A DNA stretch of 64,000 nucleotides from Persicaria tinctoria (taxonomy: Eukaryota > Streptophyta > Magnoliopsida > Caryophyllales > Polygonaceae): contig JBANSL010000004.1 of assembly GCA_037127255.1 (NCBI GenBank), positions 77,466,127 to 77,530,126 of the forward strand, in the 5' to 3' direction. Position 1 is the stretch's first letter; every line of letters starts with the position of its first letter. Below the pieces are notes generated by a model. That model searched no databases and was not told the DNA's origin. It was given only the letters and a program-made list of their open reading frames with translations. The position numbers were made by a program, and so were the translations under genes. Positions 1 through 64,000 of this stretch are shown in pieces.

Positions 1-589
1 CTCGATATCGAGTACACTGGTTTCATCGACTTGGTCTGGCTGGTCTTCTCGGGTAAGTCTTGCTCGATACGGCTCGGTGGTGCTCGGAGGTGGTCCTCGA
101 TATCGAGTAGTTCACTCGATATCGACAAGGTCTGTGCTCGGTGTCTCTCGTCCTCGGCTTCTCGACTCGGCATGGCTCCGAAGCGTGGTCAATATCGAGT
201 AACTTTCCTCGATATCGAGTACGGTGTTGCTCGTCTTCATTTCCTCGATCAGTCTCTACTCGACCAGGCTTGCTCGGCAAAATTGGTGGTCGATATCGAC
301 TAAGGTTGTCGATATCGAGTACCTCCATTTTTAGGTTGGTCCTTCCTGGTTCTGTAGCCTCGGACTCTGCACTTCTGTAGTTGTTTTCCGAGCTTTTCTG
401 ACTCTCCTTTGAACTGTTGTAAAATGCCTCGAATTCTGCAATATTAAACAGAAACTGGTGTAGATTCCATAATTGGGCAAATAAGCATAACTACATAGAT
501 TATGTACTATTCTAGCCCGAAATGCATGATATGTATACAGAAAGCGATATAAAAGTATAAGTAAAACATGGCAGCTTAGGCTTACAATA
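1..589 (-). repeat. 3' LTR of copy 1, partial
   Basis: Positions 1-589 repeat 7069-7656 almost base for base in the same orientation, which identifies a pair of LTRs. The end at 589 is directly followed by the reverse complement of the PPT (AACACCCCATAC). The LTR contains seven TCGATATCGA-type decamers, including the pairs at 97/116, 189/209 and 290/309. The rest of the LTR lies before the window. Confidence 0.9.
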
Positions 590-625
590 AACACCCCATA
601 CTAAAGCTTGCTTGTCCTCAAGCAA
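590..625 (-). promoter_or_regulatory. 3' PPT with upstream stem-loop
   Basis: Read on the minus strand this is TTGCTTG-AGGA-CAAGCAA (608-625), a 7-bp perfect stem with an AGGA loop. It is followed by a purine-rich TAGTATGGGG tract directly before the LTR start. The PPT would prime plus-strand DNA synthesis. The same stem-loop and tract precede the LTR in every other copy in the window. Confidence 0.7.
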
Positions 626-2019
626 TACTTTTAATTGTTATTCAGGGGAAGAAATCAAAACTCTCAACATCTTGGATTCATTGTCATATAACCCTGCAAT
701 CAATTACCATCCTCGAAAAGGTACTAGTGACACAAATCCATGCATGTGCAAATTTACAAAAGCAACATCTACTCACAAAAGGAGGGTTATGCAAACAATT
801 CATTCGTGACAAAGCATTAATAATCAAGAGGACTTTAATTTAGGCTCAATAAGGAGTAGATTGGTAAAAGGCTAATGGTAGGCAATATTTGGCAATGCGG
901 TGCTAATGATCCGGGGAAATGGAGTATTTCGAAACTGAATTTCCACATTCCTTCTCCATAAGATTCATCACCTTTCATAATGCTTTTATCTCAATAATAA
1001 TGCGTTTACCTCTCTAACCTCAGCACTGCCTTCTCGCGAGTCGCAAACATGGGTGTCATGAATGGCCCCAGATACTTAGTGCTTTGGACTCCTCACAATG
1101 TGTCCCATCTCTCCAAACTATTATCTCAGAGAACAAGGTCGATCTACCTTTATTTCCTAAGGTGACCGGATTTTCTTTCACTCATTAAATTTTCCATAAT
1201 TTAAAACAATTTCCTACCAAACTCCAATAATGATAACAACAACATAAACAACCATATAATAATCTCCATAATGTGACATCATTCTCAACATAATCCCCGG
1301 ATAGGAAATAAGGTAAAGAATGGGCAATATTTAGAACATGTGGCGCATATATGAAATAAGGCATAAATATGGCTTTTGTGATGCATAAGCATAGGTAAGG
1401 CTAGGATATAACAACGAGCATTATATGGAAATATAAAGTCCTCCATCATCTTATCATGCAACATGTCAAAAGCAACTTCAAATTTTACCTCCTTTCATGG
1501 TTTTCAAGAAATAATGCACTTCATTGTGACTTCCCTTTACTAGGCAATTTCATGCTATATCTCTAATGAATCCAATTTTGCATTGTCGAGTTCAATATAA
1601 GCTTCCATGACTTTATTTCAAAATTTTCAATGGGGGTCATTTTTCAAATCTTTGGAAAACATGCATATAAGAGCGCATAAATCAGTAATGCATTCCAAAA
1701 TAGCCATGTAGCAATTCAAAGAAATGCACACATAATGTCAAATATGTCAAATATGCATAAAGTAAGCCCTTCCCCCACCCCATACTTAAATATTACAGTG
1801 TCCTCACTGTATAAAAAAATAAGGGTAAAGTAAGAAACTCACTAGACAGGTGTGTAGATCCTCTAAATTTCGAATGGAAGCACCTCCTGGCCGAGTTTGA
1901 ATTTAGCTTGGTTCTATCCATGGACCTGAAAAGTGTAGAAGACATATACCCACAATAGAAAAAACAAAACCAAACAAAAAAACGTCCAAAAAGTCGCTAG
2001 GCCGACTTTTCATTTATGC
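626..2019 (-). other. 3' noncoding region of copy 1
   Basis: This 1.4-kb stretch between the tail ORF and the terminal PPT has no credible reading frame. It is alignable by eye with the matching parts of copy 2 (8936-10402) and of the 46-64 kb array (51,690-52,850). It includes the shared block with the words GGGACAC and CTAAGTATC and a shared GCGACTCGCG word. A second PPT module lies at 1768-1810. Confidence 0.7.
1768..1810 (-). promoter_or_regulatory. Internal PPT module with stem-loop
   Basis: On the minus strand, ACAGTG-AGGA-CACTGT (1795-1810) forms a 6-bp stem with an AGGA loop. It is followed by TTTAAGTATGGGG and a G-rich purine run (1768-1787). This duplicates the layout of the terminal PPT about 1.2 kb away and is conserved in all copies. 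Confidence 0.6.
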
Positions 2020-2994
2020 TCAAGGTGGCATCTGTAGGGCCCATGTAGCTTGGGCCTCAAACATTACTCTGTTCTTGTCCATCAGCTGCAGTCCTCCTGA
2101 ATGGATCTTGTGCACCATGAATGGGCCCATCCTCTTTTTCTTGAACTTGTTGGGGAACCAATGGTCGTGTGATTTGGCAACATAGACCTTGTCTCCAACT
2201 TCATACTCCTTGGGCTCATTCTCGTCAGTGATCCGGCACAGTCGCACATACCAAGGCAGACCTCTCCCATGTATAGATAAATCACTTATGGAAATGGGAG
2301 AAGAGGGATCCATACCTGAGCTTACCTTTGCAGAAACGAGTTCGGGGACCTCCTGCTCTACTCGATATCGACCATCTGTACTCGATATCGAGGAGCCTTT
2401 TGTCTCTGGTGGACTGTTGCTCGAGGATGCTGGTGTCGAGGAAGCAAGGTGTTCGTCGATATCGACCAGTTTGGTCGATATCGAGGAGTTATTCTTGACT
2501 TCCAGTGGGTTGCTCGATGATGCAGGTGAAGTAGAGGACGATAAATGTTGGTCGATATCGACCAGTTTGGTCGATATCGAGGAGTTCCCGGCTTCTGTTT
2601 GGCTGCTCGATGCTGCTGGTGTTGAGGACGCGTGGGCTTGGTCGATATCGAGTAGGGTACTCAATATCGAGTACTGTGGTTCACCTGATGGAATCTGTGT
2701 CGAGGAAGGAGTGGTCGATGTGGCCAACGGGTGGTCGATATCGAGTACAGTACTCGATATCGAGTATGGCTTACCTTTCGTCTGGCTGCTTGATGACGCT
2801 GGTGCTGGTGGAGGTTGCTGATTTTTGTCGATATCGACCAACTTACTCGGTATCGAGTACTGTTGTTCGATATTGACCCCATACTTGCATCCTGTCAAGG
2901 CATCCGCAAAATAATTAGTCCAAATCGACGTACCTTGGTCTGTGTCGAGTGAATCCTCTATCTCTTCATTCAGGATTGCCAAGATTTCCTCCAA
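2020..2994 (-). pseudogene. Tail of gag-protease polyprotein, integrase C-terminus-like
   Basis: This 324-residue frame continues the protease frame after an in-frame TAG at 2995-2997; copy 2 has a glutamine codon at the matching place. Residues about 50-210 are low-complexity Ser/Thr/Pro sequence with LVDID and SISS blocks encoded by TCGATATCGA decamers. The last 70 or so residues contain VGDKVYVAKSHDHWFP and KRMGPFMVHKIHSGGLQLMD. Their spacing matches the GPY/F C-terminal part of Ty3/gypsy integrases (compare the Athila copy near 39,560-39,680). The integrase zinc-binding and catalytic core are absent. I infer a leftover from a larger pol gene; whether the tail has any role is unknown. Confidence 0.6.
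2362..2839. repeat. Paired TCGATATCGA decamers in the tail-coding region
   Basis: Decamers start at 2362/2382, 2456/2475, 2552/2571, 2642/2661 (one mismatch) and 2735/2754, with a further copy near 2829. Within pairs the start-to-start distance is 19-20 bp. The pair at 2735/2754, with its spacer, forms a nearly perfect palindrome of about 30 bp. Confidence 0.9.
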
Positions 2995-4560
2995 CTATGC
3001 TTCCACTTCCCTTTTCTCCACTTCTTCAGGAGTCATATTTCTTACCTTAGGCTCCCCACAAGTAATATAACCAGCAGAAATAGACTTTACCTCTTCCATG
3101 GGGCCAATGTGTCTACCAGTTTTATTAAAGGAGTATTCAATTACCTCATCGCTAATGTTGAAAGTGAGTACTCCCTTCCCTACGCTTATATTGGCATCCA
3201 CTGTTGCCAAGAAAGGCCTTCCTAGAATAATTGGACAAGCAGGGTCCTCCGCCATATCAATTATTAAGAAATCAGCAGAGACAAAGAACTTACCTACCTG
3301 TACTGGGACGTTGTCCACCATACCTGTTGGGATGACTACTGTATTGTTCGCCATATAAAGTCTAGCATCCACAGGTTCTAGGGCACCTATCTTTGTCTTG
3401 GACCAAATTGATAAAGGCATTATACTTACGCTTGCTCCAAGATCACATAAAGCATTAAACTTATATTGACCAAATCTAATAGTTATAGAGAACTTACTTG
3501 GATCTGGCCTCTTTTTTGATATGTCCAATTGGCTGCACTTCTCTGCGATCTCAGCCATCGATCGCTTTTTGCTCAGGATCTCCTTTAATAACTTGACATA
3601 TGATGGCATCTCATGAAGTACTTCTGTGAAGGGCAGAGTGACGTTCAACTTTTGTAGCATCTTCACGAACCATTGAAACTTCTTTTCCGTTGGGTCCTTT
3701 AGAGATTTTGTGGGGAAAGGCAGCTTCTTTTTCTGATTCGGCGCCAGAACAAATGTCGGAGGTGCAGCAGATTTCTCGACGTCGACTTGGGGTTCCTCGA
3801 TATCAAGTACACCTTTGTCGATATCGACCAGATTGGGTGATGTCGAGTTGTTGTGCTGTGCAGACGAAGGTTGGCCTATTCCGTCTTCGATATCGAGGAG
3901 ACCTTTCTCGATATCGAGTTGCCTTTTGTCGATATCGACTAAGGTCTGGTCGATATCGAGTTGCTGTTCTCCTCCGTTTTGCTGCTTTCCGACTTCTGGC
4001 TCTTGCAGTTGATAGCCACTTCTGAGTTTTACTGCAGCTACATGTCTAGAAGATTTACCCTTAGGGTTAGGTTCAGAAGATCCAGGGAGCGTACCTGATT
4101 GTTTGGGTACTCCGGCTGCTATCTGGCTGATTTGAGTTTCCATGGTTTTTCGCCAGATATCTATTTCTCCTAGCCTAGAGTTGACACCATACAACTGAGT
4201 GTGGATGGAATTGATGGATTGCTTAGTGTCCGAATGATTCCTCCGCATCTCCTCAAGTATGGTCTGCATGTCATATTTCTTACCCTCTCTGTCATGATGA
4301 CCAGGTGCTCTGTAAGGTGGGGGATTTTGTTGCTGGGGCTGGCGATAATAGCTCCAGTTCTGGTTCTGGTGTGGCCCTGAGTAGTACCCCCCTGCATACC
4401 TTACCTCTTCGTGGGTTTCTGCTTGCTGTACTTGATCCACGTATGGGCATGCAGTAGTATTGTGCCTAACAGATCCACATTCCAAACAAGGTTGATTTTT
4501 AGATAAGAATTTGACTTGTTTGGTTAGACAACGTACCTGATCATTCTTGAATTGGTCCTT
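2995..4560 (-). pseudogene. Zinc knuckle and retropepsin (protease) of copy 1
   Basis: The 496-residue open part (2995-4485) begins in a CCHC zinc knuckle of the form CX2CX4HX4C (ECGSVRHNTTAC visible). A proline/glutamine-rich linker follows, then LDID-type repeats at about residues 176-230. The aspartic protease has DLGAS at residues 348-352 and IILGRPF at about 419-425. DLGAS in place of DTGA is usual for Athila-type proteases. The protease would cleave the Gag polyprotein in the particle. The frame is shifted relative to gag by a single-base lesion near 4552-4562 and ends in TAG at 2995-2997. Confidence 0.8.
3798..3959. repeat. TCGATATCGA decamer cluster in the Gag-protease linker
   Basis: Six decamers, one with a mismatch, lie in this 160-bp stretch, spaced about 19-22 bp within groups. 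They encode LDIE, VDID and LDID in the linker between the zinc knuckle and the protease. The same linker position carries decamers in the 46-64 kb copies and a different phased repeat in the Athila element. Confidence 0.85.
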
Positions 4561-5534
4561 GCTGGCACATACAAGGGCATAGATGGGGCAGGCCTTTCAT
4601 ACCTTTCATCTGAGGCGGCCGCAGAAGTCCCATAGGTGTTGTCATAATTTGCTAGAGTCTCAAACACCTCCCAAGCACGGCATGGAGTATATCCCAAATA
4701 TTCGTAGTTGGTGTAGTTGTTGATCTTTTCCTTAGTGTGTGCATCCAGGCAGTTGAAGATGATTTCCTGGATGACATAGGGTGATTGGCCATGTGTAGGG
4801 CAGGATTTCAGAAGCCTTTTGTAGCGCTCCCAGACTTGTGCTAGCGGTTCCCCTGACTTTTGCCTAAAAGCCGTGATTTGCTGTCTGAGAGCGGATGTCT
4901 TTGCCGACGGAAAGAACTTATTCAAGAACAGGTCTTGTAGCTCATTCCATGTGCGAATAGATCGTGCAGGCAATCCTTCCAGCCATTGTTGAGCAACCCC
5001 TGCAAGAGACCAACGGAAAGCCTTTAGTTTTAGATATTCAAGATTTGCACCATCAGCTATTGCTTCACATAGATCAATAAAAGTGGTGACATGTTTTAAA
5101 GGGCATTCATTAATTTCCCCCCTAAATTGATTCCTTCTGATTTCAGTAATAAAAGAAGGGCGAATTTCATAATTAATAGCAGGGAGAATGATCGCTGATT
5201 CTGGGACTTCCAGAGTAGGATGTAGATACTCCCTGGCGTTGGCAGGGACGTGTCCTGCTCGATCTTCCAGCTCCCTTCTTGCATTGATCTCGCGATCAAT
5301 TCTGGCTTCCCACTGTTGTTGGTTTCGTGCATATTCCGCCTCTCGTCGGGCGTGTTCCGCTTCTCTAGTGGTGAAGGCCTCAACTTGCTGACGGGGGCGC
5401 TCAAGCTCCTGTTCTGGTGTGAGTGGGGCCTCATTCTCGTTGACTTGTGACATCTTCCTTAGTCTTTGTCGAAGGTGGAAGTATCGCTCAGGCTCGAGAA
5501 TAGGGTCTATAGGTGTGCGATCAGTTCTTCGCAT
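4524..5534 (-). pseudogene. Gag (capsid) protein of copy 1
   Basis: I chose the start at 5534 (MRRTDR) because the 46-64 kb copies begin with MRRTG after an equivalent leader. The N-terminal third is charged and probably coiled coil, rich in Glu, Arg and Gln. The retrotransposon Gag domain follows, with LKAFRWSLAG, QWLEGLP, FLNKFFP, ALRQQITAFRQ and WERYKRLLKSCP. This protein would form the cytoplasmic virus-like particle. The frame fails near 4552-4562, where a one-base change moves it out of register with the zinc knuckle and it terminates at 4524. Confidence 0.8.
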
Positions 5535-5625
5535 ACACCTGAAAAGCAAAAATTAAAAAAGCAAGTAAAAAGGAACTAAAAAGTAAAAAGAAATAAAAGA
5601 ACTAAAAAGGGCGCGATTGATAGCT

Positions 5626-5643
5626 TCCCTGGCAACGGTGCCA
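5626..5643 (-). promoter_or_regulatory. Primer-binding site, tRNA-Asp(GTC)
   Basis: The minus strand reads TGGCACCGTTGCCAGGGA. It matches the complement of the 3' end of plant tRNA-Asp(GTC), TGGCGCCGTTGCCGGGGA, at 16 of 18 positions, and lies four bases after the 5' LTR. Both mismatches are G to A, as expected from decay of methylated cytosine on the other strand. Confidence 0.85.
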
Positions 5644-5647
5644 ATTT

Positions 5648-7656
5648 TGTTGTTGCAGGAGTAAGTCAAGTAATAAAAATATAAATTTAAACCAACTTCT
5701 TGTCCCAGCAAATAAATACAAGACTTCCTCCCGTTGTAGTAAAAGCAAGTCAGGATCGAATCCACGAGGAAGCGTGTCAGCGCCCGCCTTTTCAGTTCCT
5801 AAATCTCAGAATAATGCAGAAAAGCAAAACAGAAACAACGAAGCAAAAAGCAGAAAACAAAGCAAAGCAAGAACCTACTCGATATCGACAAAGGGGTGGT
5901 CGATATCGACTACAGCAGTGATCGACAGAAAATCCAGAAAGCCAAAACACACTGTATCGAGCAAAATGGTACTCGATATCGAGTACAGACAACTCGATAT
6001 CGACTAAAAACTGCTCGACGTCGACAACAACAGTAAACTAAAAATTCGCAACTCGAACCCCAAAAACGCAGAATTTCGTAAATAAATTCAATAAACTAAA
6101 ATGCTTCCAAGGCTAGGGCATCAATACCACAACGATAACCATGCAAAACAACACATAAAGGCATAAATAATCGTGCTTTCGTTACCAACAAATAGGAATA
6201 TAGAGGCTTTCGCATAAACCCTAATTGTTTCTAACCCTTTTCACATAATTAATCCAAGTTGTATTAAATTCACTTTCGCTTCAATAACACAAACAAGAAT
6301 CACCTTCAACTTTCGCAAAAGAATCATGCTCGCAAGGATAGAAGACGAATTTGCATAAAAAGATCAAAACTTTCTTGCACCGCCTCGCATGGCCACCATT
6401 GGGCTCACCCCGACCCTAGAAGTTGGTGGACTACTCGCGCTTCATCATCATTAAACTCATCAAATAACAAAAGAAATAAACTTGCATTGAATGAAATAAA
6501 GAAAGCTTACAACCAACAAGACAAATCCACTTTCGCCTTTCCACCTTGCTTGCCACAAACTTTCTCTCTCAACTCCTACTTACTTGAATGAAATTGTGTC
6601 TGAATGAAGATTGAATGCTAAATTGAATTGTGATGATAAAAAACTAAGGCCTTAGGCCTTATTTATAGCCTTCTAATCCTTGCTAATCAAGGGTAGAAAC
6701 ATCTATCTATATCTAAAATTATATCTAAAAGCTTAAAAGATAAATAAATGCAATTTAGGAATTAAATCTAAAAGGGAAAAGATAAATCTAAATAGGTATG
6801 TCTTCATGTGTTGATAGATCTTCCTTCCATAGATAGAACTTGATGTATTTGGATAGATCTCGGCCAACTCGACTTCCATCACGTCCAAGGAATCCCAACT
6901 CGACTAGGACTGATCACGTCGGTGCGTTTTCAGAAAACTGGGCTACTCGATATCGACCATGGGCTAGTCGATATCGACTAGGATTCGTCGTCGATTAATC
7001 TTCTCGAGTGACTTTGCTCGACATGGACTCGGATTGGCCACATGGTTTACTCAATACCGACAAGGGTACTCGATATCGAGTACACTGGCTTCATCGACTT
7101 GGTCTGGCTGGTCTTCTCGGGTAAGTCTTGCTCGATACGGCTCGGTGGTGCTCGGAGGTGGTCCTCGATATCGAGTAGTTCACTCGATATCGACAAGGTC
7201 TGTGCTCAGTGTCTCTCGTCCTCGGCTTCTCGACTCGGAATGGCTCCGAAACGTGGTCGATATCGAGTAAATTTCCTCGATATCGAGTACGGTGTTGCTC
7301 GTATTCATTTCCTCGATCAGTCTCTACTCGACCAGGCTTGCTCGGCAAAATTGGTGGTCGATATCGACTAAGGTTGTTGATATCGAGTACCTCCATTTTT
7401 AGCTTGGTCCTTCCTGGTTCTGTAGCCTCGGACTCTGGACTTCTGTAGTTGTTTTCCGAGCTTTTCTGACTCTCCTTTGAACTGCTATAAAATGCCTCGA
7501 ATTCTACAATATTAAACAGAAACTGGTGTAGATTCCATAATTGGGCAAATAAGCATAACTACATAGATTCTGTACTATTCTAGCCCGAAATGCATGATAT
7601 GTATACAAAAAGCGATATAAAAGTATAAGTAAAACATGGAAGATTAGGCTTGCAAC
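5648..7656 (-). repeat. 5' LTR of copy 1
   Basis: This 2.0-kb LTR starts TGTTGCAAGCC on the minus strand at 7656 and ends CAACAACA at 5648. The TGTTG...CAACA ends form a short inverted repeat. It holds decamer pairs at about 5880/5901, 5973/5994 and 6949/6970, and a cluster at 7069-7387. It contains a TATA box and is followed by the PBS. Confidence 0.88.
6660..6667 (-). promoter_or_regulatory. LTR TATA box
   Basis: TATAAATA on the minus strand, in the context GGCTATAAATAAGGCC. The same context occurs at the same relative place in all LTRs of this family, so it is the probable core promoter. The overlapping AATAAG resembles a polyadenylation signal. Confidence 0.6.
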
Positions 7657-8935
7657 ATCATCCCAACAGGTATGGTGGACAATGTCCCAGTGCAGGTAGG
7701 TAAGTTCTTTGTCCCTGCTGATTTCTTAATAATTGATATGGCGGAGGACCCTGCTTGTCCAATTATTCTAGGAAGGCCTTTCTTGGCAATAGTGGATGCC
7801 AATATAAGCATAAGGAAGGGAGTACTCACTTTCAACATCAGCGATGAGGTAATTGAATACTCCTTTAATAAAACTAGTAGGCACATTGGCCCCATGGAAG
7901 AGGTAAAATCTATATCTATTGGTTATATTACTTGTGGGGAGCCTAAGGTAAGAAATATGACTCCTGAGGAATTGGAGAAAAGGGAAGAGGAAGCGCAGGT
8001 GGAGGCAATATTGGCAATCCTGAACGAAGAGACAGAGGATCCACTCGACACAGACCAAGGTACGTCGATTTGGACTAATTATTTTTCGGATGCCTTGACA
8101 GGATGCAAATATGGGGTCAATATCGAACAACAGTGCTTGATATCGAGCAAGTTGGTCGACATCGACCAGAATCAGCAGCCTCCACCAGCACCCGCGTCGT
8201 CGAGCAGTCAGACGGGAAGTACGCAGTACTCGATATCGACCACCCATCAGCCACCTCGACCAGACCTTCCTCGACACAGATTTCATCAGGTGAGCCACAA
8301 TACTCGATATCGAGTACCCTACTCGATATCGACCAAGCCCAGGCGTCCTCGACACCAGCAGCATCGAGCAGTCAAACAGAAGCCGGGAACTCCTCGATAT
8401 CGACCAATTTGGTCGATATCGACCAACACTTGTCGTCCTCGACTTCACCTTCATCGTTGAGCAAGCCACTGGAAGTCGAGAAGAACTGGTCGATATCGAC
8501 GAACACCCTGCTTCCTCGACTCCAGCAGCATCGAGCAGCAGTCCACCGGAGACAGAAGGCTCCTCGATATCGAGTACCACTAGTTGATATCGATTAGAGC
8601 AGGAGGTCCCCGAACCCGTTTCTACAAAGGTAAGCTCAGGTATGGATCTTTCTTCTCCCATTTCCATAAGTGATTTATCTATACATGGGAGAGGTCTGCC
8701 TTGGTATGTGCGACTGTGCTGGATCACTGACGATAATGAGCCCAAGGAGTATGAAGTTGGAGACAAGGTCTATGTTGCCAAGTCACACGACCACTGGTTC
8801 CCCAACAAGTTCAAGAAGAAGAGGATGGGCCCATTCACGGTGCAAAAGATCCATTTAGGAGGTCTGCAGCTGATGGACAAGAATGGAGTGGTTTTTGAAG
8901 CCCAGACCACATGGGCCCTGCAAATGCCACCTTGA
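7657..8935 (+). pseudogene. Protease C-terminus and integrase-like tail of copy 2
   Basis: Frame 1 opens with the second half of the protease (FLIIDMAEDPACPIILGRPF) and runs into the tail. The decamer-rich linker between about 8,200 and 8,600 is read in shifting frames: frame 1 to 8460, another frame from 8103 to 8597, and a third from 8642 to 8935. Small indels must therefore have occurred in or beside the decamers. The last part repeats the GDKVYVAKSHDHWFP and KRMGPF tail of copy 1. It cannot make a single protein. Confidence 0.75.
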
Positions 8936-10402
8936 GCTAAAGAGAAAGTCGGCCTAGCGACTTTAAAATCTAGAGCTTGTAAATAGACATTTATTTTTGG
9001 GACTTTTGGACTTTGTTGCTTTTGTTTGTTTTTTTTTTTGGAACTTTTAGTTTTTCTATTGTGGGTATATATCTTCTACACTTTTCAGGTCCATGGATGG
9101 AAGTAAGCTATATTCAGACTCGGCCCAGGCGATTCTTTCATTCAACATTAAGAGGCTCTGCACACCTGTCTAGTGAGTTTCTTTCTTTACCCTTGTTTTT
9201 ACACAGTGAGGACACTGTAATGTTTAAGTATGGGGTGGGGGAAGGGCTTACTTCATGCATATTGACCATATTTGACATTATGTGTGCATATTTGGAATGC
9301 GTTTCTTTAAATTTCTACATGGCTATTTTGGAATGCATTATTAATTTATGTACTTACATGCATGTTTCAAAAAAAGTTTATAAAAATGACCCCCATTGAA
9401 AATTTTGATAAATGTCATGGAAGCTTACATTGAACTCGACGATGCAAAATTGGATTCATTAGAGATATAGCATGAAATTGCCTAGTAAAGGGAAGTTACA
9501 ATGAAGTGCATATTTTCTTGAAAACCATGAAAGGAGGTAAAATTGAAGTTGCTTTTGACATGTTGCATGATAAGAGGATGGAGGACTTTATATTTACATA
9601 TAATACTCATATTGTTATATTCCTAGCCTTACCTATGCTTATGCACCACAAAAGCCATAATATGCCTTATTTCAATTATTGCTCCACATGTTCTAAATAT
9701 TTACCATTCTTTACCTTATTTCCATCCGGGGATTATGTTGAGAATGATGTTATATTATGGAGATTATTATATGGTGATTGTGTTGTTGTTATCATTATTG
9801 GAGTTTGGCGGGAAATTGTTTGAAATTATGGAAAATTTAATGAGTGAAAGAAAATCCAATCACCTCAGGAGATAAAGGTAGATTGACCCTGCTCTCTGAG
9901 ATAATAGTTTGGAGAGATGGGACACCAAAGTGAGGAGTCCAAAGCACTAAGTATCCGGGGCCATTCATGACACTCATGTTTGCGACTCGCGGGAAGGCAG
10001 TGCTGAGGTTAGAGAGGTAAAAGCATTATTATTGAGAAAAAAAAGCATTATGAAAGGTGATGAATCAAATAAAGAATGGATGTGGAAATTCAGTTTGGAA
10101 AAACTCCATTTCCCCGGATCAAAAGCACCACATTGCCAAAAATTGCCCACCCTTTAGCCTTTTACCAATCTACTCCTTATTGAGCTTAATTAAAGTCCTC
10201 TTGATTATTGTTGCTTTGTCACGAATGAATTGTTTGCATAACCCTCCTTTTGTGAGTAGATATTGCTTTTATATATTTGCACATGCATGAATTTGTGACA
10301 TTAGTACCTTTTCGAGGATGGTAATTGATTGCAGGGATATATGAGAATGAATCCAACATGTTGAGAGTTTTGATTTCTTCCCCTGAATGACAATTAAAGG
10401 TA
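8936..10402 (+). other. 3' noncoding region of copy 2
   Basis: No credible coding frame. It starts with a GTCGGCCTAGCGACTTTAAA word shared with the 51 kb and 57 kb copies, contains a pyrimidine-rich stretch near 9,015-9,060, and then the internal PPT module. The remaining 1.15 kb is conserved with copy 1 and with the second subgroup. Confidence 0.7.
9203..9246 (+). promoter_or_regulatory. Internal PPT module with stem-loop
   Basis: ACAGTG-AGGA-CACTGT (9203-9218) is followed by AAGTATGGGGTGGGGGAAGG (from 9226). The layout is the same as the terminal PPT at 10403-10438. Confidence 0.6.
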
Positions 10403-10438
10403 TTGCTTGAGGACAAGCAAGCTTAAGTATGGGGTGTT
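10403..10438 (+). promoter_or_regulatory. 3' PPT with upstream stem-loop
   Basis: TTGCTTG-AGGA-CAAGCAA (10403-10420), then TTAAGTATGGGGTGTT directly before the LTR start TGTTGTGAGC at 10439. Confidence 0.7.
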
Positions 10439-12560
10439 TGTTGTGAGCCTAATTTGCCAGGTTTCACTTATACTTTTATATCGATTTTCTGTATACATAT
10501 CATACATTTTGGGCTTGAATAGTACAGAATCTATGTAGTTATGATCATTTGCCCAATTATGGAATCTACACCAGTTTCTGTTTAATATTGCAGAATTCGG
10601 AGGATTTTACAGCAATTCTAAAGGGAGTCAGAAAAGCTCGGAAAACAACTACAGAAGTCCAGAGTCCGAGGCTACAGAACCAGGAAGGACCAAACTGGAA
10701 ACGGAGGTACTCAATATCGACTACACCTACTCGATATCGACCAACATGTCCGAGCTAAGCCTGGTCGAGTAGAGCTGATCGAGGAACTGAAGACGAAGGC
10801 AACACAGTACTCGATATCGAGGAGAGTTACTCGATATCGACCACACTTCGGATTCATGCCCAGGTCGAGGAAGCTATGCCGAGTCGAGAAGCTGAGGACG
10901 AGAGACACCGAGCACTGAGCTAGTCGATATCGAGTAAACTACTCGATATCGAGGACCATTTGCGAGCACCACCGAGCCGTATCGAGCAAGACTTACTCAA
11001 GACAACTGGAGACGTCGAGCAACTCTACTCGATCTCGATTAGATCTTGTCGAGATCGACGACACCCTGACGCTTGTCCGAGCTCATCGAGAAGACTTGTC
11101 CGAAAAGACCTGGTCGACATAGCCTCTCTACTCGATATCGACAATAGGTCGTCGAGATCGACCAGTCCTATGAACCACTACCGAGGACCAGCTAGCCGAG
11201 ACAAACGAAGCCGAGCCAGTCGACCAACAATTCTACTCGATATCGAGTAGACCTTGTCGATATCGAGTAGCCCAGTTTTTGAAAACGTGTGGACATGATG
11301 AGTCCTAGTCGAGTTGGGATTCCTTGGGCGTGAAGGAAGTCGAGTTGGCCGAGATCTATCCTACATCTATCAAGTTCTATCTATGGAAGGAAGATCTATC
11401 AACACATGAAGACATACCTATTTTAGATTTATTATTTCCTTTTAGATTTAATTCCTTAATTGCATTTATTTATCTTTTAAAGTTTTAGATATAATTTTAG
11501 ATATAGATAAATGTTTCTATCCTTGATTAGCAAGGATTAGAAGGCTATAAATAAAGCCTTAGGGGCTAGTTTTTCATGATTCAAAAAAATTCGATTCATC
11601 TTCATTCAGTCACAAGCAAGTAGCGAGTAGGGAGAGAGAGAGAGAGACCAGTTGGAGTTGGAGAAGGCGAGAGCGGGATTTGGTTCCAATTGGTTGTAAG
11701 ACTCTTTTTTAGTTTTATTTTAAATCAAGTTTATTTCATTTTTATATTAATGTCTTTACCGATGATGAAGCGCAAGTAGTCCACTCACTTCTAGGGTTGG
11801 GGTAAGCCCGACGGTGGCCATGCGAGGCGGTGCAAGAAAGGTTTGATCTTTTTATGCGAATTCATTTTCTATCCTTGCGAGCATGATTCTTTTGCGAAAG
11901 TTGAAGGTGATTCTTGTATTTGTTATTGAAGCGAAAGTGAATTTAATGCAACTTGGATTAATTATGTGAACAGGGTTAGAAACAATTAGGGTTTATGCGA
12001 AAGCCTCTATATTCCTATTTGTTGGTAACGAGAGTTATTTGATGAACAAGCATGATTCTTTATGCCTTTATGTATTGTTTTGTATGGTTATTGTTGTGGT
12101 ATTGATGCCCTGGCCTTGGAAGTATTTTAGTTTATTGAATTTATTTACTAAATTTTACGTTTTGAGTTACTGTTTTTGTTGACATCGAGAAGTGTAGTCG
12201 ATATCGAGTTGTCTGTACTCGATATCGAGTACCGTTTTACTCGACAAGGTCTGTTTTGCTTGCTGAAGTTTCTGTTTTCTGCTGTTGTTAGTCGATATCG
12301 ACCAACCTTTGTCGATATCGAGTAGCTTTTGGTTTTCGTTTTGTTTTATGCTTTGCTTCGTTGCTATTGTTTTCTTTTCTGTTTTGCTTTTCTGCATTAT
12401 TCTCATATTTAGGAACTGAAAAGGCGGGCGCTGACACGCTTCCCCGTGGATTCGATCTTGACTTGCTCTTACTACAACGGGAGGAAGTCTTGTATTTATT
12501 TGCCGGGACAGGAAGTTGGTTTAAATTTATATTTTTATTACTTGACTTACTCCTGCAACA
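10439..12560 (+). repeat. 3' LTR of copy 2
   Basis: A 2.12-kb LTR from TGTTGTGAGC to CCTGCAACA, with the 5-bp inverted ends TGTTG/CAACA. Decamer pairs occur in U3 (around 10,710-10,955 and 11,230-11,265) and again near the 3' end (12,196-12,325). The 3' end of the LTR carries the conserved GTGGATTCGATCTTGACTTG motif. Confidence 0.88.
11546..11553 (+). promoter_or_regulatory. LTR TATA box
   Basis: TATAAATA in the context GGCTATAAATAAAGCC, conserved among the LTRs of this family. Confidence 0.6.
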
Positions 12561-13436
12561 ATGGAAAGCTCTCTCGACATACATATCCAAATCCTAAGGG
12601 GCAATCTGAACGCGTCGCTGCTGTAAAGTTAAGGAGCGGGCACCAGTTACACGAGCCAGAGGTCGAGAAAGAGAAAGCTGCGAATCCACTCGACATTGGG
12701 CAGACAGTACTCAATGTCGACCAGTCTATTCGACGTTGAGTAGATCCACCCGAAGTCGACTAGCCCCTCAACGTCGATGACACTTTTGCGCGATAACAGA
12801 ACTCGACGTCGACTACAGTAGTCGATGTCGAGAAGAACTTAGTCGATGTCGAGGACACCCAAGTCGATGATAAGGACTCTGCAGCACCTATGACATCTGT
12901 TCTGGCTCCGAAACAAAAAACGATACTTCATTTCCCTTCCAAGGCGTTGAAAGTTCCCACTGCAGGTAGGTTTAAATGTTTTGTTAAGATGCTTCAAGAC
13001 TTAAATGTTTCAATTCCTTTTACAGAAGTTCTTCAAGAGATGCCTGCATATGTCAAGTTCATCAAGGAGATCCTTCGTAACAAGCGATCCATCACAGAAA
13101 TCCCCAGCGAATGCAAAAAAATGGATTTCCCTCAGAAGAGACCTGACCCTAGTAAGTTCTCGATTACTGTAGAATTTGGACAATATAAATATGAGGCAAT
13201 GTATGATTTAGGAGCAAGTGTGAGCATCATGCCACTATCAATCTGGCAAAAGGTAAAGATATGAGCAATAGAGCCTATGGATGCCAACCTATACATGGCA
13301 AACAATACTGTGGTCATCCCTACAGGTATGTTTGACAATGTCCCTATCCAGGTTGGTAAGTTCTATATTCCCGCTGAATTCCTAATTATAGATTGTGCTA
13401 AAGATATATCCTACTAGCCCTATTATTCTTGGTAGA
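12561..13436 (+). pseudogene. gag-protease fragment of copy 3
   Basis: This divergent relative begins mid-gag (PNPKGQSERVAAVKLRSG is visible). It passes through a linker whose decamers have other core dinucleotides (TCGACGTCGA, TCGATGTCGA; near 12,800 and 12,820, 12,841). It then has an open protease frame at 12890-13264 with DLGASVSIMPLSIW, ending in a TGA. Homology continues in another frame to ILGR at about 13,435, where an unrelated LTR start (TGATATCATC) cuts it off. Both ends are therefore TE junctions. Confidence 0.75.
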
Positions 13437-13825
13437 TGATATCATCTTATTCTATGCGATTTTAGGTGTCTTGTGAGTAGGTTTTATGTTTATTAAGTGT
13501 CACTTTATATGTGTTTTATGTGATTTATGTGTCATTTCGAGTATAGAGGTCTACACATGGTGTGTTTGAAATTTCAGGTGTTTCGGTGCATATCTTGGAA
13601 TATTTAACGAGCCAAGGAAAAGGAGCAAGGAATGAGTCATGTTCGAGGATGATCATTGAAGTCGGAGTATGCCCATAGAGAGCATTCGAGAAACATGAGT
13701 CAAGGCAAGAGAGCTTTCAAGGTCAAAATCAAAGAAACAAGGCGGAATCGGACTCGGAACCCACACATATCGAGTCGGTATACCGAGCAGAGAAGAAAAT
13801 CATGACATACCGAGTCAATACTTGC
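13437..13825 (+). repeat. Fragment of another LTR
   Basis: It starts TGATATCATC exactly where the copy 3 protease stops, and resembles the start of the Athila LTR (TGATATGCG). It stops at 13825, where a TGTAACGGCC repeat begins. Within it lies a CG-containing palindromic motif, TCGGTATACCGA, near 13,772 and a related TACCGAGTC near 13,808. I could not find its other end. Confidence 0.45.
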
Positions 13826-15403
13826 TGTAACGGCCCGGGATTATGATTCCCGAGTTACGTTTCGAGGGATAAAACCCCTCGTTAGGATCTTGCGCCCCGA
13901 GTACAGGTTGAAGGTTTGAAATTCTATCCTAGCATTTCGAAGTGGGATTTCATACCCAAAATTCGAAGGGATCGTTGGAATCCCCGGGGAAGTCCTTTGT
14001 ACCTGTCATAAGTCTAAGCGTAGAAAACCAACAGTCATGCAGATAGTAGAATCAAGGTGTAATACAAGAGGGTGCCACGGCTGAGCCGGGTCAAAACAAA
14101 ATCAATACGTGTATTTATTGAAATCTAAGGTTAGACCATTTCTTTACAAGCGCCCAAGAGAGTTCCCACGTCACAGAAGCAAGGAACAATAATGTTGCAA
14201 AACAAACCTAAAAAAAATGTATGCGGGGCGGTGTCAGATCGAAGCCCTACGCAATATAGTCCCAAACAAGCAGACACATACACACGCTAGTCCTGATAAA
14301 GATGCTTCTAGATGTAAGGTGGATGGTTAACACACTAACATGCCCCTAAGATCAAGTGCGTAAATATAATAAGGCCTTAGCATCGAATACCAAGTGGTAT
14401 ATCCCTCTCCTACCTCCACCCCGTTCCGATAGGGCGGAGACTGGCCAGCTCGTGAATGCATTTCATTATCATCGGGTAGCACGCATGCCCAACCCGTATC
14501 CACAATAAAGCCCGCATGCATCTCATAATATAAGGAAGTTCATTACTCGATTGACTCAGGACGGGACCCGATGAGACTAGGTCGTCCTATAACCCTAGCA
14601 ATGACTCTAGTTACTTCACATATAACAACCGTTCTGTTTACACAAGCAATGAGTAAACGAATGCTCAATCATGTGTGCAATCCTAGCAGGATACTAAATG
14701 ACATGTTTTATTATGAATGCAGCACCTAGTATGCAAATGGCTACAAGCAGGGAGATCTCTTTTCGAATCTGAGTGAGCTCATATAGGAACTCACCTGGCT
14801 ATGCAGAACAACATAATAGAAGATCCGGCATACACCAATCATAATCACAATTTATCACCTAGATACATATCAGATCACATATATAAGTCTACGTCTAGCC
14901 ACTCAATCACATAAACACAAGCCATTCAATAAGTACAACCACATCATAATTATCATCTCATCAAGTTCAACCACTCATCATGTTGACACATTCCATAAGA
15001 CCGCATCATTCTCCTCATTCCGTTTACCCACATTCATATATTCACAATAATACTCATATATCTCCACAGTCCATCATATTAATCATAGCTCATAAGGCAT
15101 AAGTCGAACGATACGAAATCTTAACATTTCATCATGCTATTAGTCAACCAATCATGCAATTAGTCCACATCAATCATGTGAATTTGTCATCGACCACATA
15201 ATGCCCAAGTTAGTTCCGAAACCGTTTCGAAAACTTAGTTAACTAGTTAGAAATTCCGTCTTGGAAAAGGTTCTTCAAATCCCTTTTTAAATCCGATAAT
15301 ACCTTTCTAAAATATCCAAGTCTCATAATATTATATTTTCTTCTAATAACTGTAATATTATGTCTTTAATCTTAAAATAATATTTTATGATATAAATATC
15401 ACA
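13826..15403. repeat. Dispersed repeat beginning TGTAACGGCCC, copy 1
   Basis: The first 700 bp or so match 44,599 onward at roughly 80% by eye. Both copies start sharply at TGTAACGGCC and interrupt other elements, which suggests a real TE end, most likely an LTR with a TG start. The shared words include CCAAGTGGTATATCCCTCTC and GACTGGCCAGCTCGTGAATG. Further on the sequence is AT-rich with no coding frame. The right end is not defined and the limit given is the start of the next repeat. Confidence 0.45.
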
Positions 15404-15745
15404 CACTACTACATATCAAGACCTAATGTATCACCAATATTTGTTACATTATACCTTAAATATGTTACATTAGGGGAAAAGGTAACACTTTTTAGGGATT
15501 ACATTTGCGGCCGTTGCATTTGACCTAATGTAACAGTTTTATTCCCTAGTGTAACATTGTTTCATTGATGAATCTAAATGTTACATTTGATTCCAAAACT
15601 ATTACATTTGAATTTAATGTTACATTTTCAAATAAATGTTACCTTAATAGGGTGTTACCTTTAACCAAACATGTTACATCTAAAGAACAATGTTACATTT
15701 GAAGAAAAATGTTACTTTTAATCCCAAGTATTACATTGATCAATT
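15404..15745 (+). repeat. CACTA-like terminal region with GTTACATT subterminal repeats
   Basis: A CACTACTACATATCAAG word at 15404 is followed by about fifteen copies, in both orientations, of a motif close to TGTTACATTTG within 330 bp. A CACTA end followed by a dense subterminal repeat is the layout of plant CACTA (Spm-like) transposons. I did not find the opposite TAGTG end or a 3-bp target duplication, so this is tentative. Confidence 0.35.
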
Positions 15746-16350
15746 AAATTAATTATAATAGATATTTATCAATTTATTATATTAAAATTATATAATATAC
15801 AATATATATCATATATATCATATATATAGATAAGAATAATCTAAAATATTTCGAAATAATAACACAAACATACATTATCCAAAATCAAAGTTCCATTAAA
15901 AAAATATCCAAGAGAGTTTATTGAGCATTGCATGTGCATAGTTATAGACATACACACTAGTTTTGTCCTGCTAGGCATGCAACGCTCAACATTTATACAA
16001 GTAGCATGTCAAAACTAACGATGATAGAAATAACATAGGTAGATAATTCCTCTAATGGTTATTTATTGTTATTCTCCTCTATTTCAAGGTATCTCGAGCA
16101 TTATCATATCCTTGCTTGCCAATACTTCTTTGGAGGTGTCCTATCGTGAAACCCTTCGTTGGCTTTTTAATTTGCACATCTGTGAAAAGAAGAACCAAAA
16201 ACACAAAAAAATGGAGTGGGACATACTATATATAGTGTTGTAGTTACTTTCAAATTTATCCACACAATTAGTGAGTCATGCCACAAATGATAAATTTACC
16301 TATCGAGGTTTCCAGAAGATCACTTAATCCAATAATGGCCTTAAGCAAGA

Positions 16351-16430
16351 ATATGTTCTTAACAATGCCTTATCAAAAAAATATATGTTCTTAACAATGC
16401 CTTATAAAAAAATATATGTTCTTAACAATG
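16351..16430. repeat. Tandem repeat, period 31-32 bp, about 2.6 copies
   Basis: Copies of ATATGTTCTTAACAATGCC start at 16351, 16383 and 16414, separated by A-rich spacers. Confidence 0.85.
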
Positions 16431-17558
16431 CAATCTACATGAACATCAACAAAGCAGCCCTAAATAAAAATGAAATCAGAGCAAATTAAGCAAAGCCTTA
16501 AATCAGTTTTGTTAGATAGAAAGGACATCAACTGCATATGACTCATCAGGCTTGTGTTTTTAATCCTAAAAGAACAGAACATGGCAGCATAAGCCAAAAA
16601 AAGGCGAATGCGTCCTTTCCAATGAGAAACATGCTATACACAAGACAAGAAATATTGACACAATACAACCATAACCACAAGAAGCATTCATCTCTAGACC
16701 ATTAAATGCAAAACAATAGAATTTGTTTTGCTCAAAAAAGGGGCGATGATTAGCCAATGGGAGGAAAGTGATAAAAGGTTTGAGTGCAGATCTCTTACAT
16801 GTTTCACTTCGTTAAGGAGCCAGAAATATCAGTGAGTTGTTCTCTAGATCTTGAAGTTACAAACCCATGATATCTTCAAAGTATAACATTACAAATGTCT
16901 TTCATGGGGTCTTGGAGGGAAAACCCATGATATCTGTAAATGACATCATAACTAGAGATAAACATCCCAAACCAAACGAAATCTAATGTACCACATGCAA
17001 TAATATTACATTATATGGTCAGCAATTAGAAATCTCAAGGATAAATAGCAACTATAAGGTTTTATTGTAGTAAATTCGCATATTAGTTATGATCAGGCAA
17101 GAGAGATTTGCAATCTTCTCATTGCATCAAATAAAATTAACTAAGTTGAGTTTTTAGTGAAATTATACGAAATGATGAATTCTATTAATGATTGAATGAA
17201 CAAGTAGCCAGTGGTAGATTTTCTCAGAGTGACACCTACCTATACAGCCAAAAGTTACCATTTCAAAGAAAGATAATTTACAGGATCACAAAATGCCTAA
17301 CCATAAATCAAAAGTTCAGCCTAGAAATCATTAACTCCTAGTCAGATTTGCAATGTATATAATTTAACACTAATGAACATTGTATTCAAAGATATAGAAT
17401 GGAACAAAATGCGTAAAAACACACTTTACAAAAAAAAAGATCTATTTTACTCAATGTTTCCAATTAACAAGAACAACCAACACGAATAAGAGGCCATGGA
17501 AAGAAAGGTCGAACATGAAAGCCATAAATCAATAACAAAGAACCACAAACAGACTCAT

Positions 17559-17742
17559 AAAGATTTTTAAGAACCACAAATTGCTCATTTGGATAAACAA
17601 AAAACCTAATGAATCCCAATTATTAATTGAAGAGACCTAAGTATCCTTACAAAGATTTTTAAGAACCACAAATTGCTCATTTGGATTAAAAAAAAAACCT
17701 AATGAATCCCAGTTATTAATTAAAGAGATCTAAGTATCCTTG
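17559..17742. repeat. Tandem duplication of a 92-bp unit
   Basis: 17559-17650 and 17651-17742 are near-identical units starting AAAGATTTTTAAGAACCACA. They differ by an A-tract length change and a few substitutions. Confidence 0.85.
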
Positions 17743-18630
17743 TTTTTGTGGCAAAAACATTCTTCCTGGGAATTTGGTCAAGGTCATCCTTTATGGAACC
17801 TAAGTTTGGCTTTTACACCAGAGTTGAATTGTTTGGCTCCACAATGAATTGGAGGCCCTGAATATGTGCCTAAATAAATTAGATACTCTTCCTCCAAGGC
17901 CTCGATGAGTATGTTACTATATTGAAAAGGAAAAAGAAAAGAACAAGTTACATGAATATTTTTTTATTTAAAAAATTTAAGTGCAATGTTAGTTAACCTG
18001 TCAAGACTGTAGAGACATGGACGTGAACTCTGCCACGAGATGTATCCAAAGAATGTAGCTTTTAGTATTCACCAGTTCAGTCAACTGTAAAACATATCAT
18101 CAAATCATTGTTGTCAGCAAGTCAAAATACAAAACTGATTGTTAAAGGATGATGTGGAAAAGATAGGTATGATTAATTTGATATTTTTAGTAAATCAATC
18201 CTCACCCAAATAATGCTTCATCAATTTCATAAATCAATTATTTAGAAAATAAATTCTCTCATCATTTGTAAAATCAGTCTCCAATTTGGCATAAAATAAA
18301 ATGCAAGAGCTACATGAATTCTGAGCATCTATACTCTCCAGGACAAAGAAAGAGAATCAGTAAACTCCAACAAAAAGAGAACATGAAAATTAGCTCTGAA
18401 GCGGCCTATCAAACGACAAAACGCATGATAGTTATCTTGTTTAGTAAGAACTGCTTACCGAATAATATTTAGAGAAAAGAAGGAAAATATTTCATTCTGG
18501 AAAATCCAGTCATCAACAGATGCCCAAAACTTCCAACTAAAACAGCCAAAACCAATACACAAAATCAAACATCACAAAAATAATAAGAAAAAGACCCCTT
18601 TCTTCATAAAGAAATCTAACTATCGCATAC

Positions 18631-19634
18631 CTTACATTTGACTTGCTTGAGTATCAAATTATCCCCGGTAGCTATCAGATGAATAATCACTGCATCAAGA
18701 GATATACCGGTTTAATCCAATTTGTAAAGATCAGCCCAAACTTAGCAAAACTTCCATAGATCCAAATAAACCAATTTAACACAAAATTAGACAATTTAGC
18801 AACTCAAATTAGATTTAGAAATCAAGGACCTTAAACTAATGATGGGCGCTTATTATTTTTTTTTCAATTTTTTAATTCATGCATTGGACTCCCATTTACA
18901 CAGAAAGTCACCTAATTTACATCACCTCGTCTCAGAAGAACCTATGTGGAAATGAATATCCAAGCCTACCATTAGATTTGGCAAGGAACACATATCATAG
19001 CTTAAATATTGAAAACAGATTTACGGGATGTCAAGATTAAGTATGTCTTCAAGCCAAATCTCTCCCATCACTTCAAATCCACATTTGTTATGAATTCATT
19101 GTGAAGCACGACAAAAATGAGAAAGGGAGCAAATATGACAGTGGTAGATTTTGATCATTTAATTATTTGTTTACCAATATAACATTGCTAAAGTACTAAA
19201 ATTGCACACCCGAGAGCCAGCTTATTGGACAACTAACTAACCGGATTAAACTTCGCACCAATTGGTTCTTCGAAATCCTCTTCAACCAGAACGCGTACTT
19301 TCACAAGCTCTAGAAGCTCTTTCCTTGAAATATTCCATTCTAGTTCCCTCTAATCACAAAACCACCACATAAAATAAAAAACCCTAAACCAATTTGAACC
19401 CTAAATCAAGAACCCTCAATCAATTTAAACCCTAAATCAAGAACCCTAAACCAATTTCAAACAAAAGAGGAGTGAAATTGCACCGAAAAATTCGAAGCAG
19501 GGAGGAAATTGATGATTGTCACTCTTGCTCTACATTGAAGTAGAAACGGAGAGTAAAGAGGAGTACTTACCGTCGCTCTTGTTCCCGATCGTTCCAGTGG
19601 TTGCCTCGCCTACAACATCATCTTCGAGTCTCAT
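18631..19634 (-). pseudogene. ATG12-like gene remnant, exons 1 and 2
   Basis: Two minus-strand exons fit together. Exon 1 (19571-19634) starts ATG and encodes 21 residues ending NKSD. It stops at the donor GACG|GTAAGTAC in phase 1. Exon 2 (18631-18689) follows the acceptor TTGATGCAG and completes a valine codon. It encodes VIIHLIATGDNLILKQVKCK and stops at the donor AAG|GTATGC. This segment resembles the first strand and loop of ATG12, the ubiquitin-like autophagy protein conjugated to ATG5, whose plant forms read HLRATGGAPILKQSKFK. The middle and C-terminal glycine of ATG12 are not recognisable downstream, although an 87-nt exon-like stretch at 17998-18084 has about the right length and a possible weak DNA resemblance. 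I infer a decayed or strongly altered gene. A functional gene with unseen exons is possible. Confidence 0.45.
19380..19457. repeat. Tandem repeat containing AACCCTAA words
   Basis: A unit of about 33 bp (ACCCTAAATCAAGAACCCT with an AATTT spacer) is repeated about twice, giving five AACCCT words. It lies in the proposed first intron of the ATG12-like remnant, near its 5' exon. Such telo-box-like words are common near plant promoters; an interstitial telomere array would be a far more regular heptamer. Confidence 0.6.
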
Positions 19635-20832
19635 CTAGTGTGCCTTTCGTCGAGCGAGCGACTGAGCAAGCTCTTCACCGAGCGAGCAACTGAGGGGCCT
19701 TTCATCGAGGGAGCGAGGGAGCCCTTTGTCCTCAACACGCGAAGTGTTGTCCTCAACGGACTTCAGTATGAAGTCTTTTTTCCTAGGGGACACCATGGAG
19801 AAGGGTTGAGCAAGAGAGAGAAACGACAAGAAGGTTCCATGGGAGGTAGAGGAAGGAAATTGAGCTCTCAGATAGTCAGATCTGGAGAAATGGGAGAGCG
19901 ATGCTCATCCTAAAGAATGAAAGAGAAATTTAGGGTTTCATTGGTAGGAGGGACCTTACAAATTTTCACCAAAATTTGGGGCGGAAAAAATACCGCCAAG
20001 GCGCACTTCTCTTTCTCTCTCCTTTTGGTTGAAATTGAAAATGCCTAATGTGTGGGATTAGGGTTAAGGGGATTTGTAATCACGCGCCTAGGTAAGGGGT
20101 GAGATTGTGTTTTTGCAATTTTAATTTACAATTAATTTAAAATCCTAAATAATCTCAGCCTTCCAATTGTACTAAATGAACGATCCTCATGTTACTCAAT
20201 AAGGCTTGTTCTCATATGAACTATCCTCTATATTTTGTTTTATATATATATATAAATTATTGAGTAAACCTACCCGCAAGAGTTAAAACAAAATCCCCAA
20301 ACTAAAATCCCGAAAGAGTTTGACAAAATTCCCGCAAGGACTTGACAATATTTTTGTAGGTGAAATATTGTTGGCGTTTTGTTCGAGCAGCTTGCGGCTC
20401 TGCTTTCGATGTTTGTAGGAGGTCTTCTTCTTGGTTGGGGGGCGTGAAGTCTGGAGTCGGGACTGGCGGGGGTCGTGGTGGTGCGCTCAGGGCGACTCTT
20501 TATCCGAGATTGACTTTCCTTGGAGTTCGTCTGCACTACCCACAGGAGATAGAGTCCTGCTGTACCGCTAGCCTGCGGTGCCACTGTTCGGTGGTGCTTG
20601 GCTTCGTTCTTCGGCGGCTTCCTCAACTTCTTGGGAGTTGGTCTTCTTGAGTCGTCTGGTTGTAGAGTTTTTTTTCTCCTTGTTTCATTTCGCTTTTTGT
20701 TTGTATTTCTGTATTTTTAGGTTGTACGTTTGACGGTTCGCCGTCTGCCGACTGTGGGGGTCTCTCTCTCGTTTTTTTGGGTTTCAGTTCTGTGTTGGGC
20801 TTAAATTCAAGGGGGAGTTTGGTAATTTATAC
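19635..20832. other. Leader/promoter side of the ATG12-like remnant and unassigned sequence
   Basis: 19,640-19,730 has repeated GAGCGAGC/ACTGAG words and would be 5' UTR of the minus-strand remnant. 20,270-20,750 is more GC-rich but I recognise no protein in it on either strand. 20,225-20,265 contains a TA dinucleotide run. Confidence 0.4.
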
Positions 20833-21495
20833 TAGGGGTGGGCATGGGACGGGACGGGACGGGATTAGGGTAATCCCGCGTCCCGTCCCGCGAATTTTTT
20901 GCGGGACGGGATTGAATTTTTTTTTTTTCAAATCCCGCCGGGTCTTATCCCTCGCGGGACGGGACGGGACGGGATTTGTCCCTCGCAAAAAAAATATTAA
21001 AATACAATCTAAAAATAACTAGTAAAAAGTTACAAATGAGTTGCAAATTAATAATGTCATTAAAAAAACACAGTAGCTAACCTCACACAAAATAAAGCAT
21101 TACAAATATGAAATCTCATTGCAAAGATAGCCCATTACAAATTGAAAGTAAAGAGGGAAAATACAGTAGCATTCTACTGGTTTCTTATACAGTTATACCT
21201 TATACGTAGTATATTTGAATTTTTAATTTTGGGTTTAAATAAATGTTAATATATAATATAAATATATTCTTATATATATTTTTATTAATTTTAATAAAAT
21301 AAATATATATAATTTTATATATATGCGGGACGGGACGGGATTTGCGGGATTCGAACTCTCCGTCCCGCGTCCCGTCCCGCGTAATTTTTGCGGGACGGGA
21401 TCGGGACGGGATTTAAAAAAAATAATCTAAATCCCACCGGGATCGGGACGGGATGCGGGACGGGACGGGATTTGCGGGATTTATGCCCACCCCTA
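20833..21495. mobile_element. hAT-type MITE with GGGACGGGAC content
   Basis: It has 13-bp perfect terminal inverted repeats, TAGGGGTGGGCAT at 20833 and ATGCCCACCCCTA ending at 21495. They are flanked by an 8-bp target duplication, ATTTATAC, at 20825-20832 and 21496-21503. The 8-bp duplication is the hAT signature. Both ends are filled with repeats of GGGAC and GCGGGACGGGAT in both orientations, around an AT-rich centre with no coding capacity. Length is 663 bp. Confidence 0.9.
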
Positions 21496-21547
21496 ATTTA
21501 TACCCCTGTGAACTTTTGATTAGGTAGGTAGACTCTTTAATTATTAC

Positions 21548-21783
21548 TCCCTCCTTTCAATATGTTAGATTTTTTACTTTTCTGCACGTATTTTAATGTG
21601 TTAAAAAATTGTATAAAATATTATTTTTTTTATTAATTTTTTTTTATAGTTTAATATTTATTAGTAAGAAGTATTAGATTGTACAAAAAAAGTTTTAAGA
21701 AAATTTAATATTTTATATATTTTTTAGCTCATTAAAATACGTGCCGAAAAGTCAAAAAACTTACATTTTAGATCGGATGGAGT
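21548..21783. mobile_element. Stowaway-type MITE
   Basis: It starts CTCCCTCCTTTCAATATG and ends CATTTTAGATCGGATGGAG, with TA on both sides (21546-21547 and 21784-21785). The two ends are inverted repeats over about 55 bp, including the shared internal CACGTATTTTAATG. A TA duplication with CTCCCTCC ends is the Stowaway (Tc1/mariner) pattern. It has no coding capacity. Confidence 0.85.
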
Positions 21784-21795
21784 ATTTTTTAGGCG

Positions 21796-23219
21796 TTAGG
21801 GCATGTTACACTAAGTGTAAAACTATAATCTTACACTACCAATAAAAATATGACATGGGGCAATATATCCTTCTTCCACTTAAAAAAATAAAAATATTAA
21901 AGAAAACACTGCAAATCCCTAGAGATTGTCTTCTTCTTCCTCCCTCATGGAGTCTTGGGCTGTTGTTCACCGATTAGCTTCAATAGGAAATTAAAATCAA
22001 TTCAAGTCACTCCATCCCAATTTTACTCAAAAAATCAAACCAACACATATTTCATTTTGCAATAGAAACCCAACTCCTGACGACTATCGAGGGTTTGGGA
22101 TCGAAGAGGCTCAAAAGGGGGATTTGGGGGTTGAGCGAACAGACATGAGTTATGGGAGATGAGCTGTTCGGATTCGTGGTGGCGTCAATGTCGGGGATTG
22201 AAGTTTTGGAAGCTGTCGATGGCGACTCCGGCTGGACTTCTACGAGCGCGTGCGCGAGACAGAGGCTCCATATTTAGTCCGCTATGCACCACGATCCACC
22301 AGCAAGACCTCATGAAAGCGAGTATACGAGGGAAGAGGTGAGGTCGATGGTCTAGATCCGAGGACGGATGCGAAACGGATCCGAGGACGGATGCGAAACG
22401 GCTCCGGCCCTCAGATCTGAAAAGTGGGGGATGCCAACTTTTCCTCACCGATTTGTTTCAGTCTCCATTGTTTGCCGTCATTGCTCGCGCCCGAGATTTC
22501 TGATTTCTCCTTCAACACCACCACTCCTCCATATAGATCTACCCATCTACCAATTTTGCTAACCCCCCTTGAATTTGGGTAAATTTTGAATTGAAGTGGA
22601 AGCCTGGGAGGGGATGGAAGGAGACGAAGGGTCAATATGTCCTGCTTTCCCAATTCTCAATTAATGTATTTTAGATTTATTATAAAATCACAATTTATAC
22701 GGTGTGGTGTAAACCTGTTAAAACACAACCCGACCCGGTAACCCGACCCGGCCGACCCGAAAAATTTCCGACCCGAACCCGAAAATTTTGACCCGATTTT
22801 TTTTTTCGACCCGAACCCGAAAAACCCGAAATTTTCCGGGTAATCTGGGTTTCGACCCGTTGACCCGATTGACCCGGTAATTTTGACCCGATGACCCGAT
22901 TGACCCGGTTGATTTATAATTATATATAATTATTTTTTTTTATATATTATTAAAATTTATCACAAAATTATCAAATAATGATTTTTTTAATTTAAAAAAG
23001 AAAAATTTGACAAACTCGAAATCGACCCGAACCCGACCCGAAACCCGATCAAACCCGAGTTCGAGTCAACCCGAAAAACCCGAAACCCGTTTTACCCGAG
23101 ACTCGTTTTACCCGAAATCCGAAGTGACCGACCCGAACCCGACCCGAATGACCCGTTTGACAGGTCTAGGTGTAAGATTATGTGTTTACACTGAGGGTAA
23201 ACATACACTTTTCCTAACG
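21796..23219. mobile_element. Possible larger TIR element hosting another MITE
   Basis: The left end (GTTAGGGCATGTTACAC, then AAGTGTAAAACTATAATC) and the reverse complement of the right end (GTTAGGAAAAGTGTATG, then CAGTGTAAACACATAATC) align with gaps over about 50 bp. No clear target duplication is seen. The interior has short GC-rich stretches without a recognised gene. A small second element at 22710-23168 sits inside it. Confidence 0.35.
22710..23168. mobile_element. hAT-like MITE rich in ACCCGACCC
   Basis: The left end TAAACCTGTTAAA and the right end TTTGACAGGTCTA are inverted repeats with two mismatches. Both flanks inside are arrays of CCCGACCCG and CCCGAA words. TAGACCTGTCAAA-type ends are typical of small hAT-like elements in plants. 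I could not see a clean 8-bp target duplication. Confidence 0.5.
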
Positions 23220-24564
23220 GGTGTGTTCCAAGTAGAGATACTAGGGAATAAATTAGTAAAATATTGAAACAGTGGTTCTGGCGATGCTAGAGCAATCCTT
23301 CCGTCGTATCGATACTTGAGTTAAAAGTTAATTTTGTGTCAGAGGTGAGCTGGTGGGAAATTAATTTTTCCGGATGTATTTGAGCAAAACGACGTCGCTA
23401 TTGTGTTTAATTAAGAGAAACGATGTGCAGCACTACTGTGAAGCCAGCCCAATTTTGATGCATCTAGTGCCACCTGACGGAAAGAGATTCGCTTGCAGAG
23501 AGAGATGGTGCATGGTTGCCACATGTTTTGTGATGGATGGCTACGATTGAATCTTGTGTGAATATGTTTTACATATTAAAATTAATATTTCGGTACTAAA
23601 AATGTAAAAAATAAAAAATTACCATAATACTAAATTCATTTTTATCTACATGTAGACATCAATTTCGAATATGTTTTGACTATATTTTTGAAAAAAAATA
23701 TTTCTCTTTGATTATAAATATGCAAAATAAAATAAAAAAATTAAATTGTAATTATGTAAGGACTGAGAAGAATAAATAATGTAAGAACATGAAATAATTA
23801 TTTATGAAAAACATTTCTATTTCATTTCGTAATATGTTTGTTTATGTTGTAATTTAAGTTTATGTGTTTTTTTTTTTTTTTTTTTTACAGTAGGCAAACA
23901 TTGGGAGCCGTTACTAACAAAGCAACCTAACTCCCGGATCAAATTTAAGTTTATGTGTTATTTTAGGTGTAATGTCTTTTGATTTAATCAATGAAGTTCG
24001 GTTTTTTTTTTTTTTTTGGGAGCCGTTACTAACAAAGCAACCTAACTCCCGGATCTAATTTAAGTTTATGTGTTATTTTAGGTGTAATGTGTTTTGATTT
24101 AATCAATGAAGTTCGGTTTTTTTTTAAAAAAAATTAAGTATTTGGTTATAGATATTTAGCCTTATTTAGTTTATAAAATATTAATTTAATAATAATATTA
24201 TAATAATAAAAAATAAATATAATAATATAATCGAGAATGAAAATAATTATGGGAGAGGGATATATTTGTAAATTAAATTGATAGGAAATGATGGGTTTTG
24301 AGATACTATGGATGTTATTGATAAAGTGGAAAAAACGAAAATGAGATGATAGGATGATGTGGCGGAAAGAGAAAAATAAAATATTAGTATCCCTAGTATC
24401 CCTAGTATCCGTGGATAAAAATGGACTTATAAACCCTCTTAAATACTCCGTATTGATTAGGTGTTTAGACCCTCATCGCCCGTCATCGTCTTTCCAAAGC
24501 TCCACATTCCCCACAGATCTCGCAATGAAGAAGATGAAGGCGTCTCTGCGTAGCTTTCCTTTCC
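23220..24564. other. Intergenic AT-rich sequence
   Basis: No gene found. It contains a tandem duplication (23903-24124), long T runs and A/T-rich sequence. Confidence 0.5.
23903..24124. repeat. Tandem duplication of a 115-bp unit separated by poly-T
   Basis: GGGAGCCGTTACTAACAAAG starts at 23903 and again at 24018. Each copy runs through AGTTTATGTGTTATTTTAGG to a T tract. The unit begins with GGGAG and includes CTCCC about 30 bp later, so it can fold. The T tracts suggest the reverse complement of a poly-A-tailed retroposed segment, but I recognise no SINE promoter. Confidence 0.7.
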
Positions 24565-24920
24565 ATGGCCACGCTCTGCGCCGCTCGCTCCTTGTCCACC
24601 CCCTACATCGTTGCCGACAAGATGTGGTTTCTCCTTTCCTAGGTTTTCAAATTTCAGATCTAGAATCCTCGTGATTTCAGTTTTCGATTAGTGTGTGTTG
24701 ATGGAGAATCGCTGCAATTTGGAGATGCGAAGGTGAGATTGGAGTGCAGGAAGAGGGGTTCATAAGAGGTGTTGTACTCGGCGGAAGGCACCACCGACGC
24801 AACCGGCTGTACTCGCCGCTGCTGAGTTCGAGCATCTCAGATTCGGGACCACCAGCGGTAAAGAGATGTGACAGAAGGAGAGTTTTGATCTCCTCATCCA
24901 TGTCGGCAGCCAAACTTCAT
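24565..24920 (+). other. Possible 5' exons of a host gene
   Basis: A GC-richer island. ATGGCCACGCTC at 24565 opens a 25-codon frame. Another ATG at 24900 gives MSAAKLH up to a GTGAGT donor at 24921. It lies 460 bp upstream of the broken coding remnant at 25383 and could be its 5' end, but no link can be shown. Confidence 0.2.
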
Positions 24921-25382
24921 GTGAGTTTCCCCTCCCAATTTCATTTGACTATCCCTTTAATGGTGATTTCAAACAGACTTATTTTCCTCTTCAATCTTAT
25001 TTTTCGTGTTGAAATTTGCGGGCGCAAATTGCTGGATTGTGTATTTGCAAGTTGAATTTTATGGGATTTGCTTGTAATTGACTAAATTGGTTACCGATTT
25101 CCCTCTCTTCTTTCGTTGTAATGCTGTGTCATTGACTGGAGTCTGGAGCAGTCATTTTTTTTTTTATCTCATGCCAACCGATGAGGTGGATAAATTGCAA
25201 GAACATCGATGATATTGGTTATTAGCCAGCAAGAGTCTTTGTATTTAGCATTGTTATTCTTTTTGTTGATTCAAGTTCTCTTTGGGACGATAATATCTTT
25301 CTGTCTTGTATACTGGGGTAAGATATCCATTTTTCCTATCTACTTGGCTAATTCCGGGTTTTCTCTCCCTTTTTGCAAGTAG

Positions 25383-25818
25383 ATCTGGATTTGTCAAATG
25401 GTGTCACATTATAGCTACACTTTGGCATCTCCCCACTGCTGCTCAATCCTACTGGAGGGGATCACTTTTTACGGGTAGAGAAAGAGAAAGTTCAATGCCA
25501 GCAACTGATAACACGGATTTGGAATTTAACGCAGATGCTGCAGGCGGTTTCTCATTTTTTGGGTGATGCAGGTATGGAAGCAATTGTATCCAGATTAAAT
25601 GAGGCTGATGAAACCGCTTTGAGCATAGAATTGGTTGAAAGAGAAAGGGTAGAAGAATTAGTGTAGACTTATGGGATATGGACAAATCAACTTTAAGTTC
25701 TTTCATCCTTTATGAATCATTCTTCAGATTAATACCAGCTGACTCTCTCAGCTTCTTGTCCAAGATCAGACCACCAAGTCCACTAAGCTTTGCTCTTGAC
25801 ACCCCTGTTGAGCAATAA
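25383..25818 (+). pseudogene. Unidentified host coding remnant with two frameshifts
   Basis: After a pyrimidine-rich stretch ending GCAAGTAG, an open frame encodes SGFVKWCHIIATLWH and NTDLEFNADAAGG. It stops right after a run of six T at about 25,555-25,561. The next frame continues with DAGMEAIVSRLNEADET and IELVERERVEELV to a TAG. A third frame continues with LWDMDKSTLSSF and RPPSPLSFALDTPVEQ to TAA at 25816-25818. Three adjoining open segments of similar composition suggest one coding sequence broken by a one-base and a two-base change. I do not recognise the family. It could also be several exons with unusual splice sites. Confidence 0.35.
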
Positions 25819-26552
25819 ATCTTATTTGCTGGTGATCTAGAATTTTGTCTTTTTTTGGGCGGGATTTGATTTGGCTTTTGAATTCCATTTTAGATATTGC
25901 ACTGGATTAACGAATCATTTTAGATATCTTGTTGGCACAGTATTTCTTCACTATCTATTACCCAAGGTTAGGTTCATTTCATTTTTCCTTGGTTGCACTG
26001 GATTAACTAAACTTGCTTGCACACTACGTGAATCATGAATGTGATTTAGGTTGATGAGTATTATATGATTTGTGTGCACTATGAAGATAAATATGTTGCT
26101 ACTGGCTTTGGAAACCAACGGCCTGGCAATACCTATTCTCTTTAAAGAATGGAAAGAGGATCTGAGTTTTGAGGAGGGTGTCAAACTACTTGAGAAATGA
26201 TTGGTGTGCACTTAAAGATATGAATACTTAATTGTTCAGCCATAATGCTATTTTACTTCCTCCATTCCTCTTGTATGTCTTATTTAGTTGTGTTTCATAA
26301 ATAACGACATAACGTTATATATACAAGCAAAATACATGTATTATGTTTGATGGTGTGGACTCACATTTTATATTTTTGTGTCATCAATTTTAGAAGCTTT
26401 GCATTTAAATAATACATGTTCTTTTCATTTAGATATTAGGTTTTGCATTTTATAAGCTTTGGGGACATAGTTTTTATAAGGGGTAAGTATTACATTTTAT
26501 TGCTTGCTAGTTAGTGATAATATGTTTTTAACTCCACTTGTGTTTTGGTACA
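25819..26552. other. Intergenic sequence left of the Athila element
   Basis: AT-rich, no gene seen. The last five bases before the Athila LTR, GTACA (26548-26552), would be its target duplication; the partner site is not in the window. Confidence 0.5.
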
Positions 26553-27774
26553 TGACAGGCCTAAAGTCGTTATGCCAAATCAAAGTAAATTCCTAAGGTG
26601 CAAACTATAACAAGTATAGTAGGTAAGTTAGGGTCGAACCCACAGGGAAACAGAATCAATTGTAAGAGCACGTATTATTACCCAAAAGTAACCAATTCAA
26701 GGGGTAGTTTTGTGTGTAAGCAATAGTGACAGAACAAGTTGCAAATATATGATGGAAAAGTATTACACCAGGTAATTATCCGCACAACAATTGAGATGGT
26801 TCATCATCGAATTCTATGAATCTCAAGTTCTAATGTCCAGTAATTGTTCTCAATTCAGATCGTGTAATGGCTTTTAGTCCTACCAGTCCTAAAAGCGCTT
26901 ATCACCAAATTACAAGGGGAAACCTTCACCGAATAATAAAGCAATAGCATTCAAACATGAATTATAATGAGATACAAGCGATTATAACAACCCGTTAAAA
27001 TAGCCTGTAATCGAATCTCCTTCACAATCTAACACAAGCAACCTACTTATGACGATTGTGTTTGCTACAATGGGTTACAACCCCAAACCTGAAGTTGGAA
27101 ACCCTAGCAATATGACTAGTATCGATAAACCTAGGTGATCAATCCAGATTAACCAATAATAAGCAATCAAGCAATAAGCTCAGGAGACCGAAACAATTAA
27201 CAAAGGACGAACGAGAGTAGAATACTCACAACCAATTCAATTGAAGGCTTCAAAGAACCAAGTGTAACAAAGGAGAGTTAGTTCTCCATAGGGTTTGTGA
27301 GATGATGAAGGGAAAATACGTCTCTGGAAAAATAACCTCTTCCAACTCGCTTCCTTCTCGGAAATAATATATCCTAATTAAAAGGGTTTTTTAATCCCGT
27401 AAAAATATAAATTAACAACTAATAAGATAGGGGAAAATCGGATAAGAATCCGTCTCCAGGGACTGACGCGGGCGTGTCAGTAGCAGCGTGGCCGCGTCAG
27501 TGAATATCTTGCTACTTCTCTCTGAGGCAACGACGCAGGTACTCCCTCCTAGCAGCGCGGGCGCGTCAGTAGCAGCGCGGCCGCGCCAAGCTCGCCTGAT
27601 TCCAGCTGCTTCCGAATTTCTTCACTTCAACTCTTCTATAACTTGCATGATCCTATGATTTCTTCAACTTCTTCAACAATTTCCGAATCACCAAGTTCAT
27701 ACAAATATCTCTCACAATGACATGTAAATGATGACAAAAACTACTAAATGCGCTATAGAATATATCGCATATCA
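26553..27774 (-). repeat. 3' LTR of the minus-strand Athila element
   Basis: A 1,222-bp LTR that starts (minus strand) TGATATGCGATATATTC at 27774 and ends GGCCTGTCA at 26553. It is clearly related along its length to the 1,246-bp LTRs at 32,885 and 42,604. It contains the CG-rich 12-mers near 27,465-27,590 in reverse complement. Confidence 0.9.
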
Positions 27775-27812
27775 AATTCCCCCATACTTAAACCTTTACT
27801 CGTCCCGAGTAA
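27775..27812 (-). promoter_or_regulatory. 3' PPT with upstream stem-loop
   Basis: On the minus strand, TTACTCG-GGA-CGAGTAA (27796-27812) is followed by TTTAAGTATGGGGGAATT directly before the LTR. Confidence 0.7.
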
Positions 27813-28358
27813 GCATAGAAGCTAAGCCTACTCTCACCATAAATCTCAAAGGTTCACAGACAGTACAAGGAAAATGAACACTAAGTACTAGTAGTCTCCA
27901 CCATCTCAACAATCAGCACAAAAGACAATCAAAATAGGAAATGAGACTTACAATTATATCTCGACCATCTACACCTTATAGCTCCCAGTGGCCTACCCGA
28001 AAACCTCCTTATCACTCCACTTCTTATGTCGCCTTCGCCAAGAGATCAATCCTAAACACTCAAAGTAAACGCTCATCTTGCCAAGGCGCCCTTTTGGGGT
28101 TTTCACCAAGCCACTCATTTTTTTTTTCAAAGATGGTACTCACATAAACATTCTCACTTCCCTCAAGTCTCATATTGTCAAAGCCTAAGGCTCGCCAGGC
28201 TACCTGCTTTTTGCCTGAGTCGCTCTTTCGGGTTTTCAACTCATCCCAGGATTTTGATTACCTTTTTTCATTTTTTTTATTTTTTTTTTCAAGAATAACA
28301 AGTGCAGAATCTGTACAAAAATAATGCGGAAATGAAATATGTACAAGATATGTAAATC

Positions 28359-28399
28359 CTTTCCCTCCCCCATACTTGAATGAAGCATTGTCCTCAATG
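28359..28399 (-). promoter_or_regulatory. Internal PPT module with stem-loop
   Basis: On the minus strand, CATTG-AGGA-CAATG (28386-28399) is followed by TTCAAGTATGGGGGAGGGAA. The 0.5 kb between this and the terminal module is noncoding and contains AAGGGCG words in a repeated context. Confidence 0.6.
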
Positions 28400-28545
28400 T
28401 GAAAGAAGACAGAAATAAGTAGGGAGAAAGGAAACAGAAGGACTCACTGAGGGGGTGGATAGTGGCGAGAGTAATCCTCTCGCATGCGGCGAAGCTCTTC
28501 CCTCATACCTCTGAACTCGCCAAGGCTGTCTAGGATGTCGGCCTG

Positions 28546-29853
28546 CTAGTGGAGAATCTGGTTCTGCACTCTATCTTGGTTTTGAGCCACCGTCGTCAAA
28601 CTTCCTACGTCTTGGCGCAGAAGGCCAATCTGGTCAACCAGGTAGCCCCACTGGTGAGGCTGTTGATGAGCATCCTGAAAAGCTTGTGGGGGCCAAGGGG
28701 CCCACTGATGTGAATCCTGCTGGCCCTGATATGTCGGGTGAGAATCCCAACCGTGAGAAGGGGTATGATAAGCATGTACCTCCTGCTGTGGGTTCTGTGC
28801 GAAACCCTGAGTATCTGTCTGAACAAAAGCCTGTGGAGCCACAGGCGCTTCCTCAATTATGGCAGCTCCAGCTGTGCCACTACTGCTACCCACTTCTAGG
28901 CAACGCCGTCTACCCAGAACTGATGTCGGAAAATAATCAGCCTCAATATACCAATCAGTCCAATTCTCAGACCAAGGTAGGGGCTTAGGGAGCCTGAACT
29001 GATGCTCTTTCTTCTTGCCTGTACACCAAATGACTCCCCCATCCGGCGCAGTGTCAAGCATCAAACACCTCCGCAGATACTCCTCTGTGTAGGTCCTTGC
29101 TATGACCTGCCCCTCCAGCTCTTGCAAACCACCTGGCTCAACCCCTGCAGCAATGGCTACCCGAGTAATAAGTCCGCTTTGGACCATTTCTGGTCCAACG
29201 ACACTGCGATCCCTTCTGACCTTGTCGAGCCCATCGAAGAAAAGCCTAAGCCAGTCAGGCGTATAATTTGCAGTAGGCACAGCGCTGTAAGCAAACCTCA
29301 GGTGTGTCATGGAGAGCTTGGTATCTGTGGTCAGCCCATAATATGTCCCAGCGACGATCTTGCACAACATACGGAAGACAGGATGAGTAATCCTGCTGTT
29401 GTACTCGTTACTGGTTAAGAATTCCTCTCCAGATACCGCTCTAAAGAATGCAACGAGGTCTGTGTCGGTCGTGGCTGTCACCCATCCATCAGTTGGGACT
29501 TTAGTAATCCCTAAAGCAGCTCGCATCTTTGCTGCAGAAATCCTGTAGGTAGTACCATTGAACCTGAAAGAGACCCCTCTAATTCTGTTATCCCCAAGGT
29601 ACAGCTGATATGTCGCAAAGAACTGCTTGCACAGTTCTGGGTATCCTACAGATCTCAACTCCAAAAAGCCACCAATACCAGCGTGAGCTAGACACTTCTG
29701 CATACAATCTAGCATCTGAAGTCTCTGAAGGGTCTCTCTATGCAAATATTTTGTGGAACTGACACAGTTTACCTTATTATAAATAGCACACTCCTCTTCA
29801 GACAAATCTAACTCATCATCAGATCGACTCACCTCTTCCTCCGATGAACTCAT
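28546..29853 (-). pseudogene. Athila 3' ORF (env position), truncated
   Basis: This 435-residue frame starts MSSSEEEVSRSDDELD and is very similar along its length to the 461-residue ORF at 40545-41930. It belongs to the Athila ORF-1 family (Pfam ATHILA), which sits where envelope genes sit in retroviruses but has no proven function. The acidic N-terminus is followed by a globular part with SVGYPELCKQFFATYQLYLG and FRFNGTTYRIS, then a Gln/His/Pro-rich tail. It ends early at a TAG after NQILH, where the intact copy has a glutamine codon, losing about 26 residues. I see no signal peptide or clear membrane segment. Confidence 0.75.
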
Positions 29854-30613
29854 ATTCGACAGATAATAAGACTAGATCCGAATCGAAATAAGGACAGCTG
29901 AAATAACTCACAAAGAACAGATGAGGCTCGGCTCAGGAGGCCGACGCGGGCGCGTCAGGTAGCAGCGTGGCCGCGTTAGTGAGTTCAGCTCTTGGAGGCC
30001 GACGCGGGCGCGTCAGGGACATAGCGCGGGCGCGTCGACGAGTTCATCCTCTTGTTTCGTAACCCTGACAGCGCGGGCGCGTTGAAGTGTAGGCGCGGCC
30101 GCGTCGGCGATTTCTGCAGATTCGGAAATCGCCCAAAACGGTTGTCGACGCGGAGCTTCTCCCCGGTGCCGAGGACGAAAGGAAAGGAGAGAGAGGTAAG
30201 GGAGAAGGGGTTTGAGTGTGAGTGTGGGTTGAGGCTCAAGGAGCTTCTTGTATTTGAGGAGTGAGTGTGAGTGTGGGTGTGGGGTAGATTGGGTGTGAGA
30301 GAGGATGTGGGGAAGGGTAGGGTTTTGGTTGTATTTGAGGAATGATGATGGGGGAGTGATGATGGGGCTTGAAGATGGCGGGCTGGCCCGAAGTGGGTTT
30401 TCTAGCCCGTGGTCTTTTTTTTTTTTTTCGACAGAAAATTAACACTGCGGAAGAAGTGGGTCCGAAATGCGGATGCAATTCGTCACCAGAAACTCCTTCT
30501 TTATTACCTACAAGTTAGAATAAAATCGAGTTAAGGGAAAGAATGCAATACCTTGGGTTGCCTCCCAAGCAGCGCCTTTGTTTCAAGTCGTTGGCTCGAC
30601 TAAGCCTTTTTTA
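29854..30613 (-). other. Noncoding leader between pol and the 3' ORF, with CG-rich 12-mers
   Basis: 29,945-30,105 has repeated CGCGGGCGCGTC and GCGCGGCCGCGTC words about 20-22 bp apart where adjacent. A stem-loop CTTGGG-TTGCCT-CCCAAG at 30552-30569 lies just after the pol stop, as in the inner element. Confidence 0.7.
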
Positions 30614-32879
30614 TTATTCTAACTCTGCATTTGGCTCCTCCAACACTAACTCATCCATAGCCTCCTTTGGAAACCCTTCATAGTATGTCTTAAGCCTTTG
30701 ACCATTTACCTTAAACTTCTTGTGGCTATTTGAGTCATATAACTCTACAGCGCCATGTGGGAAGACTTCAGCAACAATGTATGGTCCCCCCCCACTTTGA
30801 CCTGAGCTTCCCAGCGAAGAGTTTCAGGCGAGACTGAAAAAGTAGGACTTTGTCACCGGCTTTAAAGTCCTTCCTATGGATGTGCTTGTCGTGCCATGCC
30901 TTGGTCTTCGCCTTGTAGATTGCCGCATTATCATAGGCGTCCAAACGTAACTCCTCGAGCTCACCTAACTGTAGCTTCCTGTGTTCTCCAACCCCGTCAC
31001 TCTGCATATTGCATTGTTTCACTGCCCACCAAGCCTTGTGCTCCAGCTCAACAGGAAGATGACATGCCTTACCATAGACAAGTCTGAAAGGAGACATCCC
31101 AATTGGAGTTTTGTAAGCAGTGCGATAAGCCCACAATGCATCATCAAGTCTCAAACTCCAATCATTCCTGTTAGGATTTACAGTCTTCTCGAGAATGGCT
31201 TTGATCTCTCTATTGGACACCTCTGCTTGGCCATTCGTCTGTGGATGGTATGCGGTGGAAATTCTATGTGTGACATGATATTTCTTCAGCACGGCAGTCA
31301 CAGTTTTGTTGCAGAAATGGGTACCCCTGTCACTATTCAGCGCTCTAGGAATTCCATGCCTGGCAAAAATATTGCTTTTCAAGAACCCTGCCACAACTTT
31401 AGAGTCATCAGTTCCGGTGGCCTTCGCTTCCACCCACTTGAAAACGTAGTCCACCGCAAGTAAAATATACAAGTTCCCACAAGAACTAGGAAAAGGTCCC
31501 ATAAAGTCAATGCCCCAAACATCAAAGATTTCGCAAAAAATCATCGGTGATTGTTGCATTTCATTCCTTTTAGAGATATTCCCCATTCTTTGACACCTAT
31601 CACATGCTTTGTAGAAAGAATAAGCATCTTTAAAAATATGTGGCCAATAAAATCCAGATTCAAGCACTTTTCTAGCAGTTTTATTGGCACCAAAATGTCC
31701 CCCACATGCTTGAGAATGACAAAATTCAAGAACAGATCGTACCTCATTATCTGGAAGACAACGACGAATTACCTAATCAGCACAATGTTTCCAAAGGTTT
31801 GGGTCATCCCAAACATAGTGGTTTGCTTCTCTTCGAATCTTCTCCGTTTGAGCCTTGGTATGATCCGGGGGAAATTCCCCACAAACTAAGTAGTTTACAA
31901 TGTCCCGGTACCAAGGGTTTACAGAATGAAGTCCTAGAACGGACTGAGATGGGCTGAGAATTAATAGCGTGGGCGCGTCAGGGAACGACGCGGGCGCGCC
32001 AGTGCTCAGCGCGGGCGCGTCAGACTCCGGCGTGCTTTTGTGCTCGAGTTTGCACAATGTGTCATCCGGAAACGTGCCTAAGATGGGTTTCTGTGACTCC
32101 GGCTTGTCCTCCTCATTCACCAATCTGCTTAAGTGGTCAGCCACCAAATTCTCCGCTCCTTTCTTGTCCTTAATCTCCACATCAAATTCGCTGAGCAACA
32201 GGACCCATCGAATTAATCTTGGCTTTGTCTCCTTCTTTGTCATCAAGTAGCGGAGGGCTGCGTGGTCTGTGTAGATAATCACTTTGACTCCAAGCAGATA
32301 CTGTCGAAACTTCTCTAGTGCAAACACCACGGCTAGCATTTCTTTCTCAGTGGTGGAGTAGTTGCGCTGCGCTCCATTCAGAGTCATGGAAGCATAATGG
32401 ATCACATGAGAGGCTCTTCCCTCTTTTTGGCCAAGCACTGCTCCCACTGCATAGTCGCTCGCATCACACATGATCTCAAATGGGCGAGACCAATCTGGTG
32501 CCTGAATGATTGGTGCACTAGTGAGGCGTCCTTTCAGCGAGTCGAACGCCTCTTTGCACTCTTGTGTGAGTACAAAGGTCACATCTTTCTTCAGAAGCTC
32601 GCACAAGGGTGAGGATACCTTCGAAAAATCCTTGATAAACCTGTGATAAAAATCTGCATGGCCTAGGAAAGAACGAACTTCGCGCACATTAGTAGGATAA
32701 GGCAAAGACTGAATTACATCAATTTTCGCCTTATCGACCTCAATACCCTTTGCAGAGACTATGTGGCCTAAAAAAATCCCCTGTTCTACCATAAAATGAC
32801 ACTTTTCAGAGTTCAAAACCAGATTAGTTTCAACACATCTTTTTAACACTAGTGCCAAATGGCTCAAACAAGTATCAAA
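30614..32879 (-). pseudogene. Athila pol: RT (part), RNase H, integrase
   Basis: 32,867 down to 31,773 encodes the last part of the reverse transcriptase, the RNase H ([37 protein letters not shown]) and the connection to integrase. A TAG at 31773-31775 interrupts it. 31,769 down to 30,768 encodes the integrase with the zinc-binding CDRCQR, the catalytic DFMGPFP and DRGTHF aspartates and the [11 protein letters not shown] glutamate. In the C-terminal GPY/F region a run of eight C (seven G in the inner element) shifts the frame, so the annotated frame ends at 30,768. The homologous end of pol is at 30614. Confidence 0.85.
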
Positions 32880-32884
32880 GCTAT
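32880..32884. repeat. Target-site duplication GCTAT of the inner Athila element
   Basis: GCTAT stands immediately before the LTR start at 32885 and immediately after the LTR end at 43849 (43850-43854). Joining the flanks at one copy matches the corresponding stretch of the inner element itself. Confidence 0.92.
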
Positions 32885-34130
32885 TGATATGCGATATATT
32901 CTATAGCGCATTTAGTAGTTTTTGTCATCATTTACATGTCATTATGAGAGATATTTGTGTGAACTTGGTGATTCGGAGCATGTTGAAGAAGTTGAAGAAA
33001 TCATGCAAGTTACAGAAGCGAAGAAGATCGGAAGCAGCTGAAGCTGAAGACCATGGCGCGGCCGCGCTGCACTCGACGCGCCCGCGCTGCTACCCGACGC
33101 GACCAATCTGCTAGGAGGAAGTGGCCGCGCTGCTGAACAGACAGAAGAAGCAAGATGAAGCTGGCGCGCCCGCGCTGCACTTGGCGCGCCCGCGTCGGTC
33201 GCTGGAGTCGGATTCTTATCCGATTCTGTCTATCCTATTAGTTTTAATATTTTATTATTATATTTGTACGGGATGTTAAACCCGATTTTATTAGGTTATA
33301 TAGGCCGAGAAGGCAGTAGAGAATTATTAGGTTATTTTTCCAGAGACGTATTTTCCCTTTTTGTTCATCTCACAAACCCTATGGAGAACTAACTCTCCTT
33401 TGTTACACTTGGTTCTTTGAAGCCTTCAATTGATTTGGTTGTGAGTATTCTACTCTTGTTCGTCCTTTGTTAATTGTTTCGATCTCCTGAGCTTATTGCT
33501 TGATTGCTTATTATTGATTTATCTGGATTGATCACCTAGGTTTATCGATACTAGTCATATTGCTAGAGTTTCCAATTCCAGGTTTGGGGTTGTAGATTCA
33601 TTGTAGCAAACACAATCTCCATACGCGGTTGCTTGTGGTAGATTGTGAGGGAGATTCGATTGCAAGCTATTTTAACGGGTTGTTGGAATCGCTTGTATCT
33701 CATTATAATTCATGTTTGAATGCTATTGCTTTATTATTTGGTGAAGGTTTTCCCTTGTAATTTGGTGATAAGTGCTTTTAGGACTGGTCGGACTAAAAGC
33801 TATTACACGATCTGAATTGAGAACAATTACTGGACATTAGAACTTGAGATTCATAGAATGCGATGATGAACCATCTCAATTGTTGTGTGGATAATTACCT
33901 GGTGTGATACTTTTCCATCATATACTCGCAACCTCTTATTGCAACTTATTTTATCACTATTGCTTACACACAAAACTCCCCCTTGAATCGGTTACGTTTG
34001 GGTAATAATACTTGCTTTTACAATTGATTCTGTTTCCCTGTGGGTTCGACCCTAACTTACCTACTATACTTGTTATAGTTTGCATATTAGGAATTTACTT
34101 TGATTTGGCATAACGACCTTAGGCCTGTCA
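32885..34130 (+). repeat. 5' LTR of the complete Athila element
   Basis: It runs from TGATATGCGATATATTC to GGCCTGTCA, 1,246 bp, with TGA/TCA inverted ends. It holds a CG-rich 12-mer array (33055-33194), a probable TATA box (TATATAG at 33297) and, near its 3' end, the B-box-like GGTTCGACCC at 34043-34052. The PBS starts four bases after the LTR. Confidence 0.95.
33055..33194 (+). repeat. Phased CG-rich 12-mers in the Athila LTR
   Basis: 12-mers of the type GGCGCGGCCGCG, GACGCGCCCGCG and GGCGCGCCCGCG start at 33055, 33075, 33096 (partial), 33163 and 33183. Distances between neighbours are 20, 21 and 20 bp. The LTR is noncoding, so the phase is not imposed by a reading frame. Confidence 0.85.
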
Positions 34131-34134
34131 AATT

Positions 34135-34152
34135 TGGCGCCGTTGCCGGGGA
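34135..34152 (+). promoter_or_regulatory. Primer-binding site, tRNA-Asp(GTC)
   Basis: TGGCGCCGTTGCCGGGGA is a perfect 18-base complement of the 3' end of plant tRNA-Asp(GTC) including CCA. Use of tRNA-Asp is typical of Athila/Tat elements. Confidence 0.92.
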
Positions 34153-34209
34153 AACGGTTTATCTTTGTTCTTGTTTGTCTTATTACCTGTTTGGGTGCGA
34201 ACCTCTTGC

Positions 34210-35154
34210 ATGGTTCGCACTCGTGCTACTGATCCCCATCTTGTTGATTTTGATTGGGAAATTGACAGGACATACCACCGCCGCCTTAGAGAACAACACC
34301 AACATTCCCAACAATCCGTTCCAATGGCTGATAATGCAAATCAGACGCTGCGAGAGCTGACAGCATCAAACATCACACAGCAGGCACCTGCTGTGACAAT
34401 CCCTTTTATAGGGGATGACAACCATTTTGAGCTAAAGTCTGGGCTGATTCATCAACTGCCAAAATTCCATGGATCGGCTGGAGAAGACCCCATCAAGCAC
34501 ATGGGGAAGTTTCATAATGTGTGCATGAGCATGAAACCAGCCAATATAACCGAAGCACAGATAAAGATGAGAGCTTTTGGGTTCACGCTGGTCGATGCTG
34601 CGGATGACTGGTACTACAGCCTTCCTACAGGGAGCATCGATACTTGGCCTAAACTCCACAAGGCCTTCCTGGAGAAATTCTTCCCTGCTAAGAAGGAGAA
34701 CACCTTGAAGAAGGCAATCAGCAATATAGAGCAGGAAGAGGATGAAACCCTCTATGATTACAATGAAAGGTTCAAGAAGCTTTGTGCTAATTGCCCTTTC
34801 CATGGCTACAACACGAAGGACCTAGTCTTATACATCTATGGGGGACTGCTGGAATCTGATAGAAGGATGATTGATGCAGCCTGCGGAGGAAATATTCTGA
34901 ATGCCACGCCAGAGGGAGCTATGGAGAAGATTCAGGAAATGGCTGAGGGGACTAGAAATTTTGGGAAGTCCACCAGAAGGAAAGGGGTCAACTTGGTAGA
35001 CTCTAACCAAGCCAAGGATATTGCTGAATTGAAAGATATGGTTAGGAGGCTCACTCTGCAAGGGACTCCTCAACAACTCAAGGCTTGTGAAATCTGCGGT
35101 GATAACTTCCACCCAACTGATGCGTGTCCTACACTCCAGGAAGACAACCGCTGA
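34210..35154 (+). pseudogene. Athila Gag
   Basis: I place the start at 34210 (MVRTRATDPHL); an upstream ATG at 34165 adds a hydrophobic stretch unlike other Athila Gags. The central Gag domain has MRAFGFTLVDAADDWYYSLP, WPKLHKAFLEKFFP, YDYNERFKKLCANCPFHG and LYIYGGL. Near the C-terminus a CCHC zinc knuckle (CEICGDNFHPTDAC) would bind the element's RNA. The frame ends in TGA at 35154, just after the knuckle. The following sequence is open in another frame, which suggests a single-base insertion around 35,145. Gag builds the cytoplasmic particle that encloses RNA and enzymes. Confidence 0.85.
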
Positions 35155-35582
35155 AGTGAATGCTATAGGTGGAAATGGACCTCAGAGACCCAGACATGAC
35201 CCCTACTCAAACTCCTACAACCCCGGTTGGCGGGATCACCCAAATTTCAGATGGAGGGATCCACCGAACCAACCACATCAGCAACAGCCACCTCCCTACC
35301 ATCAGAGGCAGCAGAGTAACGCTCCATCTACTGAGTCCATGCTCAATACCCTGACACAACACTTTACTGCGCATGTTCAGACAACTGAATCGAGCATAAA
35401 GGATATACAGAAACAAATGGGGCAAATGGCTGAAGCAATCACGAGAATGGAGGCAAAGACGTCAGGGGGTCTACCATCTCAAACGGTGGTCAATCCAAGG
35501 GAAAACGTCAGTGCTATAACTCTTCGGAATGGAAAGGAGCTGAGAAGTCAGGAATATGAGGAGAAAAGCACGTCGGAGTCCA

Positions 35583-35700
35583 ACGCGGCCACGCCCAACA
35601 CTGGCGCGCCCGCGCCTACTTCTGACGCGCCCACGCCCAACACTGGCGCGCCCGCGCCTACTTCTGACGCGCCCGCGCCTACTTCTGACGCGCCCGCGCC
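35583..35700 (+). repeat. Phased 21-bp repeat in the Gag-protease linker
   Basis: Units of a 12-mer (GGCGCGCCCGCG or GACGCGCCCGCG) plus a 9-bp spacer such as CCTACTTCT, period 21 bp, encode (Asp/Gly)-Ala-Pro-Ala-Pro-Thr-Ser. It stands at the same polyprotein position as the TCGA decamers of the RT-less elements. Confidence 0.9.
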
Positions 35701-38326
35701 TGGTCCAATCCCGCCTGAATCTGAACCCTATGTCGATACTTATGTTCGACCGAATTTTCCCCCTCTCGGGTCTGAGAAACCAAAACCTCCGTTCCCTGAG
35801 GCACTCAAGGAGAGGAGGATAATCGATGATTCAGAGCTGTTTGAGACATTTAGCAAGTGTCAGGTGAACATCCCTCTGCTGAGAATGATAAAAACTGTGC
35901 CCAAGTACGCCAAGTTCTTGAAGGAGCTTTGCACAGTGAAGAGGAATCAGAAGCTGAAAGGGAAAAAGAAAGTGAAAGTAAGTGAGCAAGTCTCCGCTGT
36001 GTTTCAGAGGAGAATGCCGAAAAAGTGCGCTGATCCAGGTATGGTTACTATCCCTTGTGTCATTGGATATGTAAAATTTGATAGAGCTATGCTTGATTTG
36101 GGTGCTTCCATAAATGTGCTTCCCTACTCACTGTACAAATCACTAGATTTAGGACCTTTGCATGAAACTGGCGTAATTGTGCAACTAGCTGATAGGTCTA
36201 ATAAGTACCCTAAAGGAGTAGTAGAAGACGTTTTGGTTATGGTCGATAAACTGATTTTTCCTGCAGATTTCTTTGTCCTGGATATGGAACATGATAAGCA
36301 TGATGCACCTATTCTGTTAGGTAGACCTTTTATTAAAACAGCTAGGACAAAAATTGATTGTGTCTCTGAGACACTAACAATGGAATTTGATGGAGAAAAG
36401 GTTGAATTCGATCTCTACAAGGCTATGAAACATCCTGTTGATGACTATTCTCTGTGCTCTATTGATGTGATTGAACCATTAGCTCAAGATCTATTTGATA
36501 TTTCTAGGGAAGATGAGTTGCAGTCAATTATTGAGAATGATATTGACGAGTCCTATACAGATTTTTCAATTTCATCTAACATGCAGGAATTAGTAGCCCA
36601 GATGGATATAGAAGGTGAGTCCCCTACTCTTTTGGGCATTGGCCCCAATCTACTGACTCCAAGCGAAGTGCTTGTTCCATCTGTTGTGCAGGCACCTAAA
36701 ATTGAACTCAAGCAACTCCCTAGTCATCTCAAGTATGCTTTCCTAGGAGTTGATGACACTTTACCAGTTATTGTGTCAAGTAAGCTCTCAGCGGAACAGG
36801 AGGAAAAGTTAGTGGAGGTTCTAAAGGAGCACAAAACTGCATTGGGGTGGACCATCGCTGACATCAAGGGAATTAGTCCATCTACATGCATGCACAGGAT
36901 CCTGCTGGAGGATGGAGCTAAGCCATCGCGCCAACCACAGAGAAGGCTCAATCCTCCCATGATGGATGTGGTGAAGAAGGAAGTGCTGAAACTGCTATCA
37001 GCAAACATGATTTTCCCAATTTCTGACAGTCAATGGGTAAGTCCTACACAGGTTGTCCCTAAGAAAGGAGGGATTACAGTTGTGGAGAATCAACAAGGCG
37101 AGTTGGTCCCTACCAGGACACAAACAGGTTGGAGGGTGTGCATAGACTATCGCAAGCTGAATACAGTAACCAGGAAGGATCACTTCCCCCTCCCCTTTAT
37201 TGATCAGATGCTAGAACGCCTTGCTGGGCGCCCCTGTTATTGCTTTCTTGATGGATATTCTGGATATTTTCAGGTGGCCATAGCGCCAGAGGACTAGGAG
37301 AAGACTACATTTACATGCCCTTTCGGTACTTTTGCATATCGCAGGATGCCATTTGGACTATGTAACGCACCCGGGACATTTCAACGATGTATGGTTAGTA
37401 TCTTCTCTGAGTACATTGAAAATTTCATTGAAGTATTCATGGATGATATCACAGTACATGGGGATAGCTTTGATACTTGTCTGAGCCATTTGGCACTAGT
37501 GTTGAAAAGATGTGTTGAAACTAATCTGGTTTTAAACTCTGAAAAGTGTCATTTTATGGTAGAACAGGGAATTGTTTTAGGTCATATAGTCTCTGCAAAG
37601 GGTATTGAGGTCGATAAGGCAAAGATTGATGTAATTCAATCTCTGCCTTATCCTACTAATGTGCGCGAAGTTCGTTCTTTCCTAGGCCATGCAGGTTTTC
37701 ATCGCAGGTTTATCAAAGACTTTTCAAAGATATCCTCACCCTTGTGCGAGCTTCTGAAGAAAGATGTGACCTTTGCACTCACACAAGAGTGCAAAGAGGC
37801 GTTCGACCAGCTGAAAGGACGCCTCACTAGTGCACCAATCATTCAGGCACCAGATTGGTCTCGCCCATTTGAGATCATGTGCGATGCGAGCGACTATGCA
37901 GTGGGAGCAGTGCTAGGCCAAAAAGAGGGAAGAGCCTCTCATGTAATCCATTATGCTTCCATGACTCTGAATGGAGCGCAACGCAACTACTCCACCACTG
38001 AGAAAGAAATGCTAGCTGTGGTGTTTACACTAGAGAAGTTTCGACAGTATCTGCTTGGGGTTAAAGTGATTATCTACACAGATCACGCAGCCCTCCGCTA
38101 CTTGATGACAAAGAAGGAGACAAAGCCACGATTGATTCGATGGGTCCTGTTGCTCAGCGAATTTGACGTGGAGATTAAGGACAAGAAAGGAGCGGAGAAT
38201 CTGGTGGCTGACCACTTAAGCAGATTGGTGAATGAGGAGGACAAGCCGGAGTCACAGAAACCCATCTTAGGCATGTTTCCGGATGACACATTATGCAGAC
38301 TCGAGCACAAAAGAACACCGGAGTCC

Positions 38327-38443
38327 GACGCGCCCACGCCAACACCTGACGCGCCCGCGCCGACCTTCGACGCGCCCGCGCTGCTATGTGGCGCGCCCGC
38401 GCTGACTACCGACGCGCCCGCGTCAACCTCTGCCGCGCCCACG
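38327..38443 (+). repeat. Phased 21-bp repeat between RNase H and integrase
   Basis: Six 12-mers start at 38327, 38348, 38369, 38390, 38411 and 38432, exactly 21 bp apart. The 12-mer is strongly conserved whereas the 9-bp spacers differ. It encodes Asp-Ala-Pro-Ala repeats. Confidence 0.92.
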
Positions 38444-39796
38444 TCATTGTTTCTCAGCTCAACTCAGACCGTTCTAGGACTTCACTCTGTAAGCCCTTGG
38501 TACCGGGACATTGTGAACTACTTAGTTTGTGGGGAATTTCCTCCGGATCACACCAAGGCCCAGACGGAGAAGGTTCGAAGAGAAGCAAACCACTATATTT
38601 GGGATGACCCATACCTTTGGAAACATTGTGCAGATCAGGTCATTCGTCGTTGTCTTCCAGATAATGAGGTACGATCTGTTCTTGAATTTTGTCATTCTCA
38701 AGCATGTGAGGGACATTTTGGTGCCAATAAAACTGCTAGAAAAGTGCTTGAATCTGGATTTTATTGGCCACACATTTTTAAAGATGCTTACTCTTTCTGC
38801 AAGGCGTGTGATAGGTGTCAAAGATTAGGGAATATTTCCCAAAGGAATGAAATGCAACAATCACCAATGATTTTTTGCGAAATCTTTGATGTTTGGGGCA
38901 TTGACTTTATGGGACCTTTTCCTAGTTCTTGTGGGAACTTGTATATTTTACTTGCGGTGGACTACGTTTCCAAGTGGGTGGAAGCGAAGGCCACCAGAAC
39001 TGATGATTCTAAAGTTGTGGCAGGGTTCTTGAAAAGCAACATTTTTGCCAGGCATGGTATTCCTAGAGCGCTGATTAGTGACAGGGGTACCCATTTCTGC
39101 AACAAAACTGTGACTGCCGTGCTTTAGAAATATCATGTCACACATAGAGTTTCCACCGCATACCATCCACAGACGAATGGCCAAGCAGAGGTGTCCAATA
39201 GAGAGATCAAAGCCATTCCCGAGAAAACTGTGAATCCTAACAGGAAGGATTGGAGTTTGAGACTTGATGATGCTTTATGGGCTTATCGCACTGCTTACAA
39301 AACTCCAATTGGGATGTCTCCTTTCAGACTTGTCTATGGGAAGGCATGTCATCTTCCTGTTGAGCTGGAGCACAAGGCTTGGTGGGCTGTGAAACAATGC
39401 AATATGCAGAGTGACGAGGTTGGAGAACACAGGAAGCTACAGTTAGGTGAGCTCGAGGAGTTACGGTTGGACGCCTATGATAATGCGGCAATCTACAAGG
39501 CGAAGACCAAGGCATGGCATGACAAGCACATCAATAGGAAGGACTTTAAAGTTGGTGACAAAGTCCTACTTTTTCAGTCTCGCCTGAAACTCTTCGCTGG
39601 GAAGCTCAGGTCAAAGTGGGGGGGACCATACATTGTTGCTGAAGTTTTCCCACATGGAGTTGTAGAGTTATATGACCCGGATAGCCACAAGAAGTTCAAA
39701 GTAAATGGTCATAGGCTTAAGACATACTATGAAGGGTTCACAAAGGAGGCTATGGATGAGTTGGTTTTGGAGGAGCCAAATGCAGAGTTAGAATAG

Positions 39797-40544
39797 TCAA
39801 AAAGGCTTGGTCGAGCCAGCGACATAAACAAAGGCGCTGCTTGGGAGGCAACCCAAGGTATTGCATTCTTTCCTTTAACTCGATTTTATTCTAACTTGTA
39901 GGTAATAAAGACGGAGTTTCTGGTGACGAATTGCACCCGCATTTCGGACCCACTGCACCCGCAGTGTTAATTTTCGTCAAAAAAAAAAAAATCCGGCCAC
40001 GGGCTGGAAAACCCACTTCGGGCCAGCCCGCCAGCTTCAAACCCATCATCAAATCCCCCATCACCATCATCAAAACCCTACCTACACCCCACACTCTCCT
40101 CCCCACATCACCCTCACCACACATTCTCTCCTCTCACACCAAAACACTCCCACCTCTCTCCCACCTGGACCACCACACCCCGCCCCTTCCTGAAGCACTC
40201 AACCACCGACGAGAAAACCACCAGGACGCCTACAAACCGGCACCGGAGGAACCTCGGCGGGCCCCACATCGACGAGCCGTCTTCGACGAATTTCAGATCT
40301 GGAGAAATCGCCGACGCGGCCGCGCCAGCCCTAACGCGCCCGCGCCTGTCAGAGCAACCCACCAGACGACTGACACCCCGACGCGGCCGCACTGCTATCG
40401 ACGCGCCCGCGCTGCCATCCTCGACGCGCCCGCGCCACCTCCAACTTGGCCGCGTCTGCCCCTGCGCCGAGACTTCGCTGTTCTTCGTGATTTCTTTCCG
40501 CTGTCCTTATTTCGATTCCGATTTAATCGTATTATATATCGAGG
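39797..40544 (+). other. Noncoding leader between pol and the 3' ORF
   Basis: It starts with a stem-loop at 39840-39857, contains a pyrimidine- and CCACAC-rich stretch (40,080-40,200) and CG-rich 12-mers at 40313, 40333, 40380, 40400 and 40423 (20 to 23 bp between neighbours in groups). Athila 3' ORFs are thought to be expressed from a spliced RNA; I cannot place the acceptor with certainty. Confidence 0.6.
39840..39857 (+). promoter_or_regulatory. Stem-loop after pol, CTTGGG-AGGCAA-CCCAAG
   Basis: A 6-bp perfect stem with the loop AGGCAA, 44 bp after the pol stop. It is identical at the same place in the outer copy (30552-30569, minus strand). The GGGAGGCAACCC word is, as far as I recall, widespread in Athila/Tat elements of other plants. 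Confidence 0.55.
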
Positions 40545-41930
40545 ATGAGTTCATCAGAGGAGGAGGCGAGTAGATCTGATAATGGGTTACAAATGTCTGA
40601 TGAGGAATGGGCTATTTACAATAAGGTTAGCTGTGTCAGTTCTACCAAATACTTGCATAGACCGACACTTCAGAAACTTCAGATGCTAGAGTGTATGCAG
40701 AAATGTCTAGCTCATGCTGGTATTGGTGACTTTCTGGACTTGGGATCGGTAGGATACCCGGAACTGTGCAAGCAGTTCCTTGCGACATATCAGCTGTACC
40801 TTAGAGACAACAGTATTAGAGGGGTTGCTTTCAGATACAATGGCACTACATACAGGGCTTCTGCTTCAAGGTTGCGAAAGGCTTTGGGGGTCACTAAAGC
40901 CCCAACTGATGGATGGCTGACAGCCGCGTCCGACCCAGACCTTTTTGCATTCTTCAGAGCGGTGTCTGGAGAGGACTTCTTGACCAGTAACGAGTACAAC
41001 AGCAGGATTACTCATCCTGTCTTCCGGATGTTGTGCAAGATCGTTTCTGGGACATATTATGGGCTGATTACAGATACAAAGCTTTCCATGACGCACCTGA
41101 GATTTGCCTACAGCGCTATGCCTACTGCAGACTATACGCCTGACTGGGTTATGCTCTTTTTCGATGGCCTCGACAGGATCAGAAAGGATCGCAGTGCCGC
41201 TGGACCAGAAATGGTCCAGAGCGGACTTATTACTCGAGTGGCCATTGCTGCTTGCGTTGGACAAAATGGGTTGGAGGAGCTGGAGGAGCAGGTCATAGCA
41301 AGGACCTATACAGAGGAATATCTACGGAGATGTTTGATGCTGGATACTGCACCGGATGGGGGAGCCATTTGGTGCACGGGCAAGAAGAAGGAGCATCAGT
41401 TCAGGCTCCCTAAGCCCCTGCCCTGGTCGAAGTCTTGGGCTGATTGGTACATTGAGGCGGATTACTTTCCGACGTCAGTTCTGGGTAGAAGGCGTCGCAT
41501 GGAGGTGGGTAGCAGTAGTGGCACAGCTGGAGCTGCCACGATGGAGGATGCGCCTGTGGCTCAGCAGGCTTTTGTTCAGACAGATACACAGGGTTTCACA
41601 CAGAACCCACATCAGGAGATGCCTGCTTATCAGACCCCGTCTCACGGTTGGGATTCTCAACCGACATTTCAGAGCCAGCAGGACGCACATCAGTGGGCCC
41701 CTTGGCCCCAACAAGCTTTTCAGGATGCCCATCAACAGCCGCACCAGTGGGGCTACCTGGCTGATCAGATTGGCCTTCTGCGGCAAGACGTGGGAAGTTT
41801 GACGACAGTGACGAACCAGATTCTCCACCAGCAGGCCGACATATTAGAGGGCTTTGGCGAGTTCAGAGAGATGAGGGAAGAGCTGCGCCGCATGCGAGAG
41901 GACTACTCTCGCCACTATCCACCCCCTTAG
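40545..41930 (+). CDS. Athila 3' ORF (ATHILA ORF-1 family)
   Basis: An intact 461-codon ORF in the env position, MSSSEEEASRSDNGLQ to RMREDYSRHYPPP. The N-terminus is acidic (residues 1-20). Residues about 30-300 form the conserved part, with CMQKCLAHAGIGDFLDLG, PELCKQFLATYQLYLRDN, FRYNGTTYRASASRLRKALG and VFRMLCKIVSGTYYGL. The tail is Gln/His/Pro-rich with a short coiled-coil-like end (about 405-455: LLRQDVGSL to REMREELRRMRED). I see no signal peptide and no transmembrane segment, so an envelope role is not supported by this sequence. It is the one complete reading frame in this element; gag-pol is broken. Confidence 0.85.
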   Translation: MSSSEEEASRSDNGLQMSDEEWAIYNKVSCVSSTKYLHRPTLQKLQMLECMQKCLAHAGIGDFLDLGSVGYPELCKQFLATYQLYLRDNSIRGVAFRYNGTTYRASASRLRKALGVTKAPTDGWLTAASDPDLFAFFRAVSGEDFLTSNEYNSRITHPVFRMLCKIVSGTYYGLITDTKLSMTHLRFAYSAMPTADYTPDWVMLFFDGLDRIRKDRSAAGPEMVQSGLITRVAIAACVGQNGLEELEEQVIARTYTEEYLRRCLMLDTAPDGGAIWCTGKKKEHQFRLPKPLPWSKSWADWYIEADYFPTSVLGRRRRMEVGSSSGTAGAATMEDAPVAQQAFVQTDTQGFTQNPHQEMPAYQTPSHGWDSQPTFQSQQDAHQWAPWPQQAFQDAHQQPHQWGYLADQIGLLRQDVGSLTTVTNQILHQQADILEGFGEFREMREELRRMREDYSRHYPPP

Positions 41931-41978
41931 TGAGTCTTTCTGTTTCCTTTCTCCCTACTTATTTATGTCTTCTTTCAC

Positions 41979-42020
41979 ATTGAGGACAATACTTCATTCA
42001 AGTATGGGGGAGGGAAAGGA
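41979..42020 (+). promoter_or_regulatory. Internal PPT module with stem-loop
   Basis: ATTG-AGGA-CAAT (41979-41990), then TTCAAGTATGGGGGAGGGAA, 50 bp after the 3' ORF. The 0.55 kb from here to 42565 is noncoding and contains two copies of a GAAAACC-GAAAGGGCG context (near 42,140 and 42,276). Confidence 0.6.
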
Positions 42021-42565
42021 TTCACACATCATGTACATATTTTATTTCAGCATTATTTTTGTACAGATTCTGCACTTGATTATTCTAAAAAAAAAAAATA
42101 GAAAAAAAAGAAAGAAAGCAATCAAAATCCTGGGATGAGTTGAAAACCTGAAAGGGCGACTCAGGCAAAAAGCAGGTAGTCTGGCAAGCCTTAGGCTTTG
42201 GCAATATGAGACTTGAGGGAAGTGAGAATGTTTATGTGAGTACCATCTTTGAAAAAAAAAATGAGTGGCTTGGTGAAAACCCGAAAGGGCGCCTTGGCAA
42301 GATGAGCGTTTACTTTGAGTGATTAGGATTGATCTCTTGGCGAAGGCGACATAAGAAGTGGAGTTATAAGGAGGTTTTCGGGTAGGCCACTGGGAGCTAT
42401 AAGGTGTAGATGGTTGAGATACAATTGTAAGTCTCATTTCCTATTTTGATTGTCTTTTGTGCTGATTGTTGAGATGGTGAAAACTACTAGTACTTAGTGT
42501 TCATTTTCCTTGTGCTGTCTGTGAACCTTTGAGATTTATGGTGAGAGTAGGCTTAACTTCTATGC

Positions 42566-42603
42566 TTACTCGGGACGAGTAAAGGTTTAAGTATGGGGGA
42601 ATT
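42566..42603 (+). promoter_or_regulatory. 3' PPT with upstream stem-loop
   Basis: TTACTCG-GGA-CGAGTAA (42566-42582), then TTTAAGTATGGGGGAATT directly before the LTR start at 42604. Confidence 0.72.
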
Positions 42604-43849
42604 TGATATGCGATATATTCTATAGCGCATTTAGTAGTTTTTGTCATCATTTACATGTCATTATGAGAGATATTTGTGTGAACTTGGTGATTCGGAGCAT
42701 GTTGAAGAAGTTGAAGAAATCATGCAAGTTACAGAAGCGAAGAAGATCGGAAGCAGCTGAAGCTGAAGACCATGGCGCGGCCGCGCTGCACTCGACGCGC
42801 CCGCGCTGCTACCCGACGCGACCAATATGCTAGGAGGAAGTGGCCGCGCTGCTGAACAGACAGAAGAAGCAAGATGAAGCTGGCGCGCCCGCTCTGCACT
42901 TGGCGCGCCCGCGTCGGTCGCTGGAGTCGGATTCTTATCCGATTCTGTCTATCCTATTAGTTTTAATATTTTATTATTATATTTGTACGGGATGTTAAAC
43001 CCGATTTTATTAGGTTATATAGGCCGAGAAGGCAGTAGAGAATTATTAGGTTATTTTTCCAGAGACGTATTTTCCCTTTTTGTTCATCTCACAAACCCTA
43101 TGGAGAACTAACTCTCCTTTGTTACACTTGGTTCTTTGAAGCCTTCAATTGATTTGGTTGTGAGTATTCTACTCTTGTTCGTCCTTTGTTAATTGTTTCG
43201 ATCTCCTGAGCTTATTGCTTGATTGCTTATTATTGATTTATCTGGATTGATCACCTAGGTTTATCGATACTAGTCATATTGCTAGAGTTTCCAATTCTAG
43301 GTTTGGGGTTGTAGATTCATTGTAGCAAACACAATCTCCATACGCGGTTGCTTGTGGTAGATTGTGAGGGAGATTCGATTGCAAGCTATTTTAACGGGTT
43401 GTTGGAATCGCTTGTATCTCATTATAATTCATGTTTGAATGCTATTGCTTTATTATTTGGTGAAGGTTTTCCCTTGTAATTTGGTGATAAGTGCTTTTAG
43501 GACTGGTAGGACTAAAAGCTATTACACGATCTGAATTGAGAACAATTACTGGACATTAGAACTTGAGATTCATAGAATGCGATGATGAACCATCTCAATT
43601 GTTGTGTGGATAATTACCTGGTGTGATACTTTTCCATCATATACTCGCAACCTCTTATTGCAACTTATTTTGTCACTATTGTTTACACACAAAACTCCCC
43701 CTTGAATCGGTTACGTTTGGGTAATAATACTTGCTTTTACAATTGATTCTGTTTCCCTGTGGGTTCGACCCTAACTTACCTACTATACTTGTTATAGTTT
43801 GCATATTAGGAATTTACTTTGATTTGGCATAACGACCTTAGGCCTGTAA
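42604..43849 (+). repeat. 3' LTR of the complete Athila element
   Basis: 1,246 bp, seven substitutions relative to 32885-34130. It ends CCTGTAA where the 5' LTR has CCTGTCA. It is followed by the GCTAT duplication. Confidence 0.95.
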
Positions 43850-43854
43850 GCTAT

Positions 43855-44598
43855 CCCCATGTACTGTGAAATCATCCATGAATACTTCAATGAAATTTTC
43901 AATGTATTCAGAGAAGATACTAACCATACATCGTTGAAATGTCCCGGGTGCGTTACATAGTCCAAATGGCATTCTTTGATATGCAAAAGTACCGAAAGGA
44001 CATGTAAATGTAGTCTTCTCCTAGTCCTCTGGCGCTATGGCCACCTGAAAATATCCAGAATATCCATCCAAAAAGTAATAATAGGGGCGCCCAGCAAGGC
44101 GTTCTAGCATCTGATCAATAAAGGGAAGGGGGAAGTGATCCTTCCTGGTTACTGTATTAAGCTTGCGATAGCCTATGCATACCCTCCAACCTGTTTGTGT
44201 TTTGGTAGGGACCAACTCACCTTGTTGATTCTCTACGACTGTAATACCTCCTTTCTTGGGGACAACTTGTGTAGGACTTACCCATTGACCGTAAGAAATT
44301 GGGAAAATCATGTCTGCTGATAGCAATTTCAGCACTTCCTTCTTCACCACATCCATCATGGGAGGATTGAGCCTTCTCTGTGGTTGGCGTGATGGCTTAG
44401 CTCCATCCTCCAGCAGAATCCTGTGCATGCATGTAGATGGACTAATTCCCTTGATGTCAGTGATGGTCCACCCCAGCGCAGTTTTGTACTTCTTCAAAAC
44501 CTCCACTAACTATTCTTCCTGCTCTGCTGAAAGCTTACTTGACACAATAACTGGTAAAGTGTCATCAACTCCTAGGAAAGCATACTTGAGATGACTAG
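43855..44598 (-). pseudogene. Outer Athila element resumes: reverse transcriptase N-terminal part
   Basis: The minus-strand frame 44506-44021 contains GWRVCIGYRKLN, where the usual aspartate is glycine, and FPLPFIDQMLERLAG. It ends in TAG at the same codon as the inner element. A further stop lies just upstream of 44506, where the inner element has lysine. At 44598 the homology ends abruptly at the start of a TGTAACGGCC repeat, so gag, protease and the 5' LTR of this element are missing. Confidence 0.88.
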
Positions 44599-46762
44599 TG
44601 TAACGGCCCAGGATTATGATTCCCAGGTTACGTTTCGAGGGATAAAACCCCTCGTTAGGACCTTGCGCCCCGAGTACAGGTTGAAGGTTTCGAAACCTAC
44701 TTTAATGTTTTCAAAGGGGGATTTCATACCCAAAATCGAAGGGATCGTTGGAATCCCCGGGGAAGTCCCCTGTACCTGTCGTAAGTCTAAGCGTGGAAAT
44801 CAGAAATAGTGCGACTAGCGAAAATAAGTGTAATACAAGAGGGTGCCACGGCAGAGCCGGATCAAAACGGAGTCTAAAGTGTAAATCCAAAAAATATAAT
44901 CAGAGTCTGGTGAAGTCTATAACTCCAGCGCTCACTCTCCGCCAACAAAATGACCCGCGCAATAAGCAAACAGCACCAATAGGATGAACATAAATAATAC
45001 CTAAAAAAATTGATATGGGGCGGGATCAGATCGATGCCCACTTAACTCTGCATCCCAACCATAGGCACACATATACGCTATACCTAATAAAGATGCTTCT
45101 AGATGCATAGCGGAATAATAACACACTAACATGCTCCTAAGTTCAAGTACGTAATAATGATAAGGCCTTAGCACAGAATACCAAGTGGTATATCCCTCTC
45201 CTACCTCCACCCCTTCCGATAGGTGGAGACTGGCCAGCTCGTGAATGCATTCATTCATAATAGGGCGGCACGCATGCCTAACCCGCTCCACAATAAAGCC
45301 CGCAGGCATATCATAATATAAGGAAGTTCATGACTCGATTGACTCAGGGTACCCGATGAGGCTGGGCTACCCTATGACCCTAGCAATGACTCTAGTTACT
45401 TCACAGATAACGGCCGTTCTGTTTACATACGCATAAAGAAATAGGATGCTCAACGTAGATGCAACCTAGCATGGTACTACATGGCATGCTGATCAGGAAA
45501 TGCAACACCTAGTATAACATGCACCTAAAGCAGGGAATAGCTCTATTCAATCTGAGTAAGCTCCGAAGAGACTTACCTGGTATCGCAGAACAGCAAAAGG
45601 CAATCAACCAGGCAATATGAAATCCGACACGTCACAGATGGTCACCTAACAGGTATAAGCACACCAATGAGTCTATCTCTAAGGCACACAAAGCATAGAA
45701 TTATCACACACACAACTTCACAACTTAACATAATAACCGTCACATCATCATTCCCATAATATCAACTTTATCTCATAATCTATCATCTCAATATCTCACA
45801 ACCATACTCAATGTAATTCTCCAATTCACCAACTTAGGATAATTCCAATTCATACTTAACCAATTTGCATGCCATCATTTCAAAATCTTACTTAGCATAT
45901 AATTGCACATCTTCAACATAATCATATAACATTTAACCACAATAATAAATCACCACAATATCATATATTAAATCTCAAAACAACATTTTATATTTTAATC
46001 CCAATAATTTACATACTACTTCTAACATCTTTTATTTTAACATCTTCATAAAATATTTATAAACTCCCAACAATATTCATTAAATCAAAACATTCATTTT
46101 TAATTTACCAAACCAAACTCACTTTATTAAAATTACCAAAAACCACCCACTTATTTTATAAAAGAACCAAAACCGGCCCTAGTTTAAATGGAACCCAAAC
46201 CGGCTCCAATAAATAGGCCCAAAGCCTTGTTGTTTCCTTTTAAATCTGAAAGAATTGGCCCCCAAAAAATAGGCCCAGCAAAGCCCTCTAATACCAAACT
46301 CGGCCCAGAAGAAAATTAGGCCCAAAAATCAATTCAATCCTTCTCCTATAGGTGAACCGGTTCAGGGGAAATAAAAAAAAAGAGGGGAGGGTCCACTCGG
46401 CCAAGGTGGCAAGTGAAAGGGGGGGTCCACGGCTAGGTGGCGCTTATGTGGCGGCTGGCCCACAAGCTCACCTTCTTCTTCCTCCTTCCAATTGCCGAAT
46501 GAAGAAGGAAAAAAAAGAGCAGGGCCTTTGCCCAGAAAATGGCGGAGGGAAAAGAGGAAGGGAGGAGGGGACCTCCGGCGGCGGTGCTCCGGCCACCCCG
46601 TCTCGCCGGCCACCCCGACACCCACTCCCTCGGACAGGAAAGGAAAGAAGGAGGAGGAAGAAGGGGGCTCACCGAGATGCGGCTTCGTCTCGCCGGAAGT
46701 GCGAATCGGGTCGTCGAAAGCTCGAATCGGCTCGTCGGGAGCTCGAGGAAGCTCGCCAGGCC
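44599..46762. repeat. Dispersed repeat beginning TGTAACGGCCC, copy 2
   Basis: It starts sharply after GATGACTAG of the Athila RT and matches 13,826-14,770 over the first 900 bp or so. Further right it is AT-rich (45,700-46,350). It then has a GC-rich stretch (46,370-46,760) with GGAGG and CGGCGG words, which may be a different sequence. It is cut at 46762 by the first LTR of the tandem array. No convincing coding frame. Confidence 0.45.
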
Positions 46763-48810
46763 TGTTGTGAGCGGAATCTGCCATGTTTTACAGCAACTTT
46801 TATATCGATTTCTGTATACATTTCATACAATCGGGCTAAGATAGTACAGAATCTATGCAATTAATGTTTATTTGCCAAAATTATGGAATCTACACCAGTT
46901 TCTGTTTAATTCGCAGAAATCGAGGCGTTTACAGCAATTCTACAGAAGGTCGGAAAAGCTCGGAAAACCACTACAGAAGTCCAAAGTCAAAGCAGCGGAA
47001 CAAGTCTGAGAGCAAAGTCTACTCGATCTCGAGTAGTCTTACTCGACATAGACCAGCAGGCCTGGTCGACAGACCATGGTCGAGAGAGCCAGACACCCAG
47101 CTTCGGGACCCAACTCGATCTCGACGAAGCCTGGTCGAGATCGACGAAGCCCAGACAGACCACCCGGAGTCGAAGAGGAGAAGCTGCCCGAGAAGCCGAG
47201 GACGAAGCCGAGGACGACCCGGAGGACTCGCTGCCGCGGAAAGGACCAATCGCTGCCGCGGAAGAGGCCACTCGCTGCCAGCGGACAGACCAACTCGAGA
47301 AGACCTAGTCGGCAAACCTTACTCGAGGTCGACTAGGCCTTGTCGAGGTCGACGAGCGCCTGAGTCCAGATCCGAGCATGTCGAGCACACCAACCCGAGA
47401 ATTCAAGTCGACGGAGCCACCCTACTCGATGTCGACAAGAGCTACTCGACATCGACAAGACCTGTGAGCCAGAGTCCGAGCCCGTCGAGCAGAGAAGCCA
47501 GCCAACCAAAGTCGAGAGCCCAAGCCAACTCGAGGTCGACAAGACCTACTCGAGGTCGAGTAGACCTGGGTTCCAGAAGATTCTCGACGAGCCTTGTCCG
47601 AGTAGAATTGGAGTTCCTTGAGCGCGAAGGAAGAAAAGTCTATCCGATTCCATCAAGTTCTATCATCAAGGAGAAAAGATCTATCAAGACATGAAGACCT
47701 ATCTATTTAGTTTTATCTTTTCCTAGTTGATTTAATTCCATTATGTCTTTTATTTATCTTTTAAACATTTTAGATATAGATAGATATCTTCTTTCCTAGA
47801 TTAGCTAGGGAATGCAGGCTATAAATAAAGCCCTAGGGGCTGAGTTTTAATAATTCAATTTCAGAACAAGACAAGTAGTTACAAGGAGAAGTTTAGGGAG
47901 TTCGAAGGTTTTAGAGTTTTGGCAGTTTGCGAAAGTTGATTGCCGGGATTGTAAAATCATTGAATTTAGTTTATGCAAGTGTTTTCTTTTCATCAATCAA
48001 TGTCTGAGTTTGCAATGAGGCGTGAGTAGTCAACCCACTTCTAGGGTTGGGGCGAGCCCGACGATAGCCATGCATAATTGAGGTAAAGATCGAACCTTTA
48101 TCATGTTTGGAGCATTTTCCTACTTGTTGATGTGTTTATTGCCCATCTAATGGAGATCCCTGCTAACAACTCGGATTATAAACATAAAATCGGTAGAGAC
48201 AATTAGGGTTTCTTGAGAGAGTTGTCTAATTGTTGGAAAAGGCAAGAGCTTAATCCTTTAATGCGAATTATATGATAATCTGTTTGGTTCCACCTTATGC
48301 ATGCTTGGTTATCGTTGTTGCAAACCCCAATCTTGGAAGTCCTTTTACATACAGTTTAGTTCGAAACCCCGAAAAGCATTTGTTCTTTATTTTCTTTATT
48401 TTCTGTTCGTTTTTATTCCCTGTCTTACTCGACCTCGACTACCTCTAGTCGATCTCGAGTACACTGATTCTCAACCTAGCAGTCGCTGTTGCTTAAGTGT
48501 GCAGGAATCGACGAGCCTTACTCGATCTCGAGTAGCTCTGGTCGAGATCGACTACCCTTGGTCGACCTGTGCTGCTGTGTTCGACAAGTCTGAGCTTCTG
48601 TCGATAACCCCTTTGTCGAGCTCGAGGACCCCTGTAGTCAACTTCTGTCCGTGAGATTCGTCTGCTACCTAGGATCCGCTGACCAGCTTCTTCGTGGATC
48701 GATCCTGACTTCCGCTGCTACATCAGGAGGAGGTCTTGTATTTATTTTGCGTAGGCATAGTCTGGTTTGAATTATACTTTATATTTTGAACTAGATTTCC
48801 TCCTACAACA
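46763..48810 (+). repeat. LTR 1 of the tandem array
   Basis: 2,048 bp, from TGTTGTGAGC to CCTACAACA. Decamer pairs start at 47023/47043, 47115/47135, 47323/47343, 47426/47446, 47530/47550, 48429/48449 and 48522/48542, all exactly 20 bp apart. Core dinucleotides vary (TC, GA, GG, TG, CA, CC). A 9-bp TTATTTTCT duplication near 48,395 is absent from the other two LTRs. Confidence 0.93.
47820..47827 (+). promoter_or_regulatory. LTR TATA box
   Basis: TATAAATA in the context GGCTATAAATAAAGCC. Confidence 0.6.
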
Positions 48811-48814
48811 AAAT

Positions 48815-48832
48815 TGGTGCCGTTGTCGGGGA
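48815..48832 (+). promoter_or_regulatory. Primer-binding site, decayed, tRNA-Asp
   Basis: TGGTGCCGTTGTCGGGGA differs from the tRNA-Asp complement by two C-to-T changes; units B and C have the perfect site. Confidence 0.85.
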
Positions 48833-48894
48833 AGCTATCATTCGCGCCTTAGGTAGTTAATTCTCACGTCTACTTTGAGTTACTTTTCAGGTGT

Positions 48895-50803
48895 ATGCGC
48901 CGTACTGGTATTCCACCTGAGTATTACGGTTTAGACGAACCAGAGCGCCTTCTACACGTCAGGACTAGACTCCAAAGAGCCATGGCGGACGCTGAAACAC
49001 AAGAGCAGCTGGTCGCTAGGCTGACAAAGGAATTGGCCGATAAAGATGCTGCTATCGCCACTGAGAAAGCAGCAAGGGAGCAAGCAGAAGCTGAGCTTGC
49101 CCGATATCCAACTACTGCAGAGGATTATATGCATCCGACTCTCGTCGTGCCTGAATCGGCGATTCTAATCCCTTAAAACTCTTTTGAAATTCGCACTCAG
49201 TTTCTTATAGAGCTTAAAAATAATGCCTTTTATGGCAGATTTAATGAGTGTCCTCTTGAACATATTACGAACTTTTCTGACATGTGCCGTACTCTTGCTA
49301 AAGGTACAACATTGGAATATGTCAAGATGAAAGCTTTTCGCTGGTCTCTCGCTGGACCTGCACTGAAATGGCTGGAAGGGCTGAAACCAAGATCCCTCAC
49401 CACATGGGCCCAAGTAGAACAAGAGTTCCTGAACAAATTCTTCCCACCGGCCAAAATAGCACATCTCCGCCAGAGAATCACCGCCTTCAAACAGAAGCAA
49501 GGGGAACCGCTGGCAAAGGCATGGGAGCGCTACAAGGAACTTCAGAGATCTTGCCCTACTCTGGAACAGGGGAATTGAGACTCAGATGGGACAGATCGCT
49601 GCACAGATCCCACGACCGGCCGGAAAGCTCCCTGGGCAAACAGAACCCAATCCTAAGGGGCAAACTGGACATGTCGCAGCTATCAAACTAAGGAGTGGGC
49701 ATCAATTACACAAGCCAGAGGTCGGAAAACAGCAAAGCGACGCAGAGCAGCAACTCGAGACAGAGCAGAGCCAACTCGATCTCGAGGAGCCCAACTCGAC
49801 CTCGACAAGGACCGTACTCGACACAGACCAGAAGTTGAGCTCGGACTCCACCTCGCAGACCAGCAACCCGAGGTCCACTACCCAACTCGAGGTCAACAAG
49901 CCCTTGGTCGATGTCGACAAGCCTGTGGTCGAGATCGAGGAGCCTTTGGCCGACGTCGACGAGTCTGCAGCACTTTCGACAGCTAATCTGGCTTCGAAAC
50001 AGAAAAATCCACTACCTTTCCCTTCTAAAACTCTTAAAGATCCCACTTCTGGTAGATTCAATAGATTTGTTAATATGTTGCAAGAGCTAAACTTTTCTAT
50101 TCCTTTTACAGAAGCCTTGCAAGAGATGCCTGGATATGTCAAGTTTCTGAAGGAAATCCTGAGCAAGAAGCGATCTATCTCAGAGATCGCAGGCGAATGC
50201 AAAGTACTCCACTTCCCTGAAAAGAGGCCTGACCCAGGTAAGTTTTCTGTCACTGTGGGTTTTGGACAATATAAATATGATTCTCTATGCGATTTAGGAG
50301 CAAGTGTGAGCATCATGCCTTTATCAATCTGGCGGAAAGTAAAAATAGGATGCATAGAACCTGTGGATGCTAAATTATATATGGCAAATAATACAGTAGT
50401 CATCCCTACAGGAATAGTTGAAAATGTTCCAGTCCAGGTTGGAAAATTCTTTGTGCCAGCTGATTTCCTTATTATTGATTGTGCTGAAGATCCTACTAGC
50501 CCTATTATCCTTGGTAGACCATTCTTAGCTACTGCAGATGCCAGGATTAGTGTTAAGAATCGATCGCTCACCTTCACCATAGGCGATGAGGTTTTGGATT
50601 TCTCTTTTGGCCCTGCAAAGGAGGAGATTTCTTGGCTGGAGGTGAAAAGCATCAGCATCGACGGGACTAAGCAAACAGCGGAGGACGGAGCGAAAACTGT
50701 ACTCGAGGTTGACAAGCCTTACTCGACCTCGACAAGCACCCTCCTCGACATCGACAAGACCTCGTCGATCTCGATCACCACCACAGAGCCTGAGACTTTC
50801 TAG
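48895..50803 (+). pseudogene. gag-protease of unit A, deleted
   Basis: The frame starts MRRTGIPPEYYG and meets TAA at 49174-49176, shared by all three units. It continues through the Gag domain (MKAFRWSLAGPALKWLEG, FLNKFFPP). At 49560/49561 a 641-bp deletion relative to unit B removes the end of Gag and the zinc knuckle and shifts the frame, so it stops at 49578. The protease is open in another frame at 49586-50803, with DLGASVSIMPLSIW and IILGRPF. It ends at TAG after decamer-encoded STST and LDID residues. Confidence 0.85.
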
Positions 50804-52852
50804 GAGCCTAAGTATGGGGTCCCTGTACTCGACCTCGACCACCTGTACTCGACATCGAGTAGCCCCAAGCCCAAAAATTTCTGTTTTGGGTCCGAACAGG
50901 TAAGTGCAGGTATGGATTCTACTCCCCCTCAGTCCATAAATAAAAATTCTAATGATATGAAGGGAGCAAAAACACCGTGGCGAGAAAATTTGCAGAAACT
51001 GAAGGCTACAAGGAAGAAAACGAAGGAGAAAGGAGATGATGCAAGCAACCCCTTATCAGCTGAGCTTGCATACTACCATCAGGACCTCGATGATCCAGGA
51101 GAAGGGCCAGGCATGAGTGAGCCCCACAAAAATGGTCCTTGAGCGCAAACGGAGAAGTCGGCCTAGCGACTCTAAAATCTAGAGCGTGTATATAAAACTT
51201 TATGAACTTTTGGACAGTTTACTTTGTTTGGTTTTGGTTTTTGGTTTTCGTTTTTTTTTTTTTTTTTGGTTTCATGTCTTTTTAAGAACTTCATATGGAT
51301 AGTCTTGTTTTTGGTATGGAATCTAACAATTGTAGGTCGGCAAGCATAAAAGGCTCGCGAAAAGTGGAGAAAGAAGTCCCTGAAAACCAATCAAAATCGA
51401 CGAAGGCCAAGTCGACGACGATGAAGAGGAGAAGCCCAGACACTGGTCGACCTCGAGTAGACGTACTCGACCTCGACAAGCACCAGGAACTCCTCGACTT
51501 CTGATTTCACTGGACGCAGACGAAGCTACTCGACATCGAGTAAGGGGTACTCGATATCGACAAGCACCTACTCGACCTAGCCCAGTCTTGTCCTCCTCGA
51601 CATGATTTAGTGAGTTTCTTTTTCTACCCTTACCTTGTTTTTTTATACAGTGGGGACATTGTAATGTTTAAGTATGGGGTGGGGGAAGGGCTTACATTGT
51701 GCATATTTGATTTATTTATATTTGACATATATGCATTATTTCTTAGAATTGCTACATGGCTATTTTCGGAAAGCATTATTTGATTTATATGCTTTATATG
51801 CATGAATTTCCATAAGTCTTGAAAAATAACCCCCATTGAAAATTTTGGAAAATTTTTGGAATAATGTCATGGAAGCTTTAATTGAACTCGACGATGCAAA
51901 ATTGGATTCATTAGAGATATAGCATGAAATTGCCTAGTAAAGGGAAGTCACAATGAAGTGCATATTTTCATGAAAACCATAAAAGGAGGTAAAATTTGAA
52001 GTTGCTTTTGACATGTTGCATGATAAGATGATGGAGGACTTTATATTTCCATATAATGCTCATTGTTGAAATCCTAGCCATACCTATGCTTATATGCATC
52101 GCAAAAGCCATAATATGCCTTATTTCAAATATTGCTCCACATGATCTAAATATTGCCATTCTTTACCTTATCCGGGGATTATGATGAGAATGATGTTACA
52201 TTATGGAGATATTATATGGTGTATGTGATTATTATCATTATTGGAGTTTGGAAGGAAATTGTTTGAAATATATGGAAAATTTAATGAGTGAAAGAAAATC
52301 CAATCACCTCAGGAGATAAAGGTAGATTGACCCTGCTCTCTGAGATAATAGTTTGGAGAGATGGGACACATTGTGAGGAGTCCGAAGCACTAAGTATCCG
52401 GGGCCATTCATGACACCCATGTTTGCGACTCGCGAGAAGGCATTGCTGAGGTTAGAGAGGTAAAAGCATTATTATTGAGAAAAGCAATATGAAAGGTGAC
52501 GAATTATATGGAGAAAGAATGTGGAATGAAACTCAAAGTCTGGAAAGTACTCCATTTCCCCGGATCATAAAAGCACCACATTGCCAGAAATTGCCCACCT
52601 TTTAGCCTTTTACCAGTCTACTCCTTCATGAGCTTTAATTAAAGTCTTCTTGATTGTCAATGCTTTGTCACATAAAAATTGTTTGTACATAACCCTCCTT
52701 TTATGAGTAGATGTTGCTTTTACATATTTGCACATGCATGAATCTGTGACACTAGTACCTTTTCGAGGATGGTAATTGATTGCAGGGTTATATAAGAATG
52801 AATCTAAGATGTTGAGAGTTTGAATTCTTCCCCTGAATGACAAATAAAAGTA
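50804..52852 (+). other. 3' noncoding region of unit A
   Basis: It includes a 76-codon frame at 50912-51142 (MDSTPPQSINKN) that begins like the tail of the group in the first 13 kb but lacks the GPY/F integrase-like part. It is followed by a GTCGGCCTAGCGAC word, a T-rich stretch, decamers at 51451/51471 and 51529/51550, the internal PPT module and a conserved 1.15-kb block. Confidence 0.65.
51647..51690 (+). promoter_or_regulatory. Internal PPT module with stem-loop, unit A
   Basis: ACAGTG-GGGA-CATTGT; unit B has CACTGT, so unit A keeps the stem by a G-U pair. AAGTATGGGGTGGGGGAAGG follows. Confidence 0.6.
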
Positions 52853-52888
52853 TTGCTTGAGGACAAGCAAGCTTAAGTATGGGGTGTT
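52853..52888 (+). promoter_or_regulatory. 3' PPT with upstream stem-loop, unit A
   Basis: TTGCTTG-AGGA-CAAGCAA, then TTAAGTATGGGGTGTT before LTR 2. Confidence 0.7.
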
Positions 52889-54927
52889 TGTTGTGAGCGG
52901 AATCTGTCATGTTTTACAACAACTTTTATATCGATTTCTGTATACATTTCATACAATCGGGCTAAGATAGTACAGAATCTGTGCAATTAATGTTTATTTG
53001 CCAAAATTATGGAATATACACCAGTTTCTGTTTAATTCGCAGAAATCGAGGCGTTTACAGCAATTCTACAGAAGGTCGGAAAAGCTCGGAAAACCACTAC
53101 AGAAGTCCAAGGTCAAAGCAGCGGAACAAGTCTGAGAGCAAAGTCTACTCGATCTCGAGTAGTCTTACTCGACATAGACCAGCAGGCCTGGTCGACTGAC
53201 CATGGTTGAGAGAGCCAGACACCCAGCTCCGGGACCCAACTCGATCTCGACGAAGCCTGGTCGAGATCGACGAAGCCCAGACAGACCACCCGGAGTCGAC
53301 GAGGAGAAGCTGCCCGAGAAGCCGAGGACGAAGCCGAGGACGATCAGGAGGACTCGCTGCCGCGGAAAGGACCACTCGCTGCCGCGGAAGAGGCCACTCG
53401 CTGCCAGCGGACAGACCAACTCGAGAAGACCTAGTCGGCAAACCTTACTCGAGGTCGACTAGGCCTTGTCGAGGTCGACGAGCGCCTGAGTCCAGATCCG
53501 AGCATGTCGAGCACACCAACCCGAGAATTCAAGTCGACGGAGCCACCCTACTCGATGTCGACAAGAGCTACTCGACATCGACAAGACCTGTGAGCCAGAG
53601 TCCGAGCCCGTCGAGCAGAGAAGCCAGCCAACCAAAGTCGAGAGCCCAAGCCAACTCGAGGTCGACAAGACCTACTCGAGGTCGAGTAGACCTGGGTTCC
53701 AGAAGATTCTCGACGAGCCTTGTCCGAGTAGAATTGGAGTTCCTTGAGCGCGAAGGAAGAAAAGTCTATCCGATTCCATCAAGTTCTATCATCAAGGAGA
53801 AAAGATCTATCAAGACATGAAGACCTATCTATTTAGTTTTATCTTTTCCTAGTTGATTTAATTCCATTATGTCTTTTATTTATCTTTTAAACATTTTAGA
53901 TATAGATAGATATCTTCTTTCCTAGATTAGCTAGGGAATGCAGGCTATAAATAAAGCCCTAGGGGCTCAGTTTTAATAATTCAATTTCAGAACAAGACAA
54001 GTAGTTACAAGGAGAAGTTTAGGGAGTTCGAAGGTTTTAGGGTTTTGGCAGTTTGCGAAAGTTGATTGCCGGGATTGTAAAATCATTAAATTTAGTTTAT
54101 GCAAGTGTTTTCTTTTCATCAATCAATGTATGAGTTTGCAATGAGGCGTGAGTAGTCAACCCACTTCTAGGGTTGGGGCGAGCCCGACGATAGCCATGCA
54201 TAATTGAGGTAAAGATCGAACCTTTATCATGTTTGGAGCATTTTCCTACTTGTTGATGTGTTTATTGCCCATCTAATGGAGATCCCTGCTAACAACTCGG
54301 ATTATAAACATAAAATTGGTAGAGACAATTAGGGTTTCTTGAGAGAGTTGTCTAATTGTTGGAAAAGGCGAGAGCTTAATCCTTTAATGCGAATTATATG
54401 ATAATCTGTTTGGTTCCACCTTATGCATGCTTGGTTATCGTTGTTGCAAAACCCAATCTTGGAAGTCCTTTTACATACAGTTTAGTTCGAAACCCCGAAA
54501 AGCATTTGTTCTTTATTTTCTGTTCGTTTTTATTCCCTGTCTTACTCGACCTCGACTACCTCTAGTCGATCTCGAGTACACTGATTCTCGACCTAGCAGT
54601 CGCTGTTGGTTAAGTGTGCAGGAATCGACGAGCCTTACTCGATCTCGAGTAGCTCTGGTCGAGATCGACTACCCTTGGTCGACCTGTGCTGCTGTGTTCG
54701 ACAAGTCTGAGCTTCTGTCGACAACCCCTTTGTCGAGCTCGAGGACCCCTGTAGTCGACTTCTGTCCGTGAGATTCGTCTGCTACCTAGGATCCGCTGAC
54801 CAGCTTCTTCGTGGATCGATCCTGACTTCCGCTGCTACATCAGGAGGAGGTCTTGTATTTATTTTGCGTAGGCATAGTCTGGTTTGAATTATACTTTATA
54901 TTTTGAACTCGATTTCCTCCTACAACA
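52889..54927 (+). repeat. LTR 2 of the tandem array
   Basis: 2,039 bp, near-identical to LTR 1 and LTR 3. It serves as the 3' LTR of unit A and the 5' LTR of unit B. Confidence 0.93.
53946..53953 (+). promoter_or_regulatory. LTR TATA box
   Basis: TATAAATA, same context as in the other LTRs. Confidence 0.6.
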
Positions 54928-54931
54928 AAAT

Positions 54932-54949
54932 TGGCGCCGTTGCCGGGGA
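54932..54949 (+). promoter_or_regulatory. Primer-binding site, tRNA-Asp(GTC)
   Basis: Perfect 18-base match, TGGCGCCGTTGCCGGGGA, four bases after LTR 2. Confidence 0.92.
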
Positions 54950-55011
54950 AGCTATCATTCGCGCCTTAGGTAGTTAATTCTCACGTCTACTTTGAGTTAC
55001 TTTTCAGGTGT

Positions 55012-57561
55012 ATGCGCCGTACTGGTATTCCACCTGAGTATTACGGTTTAGACGAACCAGAGCGCCTTCTACACGTCAGGACTAGACTCCAAAGAGCCAT
55101 GGCGGACGCTGAAACACAAGAGCAGCTGGTCGCTGGGCTGACAAAGGAATTGGCCGATAAAGATGCTGCTATCGCCACTGAGAAAGCAGCAAGGGAGCAA
55201 GCAGAAGCTGAGCTTGCCCGATATCCAACTACTGCAGAGGATTATATGCATCCGACTCTCGTCGTGCCTGAATCGGCGATTCTAATCCCTTAAAACTCTT
55301 TTGAAATTCGCACTCAGTTTCTTATAGAGCTTAAAAATAATGCCTTTTATGGCAGATTTAATGAGTGTCATCTTGAACATATTACGAACTTTTCTGACAT
55401 GTGCCGTACTCTTGCTGAAGGTACAACATTGGAATATGTCAAGATGAAAGCTTTTCGCTGGTCTCTCGCTGGACCTGCACTGAAATGGCTGGAAGGGCTG
55501 AAACCAAGATCCCTCACCACATGGGCCCAAGTAGAACAAGAGTTCCTGAACAAATTCTTCCCACCGGCCAAAATAGCACATCTCCGCCAGAGAATCACCG
55601 CCTTCAAACAGAAGCAAGGGGAACCGCTGGCAAAGGCATGGGAGCGCTACAAGGAACTTCAGAGATCTTGCCCTACTCATGGACAGCCACCCTATGTCAT
55701 TCAAGAGATTTTCTTCAACTCTCTTGATCAAGTCACCAAGGACAGAATCAACCATTATACTCGCTATGAGTATCTGACAATGCCGCCGGGTGACGCATGG
55801 GGAGTACTGGAAAAGCTCACCAACTATGACAACAAATATGGGGCTACTTCAAACTATGAGGAGAACTCCTACGCCAGGCCAGCACCATCTATGCCACTTT
55901 ATGAGCCAGCAAAGGAGATTGACCCAGATGTCAGGGAGCAGTTCTACAGAGATCAGAATCGCAAGCTCCTCAAGCAAGTCAAATATCTGTCTGTCAACCA
56001 GCCTTGCATCGAATGCGGATCACAGAGGCACACCACTACTGAGTGCCCACACACAGAGCAAGTAAGGATGGCAGAAACACATGAGGAGGCAGCATATGCT
56101 GGGGGTCCAAAACGCTACAACGGAGATCAAAGGTTCTATCAACCACAGTGGAACCAAGGTCCTCCTAGGAATCCCCCACCCTACAGAGCTCCAGGGCATC
56201 CAGAAAGGGATCAAAAGAAGGATGATCTGCAGCTGATCCTTGAGGAGATGCAACGAAATCAGGGCACCATCAACAACCAATTCTAGAACATCACCACCAA
56301 ATTTGGAGAGTTGGACATCTGGAAGAGGGGAATTGAGACTCAGATGGGACAGATCGCTGCACAGATCCCACGACCGGCCGGAAAGCTCCCTGGGCAAACA
56401 GAACCCTATCCTAAGGGGCAAACTGGACATGTCGCAGCTATCAAACTAAGGAGTGGGCATCAATTACACAAGCCAGAGGTCGGAAAACAGCAAAGCGACG
56501 CAGAGCAGCAACTCGAGACAGAGCAGAGCCAACTCGATCTCGAGGAGCCAAACTCGACCTCGACAAGGACCGTACTCGACACAGACCAGAAGTTGAGCTC
56601 GGACTCCACCTCGCAGACCAGCAACCCGAGGTCCACTACCCAACTCGAGGTCGACAAGCCCTTGGTCGATGTCGACAAGCCTGTGGTCGAGATCGAGGAG
56701 CCTTTGGCCGACGTCGACGAGTCTGCAGCACTTTCGACAGCTAATCTGGCTTCGAAACAGAAAAATCCACTACCTTTCCCTTCTAAAACTCTTAAAGATC
56801 CCACTTCTGGTAGATTCAATAGATTTGTTAATATGTTGCAAGAGCTAAACTTTTCTATTCCTTTTACAGAAGCCTTGCAAGAGATGCCTGGATATGTCAA
56901 GTTTCTAAAGGAAATCCTGAGCAAGAAGCGATCTATCTCAGAGATCGCAGGCGAATGCAAAGTACTCCACTTCCCTGAAAAGAGGCCTGACCCAGGTAAG
57001 TTTTCTGTCACTGTGGGTTTTGGACAATATAAATATGATTCTCTATGCGATTTAGGAGCAAGTGTGAGCATCATGCCTTTATCAATCTGGCGGAAAGTAA
57101 AAATAGGATGCATAGAACCTGTGGATGCTAAATTATATATGGCAAATAATACAGTAGTCATCCCTACAGGAATAGTTGAAAATGTTCCAGTCCAGGTTGG
57201 AAAATTCTTTGTGCCAGCTGATTTCCTTATTATTGATTGTGCTGAAGATCCTACTAGCCCTATTATCCTTGGTAGACCATTCTTAGCTACTGCAGATGCC
57301 AGGATTAGTGTTAAGAATCGATCGCTCACCTTCACCATAGGCGATGAGGTTTTGGATTTCTCTTTTGGCCCTGCAAAGGAGGAGATTTCTTGGCTGGAGG
57401 TGAAAAGCATCAGCATCGACGGGACTAAGCAAACAGCGGAGGACGGAGCGAAAACTGTACTCGAGGTTGACAAGCCTTACTCGACCTCGACAAGCACCCT
57501 CCTCGACATCGACAAGACCTCGTCGATCTCGATCACCACCACAGAGCCTGAGACTTTCTAG
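55012..57561 (+). pseudogene. gag-protease polyprotein of unit B
   Basis: One frame of 850 codons with two in-frame stops, TAA at 55291-55293 (shared by A and C) and TAG at 56284-56286 (CAG in unit C). In order: an alanine-rich charged N-terminus (residues 30-75); the Gag domain with MKAFRWSLAGPALKWLEG, FLNKFFPP and WERYKELQRSCPTHG; a CCHC knuckle (CIECGSQRHTTTEC); a decamer-encoded linker (LDLEEPNSTSTRT, then DVDKPVVEIEEP); the protease with DLGASVSIMPLSIW and IILGRPFLATADAR; and a decamer-encoded C-terminus. RT, RNase H and integrase are absent. Confidence 0.88.
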
Positions 57562-59610
57562 GAGCCTAAGTATGGGGTCCCTGTACTCGACCTCGACCAC
57601 CTGTACTCGACATCGAGTAGCCCCAAGCCCAAAAATTTCTGTTTTGGGTCCGAACAGGTAAGTGCAGGTATGGATTCTACTCCCCCTCAGTCCATAAATA
57701 AAAATTCTAATGATATGAAGGGAGCAAAAACACCGTGGCGAGAAAATTTGCAGAAACTGAAGGCTACAAGGAAGAAAACGAAGGAGAAAGGAGATGATGC
57801 AAGCAACCCCTTATCAGCTGAGCTTGCATACTACCATCAGGACCTCGATGATCCAGGAGAAGGGCCAGGCATGAGTGAGCCCCACAAAAATGGTCCTTGA
57901 GCGCAAACGGAGAAGTCGGCCTAGCGACTCTAAAATCTAGAGCGTGTATATAAAACTTTATGAACTTTTGGACAGTTTACTTTGTTTGGTTTTGGTTTTT
58001 GGTTTTCGTTTTTTTTTTTTTTTTTGGTTTCATGTCTTTTTAAGAACTTCATATGGATAGTCTTGTTTTTGGTATGGAATCTAACAATTGTAGGTCGGCA
58101 AGCATAAAAGGCTCGCGAAAAGTGGAGAAAGAAGTCCCTGAAAACCAATCAAAATCGACGAAGGCCAAGTCGACGACGATGAAGAGGAGAAGCCCAGACA
58201 CTGGTCGACCTCGAGTAGACGTACTCGACCTCGACAAGCACCAGGAACTCCTCGACTTCTGATTTCACTGGACGCAGACGAAGCTACTCGACATCGAGTA
58301 AGGGGTACTCGATATCGACAAGCACCTACTCGACCTAGCCCAGTCTTGTCCTCCTCGACATGATCTAGTGAGTTTCTTTTTCTACCCTTACCTTGTTTTT
58401 TTATACAGTGGGGACACTGTAATGTTTAAGTATGGGGTGGGGGAAGGGCTTACATTGTGCATATTTGATTTATTTATATTTGACATATATGCATTATTTC
58501 TTAGAATTGCTACATGGCTATTTTTGGAAAGCATTATTTGATTTATATGCTTTATATGCATGAATTTCCATAAGTCTTGAAAAATGACCCCCATTGAAAA
58601 TTTTGGAAAAATTTTGGAATAATGTCATGGAAGCTTTAATTGAACTCGACGATGCAAAATTGGATTCATTAGAGATATAGCATGAAATTGCCTAGTAAAG
58701 GGAAGTCACAATGAAGTGCATATTTTCATGAAAACCATAAAAGGAGGTAAAATTTGAAGTTGCTTTTGACATGTTGCATGATAAGATGATGGAGGACTTT
58801 ATATTTCCATATAATGCTCATTGTTGAAATCCTAGCCATACCTATGCTTATATGCATCGCAAAAGCCATAATATGCCTTATTTCAAATATTGCTCCACAT
58901 GATCTAAATATTGCCATTCTTTACCTTATCCGGGGATTATGATGAGAATGATGTTACATTATGGAGATATTATATGGTGTATGTGATTATTATCATTATT
59001 GGAATTTGGAAGGAAATTGTTTGAAATATATGGAAAATTTAATGAGTGAAAGAAAATCCAATCACCTCAGGAGATAAAGGTAGATTGACCCTGCTCTCTG
59101 AGATAATAGTTTGGAGAGATGGGACACATTGTGAGGAGTCCGAAGCACTAAGTATCCGGGGCCATTCATGACACCCATGTTTGCGACTCGCGAGAAGGCA
59201 TTGCTGAGGTTAGAGAGGTAAAAGCATTATTATTGAGAAAAGCAATATGAAAGGTGACGAATTATATGGAGAAAGAATGTGGAATGAAACTCAAAGTCTG
59301 GAAAGTACTCTATTTCCCCGGATCATAAAAGCACCACATTGCCAGAAATTGCCCACCTTTTAGCCTTTTACCAATCTACTCCTTCATGAGCTTTAATTAA
59401 AGTCTTCTTGATTGTCAATGCTTTGTCACATAAAAATTGTTTGTACATAACCCTCCTTTTATGAGTAGATGTTGCTTTTACATATTTGCACATGCATGAA
59501 TCTGTGACACTAGTACCTTTTCGAGGATGGTAATTGATTGCAGGGTTATATAAGAATGAATCTAAGATGTTGAGAGTTTGAATTCTTCCCCTGAATGACA
59601 AATAAAAGTA
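57562..59610 (+). other. 3' noncoding region of unit B
   Basis: Colinear with unit A. It contains the 76-codon relic frame at 57670-57900, paired decamers at 58209/58229 and 58287/58308, and the conserved block between the two PPT modules. Confidence 0.65.
58405..58448 (+). promoter_or_regulatory. Internal PPT module with stem-loop, unit B
   Basis: ACAGTG-GGGA-CACTGT (58405-58420), then AAGTATGGGGTGGGGGAAGG. Confidence 0.6.
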
Positions 59611-59646
59611 TTGCTTGAGGACAAGCAAGCTTAAGTATGGGGTGTT
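59611..59646 (+). promoter_or_regulatory. 3' PPT with upstream stem-loop, unit B
   Basis: TTGCTTG-AGGA-CAAGCAA (59611-59628), then TTAAGTATGGGGTGTT before LTR 3. Confidence 0.7.
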
Positions 59647-61686
59647 TGTTGTGAGCGGAATCTGCCATGTTTTACAGCAACTTTTATATCGATTTCTGTA
59701 TACATTTCATACAATCGGGCTAAGATAGTACAGAATCTGTGCAATTAATGTTTATTTGCCAAAATTATGGAATCTACACCAGTTTCTGTTTAATTCGCAG
59801 AAATCGAGGCGTTTACAGCAATTCTACAGAAGGTCGGAAAAGCTCGGAAAACCACTACAGAAGTCCAAGGTCAAAGCAGCGGAACAAGTCTGAGAGCAAA
59901 GTCTACTCGATCTCGAGTAGTCTTACTCGACATAGACCAGCAGGCCTGGTCGACAGACCATGGTCGAGAGAGCTAGACACCCAGCTCCGGGACCCAACTC
60001 GATCTCGACGAAGCCTGGTCGAGATCGACGAAGCCCAGACAGACCACCCGTAGTCGATGAGGAGAAGCTGCCCGAGAAGCCGAGGACGAAGCCGAGGACG
60101 ATCAGGAGGACTCGCTGCCGCGGAAAGGACCACTCGCTGCCGCGGAAGAGGCCACTCGCTGCCAGCGGACAGACCAACTCGAGAAGACCTAGTCGGCAAA
60201 CCTTACTCGAGGTCGACTAGGCCTTGTCGAGGTCGACGAGCGCCTGAGTCCAGATCCGAGCATGTCGAGCACACCAACCCGAGAATTCAAGTCGACGGAG
60301 CCACCCTACTCGATGTCGACAAGAGCTACTCGACATCGACAAGACCTGTGAGCCAGAGTCCGAGCCCGTCGAGCAGAGAAGCCAGCCAACCAAAGTCGAG
60401 AGCCCAAGCCAACTCGAGGTCGACAAGACCTACTCGAGGTCGAGTAGACCTGGGTTCCAGAAGATTCTCGACGAGCCTTGTCCGAGTAGAATTGGAGTTC
60501 CTTGAGCGCGAAGGAATAAAAGTCTATCCGATTCCATCAAGTTCTATCATCAAGGAGAAAAGATCTATCAAGACATGAAGACCTATCTATTTAGTTTTAT
60601 CTTTTCCTAGTTGATTTAATTCCATTATGTCTTTTATTTATCTTTTAAACATTTTAGATATAGATAGATATCTTCTTTCCTAGATTAGCTAGGGAATGCA
60701 GGCTATAAATAAAGCCCTAGGGGCTCAGTTTTAATAATTCAATTTCAGAACAAGACAAGTAGTTACAAGGAGAAGTTTAGGGAGTTCGAAGGTTTTAGGG
60801 TTTTGGCAGTTTGCGAAAGTTGATTGCCGGGATTGTAAAATCATTAAATTTAGTTTATGCAAGTGTTTTCTTTTCATCAATCAATGTATGAGTTTGCAAT
60901 GAGGCGTGAGTAGTCAACCCACTTCTAGGGTTGGGGCGAGCCCGACGATAGCCATGCATAATTGAGGTAAAGATCGAACCTTTATCATGTTTGGAGCATT
61001 TTCCTACTTGTTGATGTGTTTATTGCCCATCTAATGGAGATCCCTGCTAACAACTCGGATTATAAACATAAAATCGGTAGAGACAATTAGGGTTTCTTGA
61101 GAGAGTTGTCTAATTGTTGGAAAAGGCGAGAGCTTAATCCTTTAATGCGAATTATATGATAATCTGTTTGGTTCCACCTTATGCATGCTTGGTTAATCGT
61201 TGTTGCAAAACCCAATCTTGGAAGTCCTTTTACATACAGTTTAGTTCGAAACCCCGAAAAGCATTTGTTCTTTATTTTCTGTTCGTTTTTATTCCCTGTC
61301 TTACTCGACCTCGACTACCTCTAGTCGATCTCGAGTACACTGATTCTCGACCTAGCAGTCGCTGTTGCTTAAGTGTGCAGGAATCGACGAGCCTTACTCG
61401 ATCTCGAGTAGCTCTGGTCGAGATCGACTACCCTTGGTCGACCTGTGCTGCTGTGTTCGACAAGTCTGAGCTTCTGTCGACAACCCCTTTGTCGAGCTCG
61501 AGGACCCCTGTAGTCGACTTCTGTCCGTGAGATTCGTCTGCTACCTAGGATCCGCTGACCAGCTTCTTCGTGGATCGATCCTGACTTCCGCTGCTACATC
61601 AGGAGGAGGTCTTGTATTTATTTTGCGTAGGCATAGTCTGGTTTGAATTATACTTTATATTTTGAACTCGATTTCCTCCTACAACA
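59647..61686 (+). repeat. LTR 3 of the tandem array
   Basis: 2,040 bp. One base longer than LTR 2 (an extra A in TTGGTTAATCG near 61,195). Confidence 0.93.
60704..60711 (+). promoter_or_regulatory. LTR TATA box
   Basis: TATAAATA, same context as in the other LTRs. Confidence 0.6.
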
Positions 61687-61690
61687 AAAT

Positions 61691-61708
61691 TGGCGCCGTT
61701 GCCGGGGA
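61691..61708 (+). promoter_or_regulatory. Primer-binding site, tRNA-Asp(GTC)
   Basis: Perfect 18-base match to the tRNA-Asp complement after LTR 3. Confidence 0.92.
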
Positions 61709-61770
61709 AGCTATCATTCGCGCCTTAGGTAGTTAATTCTCACGTCTACTTTGAGTTACTTTTCAGGTGT

Positions 61771-63990
61771 ATGCGTCGTACTTGTATTCCACCTGAGTAT
61801 TATGGTTTAGACGAACCAGAGCGCCTTCTACACGTCAGGACTAGACTCCAAAGAGCCATGGCGGACGCTGAAACACAAGAGCAGCTGGTCGCTGGGCTGA
61901 CAAAGGAATTGGCCGATAAAGATGCTGCTATCGCCACTGAGAAAGCAGCAAGGGAGCAAGCAGAAGCTGAGCTTGCCCGATATCCAACTACTGCAGAGGA
62001 TTATATGCATCCGACTCTCGTCGTGCCTGAATCGGCGATTCTAATCCCTTAAAACTCTTTTGAAATTCGCACTCAGTTTCTTATAGAGCTTAAAAATAAT
62101 GCCTTTTATGGCAGATTTAATGAGTGTCCTCTTGAACATATTACGAACTTTTCTGACATGTGCCGTACTCTTGCTGAAGGTACAACATTGGAATATGTCA
62201 AGATGAAAGCTTTTCGCTGGTCTCTCGCTGGACCTGCACTGAAATGGCTGGAAGGGCTGAAACCAAGATCCCTCACCACATGGGCCCAAGTAGAACAAGA
62301 GTTCCTGAACAAATTCTTCCCACCGGCCAAAATAGCACATCTCCGCCAGAGAATCACCGCCTTCAAACAGAAGCAAGGGGAACCGCTGGCAAAGGCATGG
62401 GAGCGCTACAAGGAACTTCAGAGATCTTGCCCTACTCATGGACAGCCACCCTATGTCATTCAAGAGATTTTCTTCAACTCTCTTGATCAAGTCACCAAGG
62501 ACAGAATCAACCATTATACTCGCTATGAGTATCTGACAATGCCGCCGGGTGACGCATGGGGAGTACTGGAAAAGCTCACCAACTATGACAACAAATATGG
62601 GGCTACTTCAAACTATGAGGAGAACTCCTACGCCAGGCCAGCACCATCTATGCCACTTTATGAGCCAGCAAAGGAGATTGACCCAGATGTCAGGGAGCAG
62701 TTCTACAGAGATAAGAATCGCAAGCTCCTCAAGCAAGTCAAATATCTGTCTGTCAACCAGCCTTGCATCGAATGCGGATCACAGAGGCACACCACTACTG
62801 AGTGCCCACACACAGAGCAAGTAAGGATGGCAGAAACACATGAGGAGGCAGCATATGATGGGGGTCCAAAACGCTACAACGGAGATCAAAGGTTCTATCA
62901 ACCACAGTGGAACCAAGGTCCTCCTAGGAATCCCCCACCCTACAGAGCTCCAGGGCATCCAGAAAGGGATCAAAAGAAGGATGATCTGCAGCTGATCCTT
63001 GAGGAGATGCAACAAAATCAGGGCACCATCAACAACCAATTCCAGAACATCACCACCAAATTTGGAGAGTTGGACATCTGGAAGAGGGGAATTGAGACTC
63101 AGATGGGACAGATCGCTGCACAGATCCCACGACCGGCCGGAAAGCTCCCTGGGCAAACAGAACCCAATCCTAAGGGGCAAACTGGACATGTCGCAGCTAT
63201 CAAACTAAGGAGTGGGCATCAATTACACAAGCCAGAGGTCGGAAAACAGCAAAGCGACGCAGAGCAGCAACTCGAGACAGAGCAGAGCCAACTCGATCTC
63301 GAGGAGCCAAACTCGACCTCGACAAGGACCGTACTCGACACAGACCAGAAGTTGAGCTCGGACTCCACCTCGCAGACCAGCAACCCGAGGTCCACTACCC
63401 AACTCGAGGTCGACAAGCCCTTGGTCGATGTCGACAAGCCTGTGGTCGAGATCGAGGAGCCTTTGGCCGACGTCGACGAGTCTGCAGCACTTTCGACAGC
63501 TAATCTGGCTTCGAAACAGAAAAATCCACTACCTTTCCCTTCTAAAACTCTTAAAGATCCCACTTCTGGTAGATTCAATAGATTTGTTAATATGTTGCAA
63601 GAGCTAAACTTTTCTATTCCTTTTACAGAAGCCTTGCAAGAGATGCCTGGATATGTCAAGTTTCTAAAGGAAATCCTGAGCAAGAAGCGATCTATCTCAG
63701 AGATCGCAGGCGAATGCAAAGTACTCCACTTCCCTGAAAAGAGGCCTGACCCAGGTAAGTTTTCTGTCACTGTGGGTTTTGGACAATATAAATATGATTC
63801 TCTATGCGATTTAGGAGCAAGTGTTAGCATCATGCCTTTATCAATCTGGCGGAAAGTAAAAATAGGATGCATAGAACCTGTGGATGCTAAATTATATATG
63901 GCAAATAATACAGTAGTCATCCCTACAGGAATAGTTGAAAATGTTCCAGTCCAGGTTGGAAAATTCTTTGTGCCAGCTGATTTCCTTATT
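61771..63990 (+). pseudogene. gag-protease of unit C, partial
   Basis: Same frame as unit B with the shared TAA (62050-62052), but open from there to the window end: the second stop of unit B is CAG here. The Gag domain, CCHC knuckle, decamer linker and protease DLGAS are present. Homology to unit B protease ends at about 63990. Confidence 0.85.
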
Positions 63991-64000
63991 TTCTGTTCGT
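63986..64000 (+). other. Junction of protease sequence with LTR-like sequence
   Basis: Unit B continues TTCCTTATTATTGATTG. Unit C continues TTCCTTATTTTCTGTTCGT, and TTATTTTCTGTTCGT is an LTR word (54513-54527). A deletion through a short TTATT microhomology into the next LTR is the simplest reading, but only about ten diagnostic bases are visible. Confidence 0.45.

Follow-up and report, generated by a model that had tools for sequence, protein, structure and literature searches.

Results

RT-less elements at the locus

The window, that is, the whole 64-kb stretch of DNA that was analysed, contains two groups of RT-less LTR elements, at 1-13436 (group 1) and 46763-64000 (group 2), and an RT-bearing Athila block at 26553-45598. 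Group 2 consists of tandem copies of a single unit of about 6.76 kb, which are therefore not independent. Unit B of this array lies on the plus strand and comprises an LTR (52889-54927, TGTTGTGAGC...ACAACA) with the TATA box GGCTATAAATAAAGC near LTR +1057, a primer-binding site (PBS; TGGCGCCGTTGCC..., 54932-54949) in common with the Athila element (34136), a gag ORF (PF03732, 55294-56286) and a putative protease ORF (PF13650, 56287-57561) in which no RT was found. The PF03732-type gag scores above the curated cut-off, with E values of 6.1e-17 (55294-56286) and 7.8e-17 (4524-5552), and the PF13650 protease matches are both under it (2.6e-4 and 1.7e-3); PF13650 is carried by many relatives in a protein search. 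The Athila-type PBS GGCGCCGTTGCC stands at 54933 and 61692, as at 34136 in the Athila element, and the PBS of one group-1 copy is GGCACCGTTGCC.

The RT, integrase and ORF1 of the Athila element in the window, used as tblastn queries (E 1e-5), had no match in 1-13.4 kb or 46.8-64 kb. According to a profile match, the only pol/ORF1-type remnant in group 1 is an integrase-C-terminus-like tail, a conserved module of 93 aa that follows the post-protease array (2023-2301, minus strand; second copy at 8654-8932, plus strand). This module is under purifying selection. It could not be treated as a solved fold: its structural model is of low confidence (pLDDT 57) and no PDB match was obtained at E <= 0.001 (best 1.2). 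Non-autonomous LTR elements of the TR-GAG type carry gag without an RT; by comparison, the present elements also keep a probable protease, and their phased arrays and integrase-C-terminus-like tail are additional.

Abundance and location of the decamers

Both groups carry many copies of the decamer TCGANNTCGA, an inverted pair of TCGA half-sites with the extended form W-N-S-TCGA-B. Among 136 exact matches in the window, 135 fall in the two groups (61 in group 1, 74 in group 2) and one lies outside, at position 23016; the Athila block has none by the same exact-match count. When these stretches were simulated with a first-order Markov model (100 runs), the mean was 0.23 decamers (maximum 3) for group 1 and 0.14 (maximum 2) for one group-2 unit, in which 61 and 28 were observed, respectively. 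The core is TA in 52/61 group-1 decamers and mixed in group 2. These counts bear out the initial annotation, which had described well over 50 decamers in the RT-less subgroups, considered them unlikely to arise by chance, and assigned a TA core to the first subgroup and varied cores to the second.

On the minus strand of group 1, decamers are found in an LTR piece (2-318; decamers at 2, 97, 116, 209, 290 and 309, with a partner at 189 that has one mismatch), in the post-protease linker array (2362-2837), in the gag-protease linker array (3776-3959) and in the downstream (5879-6024) and upstream (6947-7367) clusters of an LTR. On the plus strand are the post-protease linker array of another group-1 copy (8156-8573), LTR clusters upstream (10731-11266) and downstream (12198-12321) of the TATA box, and a gag-protease linker array (12803-12852). 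The group-2 decamers, all on the plus strand, form upstream LTR clusters in unit A (47023-47559, with an inexact partner at 47043), unit B (53149-53685, 9 decamers) and unit C (59907-60443), and downstream LTR clusters at 48429-48625, 54546-54742 (5 decamers) and 61305-61501, respectively. Gag-protease linker arrays follow at 49776-49938, 56534-56696 and 63293-63455, post-protease arrays at 50723-50858 (A) and 57481-57616 (B), and pairs in the 3' untranslated part at 51447-51560 (A) and 58205-58318 (B); the gag ORF of unit B is decamer-free. A conserved TATA box separates an upstream from a downstream cluster in three LTRs: the upstream clusters are at LTR +260 to +817 and the TATA box is near +1057 to +1117, with the second cluster downstream of it.

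Since the decamers occur in LTRs, in protein-domain linkers in more than one frame and in the 3' untranslated part, selection acts on the DNA. A selected peptide (coding-level repeat) was ruled out: within the reading frames, as in the 2362-2837 array, this DNA is translated variously as SIS, DID or RYR, and it is also present in the LTRs and 3' untranslated part.

Pairing and phasing

Consecutive decamers less than 60 bp apart in the window are spaced by 19 (10 cases), 20 (34), 21 (16), 22 (2) or 42 bp (1), and the pairing at 19-21 bp corresponds to about two helical turns. In 15 sampled stretches we counted 27, 44, 19 and 4 pairs at 19, 20, 21 and 22 bp, respectively, and none at 15-18 or 23-29 bp. 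Across 14 stretches, 176/222 decamers are accompanied by a second exact decamer 19-22 bp away; of the remaining 46, 38 have a partner with no more than two mismatches, versus 4/46 at control offsets of 25-28 bp. The decamers thus occur mostly in pairs, as originally described, and two of the example pairs given at that time have an inexact member (189 is TCAATATCGA and 47043 is TCGACATAGA). Among single mismatches in decayed partners, 23/31 are C>T or G>A at CpG, as expected if the CpGs are methylated in resident copies. At a second level, pairs repeat near 93 and 104 bp, and the internal self-similarity of one array is 68.8%. Within 92 pairs, core complementarity of the two decamers exceeds that in shuffles (63 versus 42.3 and 57 versus 30.7).

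The distance distribution, which the initial annotation had singled out as a check, was computed over the host genome (1.68 Gb) and peaks at the same spacing: 50,365, 110,830 and 61,022 pairs lie at 19, 20 and 21 bp (reversed controls: 0, 4 and 68), while all spacings from 22 to 40 bp sum to 28,128 (control: 920). The scale is much larger than the initial annotation had described. We scanned 16 self-complementary tetramers with gaps of 0-8 in 24 stretches. Phasing at about 20 bp was limited to TCGA-N2 and CGCG-N2 (overlapping GCGC included), the other matches being AT-rich repeats and one short-period AGCT repeat. In a scan of the sample with all tetramers, TCGA-N2, enriched 19.5-fold, came only seventh, after tandem repeats restricted to 1-4 stretches.

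Conservation of the half-sites

Conservation was measured in 12 diverged copies through 90 directed comparisons, in which each copy pair is counted twice and array alignments may pair non-orthologous units. Identity reaches 96.0% in the half-sites (2724/2838), compared with 84.1% in the background (87532/104111), 89.3% in lone TCGA, 74.2% in other CpGs, 61.5% in the core and 60.0% in the 10-bp flanks. Half-sites are thus the best-conserved position class among those measured; they exceed the background in 45/46 informative comparisons and other CpGs in 46/46. This comparison, also foreseen in the initial annotation, upholds its picture of fixed TCGA around a free core and spacer. At 1-5 bp from the decamer, identity is 0.74, 0.60, 0.88, 0.55 and 0.48, and it climbs to 0.82-0.88 beyond 80 bp. 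Substitutions at the S position are C<>G in 80/96 cases versus 6% for background, and those at position 3 are A<>T in 28/48 versus 21%. Near orthologues (HSPs of 86-93% identity) show a half-site effect that is the same in kind and smaller (half-sites 119/122, positions 4-5 44/59, background 9379/10140), with a core that is not variable (30/32).

A sister design in the Athila element

The RT-bearing Athila element has the same design with CGCG as the half-site. In the window, 28 of 29 CGCGNNCGCG sites lie inside it, with 14 spacings at 20-23 bp, and their conservation signature is similar (half-sites 82/84, 10-bp flanks 115/161, background 5192/5672). On the minus strand they form pairs at 27556-27585 and 31989-32019 and an array at 29945-30103. 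On the plus strand they form pairs upstream of the PBS (33057-33194), an array in the gag-protease linker (35605-35698), an array with 21-bp spacing between the RNase H and integrase domains (38350-38422), pairs between pol and ORF1 (40315-40434) and sites in the repeat of 32884-34128 (42776-42913). GCGC was rejected as the half-site: CGCGNNCGCG pairs (7,594, counted as the reversed pattern) outnumber GCGCNNGCGC pairs (2,621), which makes CGCG the better description.

Among the candidates examined, we found no RT-bearing element with TCGA decamers. Two RT-positive candidates (C4:45.0 Mb, C3:45.0 Mb) are neighbours of TCGA elements and not parts of them. On C5, an Athila element hosting a TCGA element is itself free of decamer arrays and carries a single isolated decamer that lacks the T..A flanks. 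A search for relatives of the tail module among four candidates gave one match, P0001, whose tail peptides appear compatible with phased sites.

Discussion

We propose, with a probability of roughly 0.58, that the paired TCGA-NN-TCGA arrays are lineage-specific operators of a dedicated multimeric DNA-binding protein that would keep the elements expressed or unsilenced. The dimeric or tetrameric factor suggested at the outset is the best fit to hyperconserved half-sites, a variable core and spacer, two-turn phasing and DNA-level selection, and the binder itself remains putative. One dimer would occupy each decamer, with major-groove contacts that read every base of TCGA and minor-groove contacts at the flanking S and W positions. 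Each pair would then carry a tetramer, formed by two such dimers on the same face of the helix, and the many pairs per element could allow cooperative, family-specific loading. Such loading may counteract silencing or activate the LTR promoter, in the manner of VANC on VANDAL elements. The CGCG alphabet of the neighbouring Athila family would represent a second factor specificity.

The arrays could instead be enhancers through which an ordinary host transcription factor drives the LTR promoter, a role that has been proposed for the Sirevirus palindromic boxes, with neither an element-encoded factor nor anti-silencing. The clusters that flank the TATA box in three LTRs agree with this, as do the Sirevirus boxes, which are palindromic, CpG-bearing, located upstream of the TATA box and present in up to 32 copies per element (PMC2829016; here and below, literature comparisons refer to parts of the sources cited). 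However, the sites in linkers and in the 3' untranslated part are distant from the promoter, the different half-sites of two families in one genome are not accounted for by a host factor common to both, and another Athila element lacks arrays. This explanation is rather unlikely in our view. We consider it very improbable that the CpGs are kept as a regular, symmetric scaffold on which methyl readers of the host, or its machinery for CG methylation, act. Each half-site does contain a symmetric CpG, and partners decay largely by C>T or G>A, but CG alone would then suffice, whereas conservation extends to the T, the A, the flanking S and the W at position 3, and CpGs elsewhere decay freely.

Two further explanations dispense with a protein reader. 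The decamers of a pair might fold into a 10-bp stem acting in the element RNA (or in single-strand DNA). Cores are reverse complements in 26/67 non-TA pairs versus 10.7 in shuffles, and the inner S bases are slightly more often complementary (54/92 pairs) than in shuffles (44.5) (p 0.027, a shuffle p-value that overstates independence because array units have common ancestry). Moreover, TCGATCTCGA-N10-TCGAGATCGA occurs 22,118 times genome-wide (control 0), and Sirevirus palindrome clusters are tied to small RNAs (PMC10760457). The outer S bases, however, are complementary in only 17/92 pairs versus 43.7 in shuffles, and non-complementary C..C or G..G is found in 74,045/110,830 genome-wide 20-bp pairs. 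It is this avoidance of the closing pair that disfavours a hairpin; in addition, further inner positions have no excess of complementarity, the spacing tracks DNA helical turns and sites also lie in the LTR upstream of the TATA box. We regard a hairpin as a slim prospect. A similarly small chance attaches to a functionless CpG-rich unit spread by tandem duplication and slippage. The second-order spacings of 93 and 104 bp and the self-similarity within one array reveal duplication of a unit of about 100 bp. With regard to the slippage or structural origin raised in the initial annotation, tandem duplication does help arrays to grow, but it leaves conserved half-sites in hypervariable flanks unexplained. 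Under neutrality, half-sites and spacers should decay at the same rate and CpGs faster, and the opposite was seen; spacer length varies (19-21) while the half-sites stay, and the CGCG arrays show the same pattern in another family.

Arrays of this sort have relatives, of which VANC target arrays come closest in proposed function and Sirevirus palindromic boxes in form. VANC proteins target short motifs in tandem repeats and act throughout the TE (PMC5735166). As in the Arabidopsis VANC/VANDAL system, a short motif recurs many times in one TE family in dynamic tandem arrays, and related families have different motifs in fast-diverging surroundings (PMC5735166, PMC10398659). The elements studied here do contain, within a single TE family, tandem repeats with multiple copies of a short motif. 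Unlike VANDAL, a DNA transposon, the present elements are LTR retrotransposons in which no VANC gene was found: Pfam gave no VANC-like domain in the scanned ORFs, including the element-encoded DUF1985 protein described in PMC5735166, and matched gag, protease, pol and ATHILA only. An RT-bearing partner, which was not found among the candidates examined, might encode such a protein. In contrast to the VANC motif YAGTATTAY, the half-sites are self-complementary and CpG-bearing, in helically phased pairs that extend into coding linkers. The Sirevirus RM boxes of Ty1/copia elements are also palindromic CpG boxes, at high copy in LTRs upstream of the TATA box with some internal, and one of the 13, the Tnd-1 box ACAATCGATTGT, has TCGA at its centre; yet they are single boxes, mostly with a CGG-CCG core, and pairing at 19-21 bp is not among the features described in the part of the source considered (PMC2829016). 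The present elements share the high-copy palindromic LTR box upstream of the TATA box and are not copia elements with a CGG-CCG core; they have a gypsy/Athila-type gag and PBS, a TCGA core, a double half-site, phased pairs, and decamers that extend to the gag-protease linker and 3' untranslated part. In CACTA (En/Spm) elements, an element-encoded DNA-binding protein, TNPA, likewise has many short sites and both diversify (PMC2613891). Those sites are subterminal, in a DNA transposon, and required for excision; we found no terminal inverted repeats with tnpA here, but LTRs, a PBS and gag. The initial statement that no plant element of this design had been described was therefore too strong in kind, Sirevirus CpG boxes and VANC arrays being related. 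The exact TCGA design was absent among the literature matches listed, and searches with the motif words TCGATATCGA, TCGANNTCGA, TCGATCTCGA and TCGAGATCGA returned no plant-element title among the matches listed.

More tentatively, and with considerable doubt, the Athila lineage may use an anti-silencing code in which phased CpG half-site pairs (TCGA, CGCG) differ per family, each with its own TE-encoded tetrameric factor. The RT-less elements would parasitise this code, the orphan integrase C-terminal module would be the likely reader, and the spacers would diversify under small-RNA attack.

A single plant genome holds over 220,000 exact site pairs of the same geometry, which show selection at the level of DNA and reside in elements without an RT of their own. 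Should these pairs serve an anti-silencing or activation factor as operators, they would show how non-autonomous retrotransposons fill a genome. Sequence-specific counter-silencing of the VANC type would then apply to LTR retrotransposons as well as DNA transposons, and the arrays would offer a natural, addressable DNA-binding specificity.

Pairing of TCGA decamers across the genome

Exact TCGANNTCGA decamers, composed of two TCGA half-sites around a two-base core, occur 136 times in the window, with 61 copies in group 1 (1-13.4 kb), 74 in group 2 (46.8-64 kb) and 1 elsewhere; simulations matched for dinucleotide composition gave a mean of under one. The initial annotation had proposed that they form pairs with a spacing peak at 19-21 bp, which the 1.68-Gb genome bears out: exact pairs number 50,365, 110,830 and 61,022 at start-to-start distances of 19, 20 and 21 bp, compared with 0, 4 and 68 for control patterns read backwards. 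Spacings of 22-40 bp pooled amount to 28,128 (control, 920) and, among the matches listed, include 22-bp pairs and triplets spanning two steps. In 15 sampled stretches, leaving out the first 4 kb of stretch L006, spacings of 19, 20, 21 and 22 bp were found 27, 44, 19 and 4 times, and none of 15-18 or 23-29 bp was observed.

Two of the pairs listed initially, 189/209 and 47023/47043, turned out to have a damaged partner. This is the usual state of decamers lacking an exact partner: 31 of 46 have a partner with one mismatch and 38 of 46 one with at most two, versus 4 of 46 at control offsets. The decay of damaged partners took the form of C>T or G>A in 23 of 31 cases, a pattern that points to CG methylation of the resident copies; conservation would then be enforced in replicating copies.

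Anatomy of the paired site

When the decamers are aligned, T stands at -3 in 82-93%, C/G at -1 in 100%, C/G at +10 in 96-97% and A at +12 in 93-100%. Over 214 decamers the half-site consensus is W-N-S-TCGA-B (at -3, T in 88% and A in 9%; inner base A in only 4%), which makes the decamer two half-sites in inverted orientation. The spacing within a pair corresponds to two helical turns. Between pairs, distances of about 93 and 104 bp recur, which is close to nine and ten turns, and the full set of 450 mutually dependent distances is periodic at about 10.25 bp (R = 0.37). Cores are reverse complements within 26 of 67 non-TA pairs, versus 10.7 after shuffling. The outer S bases carry the same letter in 72 of 94 sampled pairs and are complementary in 17 of 92 (duplicates removed; 43.7 shuffled); genome-wide, outer C..C (37,174) and outer G..G (36,871) account for 74,045 of the 110,830 pairs at 20 bp. 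Each pair therefore has a polarity. The core is TA, TC/GA or CG according to subfamily, and the half-site differs by family.

Conservation between diverged copies

Twelve copies were compared all ways, keeping collinear HSPs that span 150 bp or more and do not exceed 93% identity. This yielded 90 directed comparisons with HSPs, in which every copy pair is counted in both directions and array units are dependent; all conservation and count results refer to one genome. Half-sites were 96.0% identical (2724/2838) and the near flank class (flank10) 60.0%, so that TCGA is kept beyond its flanks, as had been anticipated. The background stood at 84.1% (87532/104111), lone TCGA at 89.3%, T-3 at 88.4%, A+3 at 87.3%, control 4-mers at 83.6%, other CpG at 74.2%, S positions at 70-76% and the core at 61.5%. 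Half-sites exceeded background in 45 of the 46 comparisons having at least 24 half-site bases, the sole exception being stretches L016 and L027 (0.84 and 0.86). The near surroundings of the decamers change faster than the remaining element sequence, with identity at 0.55-0.48 at 4-5 bp from the decamer versus 0.82-0.88 beyond 80 bp. The HSPs of 86-93% identity, the subset with the safest orthology, gave 119/122 for half-sites, 44/59 for positions 4-5 and 9379/10140 for background; the core, at 30/32, is thus not variable in this subset.

Changes at S positions are C<>G exchanges in 80 of 96 cases (background, 6%), and those at position 3 are A<>T in 28 of 48 (background, 21%). Seen from the DNA minor groove, the two bases of a C<>G or an A<>T exchange resemble each other. 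From this bias and likeness we infer a mixed readout, in which a factor would read the half-sites through both the major and the minor groove.

Position of the arrays in the elements

The window belongs to contig 4; its elements and their protein relatives mark the genome as that of a plant. Groups 1 and 2 consist of LTR elements that carry gag and a protease-like domain, and no RT was found in either (1-13.4 kb, 46.8-64 kb). The LTR starts with TGTTGTGAGC and measures about 2.0-2.2 kb; the PBS behind it contains GGCGCCGTTGCC, which is common to the RT-less elements and the Athila element lying between groups 1 and 2. In group 2 (46763-64000) units of about 6.76 kb that are 98-99% alike follow each other in tandem, the first having lost about 0.63 kb. 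A further array, repeating roughly every 6.67 kb, lies at C1:1.796-1.82 Mb. Among 20 sampled 10-kb stretches, placed at round coordinates across six contigs, 14,718 of 200,000 bases resemble groups 1 and 2, nearly half of them in stretch L022 alone, and 8 stretches hold a total of 77 copies of TCGANNTCGA, a few of which lack the motif flanks (L005 and part of L006). An RT-bearing partner with TCGA sites was not found in this one genome.

The arrays are absent from the gag and protease domains and present in linkers, the 3' untranslated part and the LTR. In open frames one decamer translates as SIS, DID or RYR, and selection on the decamers is at the DNA level, not on protein. Within the LTR the clusters occupy about +260 to +817 and +1630 to +1880, and in the three LTRs examined a conserved TATA box, GGCTATAAATAAAGC, stands between them near +1057 to +1117.

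A CGCG design in Athila

The RT-bearing Athila block (26553-45598) contains no TCGANNTCGA. It holds 28 of the 29 window copies of CGCGNNCGCG, the CGCG counterpart, in LTRs and linkers, with 14 spacings at 20-23 bp; the whole genome has 7,594 CGCGNNCGCG pairs at 20-21 bp. In one pair of diverged Athila copies, compared over two HSPs, identity was 82/84 for half-sites, 115/161 for flank10, 318/360 for CpG, 21/22 for the core and 5192/5672 for background, a conservation signature similar to that of the TCGA arrays. Neither motif was found in a second Athila element, on contig C5.

We scanned 24 stretches for 16 self-complementary tetramers with gaps of 0-8, requiring 5 or more copies and an excess of at least 8-fold. 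Phasing at about 20 bp appeared only for TCGA-N2, CGCG-N2 and GCGC, which overlaps CGCG; the remaining matches were AT-rich repeats and a single AGCT repeat of short period. When every tetramer was scanned over the 20 stretches, TCGA-N2, enriched 19.5-fold and present in 8 stretches, came seventh in enrichment, after tandem repeats found in 1-4 stretches each.

At C5:24992001-25019000 (L029, L022, L028) a TCGA element is nested in this second Athila element, itself within an older TCGA element. The inner LTRs are 97.4% identical over 1,837 columns and 94.6% over 352 more; the outer element has a CG core in 9 of 18 decamers.

Other repeats were also noted: short CG-rich direct repeats of the ACCCGA type between elements (22727-23121), tandem repeats with two copies each, of 93 bp at 17559-17741 and of 115 bp at 23901-24125, and GTCG at 12-bp steps, with 100 occurrences over L007, L012, L014 and L016. 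P0039, a relative from a short JGI contig, shows a repetition of GPTDPPWSV-like peptides beyond its protease that may represent another array alphabet.

An orphan module behind the protease

Group-1-type elements keep a 93-aa module behind the post-protease array, at the end of the RT-less polyprotein (window 2023-2301, minus strand, and 8654-8932, plus strand; L022:3356-3631, plus; L027:3166-3441, minus). Judging by its codons, the module is under purifying selection: ten comparisons among five copies (92-93 codons) show 0-4 changes at second positions and 10-30 at third. The L016 copy has an in-frame stop. The centre of the module aligns with the C-terminal portion of the Athila integrase in the window (hhalign E 1.5e-5, 41 columns, probability 79.5). 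Its predicted structure has five strands, at low confidence, and the model gave no fold match. In unit B of group 2 (58.4 kb and upstream) the module was not found, so not every copy requires it; we regard it as no more than a candidate reader.

Discussion

The TCGA arrays are putative operators at which a multimeric DNA-binding factor likely binds, and their operator function is what we infer. VANC, the anti-silencing protein of VANDAL DNA transposons, would be their closest functional parallel. The targets of VANC are short, family-specific motifs in dynamic tandem repeats, from which loss of methylation spreads, and an arms race with RdDM has been proposed (PMC5735166, PMC10398659).
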